Origin: Coriaria nepalensis
Lineage: Eukaryota; Streptophyta; Magnoliopsida; Cucurbitales; Coriariaceae
NCBI GenBank assembly: GCA_027186245.1
Contig: CP114487.1
Coordinates: 5,451,001 to 5,515,000 of the forward strand
DNA length: 64,000 nucleotides
Direction of reading: 5' to 3'
Positions 1-64,000 of the stretch are shown here, in pieces. The notes beneath the pieces are model-generated. The model had not been told where the DNA came from. It made no database searches and was given only the letters and a program-made list of their open reading frames with translations. Position numbers and translations under genes: made by a program. How positions within the stretch are numbered: position 1 is the first letter of the stretch; the number at the start of each line of letters is the position of its first letter.

Positions 1-192
1 ATTGCATCTAAATGATTTATTGATTTAATGTGACTTATTGACAAGATTTTGAGTTTGAACAAATGCAGACGTGCACCGAAAGAGATCATTAGCATGTTGT
101 GCATGAAACTCATAGTTAAAATACATAAATAGAATTTGTTCGAATTGCTCCAAATGATTTACTAACTTGAGATGACTCGTTGACATGATTTT
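1..192. repeat. Left-edge partial HOR (end of g, monomer h)
   Basis: The window opens inside monomer g (1-50), followed by a complete h monomer (51-192) starting GAGTTTGAACAAATGCAG. The sequence matches 9663-9854, so the window begins inside a duplicated segment. Confidence 0.9.
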
Positions 193-336
193 CAACTTGA
201 AGAAATGCCTGCATGCCCTAAGAATCCCAATAGCAAGATGTGCATGAAACTCATGTTTGAAGTGCGAAAATAGAAAATGTTCGATTTGCTTTCAAATGAT
301 TTATTGATATAGGGTGACTCAATGTGACATGATTTT
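193..336. repeat. Monomer type a (reference copy)
   Basis: 144 bp. Diagnostic features are the start CAACTTGAAGAAATGC, the segment GCATGCCCTAAGAATCC, a shortened second core reading GAAAATGTTCGATTTGC, and GATATAGGGTGACTCAATG near the end. The a monomer is the easiest phase marker of the HOR and is used here as the unit start. Confidence 0.9.
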
Positions 337-478
337 GAACTTGAACATTGCACACGTGCACCAAAAAGATCATTAGCAAGTTGTGCATGAAATCCATAAT
401 TGAAATGCCAAAAAAAGAATTTGTTCGAATTGCTTCTCAATGATTTATTGACTTGAGATGGCCCATTGACATGATTTT
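337..478. repeat. Monomer type b (reference copy)
   Basis: 142 bp. Diagnostic features are GCACACGTGCACC followed by AAAAAGATCATTAGC, the altered first core GCATGAAATCCATAATTG, and GAGATGGCCCATTGACATG near the end. This copy carries the CCAAAAAAAGAATTTG variant that marks C-type HORs. Confidence 0.9.
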
Positions 479-619
479 GAATTTGAACAAATTTACACAT
501 GGGTTAAAATGGGCATTAGCAAGTTATGCATGAAACACATGTTTGAAGTCCAAAATAGAATTCATTCGAATTGCACCTAAATGATTTACTAATTTGAGGT
601 GACTCGTTGACGTGATTTT
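479..619. repeat. Monomer type c (reference copy)
   Basis: 141 bp. Diagnostic features are AAATTTACACATGGG, AAGTTATGC before the first core, TGAAGTCCAAAATAG, GATTTACTAATTTGAG and the end CGTTGACGTGATTTT. Confidence 0.9.
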
Positions 620-760
620 GAATTTGAACAAATGCACACGTGCACCAAAACGATTATTTGCAAGTTGTGCATGAAACTCTTAATTGAAATGCGAAAATAG
701 AATTCGTTCGAATTCCTTCCAAATTCTTTATTGAGTTAAGGGACACATTCACATGATTTT
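620..760. repeat. Monomer type d (reference copy)
   Basis: 141 bp here and usually 142; one T is missing in AAGGGACAC compared with AAGGTGACAC elsewhere. Diagnostic features are ACGATTATTTGCAAG, the first core GCATGAAACTCTTAATTG and AAATTCTTTATTGAGTTAAG. It contains the inverted repeat listed separately at 700-715. Confidence 0.9.
700..715. other. Inverted repeat GAATTCG-TT-CGAATTC in monomer d
   Basis: Seven-base arms around a TT spacer, containing two EcoRI-type GAATTC sequences and one TTCGAA. The full form occurs in left-array d monomers (for example 3547-3562, 8090-8105). Most other monomers keep only the left half and TTCGAATTGC. It could be a protein-binding dyad or simply a conserved part of the monomer; no function can be shown. 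Confidence 0.8.
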
Positions 761-904
761 GAACATGTACAAAGAGGCACACATGCGTTAGAATGGCCAT
801 TCGCGAGTTGTGCGTGAAACTCATATTTGAACTGCGAAAATAGAATTCATTCGAATTGCTTCTAATTGATTTATTGACTTGAGGTGACTCATTGACATGA
901 TTCT
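761..904. repeat. Monomer type e (reference copy)
   Basis: 144 bp. Diagnostic features are the start GAACATGTACAAAG, GGCACACATGCG, the first core TGCGTGAAACTCATATTTG, CTAATTGATTTATTG and an end in GATTCT instead of GATTTT. Confidence 0.9.
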
Positions 905-1045
905 GAACTTGAACTAATGCACACGTGTTACAATGGCCTATAGCAAGATGTGCATGAAACTCATGTATGAAGTGCAAAGTAAAATTCGTTCGAGTTGCTT
1001 CCAAATGATTTTATTGACTTGAGATAACTTCATTGACTTTATTTT
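905..1045. repeat. Monomer type f (reference copy)
   Basis: 141 bp. Diagnostic features are GTTACAATGGCCTATAGC, the first core continuing CATGTATGAAGTGC, an extra T in AAATGATTTTATTG, and TTCATTGACTTTATTTT at the end. Confidence 0.9.
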
Positions 1046-1187
1046 GAACTCGAACAGTTGCACACATGCGTTAAAATGGGCATTAGCAAATTGTGCATGA
1101 AACTCATGTTTAAACTGTGAAAATAGAATTCGTTCGGATTGCATCTAAATGATTTATTGATTTAATGTGACTCATTGACATGATTTT
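1046..1187. repeat. Monomer type g (reference copy)
   Basis: 142 bp. Diagnostic features are the start GAACTCGAACAGTTGCAC, GCAAATTGTGCATG, CGTTCGGATTGCATC and GATTTATTGATTTAATG. Confidence 0.9.
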
Positions 1188-1330
1188 GAGTTTGACAAAA
1201 TGCAGACGTGCACCGAAAGAGATCATTAGCACGTTGTGCATGAAACTCATAGTTAAAATACATAAATAGAATTTGTTCGAATTGCTTCAAAATGATTTAC
1301 TGACTTGAGATGACTCGTTGACATGATTTT
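1188..1330. repeat. Monomer type h (reference copy)
   Basis: 143 bp. Diagnostic features are the start GAGTTTGACAAAATGCAG, CACCGAAAGAGATCATTAGC, and AGTTAAAATACATAAATAG after the first core. It closes the 8-mer and is followed by the next a monomer. Confidence 0.9.
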
Positions 1331-2469
1331 CAACTTGAAGAAATGCCCGCATGCCCTAAGAATCCCAATAGCAAGATGTGCATGAAACTCATGTTTGAAG
1401 TGCGAAAATAGAAAATGTTCGATTTGCTTTCAAATGATTTACCGATATAGGGTGACTCAATGTGACATGATTTTGAACTTGAACATTGCACACGTGTACC
1501 AAAAAGATCATTAGCAAGTTGTGCATGAAATCCATAATTGAAATGCGACAACAGAATTTGTTGGAATTGCTTCTAAATGATTTATTGACTTGAGATGGCC
1601 CATTGACATGATTTTGAATTTGAACAAATTTACACATGGGTTAAAATGGGCATTAGCAAGTTATGCGTGAAATTCATGTTTGAAGTCCAAAATAGAATTC
1701 ATTCGAATTGCTCCTAAATGATTTACTAATTTGAGTAGACTCGTTGACGTGATTTTGAATTTGAACAAATGCACACGTGCACCAAAACGATTATTTGCAA
1801 GTTGTGCATGAAACTCTTAATTGAAATGCGAAAATAGAATTCGTTCGAATTCTTTCCAAATTCTTTATTGAGTTAAGGGACACATTCACATGATTTTGAA
1901 CATGTACAAAGAGGCACACATGCGTTAGAATGGCCATTCGCGAGTTGTGCGTGAAACTCATATTTGAACTGCGAAAATAGAATTCATTCGAATTGCTTCT
2001 AATTGATTTATTGACTTGAGGTGACTCATTGACATGATTCTGAACTTGAACTAATGCACACATGTGTTACAATGGCCTATAGCAAGATGTGCATGAAACT
2101 CATGTATGAAGTGCAAAGTAAAATTCGTTCGAGTTGCTTCCAAATGATTTTATTGACTTGAGATGACTTCATTGACTTTATTTTGAACTCGAACAGTTGC
2201 ACACATGCGTTAAAATGGGCATTAATAAATTGTGCATGAAACTCATGTTTGAAGTGTCAAAATAGAATACGTTCGGATTGCATCTAAATGATTTATTGAT
2301 TTAATGTGACTTATTGACATGATTTTGAGTTTGAACAAATGCAGACATGCACCGAAAGAGATCATTAGCACGTTGTGCTTGAAACTCATAGTTAAAATAC
2401 ATAAATAGAATTTGTTCGAATTGCTTCAAAATGATTTACTGACTTGAGATGACTCGTTGACATGATTTT
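1331..2469. repeat. 8-mer HOR unit 2 (A' variant, 1139 bp)
   Basis: Complete a-h. A-like markers are TTTACCGATATAGG in a and GCGACAACAG with TTGTTGG in b. It differs from A by GAGTAGACTCG (A has GAGTAGGCTCG) in c. It matches units at 8717 and 10993. Confidence 0.92.
2058..2067. other. Palindrome ACACATGTGT in monomer f
   Basis: A perfect 10 bp palindrome near the start of many f monomers, within CTAATGCACACATGTGTTAC. Other f copies carry the shorter ACACGTGT palindrome (for example near 920-930), so the self-complementarity is kept while the centre changes between CATG and ACGT forms. Confidence 0.75.
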
Positions 2470-4175
2470 CAACTTGAAGAAATGCCCGCATGCCCTAAGA
2501 ATCCCAATAGCAAGATGTGCATGAAACTCATGTTTGAAGTGCGAAAATAGAAAATGTTCGATTTGCTTTCAAATGATTTACCGATATAGGGTGACTCAAT
2601 GTGACATGATTTTGAACTTGAACATTGCACACGTGTACCAAAAAGATCATTAGCAAGTTGTGCATGAAATCCATAATTGAAATGCGACAACAGAATTTGT
2701 TGGAATTGCTTCGAAATGATTTATTGACTTGAGATGGCCCATTGACATGATTTTGAATTTGAACAAATTTACACATCGGTTAAAATGGGCATTAGCAAGT
2801 TATGCGTGAAACTCATGTTTGAAGTCCAAAATAGAATTCATTCGAATTGCTCCTAAATGATTTACTAATTTGAGGTGACTCGTTGACGTGATTTTGAATT
2901 TGAACAAATGCACAGGTGCACCAAAACGATTATTTGCAAGTTGTGCATGAAACTCTTAATTGAAATGCAAAAATACAATTCGTTCGAATTCCTTCCAAAT
3001 TCTTTATTGAGTTAAGGTGACACATTCACATGATTTTGAACATGTACAAAGCGGCACACATGCATTAAAATGGCCATTAGCGAGTTGTGCGTGAAACTCA
3101 TATTTGAACTGCGAAAATAGAATTCATTCGAATTGCTTTTAATTGATTTATTGACTTGAAGTGACTCACTGACATGATTCTGAACTTGAACTAATGCACA
3201 CATGTGTTACAATGGCCTATAGCAAGATGTGCATGAAACTCATGTATGAAGTGCAAAATAAAATTCGTTCGAGTTGCTTCCAAATGATTTTATTGACTTG
3301 AGATGACTTCGTTGACTTTAGTTTGAACTCGAACAGTTGCACACATACGTTAAAATGGGCATTAGCAAATTGTGCATGAAACTCAAGTTTAAACTAAAGT
3401 AGAATTCATTCGAATTGCTCCTAAATGATTTACTAATTTGAGTAGGCTCGTTGACGTGATTTTGAATTTGAACAAATGCACACGTGCACCAAAACGATTA
3501 TTTACAAGTTGTGCATGAAACTCTTAATTGAAATGCGAAAATAGAATTCGTTCGAATTCCTTCCAAATTCTTTATTGAGTTAAGGTGACACATTCACATG
3601 ATTTTGAACATGTACAAAGCGGCACACATGCGTTAAAATGTCCATTAGCGAGTTGTGCGTGAAACTCATATTTGAACTGCGAAAATAGAATTCATTCGAA
3701 TTGCTTCCAACTGATTTATTGACTTGAGGTGACTCACTGACATGATTCTGAACTTGAACTAATACACACGTGTTACAATGGCCTATAACAAGATGTGCAT
3801 GAAACTCATGTATGAAGTGCAAAATAAAATTCGTTCCAGTTGCTTCCAAATGATTTTATTGACATGAGATGACTTCATTGACTTTATTTTGAATTCGAAC
3901 AGTTGCACACATGCGTTAAAATGGGCATTAGCAAATTGTGCATGAAACTCATGTTTGAAGTGTCAAAATAGAATACGTTCGGATTACATCTAAATGATTT
4001 ATTGATTTAATGTGACTCATTGACAAGATTTTGAGTTTGAACAAATGCAGACGTGCACCGAAAGAGATCATTAGCACGTTGTGCATGAAACTCATAGTTA
4101 AAATACATATATAGAATTTGTTCAAATTGCTTCAAAATGATTTACTGACTTGAGATGACTCGTTGACATGATTTT
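2470..4175. repeat. 12-monomer mosaic HOR (A/B/A, 1706 bp)
   Basis: Twelve monomers lie between successive a monomers instead of eight. It starts as A (a, b, c) and carries B-type d-g (ATACAATTCG in d, CTTTAGTTTGAAC in f, ACTCAAGTTTAAA in g). It then passes through a g/c hybrid back to A-type c, d, e, f, g, h, with the A marker GAGTAGGCTCG at about 3441-3450. Confidence 0.88.
3325..3463. repeat. g/c hybrid monomer
   Basis: 139 bp. It begins as g (GAACTCGAACAGTTGCAC, ACTCAAGTTTAAA) and switches at about 3391-3405 to c (AGAATTCATTCGAATTGCTCC, then TACTAATTTGAG). Monomers h, a and b are skipped, so this is an exchange junction between different monomer types at the same internal position. Confidence 0.85.
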
Positions 4176-5313
4176 CAACTTGAAGAAATGCCCGCATGCC
4201 CTAAGAATCCCAATAGCAAGATGTGCATGAAACTCATGTTTGAAGTGCGAAAATAGAAAATGTTCGATTTGCTTTCAAATGATTTATTAATATAGGGTGA
4301 CTCAATGAGACATGATTTTGAACTTGAACATTGCACACGTGCACCAAAAAGATCATTAGCAAGTTGTGCATGAAATCCATAATTGAAATGCGAAAACAGA
4401 ATTTTTCGAATTGCTTCTAAATGATTTATTGACTTGAGATGACCTATTGTCATGATTTTAAATTTGAACAAATTTACACATCGGTTAAAATGGGCATTAG
4501 CAAGTTATGCGTGAAACTCATGTTTGAAGTCCAAAATAAAATTCATTTTAATTGCTCCTAAGTGATTTACTAATTTGAGGTGACTCGTTGACGTGATTTT
4601 GAATTTGAACAAATGCACAGGTGCACCAAAACGATTATTTGCAAGTTGTGCATGAAACTCTTAATTGAAATGCGAAAATACAATTCGTTCGAATTGCTTC
4701 CAAATTCTTTATTGAGTTAAGGTGACACATTCACATGATTTTGAACATGTACAAAGCGGCACACATGCGTTAAAATGGCCATTAGCGAGTTGCGCGTGAA
4801 ACTCATATTTGAACTGCGAAAATAGAATTCATTCGAATTGCTTTTAATTGATTTATTGACTTGAGGTGACTCACTGACATGATTCTGAACTTGAACTAAT
4901 GCACACATGTGTTACAATGGCCTATAGCAAGATGTGCATGAAACTCATGTATGAAGTGCAAAATAAAATTCGTTCGAGTTGCTTCCAAATGATTTTATTG
5001 ACTTGAGATGACTTCATTGACTTTAGTTTGAACTCGAACAGTTGCACACATACGTTAAAATGGGCATTAGCAAATTGTGCATGAAACTCAAGTTTAAAGT
5101 GTGAAAATAGAATTCGTTCGGATTGCATCTAAATGATTTATTGATTTAATGTGACTTATTGACAAGATTTTGAGTTTGAACAAATGCAGACGTGCACCGA
5201 AAGAGATCATTAGCATGTTGTGCATGAAACTCATAGTTAAAATACATAAATCGAATTTGTTCGAATTGCTCCAAATGATTTACTGACTTGAGATGACTCG
5301 TTGACATGATTTT
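4176..5313. repeat. 8-mer HOR unit (B variant, 1138 bp)
   Basis: Complete a-h with B markers: TTATTAATATAGG in a, CAGAATTTTTCG (3 bp shorter) in b, TTCATTTTAATTGC in c, ATACAATTCG in d. It matches the B units of the super-HOR downstream. Confidence 0.92.
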
Positions 5314-6440
5314 CAACTTGAAGAAATGCCTGCATGCCCTAAGAATCCCAATAGCAAGATGTGCATGAAACTCATGTTTGAAGTGCGAAAATAGAAAATG
5401 TTCGATTTATTGATATAGGGTGACTCAATGTGACATGATTTTGAACTTGAACATTGCACACGTGCACCAAAAAGATCATTAGCAAGTTGTGCTTGAAATC
5501 CATAATTGAAATGCCAAAAAAAGAATTTGTTCGAATTGCTTCTCAATGATTTATTGACTTGAGATGGCCCATTGACATGATTTTGAATTTGAACAAATTT
5601 ACACATGGGTTAAAATGGGCATTAGCAAGTTATGCATGAAACACATGTTTGAAGTCCAAAATAGAATTCATTCGAATTGCACCTAAATGATTTACTAATT
5701 TGAGGTGACTCGTTGACGTGATTTTGAATTTGAACAAATGCACACGTGCACCAAAACGATTATTTGCAAGTTGTGCATGAAACTCTTAATTGAAATGCGA
5801 AAATAGAATTCGTTCGAATTCCTTCCAAATTCTTTATTGAGTTAAGGGACACATTCACATGATTTTGAACATGTACAAAGAGGCACACATGCGTTAGAAT
5901 GGCCATTCGCGAGTTGTGCGTGAAACTCATATTTGAACTGCGAAAATAGAATTCATTCGAATTGCTTCTAATTGATTTATTGACTTGAGGTGACTCATTG
6001 ACATGATTCTGAACTTGAACTAATGCACACGTGTTACAATGGCCTATAGCAGGATGTGCATGAAACTCATGTATGAAGTGCAAAGTAAAATTCGTTCGAG
6101 TTGCTTCCAAATGATTTTATTGACTTGAGATAACTTCATTGACTTTATTTTGAACTCGAACAGTTGCACACATGCGTTAAAATGGGCATTAGCAAATTGT
6201 GCATGAAACTCAGGTTTAAAGTGTGAAAATAGAATTCGTTCGAATTGCATCTAAATGATTTATTGATTTAATGTGACTCATTGACATGATTTTGAGTTTG
6301 ACAAAATGCGGACGTGCACCGAAAGAGATCATTAGCACGTTGTGCATGAAACTCATAGTTAAAATACATAAATAGCTATAATTTGTTCGAATTGCTTTCA
6401 AATGATTTACTGACTTGAGATGACTCGTTGACAAGATTTT
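5314..6440. repeat. 8-mer HOR unit (C variant, 1127 bp)
   Basis: Complete a-h. Monomer a carries the C-specific 15 bp deletion (TTCGATTTATTGATATAG, about 5401-5418). The terminal h carries a 4 bp insertion (AAATAGCTATAATTTG), which accounts for the 1127 bp length. Confidence 0.92.
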
Positions 6441-7578
6441 CAACTTGAAGAAACGCCCGCATGCCTTAAGAATCCCAATAGCAAGATGTGCATGAAACTC
6501 ATGTTTGAAGTACGAAAATAGAAAATGTTCGATTTGCTTTCAAAACATTTATTGATATAGGGTGACTCAATGTGACATGATTTTGAACTTGAACATTGCA
6601 CACGTGTACCAAAAAGATCATTAGCAAGTTGTGCATGAAATCCATAATTGAAATGCGACAACAGAATTTGTTGGAATTGCTTCTAAATGATTTATTGACT
6701 TGAGATGGCCCATTGACATGATTTTGAATTTGAACAAATTTACACATGGGTTAAAATGGGCATTAGCAAGTTATGCGTGAAACTCATGTTTGAAGTCCAA
6801 AATAGAATTCATTCGAATTGCTCCTAAATGATTTACTAATTTGAGTAGACTCGTTGACGTGATTTTGAATTTGAACAAATGCACACGTGCACCAAAACGA
6901 TTATTTGCAAGTTGTGCATGAAACTCTTAATTGAAATGCGAAAATAGAATTCGTTCGAATTCTTTCCAAATTCTTTATTGAGTTAAGGGACACATTCACA
7001 TGATTTTGAACATGTACAAAGAGGCACACATGCGTTAGAATGGCCATTCGCGAGTTGTGCGTGAAACTCATATTTGAACTGCGAAAATAGAATTCATTCG
7101 AATTGCTTCTAATTGATTTATTGACTTGAGGTGACTCATTGACATGATTCTGAACTTGAACTAATGCACACATGTGTTACAATGGCCTATAGCAAGATGT
7201 GCATGAAACTCATGTATGAAGTGCAAAATAAAATTCGTTCGAGTTGCTTCCAAATGATTTTATTGACTTGAGATGACTTCGTTGACTTTAGTTTGAACTC
7301 GAACAGTTGCACAGATGCGTTAAAATGGGCATTAGCAAATTGTGCATGAAACTCATGTTTAAAGTGTGAAAATAGAATTCGTTCGGATTGCATCTAAATG
7401 ATTTATTGATTTAATGTGACTTATTGACAAGATTTTGAGTTTGAACAAATGCAGACGTGCACCGAAAGAGATCATTAGCATGTTGTGCATGAAACTCATA
7501 GTTAAAATACATAAATAGAATTTGTTCGAATTGCTCCAAATGATTTACTAACTTGAGATGACTCGTTGACATGATTTT
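6441..7578. repeat. 8-mer HOR unit (D/A' recombinant, 1138 bp)
   Basis: It opens with D markers (GAAACGCCCGCATGCC) and changes within 6550-6606 to A' markers (CACACGTGTACC and GCGACAACAG in b, GAGTAGACTCG in c). Its f-h match the unit at 8717, so a D unit was joined in register to an A' unit. Confidence 0.82.
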
Positions 7579-8716
7579 CAACTTGAAGAAATGCCTGCAT
7601 GCCCTAAGAATCCCAATAGCAAGATGTGCATGAAACTCATGTTTGAAGTGCGAAAATAGAAAATGTTCGATTTGCTTTCAAATGATTTATTGATATAGGG
7701 TGACTCAATGTGACATGATTTTGAACTTGAACATTGCACACGTGCACCAAAAAGATCATTAGCAAGTTGTGCATGAAATCCATAATTGAAATGCCAAAAA
7801 AAGAATTTGTTCGAATTGCTTCTCAATGATTTATTGACTTGAGATGGCCCATTGACATGATTTTGAATTTGAACAAATTTACACATGGGTTAAAATGGGC
7901 ATTAGCAAGTTATGCATGAAACACATGTTTGAAGTCCAAAATAGAATTCATTCGAATTGCACCTAAATGATTTACTAATTTGAGGTGACTCGTTGACGTG
8001 ATTTTGAATTTGAACAAATGCACACGTGCACCAAAACGATTATTTGCAAGTTGTGCATGAAACTCTTAATTGAAATGCGAAAATAGAATTCGTTCGAATT
8101 CCTTCCAAATTCTTTATTGAGTTAAGGGACACATTCACATGATTTTGAACATGTACAAAGAGGCACACATGCGTTAGAATGGCCATTTGCGAGTTGTGCG
8201 TGAAACTCATATTTGAACTGCGAAAATAGAATTCATTCGAATTGCTTCTAATTGATTTATTGACTTGAGGTGACTCATTGACATGATTCTGAACTTGAAC
8301 TAATGCACACGTGTTACAATGGCCTATAGCAAGATGTGCATGAAACTCATGTATGAAGTGCAAAGTAAAATTCGTTCGAGTTGCTTCCAAATGATTTTAT
8401 TGACTTGAGATAACTTCATTGACTTTATTTTGAACTCGAACAGTTGCACACATGCGTTAAAATGGGCATTAGCAAATTGTGCATGAAACTCATGTTTAAA
8501 CTGTGAAAATAGAATTCGTTCGGATTGCATCTAAATGATTTATTGATTTAATGTGACTCATTGACATGATTTTGAGTTTGACAAAATGCGGACGTGCACC
8601 GAAAGAGATCATTAGCACGTTGTGCATGAAACTCATAGTTAAAATACATAAATAGAATTTGTTCGAATTGCTTCAAAATGATTTACTGACTTGAGATGAC
8701 TCGTTGACATGATTTT
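7579..8716. repeat. 8-mer HOR unit (C' variant, 1138 bp)
   Basis: Complete a-h, near-identical to units at 193 and 9855. First half of a 2,276 bp two-HOR repeat. Confidence 0.92.
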
Positions 8717-9854
8717 CAACTTGAAGAAATGCCCGCATGCCCTAAGAATCCCAATAGCAAGATGTGCATGAAACTCATGTTTGAAGTGCGAAAATAGAAA
8801 ATGTTCGATTTGCTTTCAAATGATTTACCGATATAGGGTGACTCAATGTGACATGATTTTGAACTTGAACATTGCACACGTGTACCAAAAAGATCATTAG
8901 CAAGTTGTGCATGAAATCCATAATTGAAATGCGACAACAGAATTTGTTGGAATTGCTTCTAAATGATTTATTGACTTGAGATGGCCCATTGACATGATTT
9001 TGAATTTGAACAAATTTACACATGGGTTAAAATGGGCATTAGCAAGTTATGCGTGAAACTCATGTTTGAAGTCCAAAATAGAATTCATTCGAATTGCTCC
9101 TAAATGATTTACTAATTTGAGTAGACTCGTTGACGTGATTTTGAATTTGAACAAATGCACACGTGCACCAAAACGATTATTTGCAAGTTGTGCATGAAAC
9201 TCTTAATTGAAATGCGAAAATAGAATTCGTTCGAATTCTTTCCAAATTCTTTATTGAGTTAAGGGACACATTCACATGATTTTGAACATGTACAAAGAGG
9301 CACACATGCGTTAGAATGGCCATTCGCGAGTTGTGCGTGAAACTCATATTTGAACTGCGAAAATAGAATTCATTCGAATTGCTTCTAATTGATTTATTGA
9401 CTTGAGGTGACTCATTGACATGATTCTGAACTTGAACTAATGCACACATGTGTTACAATGGCCTATAGCAAGATGTGCATGAAACTCATGTATGAAGTGC
9501 AAAATAAAATTCGTTCGAGTTGCTTCCAAATGATTTTATTGACTTGAGATGACTTCGTTGACTTTAGTTTGAACTCGAACAGTTGCACAGATGCGTTAAA
9601 ATGGGCATTAGCAAATTGTGCATGAAACTCATGTTTAAAGTGTGAAAATAGAATTCGTTCGGATTGCATCTAAATGATTTATTGATTTAATGTGACTTAT
9701 TGACAAGATTTTGAGTTTGAACAAATGCAGACGTGCACCGAAAGAGATCATTAGCATGTTGTGCATGAAACTCATAGTTAAAATACATAAATAGAATTTG
9801 TTCGAATTGCTCCAAATGATTTACTAACTTGAGATGACTCGTTGACATGATTTT
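8717..9854. repeat. 8-mer HOR unit (A' variant, 1138 bp)
   Basis: Complete a-h. The f monomer has CTTCGTTGACTTTAG and g has GCACAGATGCG, shared with the unit at 6441 but not with the unit at 10993. Confidence 0.92.
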
Positions 9855-10992
9855 CAACTTGAAGAAATGCCTGCATGCCCTAAGAATCCCAATAGCAAGA
9901 TGTGCATGAAACTCATGTTTGAAGTGCGAAAATAGAAAATGTTCGATTTGCTTTCAAATGATTTATTGATATAGGGTGACTCAATGTGACATGATTTTGA
10001 ACTTGAACATTGCACACGTGCACCAAAAAGATCATTAGCAAGTTGTGCATGAAATCCATAATTGAAATGCCAAAAAAAGAATTTGTTCGAATTGCTTCTC
10101 AATGATTTATTGACTTGAGATGGCCCATTGACATGATTTTGAATTTGAACAAATTTACACATGGGTTAAAATGGGCATTAGCAAGTTATGCATGAAACAC
10201 ATGTTTGAAGTCCAAAATAGAATTCATTCGAATTGCACCTAAATGATTTACTAATTTGAGGTGACTCGTTGACGTGATTTTGAATTTGAACAAATGCACA
10301 CGTGCACCAAAACGATTATTTGCAAGTTGTGCATGAAACTCTTAATTGAAATGCGAAAATAGAATTCGTTCGAATTCCTTCCAAATTCTTTATTGAGTTA
10401 AGGGACACATTCACATGATTTTGAACATGTACAAAGAGGCACACATGCGTTAGAATGGCCATTTGCGAGTTGTGCGTGAAACTCATATTTGAACTGCGAA
10501 AATAGAATTCATTCGAATTGCTTCTAATTGATTTATTGACTTGAGGTGACTCATTGACATGATTCTGAACTTGAACTAATGCACACGTGTTACAATGGCC
10601 TATAGCAAGATGTGCATGAAACTCATGTATGAAGTGCAAAGTAAAATTCGTTCGAGTTGCTTCCAAATGATTTTATTGACTTGAGATAACTTCATTGACT
10701 TTATTTTGAACTCGAACAGTTGCACACATGCGTTAAAATGGGCATTAGCAAATTGTGCATGAAACTCATGTTTAAACTGTGAAAATAGAATTCGTTCGGA
10801 TTGCATCTAAATGATTTATTGATTTAATGTGACTCATTGACATGATTTTGAGTTTGACAAAATGCGGACGTGCACCGAAAGAGATCATTAGCACGTTGTG
10901 CATGAAACTCATAGTTAAAATACATAAATAGAATTTGTTCGAATTGCTTCAAAATGATTTACTGACTTGAGATGACTCGTTGACATGATTTT
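9855..10992. repeat. 8-mer HOR unit (C' variant, 1138 bp)
   Basis: Complete a-h. Near-identical to 7579-8716 (offset 2276) and to 193-1330 (offset 9662). Confidence 0.92.
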
Positions 10993-12131
10993 CAACTTGA
11001 AGAAATGCCCGCATGCCCTAAGAATCCCAATAGCAAGATGTGCATGAAACTCATGTTTGAAGTGCGAAAATAGAAAATGTTCGATTTGCTTTCAAATGAT
11101 TTACCGATATAGGGTGACTCAATGTGACATGATTTTGAACTTGAACATTGCACACGTGTACCAAAAAGATCATTAGCAAGTTGTGCATGAAATCCATAAT
11201 TGAAATGCGACAACAGAATTTGTTGGAATTGCTTCTAAATGATTTATTGACTTGAGATGGCCCATTGACATGATTTTGAATTTGAACAAATTTACACATG
11301 GGTTAAAATGGGCATTAGCAAGTTATGCGTGAAACTCATGTTTGAAGTCCAAAATAGAATTCATTCGAATTGCTCCTAAATGATTTACTAATTTGAGTAG
11401 ACTCGTTGACGTGATTTTGAATTTGAACAAATGCACACGTGCACCAAAACGATTATTTGCAAGTTGTGCATGAAACTCTTAATTGAAATGCGAAAATAGA
11501 ATTCGTTCGAATTCTTTCCAAATTCTTTATTGAGTTAAGGGACACATTCACATGATTTTGAACATGTACAAAGAGGCACACATGCGTTAGAATGGCCATT
11601 CGCGAGTTGTGCGTGAAACTCATATTTGAACTGCGAAAATAGAATTCATTCGAATTGCTTCTAATTGATTTATTGACTTGAGGTGACTCATTGACATGAT
11701 TCTGAACTTGAACTAATGCACACATGTGTTACAATGGCCTATAGCAAGATGTGCATGAAACTCATGTATGAAGTGCAAAGTAAAATTCGTTCGAGTTGCT
11801 TCCAAATGATTTTATTGACTTGAGATGACTTCATTGACTTTATTTTGAACTCGAACAGTTGCACACATGCGTTAAAATGGGCATTAATAAATTGTGCATG
11901 AAACTCATGTTTGAAGTGTCAAAATAGAATACGTTCGGATTGCATCTAAATGATTTATTTATTTAATGTGACTTATTGACATGATTTTGAGTTTGAACAA
12001 ATGCAGACATGCACCGAAAGAGATCATTAGCACGTTGTGCTTGAAACTCATAGTTAAAATACATAAATAGAATTTGTTCGAATTGCTTCAAAATGATTTA
12101 CTGACTTGAGATGACTCGTTGACATGATTTT
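10993..12131. repeat. 8-mer HOR unit (A' variant, 1139 bp)
   Basis: Complete a-h. The f-h end follows the unit at 1331 (GGCATTAATAAATTG in g), not the unit at 8717, so the 2,276 bp duplication ends inside this HOR. Confidence 0.92.
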
Positions 12132-13078
12132 CAACTTGAAGAAATGCCCGCATGCCCTAAGAATCCCAATAGCAAGATGTGCATGAAACTCATGTTTGAA
12201 GTGCGAAAATAGAAAATGTTCGATTTGCTTTCAAATGATTTACCGATATAGGGTGACTCAATGTGACATGATTTTGAACTTGAACATTGCACACGTGTAC
12301 CAAAAAGATCATTAGCAAGTTGTGCATGAAATCCATAATTGAAATGCGAAAACAGAATTTGTTCGAATTGCTTCTAAATGATTTATTGACTTGAGATGGC
12401 CCATTGACATGATTTTGAATTTGAACAAATTTACACATCGGTTAAAATGGGCATTAGCAAGTTATGCGTGAAACTCATGTTTGAAGTCCAAAATAGAATT
12501 CATTCGAATTGCTCCTAAATGATTTACTAATTTGAGTAGGCTCGTTGACGTGATTTTGAATTTGAACAAATGCACACGTGCACCAAAACGATTATTTACA
12601 AGTTGTGCATGAAACTCTTAATTGAAATGCGAAAATAGAATTCGTTCGAATTCCTTCCAAATTCTTTATTGAGTTAAGGTGACACATTCACATGATTTTG
12701 AACATGTACAAAGCGGCACACATGCGTTAAAATGTCCATTAGCGAGTTGTGCGTGAAACTCATATTTGAACTGCGAAAATAGAATTCATTCGAATTGCTT
12801 CCAACTGATTTATTGACTTGAGGTGACTCACTGACATGATTCTGAACTTGAACTAATACACACGTGTTACAATGGCCTATAACAAGATGTGCATGAAACT
12901 CATGTATGAAGTGCAAAATAAAATTCGTTCCAGTTGCTTCCAAATGATTTTATTGACATGAGATGACTTCATTGACTTTATTTTGAATTCGAACAGTTGC
13001 ACACATGCGTTAAAATGGGCATTAGCAAATTGCTTCAAAATGATTTACTGACTTGAGATGACTCGTTGACATGATTTT
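12132..13078. repeat. Shortened HOR unit (A variant, 947 bp)
   Basis: A-type a-f are complete. Most of g and the first half of h are missing through a 191 bp deletion whose junction is at 13026-13032. The b monomer keeps GCGAAAACAG and TTGTTCG, unlike later A units. Confidence 0.92.
13026..13032. other. 191 bp deletion junction with 7 bp microhomology
   Basis: The junction reads TTAGCAAATTGCTTCAAAATG. In the intact copy, CAAATTG occurs at 3932-3938 (monomer g) and 4123-4129 (monomer h), exactly 191 bp apart. One CAAATTG and the DNA between were lost here, so microhomology of 7 bp spans the breakpoint. Confidence 0.9.
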
Positions 13079-14216
13079 CAACTTGAAGAAATGCCCGCAT
13101 GCCCTAAGAATCCCAATAGCAAGATGTGCATGAAACTCATGTTTGAAGTGCGAAAATAGAAAATGTTCGATTTGCTTTCAAATGATTTATTAATATAGGG
13201 TGACTCAATGAGACATGATTTTGAACTTGAACATTGCACACGTGCACCAAAAAGATCATTAGCAAGTTGTGCATGAAATCCATAATTGAAATGCGAAAAC
13301 AGAATTTTTCGAATTGCTTCTAAATGATTTATTGACTTGAGATGACCTATTGTCATGATTTTAAATTTGAACAAATTTACACATCGGTTAAAATGGGCAT
13401 TAGCAAGTTATGCGTGAAACTCATGTTTGAAGTCCAAAATAAAATTCATTTTAATTGCTCCTAAGTGATTTACTAATTTGAGGTGACTCGTTGACGTGAT
13501 TTTGAATTTGAACAAATGCACAGGTGCACCAAAACGATTATTTGCAAGTTGTGCATGAAACTCTTAATTGAAATGCAAAAATACAATTCGTTCGAATTCC
13601 TTCCAAATTCTTTATTGAGTTAAGGTGACACATTCACATGATTTTGAACATGTACAAAGCGGCACACATGCGTTAAAATGGCCATTAGCGAGTTGTGCGT
13701 GAAACTCATATTTGAACTGCGAAAATAGAATTCATTCGAATTGCTTTTAATTGATTTATTGACTTGAGGTGACTCACTGACATGATTCTGAACTTGAACT
13801 AATGCACACATGTGTTACAATGGCCTATAGCAAGATGTGCATGAAACTCATGTATGAAGTGCAAAATAAAATTCGTTCGAGTTGCTTCCAAATGATTTTA
13901 TTGACTTGAGATGACTTCATTGACTTTAGTTTGAACTCGAACAGTTGCACACATACGTTAAAATGGGCATTAGCAAATTGTGCATGAAACTCAAGTTTAA
14001 AGTGTGAAAATAGAATTCGTTCGGATTGCATCTAAATGATTTATTGATTTAATGTGACTTATTGACAAGATTTTGAGTTTGAACAAATGCAGACGTGCAC
14101 CGAAAGAGATCATTAGCATGTTGTGCATGAAACTCATAGTTAAAATACATAAATAGAATTTGTTCGAATTGCTCCAAATGATTTACTGACTTGAGATGAC
14201 TCGTTGACATGATTTT
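13079..14216. repeat. 8-mer HOR unit (B variant, 1138 bp)
   Basis: Complete a-h with the B marker set (TTATTAATATAGG, CAGAATTTTTCG, TTCATTTTAATTGC). Confidence 0.93.
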
Positions 14217-15343
14217 CAACTTGAAGAAATGCCTGCATGCCCTAAGAATCCCAATAGCAAGATGTGCATGAAACTCATGTTTGAAGTGCGAAAATAGAAA
14301 ATGTTCGATTTATTGATATAGGGTGACTCAATGTGACATGATTTTGAACTTGAACATTGCACACGTGCACCAAAAAGATCATTAGCAAGTTGTGCATGAA
14401 ATCCATAATTGAAATGCCAAAAAAAGAACTTGTTCGAATTGCTTCTCAATGATTTATTGACTTGAGATGGCCCATTGACATGATTTTGAATTTGAACAAA
14501 TTTACACATGGGTTAAAATGGGCATTAGCAAGTTATGCATGAAACACATGTTTGAAGTCCAAAATAGAATTCATTCGAATTGCACCTAAATGATTTACTA
14601 ATTTGAGGTGACTCGTTGACGTGATTTTGAATTTGAACAAATGCACACGTGCACCAAAACGATTATTTGCAAGTTGTGCATGAAACTCTTAATTGAAATG
14701 CGAAAATAGAATTCGTTCGAATTCCTTCCAAATTCTTTATTGAGTTAAGGGACACATTCACATGATTTTGAACATGTACAAAGAGGCACACATGCGTTAG
14801 AATGGCCATTCGCGAGTTGTGCGTGAAACTCATATTTGAACTGCGAAAATAGAATTCATTCGAATTGCTTCTAATTGATTTATTGACTTGAGGTGACTCA
14901 TTGACATGATTCTGAACTTGAACTAATGCACACGTGTTACAATGGCCTATAGCAGGATGTGCATGAAACTCATGTATGAAGTGCAAAGTAAAATTCGTTC
15001 GAGTTGCTTCCAAATGATTTTATTGACTTGAGATAACTTCATTGACTTTATTTTGAACTCGAACAGTTGCACACATGCGTTAAAATGGGCATTAGCAAAT
15101 TGTGCATGAAACTCATGTTTAAAGTGTGAAAATAGAATTCGTTCGGATTGCATCTAAATGATTTATTGATTTAATGTGACTCATTGACATGATTTTGAGT
15201 TTGACAAAATGCGGACGTGCACCGAAAGAGATCATTAGCACGTTGTGCATGAAACTCATAGTTAAAATACATAAATAGCTATAATTTGTTCGAATTGCTT
15301 CCAAATGATTTACTGACTTGAGATGACTCGTTGACAAGATTTT
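14217..15343. repeat. 8-mer HOR unit (C variant, 1127 bp)
   Basis: Complete a-h with the 15 bp deletion in a and the CTAT insertion in h. The b monomer has AAAGAACTTGTTCG, the early form of C. Confidence 0.93.
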
Positions 15344-16483
15344 CAACTTGAAGAAACGCCCGCATGCCTTAAGAATCCCAATAGCAAGATGTGCATGAAA
15401 CTCATGTTTGAAGTACGAAAATAGAAAATGTTCGATTTGCTTTCAAATCATTTATTGATATAGGGTGACTCAATGTGACATGATTTTGAACTTGAACATT
15501 GCACACGTGCACCAAAAAGGTCATTAGCAAGTTGTGCATGAAATCCATAATTGAAATGCGAAAACAGAATTTGTTCGAATTGCTTCTAAATGATTTATTG
15601 ACTTGAGATGGCCCATTGACATGATTTTGAATTTGAACAAATTTACACATGGGTTAAAATGGGCATTAGCAAGTTATGCGTGAAACTCATGTTTGAAGTC
15701 CAAAATAGAATTCATTCGAATTGCTCCTAAATGATTTACTAATTTGAGGTGACACGTTGACGTGATTTTGAATTTGAAAAAATGCGCACGTGCACCAAAA
15801 CGATTATTTGCAAGTTGTGCGTGAAACTCTTAATTGAAATGCGAAAATAGAATTCGTTTGAATTGCTTCCAAATTCTTTATTGAGTTAAGGTGACACATT
15901 CACATGATTTTGAACATGTACAAAGCGGCACACATGCGTTAAAATGGCCATTAGCGAGTTGTAAATGAAACTCAAATTTGAACTGCGAAAATAGAATTCA
16001 TTCGAATTGCTTCTAATTGATTTATTGACTTGAGGTGACTCATTGACATGATTCTGAACTTGAACTAATGCACACATGTGTTACAATGGCCTATAGCAAG
16101 ATGTGCATGAAACTCATGTATGAAGTGCAAAGTAAAATTCGTTCGAGTTGCTTCCAAATGATTTTATTGACTTGAGATGACTTTATTGACTTTATTTTGA
16201 ACTCGAACAGTTGCACACATGCGTTAAAATGGGCATTAGCAAATTGTGCATGAAACTCATGTTTGAAGTGTCAAAATAGAATACGTTCGGATTGCATCTA
16301 AATGATTTATTGATTTAATGTGACTTATTGACATGATTTTGAGTTTGAACAAATGCAGACATGCACCGAAAGAGATCATTAGCACGTTGTGCTTGAAACT
16401 CATAGTTAAAATACATAAATAGAATTTGTTCGAATTGCTTCAAAATGATTTACTGACTTGAGATGACTCGTTGACATGATTTT
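15344..16483. repeat. 8-mer HOR unit (D variant, 1140 bp)
   Basis: Complete a-h. D markers are GAAACGCCCGCATGCC and CAAATCATTTATTG in a, AAAAAGGTCATTAGC in b, GAAAAAATGCGCACG in d, and GAGTTGTAAATGAAACTC in e. GGTGACACGTTG in c is the early D form. Confidence 0.93.
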
Positions 16484-17621
16484 CAACTTGAAGAAATGCC
16501 CGCATGCCCTAAGAATCCCAATAGCAAGATGTGCATGAAACTCATGTTTGAAGTGCGAAAATAGAAAATGGTCGATTTGCTTTCAAATGATTTACCGATA
16601 TAGGGTGACTCAATGTGACATGATTTTGAACTAGAACATTGCACACGTGTACCAAAAAGATCATTAGCAAGTTGTGCATGAAATCCATAATTGAAATGCG
16701 ACAACAGAATTTGTTGGAATTGCTTCGAAATGATTTATTGACTTGAGATGGCCCATTGACATGATTTTGAATTTGAACAAATTTACACATCGGTTAAAAT
16801 GGGCATTAGCAAGTTATGCGTGAAACTCATGTTTGAAGTCCAAAATAGAATTCATTCGAATTGCTCCTAAATGATTTACTAATTTGAGTAGGCTCGTTGA
16901 CGTGATTTTGAATTTGAACAAATGCACACGTGCACCAAAACGATTATTTACAAGTTGTGCATGAAACTCTTAATTGAAATGCGAAAACAGAATTCGTTCG
17001 AATTCCTTCCAAATTCTTTATTGAGTTAAGGTGACACATTCACATGATTTTGAACATGTACAAAGCGGCACACATGCGTTAAAATGTCCATTAGCGAGTT
17101 GTGCGTGAAACTCATATTTGAACTGCGAAAATAGAATTCATTCGAATTGCTTCCAACTGATTTATTGACTTGAGGTGACTCACTGACATGATTCTGAACT
17201 TGAACTAATACACACGTGTTACAATGGCCTATAACAAGATGTGCATGAAACTCATGTATGAAGTGCAAAATAAAATTCGTTCCAGTTGCTTCCAAATGAT
17301 TTTATTGACATGAGATGACTTCATTGACTTTATTTTGAATTCGAACAGTTGCACACATGCGTTAAAATGGGCATTAGCAAATTGTGCATGAAACTCATGT
17401 TTGAAGTGTCAAAATAGAATACGTTCGGATTACATCTAATTGATTTATTGATTTAATGTGACTCATTGACAAGATTTTGAGTTTGAACAAATGCAGACGT
17501 GCACCAAAAGAGATCATTAGCACGTTGTGCATGAAACTCATAGTTAAAATACATATATAGAATTTGTTCAAATTGCTTCAAAATGATTTACTGACTTGAG
17601 ATGACTCGTTGACATGATTTT
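16484..17621. repeat. HOR unit (A variant, 1138 bp)
   Basis: A markers TTTACCGATATAGG, GACAACAG and GAGTAGGCTCG are present. New markers not in the A at 12132 are AAAATGGTCG in a and GAACTAGAAC at the b start. Confidence 0.93.
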
Positions 17622-18759
17622 CAACTTGAAGAAATGCCCGCATGCCCTAAGAATCCCAATAGCAAGATGTGCATGAAACTCATGTTTGAAGTGCGAAAAT
17701 AGAAAATGTTCGATTTGCTTTCAAATGATTTATTAATATAGGGTGACTCAATGAGACATGATTTTGAACTTGAACATTGCACACGTGCACCAAAAAGATC
17801 ATTAGCAAGTTGTGCATGAAATCCATAATTGAAATGCGAAAACAGAATTTTTCGAATTGCTTCTAAATGATTTATTGACTTGAGATGACCTATTGTCATG
17901 ATTTTAAATTTGAACAAATTTACACATCGGTTAAAATGGGCATTAGCAAGTTATGCGTGAAACTCATGTTTGAAGTCCAAAATAAAATTCATTTTAATTG
18001 CTCCTAAGTGATTTACTAATTTGAGGTGACTCGTTGACGTGATTTTGAATTTGAACAAATGCACAGGTGCACCAAAACGATTATTTGCAAGTTGTGCATG
18101 AAACTCTTAATTGAAATGCAAAAATACAATTCGTTCGAATTCCTTCCAAATTCTTTATTGAGTTAAGGTGACACATTCACATGATTTTGAACATGTACAA
18201 AGCGGCACACATGCGTTAAAATGGCCATTAGCGAGTTGTGCGTGAAACTCATATTTGAACTGCGAAAATAGAATTCATTCGAATTGCTTTTAATTGATTT
18301 ATTGACTTGAGGTGACTCACTGACATGATTCTGAACTTGAACTAATGCACACATGTGTTACAATGGCCTATAGCAAGATGTGCATGAAACTCATGTATGA
18401 AGTGCAAAATAAAATTCGTTCGAGTTGCTTCCAAATGATTTTATTGACTTGAGATGACTTCATTGACTTTAGTTTGAACTCGAACAGTTGCACACATACG
18501 TTAAAATGGGCATTAGCAAATTGTGCATGAAACTCAAGTTTAAAGTGTGAAAATAGAATTCGTTCGGATTGCATCTAAATGATTTATTGATTTAATGTGA
18601 CTTATTGACAAGATTTTGAGTTTGAACAAATGCAGACGTGCACCGAAAGAGATCATTAGCATGTTGTGCATGAAACTCATAGTTAAAATACATAAATAGA
18701 ATTTGTTCGAATTGCTCCAAATGATTTACTGACTTGAGATGACTCGTTGACATGATTTT
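17622..18759. repeat. HOR unit (B variant, 1138 bp)
   Basis: Complete a-h with the full B marker set. The h just before it reads CACCAAAAGAG, a mark of the early super-HOR copies. Confidence 0.93.
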
Positions 18760-19886
18760 CAACTTGAAGAAATGCCTGCATGCCCTAAGAATCCCAATAG
18801 CAAGATGTGCATGAAACTCATGTTTGAAGTGCGAAAATAGAAAATGTTCGATTTATTGATATAGGGTGACTCAATGTGACATGATTTTGAACTTGAACAT
18901 TGCACACGTGCACCAAAAAGATCATTAGCAAGTTGTGCATGAAATCCATAATTGAAATGCCAAAAAAAGAACTTGTTCGAATTGCTTCTCAATGATTTAT
19001 TGACTTGAGATGGCCCATTGACATGATTTTGAATTTGAACAAATTTACACATGGGTTAAAATGGGCATTAGCAAGTTATGCATGAAACACATGTTTGAAG
19101 TCCAAAATAGAATTCATTCGAATTGCACCTAAATGATTTACTAATTTGAGGTGACTCGTTGACGTGATTTTGAATTTGAACAAATGCACACGTGCACCAA
19201 AACGATTATTTGCAAGTTGTGCATGAAACTCTTAATTGAAATGCGAAAATAGAATTCGTTCGAATTCCTTCCAAATTCTTTATTGAGTTAAGGGACACAT
19301 TCACATGATTTTGAACATGTACAAAGAGGCACACATGCGTTAGAATGGCCATTCGCGAGTTGTGCGTGAAACTCATATTTGAACTGCGAAAATAGAATTC
19401 ATTCGAATTGCTTCTAATTGATTTATTGACTTGAGGTGACTCATTGACATGATTCTGAACTTGAACTAATGCACACGTGTTACAATGGCCTATAGCAGGA
19501 TGTGCATGAAACTCATGTATGAAGTGCAAAGTAAAATTCGTTCGAGTTGCTTCCAAATGATTTTATTGACTTGAGATAACTTCATTGACTTTATTTTGAA
19601 CTCGAACAGTTGCACACATGCGTTAAAATGGGCATTAGCAAATTGTGCATGAAACTCATGTTTAAAGTGTGAAAATAGAATTCGTTCGGATTGCATCTAA
19701 ATGATTTATTGATTTAATGTGACTCATTGACATGATTTTGAGTTTGACAAAATGCGGACGTGCACCGAAAGAGATCATTAGCACGTTGTGCATGAAACTC
19801 ATAGTTAAAATACATAAATAGCTATAATTTGTTCGAATTGCTTCCAAATGATTTACTGACTTGAGATGACTCGTTGACAAGATTTT
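18760..19886. repeat. HOR unit (C variant, 1127 bp)
   Basis: Complete a-h with the C deletion in a and CTAT insertion in h; b has AAAGAACTTG. Confidence 0.93.
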
Positions 19887-21026
19887 CAACTTGAAGAAAC
19901 GCCCGCATGCCTTAAGAATCCCAATAGCAAGATGTGCATGAAACTCATGTTTGAAGTACGAAAATAGAAAATGTTCGATTTGCTTTCAAATCATTTATTG
20001 ATATAGGGTGACTCAATGTGACATGATTTTGAACTTGAACATTGCACACGTGCACCAAAAAGGTCATTAGCAAGTTGTGCATGAAATCCATAATTGAAAT
20101 GCGAAAACAGAATTTGTTCGAATTGCTTCTAAATGATTTATTGACTTGAGATGGCCCATTGACATGATTTTGAATTTGAACAAATTTACACATGGGTTAA
20201 AATGGGCATTAGCAAGTTATGCGTGAAACTCATGTTTGAAGTCCAAAATAGAATTCATTCGAATTGCTCCTAAATGATTTACTAATTTGAGGTGACACGT
20301 TGACGTGATTTTGAATTTGAAAAAATGCGCACGTGCACCAAAACGATTATTTGCAAGTTGTGCGTGAAACTCTTAATTGAAATGCGAAAATAGAATTCGT
20401 TTGAATTGCTTCCAAATTCTTTATTGAGTTAAGGTGACACATTCACATGATTTTGAACATGTACAAAGCGGCACACATGCGTTAAAATGGCCATTAGCGA
20501 GTTGTAAATGAAACTCAAATTTGAACTGCGAAAATAGAATTCATTCGAATTGCTTCTAATTGATTTATTGACTTGAGGTGACTCATTGACATGATTCTGA
20601 ACTTGAACTAATGCACACATGTGTTACAATGGCCTATAGCAAGATGTGCATGAAACTCATGTATGAAGTGCAAAGTAAAATTCGTTCGAGTTGCTTCCAA
20701 ATGATTTTATTGACTTGAGATGACTTTATTGACTTTATTTTGAACTCGAACAGTTGCACACATGCGTTAAAATGGGCATTAGCAAATTGTGCATGAAACT
20801 CATGTTTGAAGTGTCAAAATAGAATACGTTCGGATTGCATCTAAATGATTTATTGATTTAATGTGACTTATTGACATGATTTTGAGTTTGAACAAATGCA
20901 GACATGCACCGAAAGAGATCATTAGCACGTTGTGCTTGAAACTCATAGTTAAAATACATAAATAGAATTTGTTCGAATTGCTTCAAAATGATTTACTGAC
21001 TTGAGATGACTCGTTGACATGATTTT
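19887..21026. repeat. HOR unit (D variant, 1140 bp)
   Basis: Complete a-h with D markers; GGTGACACGTTG in c and GACTTTATTGAC in f are the early D forms. Confidence 0.93.
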
Positions 21027-24000
21027 CAACTTGAAGAAATGCCCGCATGCCCTAAGAATCCCAATAGCAAGATGTGCATGAAACTCATGTTTGAAGTGCG
21101 AAAATAGAAAATGGTCGATTTGCTTTCAAATGATTTACCGATATAGGGTGACTCAATGTGACATGATTTTGAACTAGAACATTGCACACGTGTACCAAAA
21201 AGATCATTAGCAAGTTGTGCATGAAATCCATAATTGAAATGCGACAACAGAATTTGTTGGAATTGCTTCGAAATGATTTATTGACTTGAGATGGCCCATT
21301 GACATGATTTTGAATTTGAACAAATTTACACATCGGTTAAAATGGGCATTAGCAAGTTATGCGTGAAACTCATGTTTGAAGTCCAAAATAGAATTCATTC
21401 GAATTGCTCCTAAATGATTTACTAATTTGAGTAGGCTCGTTGACGTGATTTTGAATTTGAACAAATGCACACGTGCACCAAAACGATTATTTACAAGTTG
21501 TGCATGAAACTCTTAATTGAAATGCGAAAATAGAATTCGTTCGAATTCCTTCCAAATTCTTTATTGAGTTAAGGTGACACATTCACATGATTTTGAACAT
21601 GTACAAAGCGGCACACATGCGTTAAAATGTCCATTAGCGAGTTGTGCGTGAAACTCATATTTGAACTGCGAAAATAGAATTCATTCGAATTGCTTCCAAC
21701 TGATTTATTGACTTGAGGTGACTCACTGACATGATTCTGAACTTGAACTAATACACACGTGTTACAATGGCCTATAACAAGATGTGCATGAAACTCATGT
21801 ATGAAGTGCAAAATAAAATTCGTTCCAGTTGCTTCCAAATGATTTTATTGACATGAGATGACTTCATTGACTTTATTTTGAATTCGAACAGTTGCACACA
21901 TGCGTTAAAATGGGCATTAGCAAATTGTGCATGAAACTCATGTTTGAAGTGTCAAAATAGAATACGTTCGGATTACATCTAATTGATTTATTGATTTAAT
22001 GTGACTCATTGACAAGATTTTGAGTTTGAACAAATGCAGACGTGCACCAAAAGAGATCATTAGCACGTTGTGCATGAAACTCATAGTTAAAATACATATA
22101 TAGAATTTGTTCAAATTGCTTCAAAATGATTTACTGACTTGAGATGACTCGTTGACATGATTTTCAACTTGAAGAAATGCCCGCATGCCCTAAGAATCCC
22201 AATAGCAAGATGTGCATGAAACTCATGTTTGAAGTGCGAAAATAGAAAATGTTCGATTTGCTTTCAAATGATTTATTAATATAGGGTGACTCAATGAGAC
22301 ATGATTTTGAACTTGAACATTGCACACGTGCACCAAAAAGATCATTAGCAAGTTGTGCATGAAATCCATAATTGAAATGCGAAAACAGAATTTTTCGAAT
22401 TGCTTCTAAATGATTTATTGACTTGAGATGACCTATTGTCATGATTTTAAATTTGAACAAATTTACACATCGGTTAAAATGGGCATTAGCAAGTTATGCG
22501 TGAAACTCATGTTTGAAGTCCAAAATAAAATTCATTTTAATTGCTCCTAAGTGATTTACTAATTTGAGGTGACTCGTTGACGTGATTTTGAATTTGAACA
22601 AATGCACAGGTGCACCAAAACGATTATTTGCAAGTTGTGCATGAAACTCTTAATTGAAATGCAAAAATACAATTCGTTCGAATTCCTTCCAAATTCTTTA
22701 TTGAGTTAAGGTGACACATTCACATGATTTTGAACATGTACAAAGCGGCACACATGCGTTAAAATGGCCATTAGCGAGTTGTGCGTGAAACTCATATTTG
22801 AACTGCGAAAATAGAATTCATTCGAATTGCTTTTAATTGATTTATTGACTTGAGGTGACTCACTGACATGATTCTGAACTTGAACTAATGCACACATGTG
22901 TTACAATGGCCTATAGCAAGATGTGCATGAAACTCATGTATGAAGTGCAAAATAAAATTCGTTCGAGTTGCTTCCAAATGATTTTATTGACTTGAGATGA
23001 CTTCATTGACTTTAGTTTGAACTCGAACAGTTGCACACATACGTTAAAATGGGCATTAGCAAATTGTGCATGAAACTCAAGTTTAAAGTGTGAAAATAGA
23101 ATTCGTTCGGATTGCATCTAAATGATTTATTGATTTAATGTGACTTATTGACAAGATTTTGAGTTTGAACAAATGCAGACGTGCACCGAAAGAGATCATT
23201 AGCATGTTGTGCATGAAACTCATAGTTAAAATACATAAATAGAATTTGTTCGAATTGCTCCAAATGATTTACTGACTTGAGATGACTCGTTGACATGATT
23301 TTCAACTTGAAGAAATGCCTGCATGCCCTAAGAATCCCAATAGCAAGATGTGCATGAAACTCATGTTTGAAGTGCGAAAATAGAAAATGTTCGATTTATT
23401 GATATAGGGTGACTCAATGTGACATGATTTTGAACTTGAACATTGCACACGTGCACCAAAAAGATCATTAGCAAGTTGTGCATGAAATCCATAATTGAAA
23501 TGCCAAAAAAAGAACTTGTTCGAATTGCTTCTCAATGATTTATTGACTTGAGATGGCCCATTGACATGATTTTGAATTTGAACAAATTTACACATGGGTT
23601 AAAATGGGCATTAGCAAGTTATGCATGAAACACATGTTTGAAGTCCAAAATAGAATTCATTCGAATTGCACCTAAATGATTTACTAATTTGAGGTGACTC
23701 GTTGACGTGATTTTGAATTTGAACAAATGCACACGTGCACCAAAACGATTATTTGCAAGTTGTGCATGAAACTCTTAATTGAAATGCGAAAATAGAATTC
23801 GTTCGAATTCCTTCCAAATTCTTTATTGAGTTAAGGGACACATTCACATGATTTTGAACATGTACAAAGAGGCACACATGCGTTAGAATGGCCATTCGCG
23901 AGTTGTGCGTGAAACTCATATTTGAACTGCGAAAATAGAATTCATTCGAATTGCTTCTAATTGATTTATTGACTTGAGGTGACTCATTGACATGATTCTG

Positions 24001-25569
24001 AACTTGAACTAATGCACACGTGTTACAATGGCCTATAGCAGGATGTGCATGAAACTCATGTATGAAGTGCAAAGTAAAATTCGTTCGAGTTGCTTCCAAA
24101 TGATTTTATTGACTTGAGATAACTTCATTGACTTTATTTTGAACTCGAACAGTTGCACACATGCGTTAAAATGGGCATTAGCAAATTGTGCATGAAACTC
24201 ATGTTTAAAGTGTGAAAATAGAATTCGTTCGGATTGCATCTAAATGATTTATTGATTTAATGTGACTCATTGACATGATTTTGAGTTTGACAAAATGCGG
24301 ACGTGCACCGAAAGAGATCATTAGCACGTTGTGCATGAAACTCATAGTTAAAATACATAAATAGCTATAATTTGTTCGAATTGCTTCCAAATGATTTACT
24401 GACTTGAGATGACTCGTTGACAAGATTTTCAACTTGAAGAAACGCCCGCATGCCTTAAGAATCCCAATAGCAAGATGTGCATGAAACTCATGTTTGAAGT
24501 ACGAAAATAGAAAATGTTCGATTTGCTTTCAAATCATTTATTGATATAGGGTGACTCAATGTGACATGATTTTGAACTTGAACATTGCACACGTGCACCA
24601 AAAAGGTCATTAGCAAGTTGTGCATGAAATCCATAATTGAAATGCGAAAACAGAATTTGTTCGAATTGCTTCTAAATGATTTATTGACTTGAGATGGCCC
24701 ATTGACATGATTTTGAATTTGAACAAATTTACACATGGGTTAAAATGGGCATTAGCAAGTTATGCGTGAAACTCATGTTTGAAGTCCAAAATAGAATTCA
24801 TTCGAATTGCTCCTAAATGATTTACTAATTTGAGGTGACACGTTGACGTGATTTTGAATTTGAAAAAATGCGCACGTGCACCAAAACGATTATTTGCAAG
24901 TTGTGCGTGAAACTCTTAATTGAAATGCGAAAATAGAATTCGTTTGAATTGCTTCCAAATTCTTTATTGAGTTAAGGTGACACATTCACATGATTTTGAA
25001 CATGTACAAAGCGGCACACATGCGTTAAAATGGCCATTAGCGAGTTGTAAATGAAACTCAAATTTGAACTGCGAAAATAGAATTCATTCGAATTGCTTCT
25101 AATTGATTTATTGACTTGAGGTGACTCATTGACATGATTCTGAACTTGAACTAATGCACACATGTGTTACAATGGCCTATAGCAAGATGTGCATGAAACT
25201 CATGTATGAAGTGCAAAGTAAAATTCGTTCGAGTTGCTTCCAAATGATTTTATTGACTTGAGATGACTTTATTGACTTTATTTTGAACTCGAACAGTTGC
25301 ACACATGCGTTAAAATGGGCATTAGCAAATTGTGCATGAAACTCATGTTTGAAGTGTCAAAATAGAATACGTTCGGATTGCATCTAAATGATTTATTGAT
25401 TTAATGTGACTTATTGACATGATTTTGAGTTTGAACAAATGCAGACATGCACCGAAAGAGATCATTAGCACGTTGTGCTTGAAACTCATAGTTAAAATAC
25501 ATAAATAGAATTTGTTCGAATTGCTTCAAAATGATTTACTGACTTGAGATGACTCGTTGACATGATTTT
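21027..25569. repeat. Super-HOR copy 3 (ABCD, 4543 bp)
   Basis: HOR units A 21027-22164, B 22165-23302, C 23303-24429, D 24430-25569, same lengths and markers as copy 2. GAACTAGAAC in A is retained. By eye it is nearly identical to copy 2. Confidence 0.94.
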
Positions 25570-28500
25570 CAACTTGAAGAAATGCCCGCATGCCCTAAGA
25601 ATCCAAATAGCAAGATGTGCATGAAACTCATGTTTGAAGTGCGAAAATAGAAAATGGTCGATTTGCTTTCAAATGATTTACCGATATAGGGTGACTCAAT
25701 GTGACATGATTTTGAACTAGAACATTGCACACGTGTACCAAAAAGATCATTAGCAAGTTGTGCATGAAATCCATAATTGAAATGCGACAACAGAATTTGT
25801 TGGAATTGCTTCGAAATGATTTATTGACTTGAGATGGCCCATTGACATGATTTTGAATTTGAACAAATTTACACATCGGTTAAAATGGGCATTAGCAAGT
25901 TATGCGTGAAACTCATGTTTGAAGTCCAAAATAGAATTCATTCGAATTGCTCCTAAATGATTTACTAATTTGAGTAGGCTCGTTGACGTGATTTTGAATT
26001 TGAACAAATGCACACGTGCACCAAAACGATTATTTACAAGTTGTGCATGAAACTCTTAATTGAAATGCGAAAATAGAATTCGTTCGAATTCCTTCCAAAT
26101 TCTTTATTGAGTTAAGGTGACACATTCACATGATTTTGAACATGTACAAAGCGGCACACATGCGTTAAAATGTCCATTAGCGAGTTGTGCGTGAAACTCA
26201 TATTTGAACTGCGAAAATAGAATTCATTCGAATTGCTTCCAACTGATTTATTGACTTGAGGTGACTCACTGACATGATTCTGAACTTGAACTAATACACA
26301 CGTGTTACAATGGCCTATAACAAGATGTGCATGAAACTCATGTATGAAGTGCAAAATAAAATTCGTTCCAGTTGCTTCCAAATGATTTTATTGACATGAG
26401 ATGACTTCATTGACTTTATTTTGAATTCGAACAGTTGCACACATGCGTTAAAATGGGCATTAGCAAATTGTGCATGAAACTCATGTTTGAAGTGTCAAAA
26501 TAGAATACGTTCGGATTACATCTAATTGATTTATTGATTTAATGTGACTCATTGACAAGATTTTGAGTTTGAACAAATGCAGACGTGCACCAAAAGAGAT
26601 CATTAGCACGTTGTGCATGAAACTCATAGTTAAAATACATATATAGAATTTGTTCAAATTGCTTCAAAATGATTTACTGACTTGAGATGACTCGTTGACA
26701 TGATTTTCAACTTGAAGAAATGCCCGCATGCCCTAAGAATCCCAATAGCAAGATGTGCATGAAACTCATGTTTGAAGTGCGAAAATAGAAAATGTTCGAT
26801 TTGCTTTCAAATGATTTATTAATATAGGGTGACTCAATGAGACATGATTTTGAACTTGAACATTGCACACGTGCACCAAAAAGATCATTAGCAAGTTGTG
26901 CATGAAATCCATAATTGAAATGCGAAAACAGAATTTTTCGAATTGCTTCTAAATGATTTATTGACTTGAGATGACCTATTGTCATGATTTTAAATTTGAA
27001 CAAATTTACACATTGGTTAAAATGGGCATTAGCAAGTTATGCGTGAAACTCATGTTTGAAGTCCAAAATAAAATTCATTTTAATTGCTCCTAAGTGATTT
27101 ACTAATTTGAGGTGACTCGTTGACGTGATTTTGAATTTGAACAAATGCACAGGTGCACCAAAACGATTATTTGCAAGTTGTGCATGAAACTCTTAATTGA
27201 AATGCAAAAATACAATTCGTTCGAATTCCTTCCAAATTCTTTATTGAGTTAAGGTGACACATTCACATGATTTTGAACATGTACAAAGCGGCACACATGC
27301 GTTAAAATGGCCATTAGCGAGTTGTGCGTGAAACTCATATTTGAACTGCGAAAATAGAATTCATTCGAATTGCTTTTAATTGATTTATTGACTTGAGGTG
27401 ACTCACTGACATGATTCTGAACTTGAACTAATGCACACATGTGTTACAATGGCCTATAGCAAGATGTGCATGAAACTCATGTATGAAGTGCAAAATAAAA
27501 TTCGTTCGAGTTGCTTCCAAATGATTTTATTGACTTGAGATGACTTCATTGACTTTAGTTTGAACTCGAACAGTTGCACACATACGTTAAAATGGGCATT
27601 AGCAAATTGTGCATGAAACTCAAGTTTAAAGTGTGAAAATAGAATTCGTTCGGATTGCATCTAAATGATTTATTGATTTAATGTGACTTATTGACAAGAT
27701 TTTGAGTTTGAACAAATGCAGACGTGCACCGAAAGAGATCATTAGCATGTTGTGCATGAAACTCATAGTTAAAATACATAAATAGAATTTGTTCGAATTG
27801 CTCCAAATGATTTACTGACTTGAGATGACTCGTTGACATGATTTTCAACTTGAAGAAATGCCTGCATGCCCTAAGAATCCCAATAGCAAGATGTGCATGA
27901 AACTCATGTTTGAAGTGCGAAAATAGAAAATGTTCGATTTATTGATATAGGGTGACTCAATGTGACATGATTTTGAACTTGAACATTGCACACGTGCACC
28001 AAAAAGATCATTAGCAAGTTGTGCATGAAATCCATAATTGAAATGCCAAAAAAAGAACTTGTTCGAATTGCTTCTCAATGATTTATTGACTTGAGATGGC
28101 CCATTGACATGATTTTGAATTTGAACAAATTTACACATGGGTTAAAATGGGCATTAGCAAGTTATGCATGAAACACATGTTTGAAGTCCAAAATAGAATT
28201 CATTCGAATTGCACCTAAATGATTTACTAATTTGAGGTGACTCGTTGACGTGATTTTGAATTTGAACAAATGCACACGTGCACCAAAACGATTATTTGCA
28301 AGTTGTGCATGAAACTCTTAATTGAAATGCGAAAATAGAATTCGTTCGAATTCCTTCCAAATTCTTTATTGAGTTAAGGGACACATTCACATGATTTTGA
28401 ACATGTACAAAGAGGCACACATGCGTTAGAATGGCCATTCGCGAGTTGTGCGTGAAACTCATATTTGAACTGCGAAAATAGAATTCATTCGAATTGCTTC

Positions 28501-30112
28501 TAATTGATTTATTGACTTGAGGTGACTCATTGACATGATTCTGAACTTGAACTAATGCACACGTGTTACAATGGCCTATAGCAGGATGTGCATGAAACTC
28601 ATGTATGAAGTGCAAAGTAAAATTCGTTCGAGTTGCTTCCAAATGATTTTATTGACTTGAGATAACTTCATTGACTTTATTTTGAACTCGAACAGTTGCA
28701 CACATGCGTTAAAATGGGCATTAGCAAATTGTGCATGAAACTCATGTTTAAAGTGTGAAAATAGAATTCGTTCGGATTGCATCTAAATGATTTATTGATT
28801 TAATGTGACTCATTGACATGATTTTGAGTTTGACAAAATGCGGACGTGCACCGAAAGAGATCATTAGCACGTTGTGCATGAAACTCATAGTTAAAATACA
28901 TAAATAGCTATAATTTGTTCGAATTGCTTCCAAATGATTTACTGACTTGAGATGACTCGTTGACAAGATTTTCAACTTGAAGAAACGCCCGCATGCCTTA
29001 AGAATCCCAATAGCAAGATGTGCATGAAACTCATGTTTGAAGTACGAAAATAGAAAATGTTCGATTTGCTTTCAAATCATTTATTGATATAGGGTGACTC
29101 AATGTGACATGATTTTGAACTTGAACATTGCACACGTGCACCAAAAAGGTCATTAGCAAGTTGTGCATGAAATCCATAATTGAAATGCGAAAACAGAATT
29201 TGTTCGAATTGCTTCTAAATGATTTATTGACTTGAGATGGCCCATTGACATGATTTTGAATTTGAACAAATTTACACATGGGTTAAAATGGGCATTAGCA
29301 AGTTATGCGTGAAACTCATGTTTGAAGTCCAAAATAGAATTCATTCGAATTGCTCCTAAATGATTTACTAATTTGAGGTGACTCGTTGACGTGATTTTGA
29401 ATTTGAAAAAATGCGCACGTGCACCAAAACGATTATTTGCAAGTTGTGCGTGAAACTCTTAATTGAAATGCGAAAATAGAATTCGTTTGAATTGCTTCCA
29501 AATTCTTTATTGAGTTAAGGTGACACATTCACATGATTTTGAACATGTACAAAGCGGCACACATGCGTTAAAATGGCCATTAGCGAGTTGTAAATGAAAC
29601 TCAAATTTGAACTGCGAAAATAGAATTCATTCGAATTGCTTCTAATTGATTTATTGACTTGAGGTGACTCATTGACATGATTCTGAACTTGAACTAATGC
29701 ACACATGTGTTACAATGGCCTATAGCAAGATGTGCATGAAACTCATGTATGAAGTGCAAAGTAAAATTCGTTCGAGTTGCTTCCAAATGATTTTATTGAC
29801 TTGAGATGACTTCATTGACTTTATTTTGAACTCGAACAGTTGCACACATGCGTTAAAATTGGCATTAGCAAATTGTGCATGAAACTCATGTTTGAAGTGT
29901 CAAAATAGAATACGTTCGGATTGCATCTAAATGATTTATTGATTTAATGTGACTTATTGACATGATTTTGAGTTTGAACAAATGCAGACATGCACCGAAA
30001 GAGATCATTAGCACGTTGTGCTTGAAACTCATAGTTAAAATACATAAATAGAATTTGTTCGAATTGCTTCAAAATGATTTACTGACTTGAGATGACTCGT
30101 TGACATGATTTT
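25570..30112. repeat. Super-HOR copy 4 (ABCD, 4543 bp)
   Basis: HOR units A 25570-26707, B 26708-27845, C 27846-28972, D 28973-30112. A and C carry early variants, but D changes to GGTGACTCGTTG in c (near 29379) and GACTTCATTGAC in f, the later D forms, so the copy is a mosaic. B has ACATTGGTT in c near 27010 instead of ACATCGGTT. Confidence 0.93.
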
Positions 30113-32388
30113 CAACTTGAAAAAATGCCCGCATGCCCTAAGAATCCCAATAGCAAGATGTGCATGAAACTCATGTTTGAAGTGCGAAAATAGAAAATGG
30201 TCGATTTGCTTTCAAATGATTTACCGATATAGGGTGACTCAATGTGACATGATTTTGAACTTGAACATTGCACACGTGTACCAAAAAGATCATTAGCAAG
30301 TTGTGCATGAAATCCATAATTGAAATGCGACAACAGAATTTGTTGGAATTGCTTCGAAATGATTTATTGACTTGAGATGGCCCATTGACATGATTTTGAA
30401 TTTGAACAAATTTACACATCGGTTAAAATGGGCATTAGCAAGTTATGCGTGAAACTCATGTTTGAAGTCCAAAATAGAATTCATTCGAATTGCTCCTAAA
30501 TGATTTACTAATTTGAGTAGGCTCGTTGACGTGATTTTGAATTTGAACAAATGCACACGTGCACCAAAACGATTATTTACAAGTTGTGCATGAAACTCTT
30601 AATTGAAATGCGAAAATAGAATTCGTTCGAATTCCTTCCAAATTCTTTATTGAGTTAAGGTGACACATTCACATGATTTTGAACATGTACAAAGCGGCAC
30701 ACATGCGTTAAAATGTCCATTAGCGAGTTGTGCGTGAAACTCATATTTGAACTGCGAAAATAGAATTCATTCGAATTGCTTCCAACTGATTTATTGACTT
30801 GAGGTGACTCACTGACATGATTCTGAACTTGAACTAATACACACGTGTTACAATGGCCTATAACAAGATGTGCATGAAACTCATGTATGAAGTGCAAAAT
30901 AAAATTCGTTCCAGTTGCTTCCAAATGATTTTATTGACATGAGATGACTTCATTGACTTTATTTTGAATTCGAACAGTTGCACACATGCGTTAAAATGGG
31001 CATTAGCAAATTGTGCATGAAACTCATGTTTGAAGTGTCAAAATAGAATACGTTCGGATTACATCTAATTGATTTATTGATTTAATGTGACTCATTGACA
31101 AGATTTTGAGTTTGAACAAATGCAGACGTGCACCAAAAGAGATCATTAGCACGTTGTGCATGAAACTCATAGTTAAAATACATATATAGAATTTGTTCAA
31201 ATTGCTTCAAAATGATTTACTGACTTGAGATGACTCGTTGACATGATTTTCAACTTGAAGAAATGCCCGCATGCCCTAAGAATCCCAATAGCAAGATGTG
31301 CATGAAACTCATGTTTGAAGTGCGAAAATAGAAAATGTTCGATTTGCTTTCAAATGATTTATTAATATAGGGTGACTCAATGAGACATGATTTTGAACTT
31401 GAACATTGCACACGTGCACCAAAAAGATCATTAGCAAGTTGTGCATGAAATCCATAATTGAAATGCGAAAACAGAATTTTTCGAATTGCTTCTAAATGAT
31501 TTATTGACTTGAGATGACCTATTGTCATGATTTTAAATTTGAACAAATTTACACATCGGTTAAAATGGGCATTAGCAAGTTATGCGTGAAACTCATGTTT
31601 GAAGTCCAAAATAAAATTCATTTTAATTGCTCCTAAGTGATTTACTAATTTGAGGTGACTCGTTGACGTGATTTTGAATTTGAACAAATGCACAGGTGCA
31701 CCAAAACGATTATTTGCAAGTTGTGCATGAAACTCTTAATTGAAATGCAAAAATACAATTCGTTCGAATTCCTTCCAAATTCTTTATTGAGTTAAGGTGA
31801 CACATTCACATGATTTTGAACATGTACAAAGCGGCACACATGCGTTAAAATGGCCATTAGCGAGTTGTGCGTGAAACTCATATTTGAACTGTGAAAATAG
31901 AATTCATTCGAATTGCTTTTAATTGATTTATTGACTTGAGGTGACTCACTGACATGATTCTGAACTTGAACTAATGCACACATGTGTTACAATGGCCTAT
32001 AGCAAGATGTGCATGAAACTCATGTATGAAGTGCAAAATAAAATTCGTTCGAGTTGCTTCCAAATGATTTTATTGACTTGAGATGACTTCATTGACTTTA
32101 GTTTGAACTCGAACAGTTGCACACATACGTTAAAATGGGCATTAGCAAATTGTGCATGAAACTCAAGTTTAAAGTGTGAAAATAGAATTCGTTCGGATTG
32201 CATCTAAATGATTTATTGATTTAATGTGACTTATTGACAAGATTTTGAGTTTGAACAAATGCAGACGTGCACCGAAAGAGATCATTAGCATGTTGTGCAT
32301 GAAACTCATAGTTAAAATACATAAATAGAATTTGTTCGAATTGCTCCAAATGATTTACTGACTTGAGATGACTCGTTGACATGATTTT
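30113..32388. repeat. Super-HOR copy 5, truncated (A, B; 2276 bp)
   Basis: HOR units A 30113-31250 and B 31251-32388, followed directly by an A-like unit instead of C and D. A has GAACTTGAAC (later form) but its g retains TCTAATTGATT and its h CACCAAAAGAG (early forms). Confidence 0.92.
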
Positions 32389-33526
32389 CAACTTGAAGAA
32401 ATGCCTGCATGCCCTAAGAATCCCAATAGCAAGATGTGCATGAAACTCATGTTTGAAGTGCGAAAATAGAAAATGGTCGATTTGCTTTCAAATGATTTAC
32501 CGATATAGGGTGACTCAATGTGACATGATTTTGAACTTGAACATTGCACACGTGTACCAAAAAGATCATTAGCAAGTTGTGCATGAAATCCATAATTGAA
32601 ATGCGACAACAGAATTTGTTGGAATTGCTTCGAAATGATTTATTGACTTGAGATGGCCCATTGACATGATTTTGAATTTGAACAAATTTACACATCGGTT
32701 AAAATGGGCATTAGCAAGTTATGCGTGAAACTCATGTTTGAAGTCCAAAATAGAATTCATTCGAATTGCTCCTAAATGATTTACTAATTTGAGTAGGCTC
32801 GTTGACGTGATTTTGAATTTGAACAAATGCACACGTGCACCAAAACGATTATTTACAAGTTGTGCATGAAACTCTTAATTGAAATGCGAAAATAGAATTC
32901 GTTCGAATTCCTTCCAAATTCTTTATTGAGTTAAGGTGACACATTCACATGATTTTGAACATGTACAAAGCGGCACACATGCGTTAAAATGTCCATTAGC
33001 GAGTTGTGCGTGAAACTCATATTTGAACTGCGAAAATAGAATTCATTCGAATTGCTTCCAACTGATTTATTGACTTGAGGTGACTCACTGACATGATTCT
33101 GAACTTGAACTAATACACACGTGTTACAATGGCCTATAACAAGATGTGCATGAAACTCATGTATGAAGTGCAAAATAAAATTCGTTCCAGTTGCTTCCAA
33201 ATGATTTTATTGACATGAGATGACTTCATTGACTTTATTTTGAATTCGAACAGTTGCACACATGCGTTAAAATGGGCATTAGCAAATTGTGCATGAAACT
33301 CATGTTTGAAGTGTCAAAATAGAATACGTTCGGATTACATCTAAATGATTTATTGATTTAATGTGACTCATTGACAAGATTTTGAGTTTGAACAAATGCA
33401 GACGTGCACCGAAAGAGATCATTAGCACGTTGTGCATGAAACTCATAGTTAAAATACATATATAGAATTTGTTCAAATTGCTTCAAAATGATTTACTGAC
33501 TTGAGATGACTCGTTGACATGATTTT
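32389..33526. repeat. C/A recombinant HOR unit (1138 bp)
   Basis: The a monomer begins with the C marker CCTGCATGCC (about 32404) and reads the A marker AAAATGGTCG by about 32475, with A sequence thereafter. The exchange lies in 32406-32475 inside monomer a. Length is the normal A length, so pairing was exactly in register and 2,267 bp (the rest of C and all of D) are absent. Confidence 0.9.
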
Positions 33527-36500
33527 CAACTTGAAGAAATGCCCGCATGCCCTAAGAATCCCAATAGCAAGATGTGCATGAAACTCATGTTTGAAGTGCG
33601 AAAATAGAAAATGTTCGATTTGCTTTCAAATGATTTATTAATATAGGGTGACTCAATGAGACATGATTTTGAACTTGAACATTGCACACGTGCACCAAAA
33701 AGATCATTAGCAAGTTGTGCATGAAATCCATAATTGAAATGCGAAAACAGAATTTTTCGAATTGCTTCTAAATGATTTATTGACTTGAGATGACCTATTG
33801 TCATGATTTTAAATTTGAACAAATTTACACATTGGTTAAAATGGGCATTAGCAAGTTATGCGTGAAACTCATGTTTGAAGTCCAAAATAAAATTCATTTT
33901 AATTGCTCCTAAGTGATTTACTAATTTGAGGTGACTCGTTGACGTGATTTTGAATTTGAACAAATGCACAGGTGCACCAAAACGATTATTTGCAAGTTGT
34001 GCATGAAACTCTTAATTGAAATGCAAAAATACAATTCGTTCGAATTCCTTCCAAATTCTTTATTGAGTTAAGGTGACTCATTCACATGATTTTGAACATG
34101 TACAAAGCGGCACACATGCGTTAAAATGGCCATTAGCGAGTTGTGCGTGAAACTCATATTTGAACTGCGAAAATAGAATTCATTCGAATTGCTTTTAATT
34201 GATTTATTGACTTGAGGTGACTCACTGACATGATTCTGAACTTGAACTAATGCACACATGTGTTACAATGGCCTATAGCAAGATGTGCATGAAACTCATG
34301 TATGAAGTGCAAAATAAAATTCGTTCGAGTTGCTTCCAAATGATTTTATTGACTTGAGATGACTTCATTGACTTTAGTTTGAACTCGAACAGTTGCACAC
34401 ATACGTTAAAATGGGCATTAGCAAATTGTGCATGAAACTCAAGTTTAAAGTGTGAAAATAGAATTCGTTCGGATTGCATCTAAATGATTTATTGATTTAA
34501 TGTGACTTATTGACAAGATTTTGAGTTTGAACAAATGCAGACGTGCACCGAAAGAGATCATTAGCATGTTGTGCATGAAACTCATAGTTAAAATACATAA
34601 ATAGAATTTGTTCGAATTGCTCCAAATGATTTACTGACTTGAGATGACTCGTTGACAAGATTTTCAACTTGAAGAAATGCCTGCATGCCCTAAGAATCCC
34701 AATAGCAAGATGTGCATGAAACTCATGTTTGAAGTGCGAAAATAGAAAATGTTCGATTTATTGATATAGGGTGACTCAATGTGACATGATTTTGAACTTG
34801 AACATTGCACACGTGCACCAAAAAGATCATTAGCAAGTTGTGCATGAAATCCATAATTGAAATGCCAAAAAAAGAATTTGTTCGAATTGCTTCTCAATGA
34901 TTTATTGACTTGAGATGGCCCATTGACATGATTTTGAATTTGAACAAATTTACACATGGGTTAAAATGGGCATTAGCAAGTTATGCATGAAACACATGTT
35001 TGAAGTCCAAAATAGAATTCATTCGAATTGCACCTAAATGATTTACTAATTTGAGGTGACTCGTTGACGTGATTTTGAATTTGAACAAATGCACACGTGC
35101 ACCAAAACGATTATTTGCAAGTTGTGCATGAAACTCTTAATTGAAATGCGAAAATAGAATTCGTTCGAATTCCTTCCAAATTCTTTATTGAGTTAAGGGA
35201 CACATTCACATGATTTTGAACATGTACAAAGAGGCACACATGCGTTAGAATGGCCATTCGCGAGTTGTGCGTGAAACTCATATTTGAACTGCGAAAATAG
35301 AATTCATTCGAATTGCTTCTAATTGATTTATTGACTTGAGGTGACTCATTGACATGATTCTGAACTTGAACTAATGCACACGTGTTACAATGGCCTATAG
35401 CAAGATGTGCATGAAACTCATGTATGAAGTGCAAAGTAAAATTCGTTCGAGTTGCTTCCAAATGATTTTATTGACTTGAGATAACTTCATTGACTTTATT
35501 TTGAACTCGAACAGTTGCACACATGCGTTAAAATGGGCATTAGCAAATTGTGCATGAAACTCATGTTTAAAGTGTGAAAATAGAATTCGTTCGGATTGCA
35601 TCTAAATGATTTATTGATTTAATGTGACTCATTGACATGATTTTGAGTTTGACAAAATGCGGACGTGCACCGAAAGAGATCATTAGCACGTTGTGCATGA
35701 AACTCATAGTTAAAATACATAAATAGCTATAATTTGTTCGAATTGCTTCCAAATGATTTACTGACTTGAGATGACTCGTTGACAAGATTTTCAACTTGAA
35801 GAAACGCCCGCATGCCTTAAGAATCCCAATAGCAAGATGTGCATGAAACTCATGTTTGAAGTACGAAAATAGAAAATGTTCGATTTGCTTTCAAATCATT
35901 TATTGATATAGGGTGACTCAATGTGACATGATTTTGAACTTGAACATTGCACACGTGCACCAAAAAGGTCATTAGCAAGTTGTGCATGAAATCCATAATT
36001 GAAATGCGAAAACAGAATTTGTTCGAATTGCTTCTAAATGATTTATTGACTTGAGATGGCCCATTGACATGATTTTGAATTTGAACAAATTTACACATGG
36101 GTTAAAATGGGCATTAGCAAGTTATGCGTGAAACTCATGTTTGAAGTCCAAAATAGAATTCATTCGAATTGCTCCTAAATGATTTACTAATTTGAGGTGA
36201 CTCGTTGACGTGATTTTGAATTTGAAAAAATGCGCACGTGCACCAAAACGATTATTTGCAAGTTGTGCGTGAAACTCTTAATGGAAATGCGAAAATAGGA
36301 TTCGTTCGAATTGCTTCCAAATTCTTTATTAAGTTAAGGTGACACATTCACATGATTTTGAACATGTACAAAGCGGCACACATGCGTTAAAATGGCCATT
36401 AGCGAGTTGTAAATGAAACTCAAATTTGAACTGCGAAAATAGAATTCATTCGAATTGCTTCTAATTGATTTATTGACTTGAGGTGACTCATTGACATGAT

Positions 36501-36931
36501 TCTGAACTTGAACTAATGCACACATGTGTTACAATGGCCTATAGCAAGATGTGCATGAAACTCATGTATGAAGTGCAAAGTAAAATTCGTTCGAGTTGCT
36601 TCCAAATGATTTTATTGACTTGAGATGACTTCATTGACTTTATTTTGAACTCGAACAGTTGCACACATGCGTTAAAATGGGCATTAGCAAATTGTGCATG
36701 AAACTCATGTTTGAAGTGTCAAAATAGAATACGTTCGGATTGCATCTAAATGATTTATTGATTTAATGTGACTTATTGACATGATTTTGAGTTTGAACAA
36801 ATGCAGACATGCACCGAAAGAGATCATTAGCACGTTGTGCTTGAAACTCATAGTTAAAATACATAAATAGAATTTGTTCGAATTGCTTCAAAATGATTTA
36901 CTGACTTGAGATGACTCGTTGACATGATTTT
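32389..36931. repeat. Super-HOR copy 6 (C/A hybrid, B, C, D; 4543 bp)
   Basis: Units C/A 32389-33526, B 33527-34664, C 34665-35791, D 35792-36931. Later variants are present: CACCGAAAGAG before B, GGTGACTCATTC in B monomer d (near 34077), AAAGAATTTG in C monomer b. D has AATGGAAATGC and TTATTAAGTTAAGG near 36280-36340. Confidence 0.93.
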
Positions 36932-39900
36932 CAACTTGAAGAAATGCCCGCATGCCCTAAGAATCCCAATAGCAAGATGTGCATGAAACTCATGTTTGAA
37001 GTGCGAAAATAGAAAATGGTCGATTTGCTTTCAAATGATTTACCGATATAGGGTGACTCAATGTGACATGATTTTGAACTTGAACATTGCACACGTGTAC
37101 CAAAAAGATCATTAGCAAGTTGTGCATGAAATCCATAATTGAAATGCGACAACAGAATTTGTTGGAATTGCTTCGAAATGATTTATTGACTTGAGATGGC
37201 CCATTGACATGATTTTGAATTTGAACAAATTTACACATCGGTTAAAATGGGCATTAGCAAGTTATGCGTGAAACTCATGTTTGAAGTCCAAAATAGAATT
37301 CATTCGAATTGCTCCTAAATGATTTACTAATTTGAGTAGGCTCGTTGACGTGATTTTGAATTTGAACAAATGCACACGTGCACCAAAACGATTATTTACA
37401 AGTTGTGCATGAAACTCTTAATTGAAATGCGAAAATAGAATTCGTTCGAATTCCTTCCAAATTCTTTATTGAGTTAAGGTGACACATTCACATGATTTTG
37501 AACATGTACAAAGCGGCACACATGCGTTAAAATGTCCATTAGCGAGTTGTGCGTGAAACTCATATTTGAACTGCGAAAATAGAATTCATTCGAATTGCTT
37601 CCAACTGATTTATTGACTTGAGGTGACTCACTGACATGATTCTGAACTTGAACTAATACACACGTGTTACAATGGCCTATAACAAGATGTGCATGAAACT
37701 CATGTATGAAGTGCAAAATAAAATTCGTTCCAGTTGCTTCCAAATGATTTTATTGACATGAGATGACTTCATTGACTTTATTTTGAATTCGAACAGTTGC
37801 ACACATGCGTTAAAATGGGCATTAGCAAATTGTGCATGAAACTCATGTTTGAAGTGTCAAAATAGAATACGTTCGGATTACATCTAAATGATTTATTGAT
37901 TTAATGTGACTCATTGACAAGATTTTGAGTTTGAACAAATGCAGACGTGCACCGAAAGAGATCATTAGCACGTTGTGCATGAAACTCATAGTTAAAATAC
38001 ATATATAGAATTTGTTCAAATTGCTTCAAAATGATTTACTGACTTGAGATGACTCGTTGACATGATTTTCAACTTGAAGAAATGCCCGCATGCCCTAAGA
38101 ATCCCAATAGCAAGATGTGCATGAAACTCATGTTTGAAGTGCGAAAATAGAAAATGTTCGATTTGCTTTCAAATGATTTATTAATATAGGGTGACTCAAT
38201 GAGACATGATTTTGAACTTGAACATTGCACACGTGCACCAAAAAGATCATTAGCAAGTTGTGCATGAAATCCATAATTGAAATGCGAAAACAGAATTTTT
38301 CGAATTGCTTCTAAATGATTTATTGACTTGAGATGACCTATTGTCATGATTTTAAATTTGAACAAATTTACACATTGGTTAAAATGGGCATTAGCAAGTT
38401 ATGCGTGAAACTCATGTTTGAAGTCCAAAATAAAATTCATTTTAATTGCTCCTAAGTGATTTACTAATTTGAGGTGACTCGTTGACGTGATTTTGAATTT
38501 GAACAAATGCACAGGTGCACCAAAACGATTATTTGCAAGTTGTGCATGAAACTCTTAATTGAAATGCAAAAATACAATTCGTTCGAATTCCTTCCAAATT
38601 CTTTATTGAGTTAAGGTGACTCATTCACATGATTTTGAACATGTACAAAGCGGCACACATGCGTTAAAATGGCCATTAGCGAGTTGTGCGTGAAACTCAT
38701 ATTTGAACTGCGAAAATAGAATTCATTCGAATTGCTTTTAATTGATTTATTGACTTGAGGTGACTCACTGACATGATTCTGAACTTGAACTAATGCACAC
38801 ATGTGTTACAATGGCCTATAGCAAGATGTGCATGAAACTCATGTATGAAGTGCAAAATAAAATTCGTTCGAGTTGCTTCCAAATGATTTTATTGACTTGA
38901 GATGACTTCATTGACTTTAGTTTGAACTCGAACAGTTGCACACATACGTTAAAATGGGCATTAGCAAATTGTGCATGAAACTCAAGTTTAAAGTGTGAAA
39001 ATAGAATTCGTTCGGATTGCATCTAAATGATTTATTGATTTAATGTGACTTATTGACAAGATTTTGAGTTTGAACAAATGCAGACGTGCACCGAAAGAGA
39101 TCATTAGCATGTTGTGCATGAAACTCATAGTTAAAATACATAAATAGAATTTGTTCGAATTGCTCCAAATGATTTACTGACTTGAGATGACTCGTTGACA
39201 AGATTTTCAACTTGAAGAAATGCCTGCATGCCCTAAGAATCCCAATAGCAAGATGTGCATGAAACTCATGTTTGAAGTGCGAAAATAGAAAATGTTCGAT
39301 TTATTGATATAGGGTGACTCAATGTGACATGATTTTGAACTTGAACATTGCACACGTGCACCAAAAAGATCATTAGCAAGTTGTGCATGAAATCCATAAT
39401 TGAAATGCCAAAAAAAGAATTTGTTCGAATTGCTTCTCAATGATTTATTGACTTGAGATGGCCCATTGACATGATTTTGAATTTGAACAAATTTACACAT
39501 GGGTTAAAATGGGCATTAGCAAGTTATGCATGAAACACATGTTTGAAGTCCAAAATAGAATTCATTCGAATTGCACCTAAATGATTTACTAATTTGAGGT
39601 GACTCGTTGACGTGATTTTGAATTTGAACAAATGCACACGTGCACCTAAACGATTATTTGCAAGTTGTGCATGAAACTCTTAATTGAAATGCGAAAATAG
39701 AATTCGTTCGAATTCCTTCCAAATTCTTTATTGAGTTAAGGGACACATTCACATGATTTTGAACATGTACAAAGAGGCACACATGCGTTAGAATGGCCAT
39801 TCGCGAGTTGTGCGTGAAACTCATATTTGAACTGCGAAAATAGAATTCATTCGAATTGCTTCTAATTGATTTATTGACTTGAGGTGACTCATTGACATGA

Positions 39901-41474
39901 TTCTGAACTTGAACTAATGCACACGTGTTACAATGGCCTATAGCAAGATGTGCATGAAACTCATGTATGAAGTGCAAAGTAAAATTCGTTCGAGTTGCTT
40001 CCAAATGATTTTATTGACTTGAGATAACTTCATTGACTTTATTTTGAACTCGAACAGTTGCACACATGCGTTAAAATGGGCATTAGCAAATTGTGCATGA
40101 AACTCATGTTTAAAGTGTGAAAATAGAATTCGTTCGGATTGCATCTAAATGATTTATTGATTTAATGTGACTCATTGACATGATTTTGAGTTTGACAAAA
40201 TGCGGACGTGCACCGAAAGAGATCATTAGCACGTTGTGCATGAAACTCATAGTTAAAATACATAAATAGCTATAATTTGTTCGAATTGCTTCCAAATGAT
40301 TTACTGACTTGAGATGACTCGTTGACAAGATTTTCAACTTGAAGAAACGCCCGCATGCCTTAAGAATCCCAATAGCAAGATGTGCATGAAACTCATGTTT
40401 GAAGTACGAAAATAGAAAATGTTCGATTTGCTTTCAAATCATTTATTGATATAGGGTGACTCAATGTGACATGATTTTGAACTTGAACATTGCACACGTG
40501 CACCAAAAAGGTCATTAGCAAGTTGTGCATGAAATCCATAATTGAAATGCGAAAACAGAATTTGTTCGAATTGCTTCTAAATGATTTATTGACTTGAGAT
40601 GGCCCATTGACATGATTTTGAATTTGAACAAATTTACACATGGGTTAAAATGGGCATTAGCAAGTTATGCGTGAAACTCATGTTTGAAGTCCAAAATAGA
40701 ATTCATTCGAATTGCTCCTAAATGATTTACTAATTTGAGGTGACTCGTTGACGTGATTTTGAATTTGAAAAAATGCGCACGTGCACCAAAACGATTATTT
40801 GCAAGTTGTGCGTGAAACTCTTAATTGAAATGCGGAAATATGATTCGTTCGAATTGCTTCCAAATTCTTTATTAAGTTAAGGTGACACATTCACATGATT
40901 TTGAACATGTACAAAGCGGCACACATGCGTTAAAATGGCCATTAGCGAGTTGTAAATGAAACTCAAATTTGAACTGCGAAAATAGAATTCATTCGAATTG
41001 CTTCTAATTGATTTATTGACTTGAGGTGACTCATTGACATGATTCTGAACTTGAACTAATGCACACATGTGTTACAATGGCCTATAGCAAGATGTGCATG
41101 AAACTCATGTATGAAGTGCAAAGTAAAATTCGTTCGAGTTGCTTCCAAATGATTTTATTGACTTGAGATGACTTCATTGACTTTATTTTGAACTCGAACA
41201 GTTGCACACATGCGTTAAAATGGGCATTAGCAAATTGTGCATGAAACTCATGTTTGAAGTGTCAAAATAGAATACGTTCGGATTGCATCTAAATGATTTA
41301 TTGATTTAATGTGACTTATTGACATGATTTTGAGTTTGAACAAATGCAGACATGCACCGAAAGAGATCATTAGCACGTTGTGCTTGAAACTCATAGTTAA
41401 AATACATAAATAGAATTTGTTCGAATTGCTTCAAAATGATTTACTGACTTGAGATGACTCGTTGACATGATTTT
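36932..41474. repeat. Super-HOR copy 7 (ABCD, 4543 bp)
   Basis: Units A 36932-38069, B 38070-39207, C 39208-40334, D 40335-41474, sharing the later variants of copy 6, including GGTGACTCATTC in B (near 38620). D has GCGGAAATATGATTCG near 40834 as a private change. Confidence 0.94.
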
Positions 41475-42689
41475 CAACTTGAAGAAATGCCCGCATGCCC
41501 TAAGAATCCCAATAGCAAGATGTGCATGAAACTCATGTTTGAAGTGCGAAAATAGAAAATGGTCGATTTGCTTTCAAATGATTTACCGATATAGGGTGAC
41601 TCAATGTGACATGATTTTGAACTTGAACATTGCACACGTGTACCAAAAAGATCATTAGCAAGTTGTGCATGAAATCCATAATTGAAATGCGACAACAGAA
41701 TTTGTTGGAATTGCTTCGAAATGATTTATTGACTTGAGATGGCCCATTGACATGATTTTGAATTTGAACAAATTTACACATCGGTTAAAATGGGCATTAG
41801 CAAGTTATGCGTGAAACTCATGTTTGAAGTCCAAAATAGAATTCATTCGAATTGCTCCTAAATGATTTACTAATTTGAGTAGGCTCGTTGACGTGATTTT
41901 GAATTTGAACAAATGCACACGTGCACCAAAACGATTATTTACAAGTTGTGCATGAAACTCTTAATTGAAATGCGAAAATAGAATTCGTTCGAATTCCTTC
42001 CAAATTCTTTATTGAGTTAAGGTGACACATTCACATGATTTTGAACATGTACAAAGCGGCACACATGCGTTAAAATGTCCATTAGCGAGTTGTGCGTGAA
42101 ACTCATATTTGAACTGCGAAAATAGAATTCATTCGAATTGCTTCCAACTGATTTATTGACTTGAGGTGACTCACTGACATGATTCTGAACTTGAACTAAT
42201 ACACACGTGTTACAATGGCCTATAACAAGATGTGCATGAAACTCATGTATGAAGTGCAAAATAAAATTCGTTCCAGTTGCTTCCAAATGATTTTATTGAC
42301 ATGAGATGACTTCATTGACTTTATTTTGAATTCGAACAGTTGCACACATGCGTTAAAATGGGCATTAGCAAATTGTGCATGAAACTCATGTTTGAAGTGT
42401 CAAAATAGAATACGTTCGGATTACATCTAAATGATTTATTGATTTAATGTGACTCATTGACAAGATTTTGAGTTTGAACAAATGCAGACGTGCACCGAAA
42501 GAGATCATTAGCACGTTGTGCATGAAACTCATAGTTAAAATACATATATAGAATTTGTTCAAATTGCTTCAAAATGATTTACTGACTTGAGATGACTCGT
42601 TGACATGATTTTCAACTTGAAGAAATGCCCGCATGCCCTAAGAATCCCAATAGCAAGATGTGCATGAAACTCATGTTTGAAGTGCGAAA
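41475..42689. repeat. Super-HOR copy 8, truncated at array boundary
   Basis: Complete A unit (41475-42612) and the first ~77 bp of the B monomer a. At 42690 GCGAAAGTAG replaces GCGAAAATAG and sequence of the right-hand sub-family follows. The homogenised array ends here. Confidence 0.92.
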
Positions 42690-43751
42690 GTAGAAAATGT
42701 TCGATTTGCTTTCTAATGATTTATTGATATAGGGTGACTCAATGACATGATTTTGAACTTGACAGTTGCACACGTGCACCAAAAAGATCATTAGCAAGTT
42801 GTGCATGAAATCCATAATTGAGATTCGAAAACAGAATTTGTTCGAATTGCTTCTAAATGATTTATTGACTTGAGATGGCCCACTGACATGACTATGAATT
42901 TGAACAAATTTACACATTGGCTTAAATGGGCATTAGCAAGTTATGCATGAAACTCATGTTTGAAAACCAAAATAGAATTCATTCGAACTGCTCCTAAATG
43001 ATTTACTAATTTGAGGTGACTCGTTGACGTGATTTTGAATTTGAACAAATGCACACGTGCACCAAAACGATTATTTGCAAAAGTTGTGCATGAAACTCTT
43101 AATTGAAATGCGAAAATAGAATTCGTTCGAATTGCTTCCAAATTCTTTATTGAGTTAAGGTGACCCATTCACATGATTTTGAACATCTACAAAGAAGCAC
43201 ACATGCGTTAAAATGGCCATTAGCGAGTTGTGCGTGAAACTCATATTTGAACTGTAAAAATAGAATTCATTCGAATTGCTTCTAATTGATTTATTCACTT
43301 CAGGTGACTCATTGACATGATTCTGAACTTGAACTAATGCACACATGTGTTACAATGGCCTATAGCAAGATGTGCATGAAACTCATGTATGAAGTGCAAA
43401 ATAAAATTCGTTCGAATTGCTTCCAACTGATTTTATTGACTTGAGATGACTTCATTGACTTTATTTTGAACCCGAACAGTTGCACACATTTGTAAAATGG
43501 CCATTAGCAAATTGTGCGTGAAACTCATGTTTGAAGTGTGAAAATAGAATTCGTTCGAATTGCATCTAAAAGATTTATTGATTTAATGTGACTCATTGAC
43601 ATGATTTTGAGTTTGAACAAATGCAGAGGTGCACTGAAAGAGATCATTAGCACGTTGTGCATGAAACACATAGCTAAAATACATAAATTGAATTTGTTCG
43701 AATTGCTTCTAAATGATTTACTGACTTGAGATGACTCGTTGACATGATTTT
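42613..43751. repeat. Boundary HOR (B start, right-hand family body; 1139 bp)
   Basis: Eight monomers a-h in order. It is B-type up to about 42689. Right-family marks then appear: CTTTCTAATG, GACTCAATGACATG (2 bp shorter than CAATGTGACATG), GAGATTCGAAAACAG in b, TGAAAACCAAAATAG in c, TGCAAAAGTTGTGC (2 bp longer) in d. Confidence 0.9.
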
Positions 43752-44891
43752 CAACTTGAAGAAATGCACGCATGCCCTAAGAATCCAAATAGCAAGATGT
43801 GCATGAAACTCATGTTTGAAGTGCAAAAGCAGAAAATGTTCGATTTGCTTTCTAATGATTTATTGATATAGGGTGACTCAATGACATGATTTTGAACTTG
43901 ACCATTGCACACGTGCACCAAACAAATCATTAGCAAGTTGTGTATGAAATCCATAATTGAGATTCGAAAACAGAATTTGTTCGAATTGCTTCTAAATGAT
44001 TTATTGACTTGAGATGGCCCACTGACATGACTATGAATTTGAACAAATTTACACATTGGCTTAAATGGGCATTAGCAAGTTATGCATGAAACTCATGTTT
44101 GAAAACCAAAATAGAATTCATTCGAACTGCTCCTAAATGATTTACTAATTTGAGGTGACTCGTTGACGTGATTTTGAATTTGAACAAATGCACACGTGCA
44201 CCAAAACGATTATTTGCAAAAGTTGTGCATGAAACTCTTAACTGAAATGCGAAAATAGAATTGGTTCGTATTGCTTCCAAATTCTTTATTGAGTTAAGGT
44301 GACCCATTCACATGATTTTGAACATCTACAAAGAGGCACACATGCGTTAAAATGGCCATTAGCGAGTTGTGCGTGAAACTCATATTTGAACTGCGAAAAT
44401 AGAATTCATTCGAATTGCTTCTAATTGATTTATTGACTTGAGATGACTCATTGACATGATTCTGAACTTGAACTAATGCACACATGTGTTACAATGGCCT
44501 ATAGCAAGATGTGCATGAAACTCATGTATGAAGTGCAAAATAAAATTCGTTCGAATTGCTTCCAAATGATTTTATTGACTTGAGATGACTTCATTGACTT
44601 TATTTTGAACCCGAACAGTTGCACACATGCGTTAAAATGGCCATTAGCAAATTGTGCATGAAACTCATGTTTGAAGTGTGAAAATAGAATTCGTTCGAAT
44701 TGCATCTAAAAGATTTATTGATTTAATGTGACTCATTGACATGATTTTGAGTTTGAACAAATGCAGACGTGCACCGAAAGAGATCATTAGCACGTTGTGC
44801 ATCAAACTCATAGCTAAAATACATAAATAGAATTTGTTCGAATTGCTTCCAAATGATTTACTGAGATGAGATGACTCGTTGACATGATTTT
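43752..44891. repeat. 8-mer HOR, right-hand family (1140 bp)
   Basis: Complete a-h. It carries right-family marks and AAAAGATTTATTG in g. It is more diverged from neighbouring HORs than any two central super-HOR copies are from each other. Confidence 0.88.
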
Positions 44892-45883
44892 CAACTTGAA
44901 GAAATCCACGCATGCCCTAAGAATCCCAATAGCAAGATGTGCATGAAACTCATGTTTGAAGTGCGAAAGTAGAAAATGTTCGATTTACTTTCAAATGATT
45001 TATTGATATAGGGTGACTCAATGACATGATTTTGAACTTGACCATTGCACACGTGCACCAAACAAATCATTAGCAAGTTGTGTATGAAATCCATAATTGA
45101 GATTCGAAAACAGAATTTGTTCGAATTGCTTCTAAATGATTTATTGACTTGAGATGGCCCACTGTTATAAAAGAATTTGAACAAATTTACACATGGGCTA
45201 AAATGGGCATTAGCAAGTTATGCATGAAACTCATGTTCGAAGTCCAAAATAAAATTCATTCGAACTGCTCCTAAATGATTTACTAATTTGAGGTGACTCG
45301 TTGACGTGATTTTGAAGTTGAACAAATGCACACGTGCACTAAAACGATAATTTGCAAGTTGTGCATGAAATTCTTAATTGAAATGCGAATATAGAATTCG
45401 TTCGAATTGCTTCCAAATTCTTTATTGAGTTAAGGTGACCCATTCACATGATTTTGAACATCTACAAAGGCCTGCACACATGCGTTAAAATGGCCATTAG
45501 CGAGTTGTGCGTGAAACTCATATTTGAACTGCGAAAATAGAATTCTTTCGAATTGCTGCTAATTGATTTATTGACTTGAGGTGACTCATTGACATGATTC
45601 TGAACTTGAACTAATGCACACGTCTTACAATGGCCTATATAGGAAGATGCATGAAACTCATGTATGAAGCGCAAAATAAAATTCGTTCGAATTGCTTCAA
45701 AATGATTTTATTGACTAGAGATGACTTCATTGACTCTATTTTGAACGCGAACAGTTGCACTCATGCGTTAAAATGGCCATTAGCAAATTGTGCATGAAAC
45801 TCATGTTTGAAGTGTGAAAATAGAATTCGTTCGAATTGCATCTAAATGATTTATTGATTTAATGTAGTCATTGACATGATTTT
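44892..45883. repeat. 7-monomer block a-g (992 bp)
   Basis: Regular a-g ending at an h/b hybrid. The b monomer has an altered end (CACTGTTATAAAAGAATTTG near 45163-45180) replacing the usual CATGATTTTGAATTTG. Confidence 0.82.
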
Positions 45884-46025
45884 GAGTTTGAACAAATGCA
45901 GACGTGCACCGAAAGAGATCATTAGCAAGTTGTGCATGAAATCCATAATTGAGATTCGAAAACAGAATTTGTTCGAATTGCTTCTAAATGATTTATTGAC
46001 TTGAGATGGCCCACTGACATGACTT
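45884..46025. repeat. h/b hybrid monomer
   Basis: 142 bp. It begins as h (GAGTTTGAACAAATGCAG, CCGAAAGAGATCATTAGC) and continues as b (AAGTTGTGCATGAAATCC, GGCCCACTGACATG). The monomer switch is in register around the shared GATCATTAGC, so the rest of h plus one a monomer are missing. Confidence 0.87.
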
Positions 46026-46857
46026 TGAATTTGAACAAATTTACACATGGGCTAATGGGCATTAGCAAGTTATGCATGGAACTCATGTTTGAAGTCCAAA
46101 ATTCATTCGAACTGCTCCTAAATGATTTACTAATTTGAGGTGACTCGTTGACGTGATTTTGAATTTGAACAAATGCACACGTGCACCAAAACGATTATTT
46201 GCAAGTTGTGCACGAAACTCTTAATTGAAATGCGAAAATAGAATTGGTTCGAATTGCTTCAAAATTCTTTATTGAGTTAAGGTGACCCATTCACATGATT
46301 TTGAACATCTACAAAGAGGCACACATGCGTTAAAATGGCCATTAGCGAGTTGTGCGTGAAACTCATATTTGAACTGCGAAAATAGAATTCATTCGAATTG
46401 CTTCTAATTGATTTATTGACTTGAGGTGACTCATTAACATGATTCTGAACTTGAACTAATGCACACATGTGTTACAATGGCCTATAGCAAGATGTGCATG
46501 AAACTCATGTATGAAGTGCAAAATAAAATTCGTTCGAATTGCTTCAAAATGATTTTATTGACTTGAGATGACTTCATTGACATTATTTTGAACTCGAACA
46601 ATTGCACACATGCGTTAAAATGAACATTAGCAAATTGTGCATAAAACTCATGTTTGAAGTGTGAAAATAGAATTCGTTCGAATTGCATCTAATGTGACTC
46701 ATTGACATGATTTTGAGTTTGAACAAATGCAGACGTGCACCGAAAGAGATCATTAGCACGTTGTGCATGAAACTCATAGGTAAAATACATAAATAGAATT
46801 TGTTCGAATTGCTTCCAAATGATTTACTGACTTGAGATGACTTGTTGACATGATTTT
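46026..46857. repeat. 6-monomer block c-h (832 bp)
   Basis: Monomers c, d, e, f, g, h. Small deletions occur in c (CCAAAATTCATTCG near 46099) and g, where 17 bp are missing at CATCTAATGTGAC (about 46687-46695) between TAA repeats. Confidence 0.82.
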
Positions 46858-47853
46858 CAACTTGAAGAAATGTCTGCATGCCCTAAGAATCCCAATAGCA
46901 AGATGTGCATGAAACTCATGTTTGAAGTGCGAAAATAGAAAATGTTCGATTTGCTTTCAAATCATTTATTGATATAGGGTGACTCAATGTGACATGATTT
47001 TGAACTTGAACATTGCACACGTGCACCAAAAAGGTCATTAGCAAGTTGTGCATGAAATCCATAATTGAAATGCGAAAACAGAATTTGTTGGAATTGCTTC
47101 TAAATGATTTATTGAGTTGAGATGGCCCATTGACATGATTTTGAATTTGAACAAATTTACACATGGGATAAAATGGGCATTAGCAAGTTATGCATGAAAC
47201 TCATGTTTGAAGTCCAAAATAGAATTCACTCGAATTGCTCCTAAATGATTTACTAATTTGAGGTGACTCGTTGACGTGATTTTGAATTTGAACAAATGCA
47301 CAGGTGCACCAAAACGATTATTTGCAAGTTGTGCATGAAACTCTTAATTGAAATACGAAAATAGAATTCGTTCGAATTGCTTCCAAATTCTTTATTGAGT
47401 TAAGGTGACACATTCACATGATTTTGAACATGTACAAAGAGGCACACATGCGTTACAATGGCCATTAGCGAGTTGTGCATGAAACTCATATTTGAACTGC
47501 GAAAATAGAATTCTTTCGAATTGCTGCTAATTGATTTATTGACTTGAGGTGACTCATTGACATGATTCTGAACTTGAACTAATGCACACATGTGTTACAA
47601 TGGCCTATATAGGAAGATGCATGAAACTCATGTGAAGCGCAAAATAAAATTCGTTCGAATTGCTTCAAAATGATTTTTATTGACTAGAGATGACTTCATT
47701 GACTCTATTTTGAACACGAACAGTTGCACTCATGCGTTAAAATGGCCATTAGCAAATTGTGCATGAAACTCATGTTTGAAGTGTGAAAATAGAATTCGTT
47801 CGAATTGCATCTAAATGATTTATTGATTTAATGTGACTCATTGACATGATTTT
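46858..47853. repeat. 7-monomer block a-g (996 bp)
   Basis: Monomers a-g. The a and b monomers resemble the central family (CAATGTGACATG, AAAAAGGTCATTAGC as in D units), unlike the flanking right-family HORs, so this is a patch of central-type sequence inside the diverged region. Confidence 0.78.
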
Positions 47854-48026
47854 GCGTTTGAACAAATGCAGACGTGCACCGAAAGAGATCATTAGCACGT
47901 TGTGCATGAAACTCATAGGTAAAATACATAAAATGCATGAAACTCATGTTTGAAAACCAAAATAGAATTCATTCGAACTGCTCCTAAATGATTTACTAAT
48001 TTGAGGTGACTCGTTGACGTGATTTT
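47854..48026. repeat. Out-of-register h/c hybrid monomer (173 bp)
   Basis: The h monomer runs through AAAATACATAAA and joins c at ATGCATGAAACTCATG near 47930-47934. The GCATGAAACTCAT core therefore occurs twice and the monomer is ~31 bp too long. Little or no microhomology is visible at the join. It is the left edge of a 4,990 bp-offset duplication. Confidence 0.87.
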
Positions 48027-48741
48027 GAATTTGAACAAATGCACACGTGCACCAAAACGATTATTTGCAAAAGTTGTGCATGAAACTCTTAATTGAAATG
48101 CGAAAATAGAATTCGTTCGAATTGCTTCCAAATTCTTTATTGAGTTAAGGTGACCCATTCACATGATTTTGAACATCTACAAAGAAGCACACATGCGTTA
48201 AAATGGCCATTAGCGAGTTGTGCGTGAAACTCATATTTGAACTGTAAAAATAGAATTCATTCGAATTGCTTCTAATTGATTTATTCACTTCAGGTGACTC
48301 ATTGACATGATTCTGAACTTGAACTAATGCACACATGTGTTACAATGGCCTATAGCAAGATGTGCATGAAACTCATGTATGAAGTGCAAAATAAAATTCG
48401 TTCGAATTGCTTCCAACTGATTTTATTGACTTGAGATGACTTCATTGACTTTATTTTGAACCCGAACAGTTGCACACATTTGTAAAATGGCCATTAGCAA
48501 ATTGTGCGTGAAACTCATGTTTGAACTGTGAAAATAGAATTCGTTCGAATTGCATCTAAAAGATTTATTGATTTAATGTGACTCATTGACATGATTTTGA
48601 GTTTGAACAAATGCAGAGGTGCACTGAAAGAGATCATTAGCACGTTGTGCATGAAACACATAGCTAAAATACATAAATTGAATTTGTTCGAATTGCTTCT
48701 AAATGATTTACTGACTTGAGATGACTCGTTGACATGATTTT
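48027..48741. repeat. 5-monomer block d-h (715 bp)
   Basis: Monomers d-h, near-identical to 43037-43751 at offset 4990 (for example CACACATTTGTAAAATGG in g and TTATTCACTTCAGG in e recur in both). Confidence 0.87.
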
Positions 48742-49881
48742 CAACTTGAAGAAATGCACGCATGCCCTAAGAATCCAAATAGCAAGATGTGCATGAAACT
48801 CATGTTTGAAGTGCAAAAGCAGAAAATGTTCGATTTGCTTTCTAATGATTTATTGATATAGGGTGACTCAATGACATGATTTTGAACTTGACCGTTGCAC
48901 ACGTGCACCAAAAAGATCATTAGCAAGTTGTGCATGAAATCCATAATTGAGATTCGAAAACAGAATTTGTTCGAATTGCTTCTAAATGATTTATTGACTT
49001 GAGATGGCCCACTGACATGACTATGAATTTGAACAAATTTACACATTGGCTTAAATGGGCATTAGCAAGTTATGCATGAAACTCATGTTTGAAAACCAAA
49101 ATAGAATTCATTCGAACTGCTCCTAAATGATTTACTAATTTGAGGTGACTCGTTGACGTGATTTTGAATTTGAACCAATGCACACGTGCACCAAAACGAT
49201 TATTTGCAAAAGTTGTGCATGAAACTCTTAATTGAAATGCGAAAATAGAATTCGTTCGAATTGCTTCCAAATTCTTTATTGAGTTAAGGTGACCCATTCA
49301 CATGATTTTGAACATCTACAAAGACGCACACATGCGTTAAAATGGCCATTAGCGAGTTGTGCGTGAAACTCATATTTGAACTGCGAAAATAGAATTCATT
49401 CGAATTGCTTCTAATTGATTTATTGACTTGAGGTGACTCATTGACATGATTCTGAACTTGAACTAATGCACACATGTGTTACAATGGCCTATAGCAAGAT
49501 GTGCATGAAACTCATGTATGAAGTGCAAAATAAAATTCGTTCGAATTGCTTCCAAATGATTTTATTGACTTGAGATGACTTCATTGACTTTATTTTGAAC
49601 CCGAACAGTTGCACACATGCGTGAAAATGGCCATTAGCAAATTGTGCATGAAACTCATGTTTGAACTGTGAAAATAGAATTCGTTCGAATTGCATCTAAA
49701 AGATTTATTGATTTAATGTGACTCATTGACATGATTTTGAGTTTGAACAAATGCAGAGGTGCACCGAAAGAGATCATTAGCACGTTGTGCATGAAACACA
49801 TAACTAAAATACATAAATAGAATTTGTTCGAATTGCTTCTAAATGATTTACTGACTTGAGATGACTCGTTGACATGATTTT
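48742..49881. repeat. 8-mer HOR, right-hand family (1140 bp)
   Basis: Complete a-h, closely matching 43752-44891 at offset 4990, including AATCCAAATAGC and GCAAAAGCAG in monomer a. Confidence 0.88.
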
Positions 49882-50164
49882 CAACTTGAAGAAATGCACG
49901 CATGCCCTAAGAATCCAAATAGCAAGATGTGCATGAAACTCATGTTTGAAGTGCGAAAGTAGAAAATGTTCGATTTGCTTTCTAATGATTTATTGATATA
50001 GGGTGACTCAATGACATGATTTTGAACTTGACCGTTGCACACGTGCACCAAAAAGATCATTAGCAAGTTGTGCATGAAATCCATAATTGAGATTCGAAAA
50101 CAGAATTTGTTCGAATTGCTTCTAAATGATTTACTGACTTGAGATGACTCGTTGACATGTTTTT
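49882..50164. repeat. Two-monomer block a + b/h hybrid (283 bp)
   Basis: Monomer a is followed by b that ends as h (TTTACTGACTTGAG, GACTCGTTGACATG), so that a and b occur twice in succession (49882 and 50165). It is an in-register duplication of two monomers. Confidence 0.86.
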
Positions 50165-51303
50165 CAACTTGAAGAAATGCACGCATGCCCTAAGAATCCC
50201 AATAGCAAGATGTGCATGAAACTCATGTTTGAAGTGCGAAAGTAGAAAATGTTCGATTTGCTTTCAAATGATTTATTGATATAGGGTGACTCAATGACAT
50301 GATTTTGAACTTGACCATTGCACACGTGCACCAAATAGATCATTAGCAAGTTGTGCATGAAATCCATAATTGAGATTCGAAAACAGAACTTGTTCGAATT
50401 GCTTCTAAATGATTTATTGACTTGAGATGGCCCACTGTTATGATTTTGAATTTGAACAAATTTGCACATGGGCTAAAATGGGCATTAGCAAGATGTGCAT
50501 GAAACTCATGTTTGAAGTGCGAAAGTAGAATTCATTCGAACTGCTCATAAATGATTTACTAATTTGAGGTGACTCGTTGACGTGATTTTGAATTTGAACA
50601 AATGCACACGTGCACCAAAACGATTATTTGCAAGTTGTGCATGAAACTCTTAACTGAAATGCGAAAATAGAATTCGTTCGAATTGCTTCCAAATTCTTTT
50701 TTGAGTTAAGGTGACACATTCACATGATTTTGAACATGTACAAAGAGGCACACATGCGTTAAAATGGCCATTAGCGAGTTGTGCGTGAAACTCATATTTG
50801 AACTGCGAAAATAGAATTCATTCGAATTGCTTCTAATTGATTTATTGACTTGAGGTGACTCATTGACATGATTCTGAACTTGAACTAATGCACACATGTG
50901 TTACAATGGCCTATAGCAAGATGTGCATGAAACTCATGTATGAAGTGCAAAATAAAATTCATTCGAATTGCTTCTAAATGATTTTATTGACTTGAGATGA
51001 CTTCATTGACTTTATTTTGAACCCGAAAAGTTGCACACATGCGTTAAAATGGCCATTAGCAAATTGTGCATGAAATTCAAGTTTGAAGTGTGAATATAGA
51101 ATTCATCCGAATTGCATCTAAATGATTTATTGATTTAATGTGACTCATTGACATGATTTTGAGTCTGAACAAATGCAGACGTGCACCGAAAGAGATCATT
51201 AGCACGTTGTGCATGAAACTCATAGTTAAAATAGATAAATAGAATTTGTTCGAATTGCTTCTAAATGATTTACTGACTTGAGATAACTCGTTGACACAAT
51301 TTT
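50165..51303. repeat. 8-mer HOR, right-hand family (1139 bp)
   Basis: Complete a-h. The c monomer contains an a-type patch (GCAAGATGTGCATGAAAC through GTGCGAAAGTAG, about 50489-50529) bounded on both sides by c sequence, with no change in length. Confidence 0.84.
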
Positions 51304-52157
51304 CAACTTGAAGAAATGCACGCATGCCCTAAGAATCCCAATAGCAAGATGTGCATGAAACTCATGTTTGAAGTGCGAAAGTAGAATTCATTCGAACTGC
51401 TCTTAAATGATTTACTAATTTGAGGTGACTCGTTGACGTGATTTTGAATTTGAACCAATGCACACGTGCACCAAAACGATTATTTGCAAGTTGTGCATGA
51501 AACTCTTAATTGAAATGCGAAAGTAGAATTTGTTCGAATTGCTTCCAAATTCTTTATTGAGTTAAGGTGACACATTCACATGATTTTGAACATGTACAAA
51601 GAGGCACACATGCGTTAAAATGGCCATTAGCGAGTTGTGCGTGAAACTCATATTTGAACTGTGAAAATAGAATTCATTCGAATTGCTTCTAATTGATTTA
51701 TTGACTTGACGTGACTCATTGACATGATTCTGAACTTGAACTAATGCACACATGTGTTACAATGGCCTATAGCAAGATGTGCATGAAACTCATGTATGAA
51801 GTACAAAATAAAATTCGTTCGAATTGCTTCCAAATGATTTTATTGACTTAAGATGACTTCATTGACTTTATTTTGACCCCAACAGTTGCACACAGCGTTA
51901 AAATGGCCATTAGCAAATTGTGGATGAAACTCATGTTTGAAGTGTGAAAATAGAATTCGCTCGATTTTTAGTTAAATGATTTATTGATTTAATGTGACTC
52001 ATTGACATGATTTTGAGTTCGAACAAATGCAGTCGTGCACCGAAAGAGATCATTAGCACGTTGTGCATGAAACTCATTGTTAAAATACATAAATAGAATT
52101 TGTTCGAATTGCTTCCAAATGATTTACTGACTTGAGATGACTCGTTGACATGATTTT
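51304..52157. repeat. 6-monomer HOR (a/c, d-h; 854 bp)
   Basis: Monomer 51304-51445 begins as a (CAACTTGAAGAAATGC) and becomes c at GCGAAAGTAGAATTCATTCG. A precise two-monomer in-register deletion results. The g monomer has the unusual TCGATTTTTAGTTAAATG shared with 57660 and 62200. Confidence 0.87.
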
Positions 52158-53296
52158 CAACTTCAAGAAATGCACGCATGCCCTAAGAATCCCAGTAGCA
52201 ACATGTGCATGAAACTCATGTTTGAAGTGCGAAAATAGAAAATGTTCGATTTGCTTTCAAATGATTTATTGATATAGGGTGACTCAATGACATGATTTTG
52301 AACTTGAACATTGCACACGAGCACCAAAAAGATCATTAGCAAGTTGTGCATGAAATCCATAATTGAGATGCGAAAACAGAATTTGTTCGAATTGCTTCTA
52401 AATGATTTATTGACTTGAGATGGCCCACTGACATGATTTTGAATTTGAACAAATTAACACACATGGGCTAAAAGCGCATTAGCAAGTTAGGCATGAAACT
52501 CATGTTTGACGTCCAAAGTAGAATTCATTCGAACTGCTCTTAAATGATTTACTAATTTGAGGTGACTCGTTGACGTGATTTTGAATTTGAACCAATGCAC
52601 ACGTGCACCAAAACGATTATTTGCAAGTTGTGCATGAAATTCTTAATTGAAATGCGAAAGTAGAATTCGTTCGAATTGCTTCCAAATTCTTTATTGAGTT
52701 AAGGTGACACATTCACATGATTTTGAACATGTACAAAGAGGCACACATGCGTTAAAATGGCCATTAGTGAGTTGTGCGTGAAACTCATATTTGAACTGCG
52801 AAAATAGAATTCATTCGAATTGCTTCTAATTGATTTATTGAATTGAGGTGACTCATTGGCATGATTCTGAACATGAACTAATGCACACATGTGTTTAATG
52901 GCCTATAGCAAGATGTGCATGAAACTCATATATGAAGTGCAAAATAAAATTCGTTCGAATTGCTTCCAAAATGATTTTATTGACTTGCGATGACTTCATT
53001 GACTTTATTTTGAACTCGAACAGTTTCACACATGCGTTAAAATGGCCATTAGCAAATTGTGCATGAAACTCATGTTTGAAGTGTGAAATTAGAATTCGTT
53101 CGAATTGTATCTAAATGATTTATTGATTTAATGTGACTCATTGACATGATTTTGAGTTTGAACAAATGCAGAGGTGCACCGAAAGAGATCATTAGCACGT
53201 TGTGCATGAAACACATAGCTAAAATACATAAATAGAATTTGTTCGAATTGCTTCTAAATGATTTACTGAATTGAGATGACTCGTTGACATGATTTT
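52158..53296. repeat. 8-mer HOR, right-hand family (1139 bp)
   Basis: Complete a-h. The start reads CAACTTCAAGAAATGC and CCCAGTAGCAACATGTGC, marks shared with units at 57859 and 62400. Confidence 0.88.
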
Positions 53297-53990
53297 CAAC
53301 TTGAAGAAATGCACGCATGCCCTAAGAATCCCAATAGCAAGATGTGCATGAAACTCATGTTTGAAGTGCGAAAATAGAAAATGTTCGATTTGCTTTCAAA
53401 TGATTTATTGATATAGGGTGACTCAATGACATGATTTTGAACTTGAACATTGCACACATGCACCAAAAAGATCATTAGCAAGTTGTGCATGAAATCCATA
53501 ATTGAGATGCGAAAACAGAATTTGTTCGAATTGCTTCTAAATGATTTATTGACTTTAGATGGCCCATTGACATGATTTTGAATTTGAACAAATTTACACA
53601 TGGGTTAAAATGGGCGTTAGCAAGTTATGCATGAAACTCATGTTTGAAGTCAAAAATAGAATTCATTCGAATTGCTCGTAAATGATTTACTAATTTGAGG
53701 TGACTCGTTGACGTGATTTTGTATTTGAACAAATGCACATGTGCACCAAAACGATTATTCGCAAGTTCTGCATGAAACACTTAATTGAAATGCGAAAATA
53801 GAATTCGTTCGAATTGCTTCCAAATTCTTTATTGAGTTAAGGTGACACATTCACATAATTTTGAACATGTACAAAGAGGCACACATTAGCGAGTTGTGCG
53901 TGAAACTCATATTTGAACTGCGAAAATAGAATTCATTCGAATTGCTTCTAATTGATTTATTGACTTGAGGTGACTCATTGACATGATTCT
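53297..53990. repeat. 5-monomer block a-e (694 bp)
   Basis: Monomers a-e. The e monomer has a 16 bp deletion (GGCACACATTAGCGAG, about 53879-53894) also found near 58441 and 62985. Confidence 0.85.
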
Positions 53991-54702
53991 GAACTTGAAC
54001 TAATGCACATATGTGTTACAATGGACTATAGCAAGATGTGCATGAAACTCATGTTTGAAGTGCGAAAATAGAAAATATTCTATTTGCTTTCAAATCATTT
54101 ATTGATATAGGGTGACTCAATGTGACATGATTTTAAACTTGAACATTGCACACGTGCACCAAAAAGATCATTAGCAAGTTGTGCATGAAATCCATAATTG
54201 AGATGCGAAAACAGAATTTGTTCGAAATACTTCTAAACGATTTATTGACTTGAGATGGCCCATTGACATGATTTTGAATTTGAACAAATTTACACATGGG
54301 TTAAAATGGGCGTTAGCAAGTTATTTATGAAACTCATGTTTGAAGTCAAAAATAGAATTCATTCGAATTGCTCGTAAATGATTTACTAATTTGAGGTGAC
54401 TCGTTGACGTGATTTTGTATTTGAACAAATGCACACGTGCACCAAAACGATTATTCGCAAGTTCTGCATGAAACTCTTAATTGAAATGCGAAAATAGAAT
54501 TCGTTCGAATTGCTTCCAAATTCTTTATTGAGTTAAGGTGACACATTCATATAATTTTGAACATGTACAAAGAGGCACACATGCGTTAAAATGGCCATTA
54601 GCGAGTTGTGCGTGAAACTCATATTTGAACTGCGAAAATAGAATTCATTCGAATTGCTTCTAATTGATTTATTGACTTGAGGTGCCTCATTGACATGATT
54701 CT
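53991..54702. repeat. 5-monomer unit, first copy (f/a, b, c, d, e; 712 bp)
   Basis: The first monomer starts as f (GTTACAATGGACTATAGC) and continues as a (TTTGAAGTGCGAAAATAG, GATATAGGGTGACTC), so g and h are skipped. Monomers b-e follow regularly. Confidence 0.86.
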
Positions 54703-55271
54703 GAACTTGAACTAATGCACATATGTGTTACAATGGCCTATAGGAAGATGTGCATGAAACTCATGTTTCAAGTGCGAAAATAGAAAATGTTCGATTTGCT
54801 TTCAAATTATTTATAGATATATGGTGACTCAATGTGACATGATTTTGAACTTGAACATTGCACACGTGCACTAAAAATATCATTAGCAAGTTGTGCATGA
54901 AATCCATAGTTGAAATGCGAAAACAGAATTTGTTCGAATTGCTTCTAAATGATTTATTCACTTGAGATGGCCCGTTGACATGATTTTGAATTTGAACAAA
55001 TTTACACATGGGTTAAAATGGGCTAATGCAAGTTATGCATGAAACACATGTTTGAAATCCAAAATAGAATTCATTCGAATTGCTCCTAAATGATTTATTG
55101 ATTTAATGTGACTCATTGACATGATTTTGAGTTCGAACAAATGCATACGTGCACTGAAAGAGATCATTAGTACGTTGTGCATGAAACTCATAGTTAAAAT
55201 ACATAAATTGAATTTGTTCGAATTGCTTCCAAATGATTTACTGACTTGAGATGACTCCTTGACATGATTTT
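54703..55271. repeat. 4-monomer block (f/a, b, c/g, h; 569 bp)
   Basis: It starts with a second copy of the f/a junction (54703-54846), then b. Monomer 54988-55128 starts as c and ends as g (CTCCTAAATGATTTATTG then GATTTAATGTGAC), and h follows. The shared f/a junction shows the 5-monomer unit had begun to repeat in tandem. Confidence 0.84.
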
Positions 55272-55576
55272 CAACTTGGAGAAGTGCACACATGCCCTAA
55301 GAATCCCAATAGCAAGATGTGCATGAAACTCATGTTTGAAGTGCGAAAATAGAAAATGTTCGATTTGCTTTCAAATGATTTATTGATATAGGGTGACTCA
55401 ATGACACGATTTTGAACTTGAACATTGCACACGTGCACAAAAAAGATCATTAGCAAGTTGTAAAAAGATCATTAGCAAGTTGTGCATGAAATCCATAATT
55501 GAGATGCGAAAACAGAATTTGTTTGAATTGCTTCTAAATCATTTATTGACTTGAGATGGCCCATTGACATGATTCT
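55272..55576. repeat. Two-monomer block a, b with 22 bp duplication (305 bp)
   Basis: Monomer a (55272-55413) is followed by a 163 bp b monomer. The b end (GGCCCATTGACATG) joins the e-type ending GATTCT directly before f, so c, d and e are absent. Confidence 0.84.
55440..55483. repeat. 22 bp direct tandem duplication in monomer b
   Basis: Two adjacent copies of a 22 bp segment beginning AAAAAGATCATTAGC and ending AAGTTGT (55440-55461 and 55462-55483). It looks like a replication-slippage product. Confidence 0.93.
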
Positions 55577-56004
55577 GAACTTGAACTAATGCACTCATGT
55601 GTTACAATGGCTTATAGCAAGATGTGCATGAAACTCATGTATGAAGTACAAAATAAAATTCGTTCGAATTGCTTCCAAATGATTTTATTGACTTGGGATG
55701 ACTTCATTGACTTTATTTTGAACTCGAACAGTTGCACACATGCGTTAAAATGGCCATTAGCAAATTGTGCATGAAACTCATGTTTGAAGAGTGAAAATAG
55801 AATTCGTTCGAATTGCATCTAAATGATTTATTGATTTAATGTGACCCATTGACATGATTTTGAGTTTGAAGAAATGCAGACGTGCACCGAAAGAGATCAT
55901 TAGCACGTTGTGCATGAAACTCATTGTTAAAATACATAAATATAATTTGTTCGAATTGCTTCCAAAAGATTTACTGACTTGAGATGACTCCTTGACATGA
56001 TTTT
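55577..56004. repeat. 3-monomer block f-h (428 bp)
   Basis: Regular f, g, h after the b to f jump. It contains the only substantial plus-strand open frame in the window, which is not a gene. Confidence 0.85.
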
Positions 56005-57001
56005 CAACTTGAAGAAATGCACGCATACCCTAAGAATCCCAGTAGCAAGATGTGCATGAAACTCATGTTTGAAGTGCGAAAATAGAAAATGTTCGATTTG
56101 CTTTCAAATGATTTATCGATATAGGGTGATCAATGACACGATTTTGAACTTGAACATTGCACACGTGCACCAAAAAGTTCATTAGCAAGTTGTGCATGAA
56201 ATCCATAATTGAGATGCGAAAACAGAATTTGTTCGAATTGCTTCTAAATGATTTATTGACTTTAGATGGCCCATTGACATGATTTTGAATTTGAACAAAT
56301 TTACACATGGGCTAAAATGGGCATTAGCAAGTTATGCATGAAACTCATGTTTGAAGTCCAAAATAGAATTCATTCGAATTGCTCCTAAATGATTTACTAA
56401 TTTGAGGTGACTTGTTGGCGTGATTTTGTATTTGAACAAATGCACAAGTGCACCAATACGATTATTTGCAAGATGTGCATGAAACACTTAATTAAAATGC
56501 GAAAATAGAATTCGTTCGAATTGCTTCCAAATTCTTTATTGAGTTAAGGTGACACATTCACATGATTTTGAACATGTACAAAGAGGCACACACGCGTCAA
56601 AATGGCCATTAGCGAGCTGTGCGTGAAACTCATATTTGAACTGCGAAAATAGAATTCATTCGAATTGCTTCTAATTGATTTATTGACTTGAGGTGATTCA
56701 TTGACATGATTCTGAACTTGAACTAATGCACACATGTGTTACAATGGCCTATAGCAAGATGTGCATGAAACTCATGTATGAAGAAGTGCAAAATAAAATT
56801 CGTTCGAATTGCTTCCAAATGATTTTATTGACTTGAGATGACTTCGTTGACTTTATTTTGAACTCGAACAGTTTCACACATGCGTTAAAATGGCCATTAG
56901 CAAATTGTGGATGAAACTCATGTTTGAAGTGTGAAAATAGAATTTGTTCGAATTTTAGTTAAATGATTTATTGATTTTATGTGACTAATTGACATGATTT
57001 T
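56005..57001. repeat. 7-monomer block a-g (997 bp)
   Basis: Regular a-g. A 3 bp duplication (ATGAAGAAGTGC) occurs in f near 56778. The g monomer has TTCGAATTTTAGTTAAATG, related to the 57660 variant. Confidence 0.85.
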
Positions 57002-57144
57002 GAGTTTGAATAAATGCAGTCGTGCACCGAAAGAGATCATTAGCACGTTGTGCATGAAACTCATTGTTAAAATACATAAATAGAATTTGTTCGAATTGCT
57101 TCTAAATGATTTACTGACTTGAGATGACTCGTTGGCGTGATTTT
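57002..57144. repeat. h/c hybrid monomer (143 bp, in register)
   Basis: It begins as h (CCGAAAGAGATCATTAGC, AAAATACATAAATAG, TTTACTGACTTGAG) and ends as c (CGTTGGCGTGATTTTG). Monomers a and b are skipped without disturbing monomer length. It precedes the second regular super-HOR. Confidence 0.86.
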
Positions 57145-57858
57145 GAATTTGAACAAATGCACAAATGCACCAATACGATTATTTGCAAGTTGTGCATGAA
57201 ACTCTTAATTGAAATGCGAAAATAGAATTCATTCGAATTGCTTCCAAATTCTTTATTGAGTTAAGGTGACACATTCACATGATTTTGAACATGTACAAAG
57301 AGGCACACATGCGTTAAAATGGCCATTAGCGAGTTGTGCGTGAAACTCATATTTGAACTGCGAAAATAAAATTCATTCGAATTGCTTCTAATTGATTTAT
57401 TGACTTGAGGTGACTCATTGACAGGATTCTGAACTTAAACTAATGCACACATGTGTTACAATGGCCTATAGGAAGATGTGCATGAAACTCATGTATGAAG
57501 TACAAAATAAAATTCGTTCGAATTGCTTCCAAATGATTTTATTGACTTGAGATGACTTCGTTGACTTGATTTCGAACTCGAACAGTTGCACACATGCGTT
57601 AAAATGGCCATTAGCAAATTGTGCATGAAACTCATGTTTGAAGTGTGAAAATAGAATTCGTTCGATTTTTAGTTAAATGATTTATTGATTTAATGTGACT
57701 AATTGCCATGATTTTGAGTTTGAACAAATGCAGTGGTGCACCGAAAGAGATCATTAGCACGTTGTGCATGAAACTCATTGTTAAAATACATAAATAGAAT
57801 TTGTTCGAATTGCTTCCAAATGATTTACTGACTTGAGATGACTCGTTGACATGATTTT
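57145..57858. repeat. 5-monomer block d-h (714 bp)
   Basis: Monomers d-h aligned with 61686-62399 at offset 4541. ACCAATACGATTATTTGC in d replaces ACCAAAACGATT and is common in this right-end region. Confidence 0.86.
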
Positions 57859-58982
57859 CAACTTCAAGAAATGCACGCATGCCCTAAGAATCCCAGTAGC
57901 AACATGTGCATGAAACTCATGTTTGAAGTGCGAAAATAGAAAATGTTCGATTTGCTTTCAAATGATTTATTGATATAGGGTGACTCAATGACATGATTTT
58001 GAACTTGAACATTGCACACGTGCACCAAAAAGATCATTAGCAAGTTGTGCATGAAATCCATAATTTAGATGCGAAAACAGAATTTGTTCGAATTGCTTCT
58101 AAATGATTTATTGACTTGAGATGGCCCACTGACATGATTTTGAATTTGAACAAATTAACACACATGGGCTAAAAGGGCATTAGCAAGTTATGCATGAAAC
58201 TCATGTTTGACGTCCAAAATAGAATTCATTCGAACTGTTTCTAAATGATTTACTAATTTGAGGTGACTCGTTGACGTGATTTTGAATTTGAACAAATGCA
58301 CATGTGCACCAAAATGATTATTTGCAAGTTGTGCATGAAACTCTTAATTGAAATGCGAAAATAGAATTCGTTCGAATTGCTTCCAAATTCTTTATTGAGT
58401 TAAGGTGACACATTCACATGATTTTGAACATGTACAAAGAGGCACACATTAGCGAGTTGTGCGTGAAACTCATATTTGAACTGCAAAAAATAGAATTCAT
58501 TCGAATTGTTTCTAATTAATTTATTGACTTCACGTGACTCATTGACATGATTCTGAACTTGAACTAATGCACACATGTGTTACAATGGCCTATAGCAAGA
58601 TGTGCATGAAACTCATGTATGAAGTACAAAATAAAATTCGTTCGAATTGCTTCCAAATGATTTTATTGACTTGAGATGACTTCGTTGATTTTATTTTGAA
58701 CTCGAACAGTTGCACACATGCGTTAAAATGGCCATTAGCAAATTGTGCATGAAACTCATGTTTGAAGTGTGAAAATAGAATTCGTGCGAATTGCGTCTAA
58801 ATGATTTATTGATTTAATGTGACTCATTGACATGATTTTGAGTTCGAACAAATGCAGTCGTGCACCGAAAGAGATCATTAGCACGTTGTGCATGAAACTC
58901 ATTGTTAAAATACATAAATAGAATTTGTTCGAATTGCTTCCAAATGATTTACTGACTTGAGATGACTCGTTGACATGATTTT
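57859..58982. repeat. 8-mer HOR, right super-HOR unit 1 (1124 bp)
   Basis: Complete a-h with the 16 bp deletion in e (near 58441-58456). The a monomer has AACTTCAAG and AGTAGCAACATG. Its counterpart is at 62400. Confidence 0.9.
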
Positions 58983-60124
58983 CAACTTGAAGAAATGCAA
59001 GCATGCCCTAAGAATCCCAGTAGCAACATGTGCATGAAACTCATGTTTGAAGTGCGAAAATAGAAAATGTTCGATTTGCTTTCAAATGATTTATTGATAT
59101 AGGGTGACTCAATGACATGATTTTGAACTTGAACATTGCACACGTGCACCAAAAAGATCATTAGCAAGTTGTGCATGAAATCCATAATTGAGATGCGAAA
59201 ACAGAATTTGTTCGAATTGCTTATAAATGATTTATTGACTTTAGATGGCCCATTGACATGATTTTGAATTTGAACAAATTTACACATGGGCTAAAATGGG
59301 CATGAGCAAGTTATGCATGAAACTCATGTTTGAAGTCCAAAATAGAATTAATTTGAATTGCTCCTAAATGATTTAATAATTTGAGGTGACTCGTTGGCGT
59401 GATTTTGAATTTGAACAAATGCACAAGTGCACCAATACGATTATTTGCAAGATGTGCATGAAACTCTTAATTAAAATGCGAAAATAGAATTCGTTCGAAT
59501 TGATTCCAAATTCTTATTGAGTTAAGGTGACACATTCACATGATTTTGAACATGTACAAAGAGGCACACATGCGTTAAAATGGCCATTAGTGAGTTGTGC
59601 GTGAAACTCATATTTGAACTGCGAAAATAGAATTCATTCGAATTGCTTCTAATTGATTTATTGACTTGAGGTGATTCATTGACATGATTCTGAACTTGAA
59701 CTAATGCACACATGTGTTACAATGGCCTATAGCAAGATGTGCATGAAACTCATGTATGAAGTACAAAATAAAATTCGTTCGAATTGCATTGCTTCCAAAG
59801 GATTTTATTGACTTGAGATGACTTCGTTGACTTTATTTTGAACTCGAACAGTCGCACACATGTGTTAAAATGGCCATTAGCAAATTGTGGATGAAACTCA
59901 TGTTTGAAAAGTGAAAATAGAATTCGTTCGAATTGCATCTAAATGATTTATTGATTTAATGTGACTCATTGACATGATTTTGAGTTCGAACAAATGCAGA
60001 CGTGCACCGAAAGAGATCATTAGCACAGTGTGCATGAAACTCATAATTAAAATACATAAATAGAATTTGTTCGAATTGCTTCCAAATGATTTACTGACTT
60101 GAGACGACTCGTTGACATGATTTT
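58983..60124. repeat. 8-mer HOR, right super-HOR unit 2 (1142 bp)
   Basis: Complete a-h. AAATGCAAGCATGCCC in a is shared with 63525. A 5 bp duplication (GAATTGCATTGCTTCC) occurs in f at about 59781-59796. Confidence 0.9.
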
Positions 60125-61262
60125 CAACTTGAAGAAATGCACACAGGCCCTAAGAATCCCAATAGCAAAATGTGGATGAAACTCATGTTTGAGGTGCGAA
60201 AATAGAAAATGTTCGATTTGCTTTCAAATGATTTATTGATGTAGGGTGGCTCAAAGACATGATTTTGAACTTGAACATTGCACACGTGCACCAAAAAGAT
60301 CATTAGCAAGTTGTGCATGAAATCCATAATTGAGATGCGAAAACAGAATTTGTTCGAATTGCTTCTAAATGATTTATTGACTTGAGATGGTCCATTAACA
60401 TGATTTTGAATTTGAACAAATTTACACATGGGCTAAAATGGGCATTAGCAAGTTATGCATGAAACTCATGTTTGAAGTCCAAAATAGAATTCATTCGAAC
60501 TGCTCCTAAATGATTTACTAATTTGAGGTGACTCGTTGGCGGGATTATGAATTTGAACAAATGCACAAGTGCACCAATACGATTATTTGCAAGTTGTGCA
60601 TGAAACTCTTAATTGAAATGCGAAAATAGAATTTGTTCGAATTGCTTCCAAATTCTTTATTGAGTTAAGGTGACACATTCACATGATTTTGAACATGTAC
60701 AAAGAGGCACACATGCGTGAAAATTGCCATTAGCGAGTTGTGCGTGAAACTCATATTTGAACTGCGAAAATAAAATTCATTCGAATTTTTTCTAATTGAT
60801 TTATTGACTTGAGGTGACTCATTGACATGATTCTGAACTTGAACTAATATACACATGTGTTACAATGGCCTATAGCAAGATGTGCATGAAACTCATGTAT
60901 GAAGTACAAAATAAAATTCGTTCGAATTGCTTCCAAATGATTTTACTGACTTGAGATGACTTCGTTGACTTTATTTTGAACTCGAACAGTTGCACACATG
61001 CGTTAAAATGGCCATTAGCAAATTGTGCATGAAACTCATGTTTGAAGTGTGAAAATAGAATTCGTTCGAATTGCATCTAAATGATTTATTGATTTAATGT
61101 GACTCATTGACATGATTTTGAGTTTGAACAAATGCAGACGTGCACCGAAAGAGATCATTAGCACAGTGTGCATGAAACTCATAATTAAAATACATAAATA
61201 GAATTTGTTCGAATTGCTTCCAAATGATTTACTGACTTGAGATGACTCGTTGACATGATTTT
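60125..61262. repeat. 8-mer HOR, right super-HOR unit 3 (1138 bp)
   Basis: Complete a-h. Marks are AAATGCACACAGGCCC and GCAAAATGTGGATG in a. In e, CGTGAAAATTGCC replaces CGTTAAAATGGCC near 60716. Confidence 0.9.
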
Positions 61263-62399
61263 CAACTTGAAGAAATGCACACATGCCCTAAGAATCCCAA
61301 TAGCAAGATGTGGATGAAACTCATATTTGAGGTGCGAAAATAGAAAATGTTCGATTTGCTTTCAGATGATTTATTGATATAGGGTGACTCAATGACACGA
61401 TTTTGAACTTGAACATTGCACAGGAGCACCAAAAAAATCATTAGCAAGTTGTGCATGAAATCCATAATTGAGATGCGAAAACAGAATTTGTTCGATTGCT
61501 TCTAAATGATTTATTGACTTTAGATGGCCCATTGACATGATTTTGAATTTGAACAAATTTACACATGGGCTAAAATGGGCATTAGCAAGTTATGCATGAA
61601 ACTCATGTTTCAGGTCCAAAATAGAATTCATTCGAATTGCTCCTAAATGATTTACTAATTTGAGGTGACTCGTTGGCGTGATTTTGAATTTGAAAAAATG
61701 CACAAGTGCACCAATACGATTATTTGCAAGTTGTGCATGAAACTCTTAATTGAAATGCGAAAATAGAATTCATTCGAATTGCTTCCAAATTCTTTATTGA
61801 GTTAAGGTGACACATTCACATGATTTTGAACATGTACAAAGAGGCACACATGCGTTAAAATGGCCATTAGTGAGTTGTGCGTGAAACTCATATTTGAACT
61901 GCGAAAATAAAATTTATTCGAATTGTTTCTAATTAATTTATTAACTTCACGTGACTCATTGACATGATTCTGAACTTGAACTAATGCACACATGTGTTAC
62001 AATGGCCTATAGGAAGATGTGCATGAAACTCATGTATGAAGTACAAAATAAAATTCGTTCGAATTGCTTCCAAATGATTTTATTGACTTGAGATGACTTC
62101 GTTGACTTTATTTTGAACTCGAACAGTTGCACACATGCGTTAAAATGGCCATTAGCAAATTGTGCATGAAACTCATGTTTGAAGTGTGAAAATAGAATTC
62201 GTTCGATTTTTAGTTAAATGATTTATTGATTTAATGTGACTAATTGCCATGATTTTGAGTTTGAACAAATGCAGTGGTGCACCGAAAGAGATCATTAGCA
62301 CGTTGTGCATGAAACTCATTGTTAAAATACATAAATAGAATTTGTTCGAATTGCTTTCAAATGATTTACTTACTTGAGATGACTCGTTGACATGATTTT
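61263..62399. repeat. 8-mer HOR, right super-HOR unit 4 (1137 bp)
   Basis: Complete a-h. Marks are GATGTGGATGAAACTC in a and TCGATTTTTAGTTAAATG in g. The e monomer has TTATTAACTTCACGTG. Confidence 0.9.
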
Positions 62400-63524
62400 C
62401 AACTTCAAGAAATGCACGCATGCCCTAAGAATCCCAGTAGCAACATGTGCATGAAACTCATGTTTGAAGTGCGAAAATAGAAAATGTTCGATTTGCTTTC
62501 AAATGATTTATTGATATAGGGTGACTCAATGACATGATTTTGAACATGAACATTGCACACGAGCACCAAAAAGATCATTAGCAAGTTGTGCATGAAATCA
62601 TAATTGAAATGCGAAAACAGAATTTGTTCGAATTGCTTCTAAATGATTTATTGACTTGAGATGGCCCACTGACATGATTTTGAATTTGAACAAATTAACA
62701 CACATGGGCTAAAAGGGCTTTAGCAAGTTATATGCATGAAACTCATGTTTGACGTCCAAAATAGAATTCATTCGAACTGTTTCTAAATGATTTACTAATT
62801 TGAGGTGACTCGTTGACGTGATTTTGAATTTGAACAAATGCACACGTGCACCAAAATGATTATTTGCAAGTTGTGCATGAAACTCTTAGTTGCAATGCGA
62901 AAATAGAATTCGTTCGAATTGCTTCCAAATTCTTTATTGAGTTAAGGTGACACATTCACATGATTTTGAACATGTACAAAGAGGCACACATTAGCGAGTT
63001 GTGCGTGAAACTCATATTCGAACTGCAAAAAATAGAATTCATTCGAATTGTTTCTAATTAATTTATTGACTTCACGTGACTCATTGACATGATTCTGAAC
63101 TTGAACTAATGCACACATGTGTTACAATGGCCTATAGCAAGATGTGCATGAAACTCATGTATGAAGTACAAAATAAAATTCGTTCGAATTGCTTCCAAAT
63201 GATTTTATTGACTTGAGATGACTTCGTTGATTTTCTTTTGAACTCGAACAGTTGCACACATGCGTTAAAATGGCCATTAGCAAATTGTGCATGAAACTCA
63301 TGTTTGAAGTGTGAAAATAGAATTCGTGCGAATTGCGTCTAAATGATTTATTGATTTAATGTGACTCATTGACATGATTTTGAGTTCGAACAAATGCAGT
63401 CATGCACCGAAAGAGATCATTAGCACGTTGTGCATGAAACTCATTGTTAAAATACATAAATAGAATTTGTTCGAATTGCTTCTAAATGATTTACTGACTT
63501 GAGATGACTCGTTGACATGATTTT
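62400..63524. repeat. 8-mer HOR, right super-HOR unit 1 repeated (1125 bp)
   Basis: Complete a-h with the 16 bp deletion in e (near 62983-62998) and a 2 bp duplication (AGTTATATGCATG) in c near 62728. It repeats 57859-58982 at offset 4541. Confidence 0.9.
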
Positions 63525-64000
63525 CAACTTGAAGAAATGCAAGCATGCCCTAAGAATCCCAGTAGCAACATGTGCATGAAACTCATGTTTGAAGTGCGAA
63601 AATAGAAAATGTTCGATTTGCTTTCAAATGATTTATTGATACAGGGTGACTCAATGACATGATTTTGAACTTGAACATTGCACACGTGCACCAAAAAGAT
63701 CATTAGCAAGTTGTGCATGAAATCCATAATTGAGATGCGAAAACAGAATTTGTTCGAATTGCTTCTAAATGATTTATTGACTTTAGATGGCCCATTGACA
63801 TGATTTTGAATTTGAACAAATTTACACATGGGCTAAAATGGGCATGAGCAAGTTATGCATGAAACTCATGTTTGAAGTCCAAAATAGAATTAATTCGAAT
63901 TGCTCCTAAATGATTTACTAATATGAGGTGACTCGTTGGCGTGATTTTGAATTTGAACAAATGCACAAGTGCACCAATACGATTATTTGCAAGATGTGCA
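63525..64000. repeat. Partial HOR at right window end (a-d, 476 bp)
   Basis: It repeats 58983-59458 at offset 4542 (AAATGCAAGCATGCCC, GGGCATGAGCAAG, CGTTGGCGTG, GCAAGATGTGCA) and is cut by the window end inside monomer d. Confidence 0.9.

What the first reader, a model, noticed from the sequence alone, without database searches (positions are those of the whole stretch)
12132..42689. Three-level nested satellite: 142 bp monomer, 1,138 bp 8-mer, 4,543 bp 32-mer
Seen: four 8-mer variants with constant marker indels (A 1138, B 1138, C 1127, D 1140) cycle in fixed order, and markers recur at exactly 4543 bp through most of 30 kb. Known: 8-mer-scale HORs are typical of centromeric satellites. A nested HOR in which the repeating unit is itself four HORs is less common and indicates a recent amplification of a multi-HOR block. 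Inference: this is the most recently homogenised part of a centromere-like array.
Basis: partly seen in the sequence, partly recalled or inferred. Interest (0 to 1): 0.75.

Follow-up and report, generated by a model that had tools for sequence, protein, structure and literature searches.

The report
Nested satellite repeat, probable plant centromere
A stretch of plant chromosome is built of a 142-base repeat grouped in eights, and the groups of eight are themselves repeated in fixed sets, a layout that looks like a young, still-growing centromere core; it is an unusually tidy example of a known kind of DNA.

Summary
All 64 kb are one head-to-tail array of 451 monomers of about 142 bp, in eight classes ordered 1-8, about 1,138 bp. 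At window 13,026-42,689 four 8-mer variants cycle in fixed order with period 4,543 bp: 24 of 25 transitions fit, 0 of 20,000 shuffles do as well. Identity is 99.2% at four units, 96.1-96.2% at one to three. Two exceptions are recombination scars: a 96-bp hybrid monomer (12,933) and a hybrid 8-mer (32,197).

Samples show the array running about 260-280 kb near the middle of a 12.46-Mb contig, divergent at the edges and homogeneous inside. The family lies on at least 10 of 20 contigs, with a different HOR where checked. That is centromere-like, but CENH3 is untested and Salicaceae arrays mostly lie outside centromeres. The 4,543-bp block is not uniquely young: nearby lie a two-unit repeat (2,276 bp, six pairs) and a seven-unit duplication (7,810 bp). 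Best reading: a layered HOR array grown by out-of-step exchange in 8-mer register. New member of a known kind.

The parts
1..64000 (+). uninterrupted satellite array, 451 monomers of about 142 bp, eight classes (1-8) forming an 8-mer of about 1,138 bp; also a two-group (dimer-scale) level
1..13028 (+). left domain: 8-mers (units 0-10 compared) whose best match among core units is 97.5-100%, in other orders, several of them mosaics of A-D
6554..11779 (+). repeat of period 2,276 bp: 6,554-9,503 identical to 8,830-11,779 (2,950 bp, 0 mismatches)
12933..13028 (+). 96-bp hybrid monomer, class 8 joined to class 2 out of register; AATTG shared at the join (read by eye)
13026..42689 (+). array of the 4,543-bp (32-monomer) block, order A-C-D-B
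17429..21971 (+). full 4,543-bp copy K2
21972..26514 (+). full 4,543-bp copy K3 (1 difference from K2)
26515..31057 (+). full 4,543-bp copy K4
31058..33333 (+). shortened block K5, 2,276 bp (A plus hybrid unit)
32197..33333 (+). hybrid 8-mer: head of variant C, rest variant B; switch between 32,347 and 32,476
   Evidence: one search had painted it B with 7 mismatches
33334..37876 (+). full 4,543-bp copy K6
37877..42419 (+). full 4,543-bp copy K7
42690..64000 (+). older right domain: 8-mers on average 94.6% identical to the core, many rows missing classes
47804..47976 (+). 173-bp odd monomer in the old right domain
55364..55526 (+). 163-bp odd monomer containing a 22-bp tandem duplication at 55,440-55,483

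Best explanation
The window is the inner part of a single-orientation satellite array of about 260-280 kb near the middle of a plant chromosome, most likely that chromosome's centromere. The array grew in layers: monomer, dimer-like pair, 4-mer (seen at the left edge), 8-mer (most of the array), and finally groups of several 8-mers copied as one unit near the centre. Growth works by out-of-step homologous repair between sister copies (unequal crossover or break-induced replication). The partners pair in 8-mer register but slip by whole 8-mers, so fixed orders of variants are copied as blocks and older repeats are left outside. Shown: the levels, their order along the array, the blocks, the hybrid unit, the copy-to-copy differences. 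Inferred: the repair pathway, outward displacement in time, and CENH3 occupancy.
For: Levels and order. Array extent, from samples: no satellite at C7:5,315,001-5,316,200; satellite in every sample taken from 5,318,001 to 5,576,200; a LINE-like reverse transcriptase at 5,585,001; weak satellite at 5,593,001; none at 5,600,001. Layering: at the left edge lag-4 identity is 0.862 against 0.76-0.77 at lags 1-3; inside, lag 8 takes over. Slippage in 8-mer register: the C-to-B hybrid unit and the 24/25 cycle. Stepwise copying: 13 of 13 shared variable sites among five full copies separate neighbours from neighbours, 7 more are private; four equal-length 2,276-bp copies differ by 1, 2 and 3 bases with distance. 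Genome pattern: family seen on 10 of 20 contigs, on 7 of the 10 at 43-54% of contig length; 2,003-bp HOR on C3; D marker only on C7, 11 of 11 places.
Against: No CENH3, methylation or read data. On C1 (58 Mb) the family lies in at least four separated clusters, on C3 at 15-18% of the length, and on C4 the one listed place is at 34%; this fits one-per-centromere only if C1-C3 are joined or rearranged chromosomes. C4, C10 and C17 rest on one listed place each. The 4-mer layer was seen on the left only; the one 1.2-kb sample near the right end (L038) shows no 4-mer string. 9 of the 13 shared sites fall at the split made by the shortened block K5, so they may mark one event. No CENP-B-like box, and only a weak AA/TT correlation (0.11) at 10 bp. 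In Salicaceae most such arrays are non-centromeric.
Confidence: 0.65

Rival explanations
1. A homogenised satellite array of the same build that is not the kinetochore site, like the non-centromeric tandem arrays of poplars and willows.
For: PMC12046899 (abstract and passages): most Salicaceae arrays lie outside the centromeres yet are homogenised; array names give monomers of 145-180 bp. Several separated clusters on C1.
Against: Mid-contig position on 7 of the 10 contigs with listed places; on the contigs of 9-14 Mb the listed places of each contig lie within 0.3 Mb of each other (lists cut); divergent edges and homogeneous inside.
Confidence: 0.22
2. Assembly artefact: the 4,543-bp block was artificially multiplied or collapsed from fewer real copies.
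For: K2 and K3 differ at one site and stretches of 4-6.7 kb recur without a difference, so copy number rests on the assembler. Many contig lengths are multiples of 2,500, which suggests Hi-C scaffolding (inference).
Against: Five full copies carry 20 variable sites, 7 of them private, and a hybrid unit lies among them; the 4,543-bp spacing of the D marker recurs outside the window, C7:5,436,918 to 5,441,461.
Confidence: 0.08
3. The block was amplified at one stroke from an excised circle (rolling circle) and reinserted, rather than by stepwise exchange.
For: Blocks of different period lie near each other with sharp ends (42,689; 13,026).
Against: Differences among copies are arranged by neighbourhood (13 of 13 shared sites; 1-2-3 gradient in four 2,276-bp copies); the right end continues in 8-mer register into older repeats; the hybrid unit needs exchange inside the array.
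Confidence: 0.07

Closest known systems
Human alpha-satellite HOR arrays, e.g. chromosome 8 (PMC8099727, passages; PMC8997354, passages)
   Same: Monomer to HOR levels, chromosome-specific HORs, oldest and most divergent repeats at the edges, near-identical centre.
   Different: 142-bp plant monomer; array of about 0.27 Mb instead of 2.08 Mb; no CENP-B box found; groups of two, four and seven HORs near each other; layers not shown to be mirror-symmetric.
Cascading HORs and superHORs of primates (PMC12428378, abstract and passages)
   Same: Large unit in which monomer types recur inside the unit and copies are nearly alike (theirs 0.25% mean divergence for the 58mer; here 0.02-0.37% pairwise).
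   Different: Here the inner unit is a complete 8-mer repeated four times; 32 monomers; a plant.
Locally nested HORs (PMC11652271 and PMC10053651, passages)
   Same: Tandem amplification at more than one level in one array.
   Different: Those amplify a part inside a HOR; here whole HORs are grouped into a larger unit.
Palv156 and other Salicaceae arrays (PMC12046899, abstract and passages)
   Same: Plant satellites of similar monomer length with HORs; Palv156 lies mostly on one strand per centromere and is more alike within than between chromosomes.
   Different: Units made of several HORs are not mentioned in the passages that I saw; most of those arrays are outside centromeres; a flank protein argues against Salicaceae as the source.
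Arabidopsis and Papaver centromere HORs (PMC10053651, PMC11406182, passages)
   Same: Plant satellites with HORs (one Arabidopsis HOR has 8 monomers); a layered expansion is described in Papaver.
   Different: In Papaver and Arabidopsis HOR lengths follow a negative exponential distribution (PMC11406182); here one strict 8-mer rules most of the stretch read.

Membership tests
Higher-order-repeat satellite array | head-to-tail monomers in one orientation | tested here: met
   451 monomers aligned to a + strand consensus; C7 samples match on + only
Higher-order-repeat satellite array | distinct monomer classes in a fixed order, copies of the group far more alike than neighbouring monomers | tested here: met
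   identity 0.919 at lag 8 against 0.754 at lag 1; classes
Multi-HOR (nested, superHOR-like) array | a larger unit made of several HORs repeated in tandem | tested here: met
   identity 0.99 at lag 32 against 0.948-0.950 at lags 8, 16, 24; 24 of 25 transitions
Chromosome-specific HOR family | different HORs of one satellite family on different chromosomes | tested here: met
   2,003-bp HOR on C3, 4 of 4 copies identical in 8.5 kb; D marker 11 of 11 on C7; C3 and C5 consensus 86-87% identical to C7's; only C3, C5 and C7 were looked at
Layered centromere array | divergent repeats at the edges, homogeneous repeats inside | tested here: met
   best long match 81-86% at the left edge (5.32-5.36 Mb), 96.0-99.6% at 5.375-5.451 Mb, 90-97.5% at 5.515-5.566 Mb, 81% at 5.575 Mb; sampled, not read whole
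Functional centromere | CENH3 nucleosomes on the array | not testable with these tools
   no ChIP or CUT&Tag data
Functional centromere | one array per chromosome at the primary constriction | tested here: inconclusive
   10 of 20 contigs seen, lists cut, 10 untested; 7 of 10 mid-contig; C1 has at least four clusters
Grass CentC family | sequence homology to CentC and a grass source | tested here: not met
   best score 15 against shuffled mean 10.5, 3 of 200 shuffles as high, and on the other strand from the shared 13-mer AAACTCATGTTTG; a flank protein matches eudicots best
CENP-B-box satellite | TTCGNNNNANNCGGG | tested here: not met
   0 matches on both strands of the window

The most novel reading that the evidence does not exclude
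This is an active eudicot centromere caught in an escalation of repeat-unit length (about 2, 4, 8, then 16, 32 and 55 monomers), where rival groups of two, four and seven 8-mers drawn from one pool of 8-mer variants are expanding near each other. It would be a plant counterpart of alpha-satellite HOR evolution that arose independently.
Probability: 0.33. Interest if true: 0.62.

Novelty: new member of a known kind. Interest (0 to 1): 0.45.

Why it matters
Why HORs arise and grow is open. Here one 125-kb stretch holds units of two, four and (once duplicated) seven HORs made of partly the same labelled variants, with copy gradients, exact junctions and a hybrid unit. That makes the competing models (unequal crossover, break-induced replication, rolling circle) testable by simple counting in a plant, far from primates.

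Tried and rejected
Grass origin: the core AAACTCATGTTTG also occurs in maize CentC and Coix CentX (passages). The CentC consensus does not align well overall, and a flank protein matched eudicots best (553 hits, 120 listed; best named rows Turnera, Carya, Rubus, Cucurbita, 46-60% identity; monocots and Amborella appear lower). I dropped kinship with CentC.

Salicaceae origin, guessed from contig number and size: a second flank protein (43 hits) was only 32-33% identical to Salix, 35% to Vitis, 36% to Juglans; contig sizes do not fit 19 chromosomes simply. The species is not identified.

Kin elsewhere: 0 matches to one 26-place pattern in genome contigs and viral contigs, none in plasmids, no Rfam family at the gathering scores. 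Phages, E. coli genomes and metagenomes were not searched. Sequence words of the monomer in papers: one unrelated paper. HOR plus plant plus '142 bp': one human paper. Paper searches: in the listings and passages that I saw no plant case is described as a strict unit of several HORs, but plant papers in those lists (among them PMC10910784, PMC12933667, PMC10335936, PMC11524312) were not opened and subscription journals are mostly not held.

Own-genome search by the 1,139-base unit: answered, but candidates were not scored. Two searches for more contigs did not complete. (two mismatches) does not list the two exact C13 places, so the lists are incomplete even at 0 mismatches.

Nucleosome rhythm and CENP-B box: nothing convincing.

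Full report
WHAT IS THERE. The window is satellite from end to end: 451 monomers of about 142 bp aligned on the + strand. Monomers fall into eight classes (two odd monomers were assigned to the nearest class), and these into two groups, {1,3,5} and {2,4,6,7,8} (169 and 280 monomers at the 0.25 cut, two left single; the group membership follows from the class consensus table), so a dimer-like level precedes the 8-mer. Mean identity is 0.754 between neighbours and 0.919 at lag 8. 48 of 61 row segments are complete 8-mers.

THE THIRD LEVEL. In 13,026-42,689 four 8-mer variants follow A-C-D-B (my phase: 1,139 + 1,122 + 1,144 + 1,138 = 4,543 bp). Unit identity is 96.08, 96.21, 96.06 and 99.16% at lags of 1 to 4 units; monomer identity is 0.99 at lag 32 against 0.948-0.950 at lags 8, 16 and 24. 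Of 25 transitions 24 follow the cycle; 0 of 20,000 shuffles do as well, the best reaching 16 (the stretch was picked after seeing it). Five copies are complete and of equal length, one lacks about its first 140 bp, one is shortened to 2,276 bp, and a further 270 bp matches up to 42,689.

COPY DIFFERENCES. The five complete copies differ pairwise at 1-17 of 4,543 sites, 20 variable sites in all: 7 private and 13 shared. All 13 shared sites separate neighbours from neighbours, 9 at the split K2-K4 against K6-K7 (where the shortened block lies) and 4 at K2-K3 against the rest. Sites within one conversion tract are not independent, so I give no probability. The private sites and the hybrid unit argue against plain assembler copying, but the exact copy number still needs long reads.

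SCARS. Unit 32,197-33,333 starts as variant C and continues as B: of 56 informative positions the first five are C, 32,382 is B, 32,406 is C and all 49 from 32,476 on are B (a run of these positions, 32,484-32,501, looks like one indel). An earlier painting with a switching penalty had called it B with 7 mismatches. This is what an exchange in 8-mer register but out of 32-mer register leaves behind, and it makes the block 2,267 bp shorter. At 12,933-13,028 a 96-bp monomer joins class 8 to class 2, sharing AATTG at the join (read by eye).

AROUND THE WINDOW. Samples show satellite from between 5,316,201 and 5,318,001 to at least 5,576,200, then a LINE-like stretch (RVT_1 above its cut-off), then weak satellite (67-71%) and none at 5,600,001. 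The open frames tested within about 15 kb of the array ends (three) have no Pfam match above cut-off; a kinase-like frame lies about 108 kb left. I read 125 kb without a break (5,400,001-5,525,000). In one search the variant string reads q--PqRSBA-PqRSBAC-CXCXCXCXCXCXBACDBAC-CDBAbACZC-YbACZCXCXBaCDBACDBACDBACDBABACDBACDB, then units 4% or more away from every reference variant (two were too short to compare). Letters other than A-D were chosen from single units, so their own 0.0 values are by construction. So third-level repeats of three lengths lie in one array. Six 8-mers recur without a difference after 7,810 bp, once, the seventh differing by 1.25%. C-X pairs of about 2,276 bp occur six times in a row, of which four equal-length copies were compared base by base, 1-3 differences. 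The third is the 4,543-bp block.

LAYERS. At the left edge (C7:5,318,001-5,328,000) lag-4 identity is 0.862 against 0.76-0.77 at lags 1-3 and much of the class string is 5678 repeated; class assignment there is at 0.88 identity, so '5678' means nearest class. Nine exact core matches spaced 1,717 bp at 5,333,089-5,346,825 suggest a 12-mer built on the 4-mer. Further in, lag 8 dominates. On the right the one 1.2-kb sample near the end shows no 4-mer, so mirror symmetry is not shown. Right of 42,690 the 8-mers are older (median best match 97.62%, 17 units, against 99.91% of 53 left and 100.0% of 25 core units) and many rows lack classes.

GENOME PATTERN. A 25-base core occurs 286 times on + and 0 times on - in the genome, listed on C3, C5 and C7 before the list was cut. 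A C3/C5-type 42-mer is found exactly on C3, C5, C13 and C19, and with up to two mismatches also on C1, C4, C9, C10 and C17 (891 + and 514 - matches, list cut, and C13 missing from it). That makes 10 of 20 contigs; the other 10 are untested, not negative. Places lie at 43-54% of contig length on C5, C7, C9, C10, C13, C17 and C19 (one place each on C10 and C17, two on C13, three on C9). Against this, C4 has one place at 34%, C3 lies at 15-18%, and C1 (58 Mb) has places at 4.6-10.6, 28.6, 45.2-45.7 and 51.7-51.9 Mb. C1-C3 are about 2.4 to 6.5 times longer than the other contigs and may be joined chromosomes (inference). C3 carries a 2,003-bp HOR, 4 of 4 copies identical, which is either very young or assembler-made. 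The D marker occurs only on C7 (11 of 11 places).

SOURCE. One flank protein, spliced by eye, has its best named relatives in Turnera, Carya, Rubus and Cucurbita; another is at most 38% identical to anything listed with 60% coverage or more. I call the source a flowering plant, probably a eudicot, species unknown.

HOW IT PROBABLY WORKS. Shown: levels, register of the hybrid unit, neighbour-wise differences, sharp block ends, divergent edges. Inferred: out-of-step sister repair slips by whole 8-mers because pairing at 96% between variants is good enough, so runs of variants are copied as units; longer units spread near the centre; older repeats are left at the edges. The review PMC8997354 (passages) describes both unequal exchange and break-induced replication for HOR growth; the present data do not separate them. 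Kinetochore function is likely by analogy but untested; PMC12046899 (abstract and passages) is the warning case.

NOVELTY. Nested and very long HORs are known in primates (PMC12428378, PMC11652271, passages); plant HORs and layered expansion are known too (PMC10053651, PMC11406182, passages). My searches showed no plant case described as a strict unit of several HORs, but I saw listings and passages, not whole papers, and left several listed plant papers unopened. I therefore file it as a new member of a known kind, an unusually regular one.

Noticed in passing
L009 and L064 (C7:5,402,972-5,417,469): Six successive 8-mers (one lacking class 6; 6,688 bp) recur without a difference after 7,810 bp; the seventh differs by 1.25%.
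   Followed up: partly
L064-L066 (C7:5,419,736-5,433,395): Six tandem pairs of 8-mers (C-X, about 2,276 bp); four equal-length copies differ by 1-3 bases in a distance gradient.
   Followed up: partly
L062 (C3:5,970,001-5,978,500): Contig C3 has a 2,003-bp HOR of the same satellite family with 4 of 4 copies identical; either very recent or an assembly effect.
   Followed up: partly
C7:5,333,089-5,346,849: A 25-base core recurs nine times at exactly 1,717 bp near the left edge, suggesting a 12-mer built on the older 4-mer.
   Followed up: no
L039 (C7:5,585,001-5,586,200): LINE-like reverse transcriptase fragment near the right end of the array, with weak satellite beyond it.
   Followed up: partly
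C1 (58.4 Mb): At least four separated clusters of the satellite on the longest contig; it may be several chromosomes joined or have several arrays.
   Followed up: no
window 55440-55483: A perfect 22-bp tandem duplication inside one monomer of the old right domain.
   Followed up: no
L017 (C7:5,900,001-5,910,000): An open frame that looks like an oxidosqualene (triterpene) cyclase fragment, recognised from memory only, lies about 300 kb right of the array.
   Followed up: no
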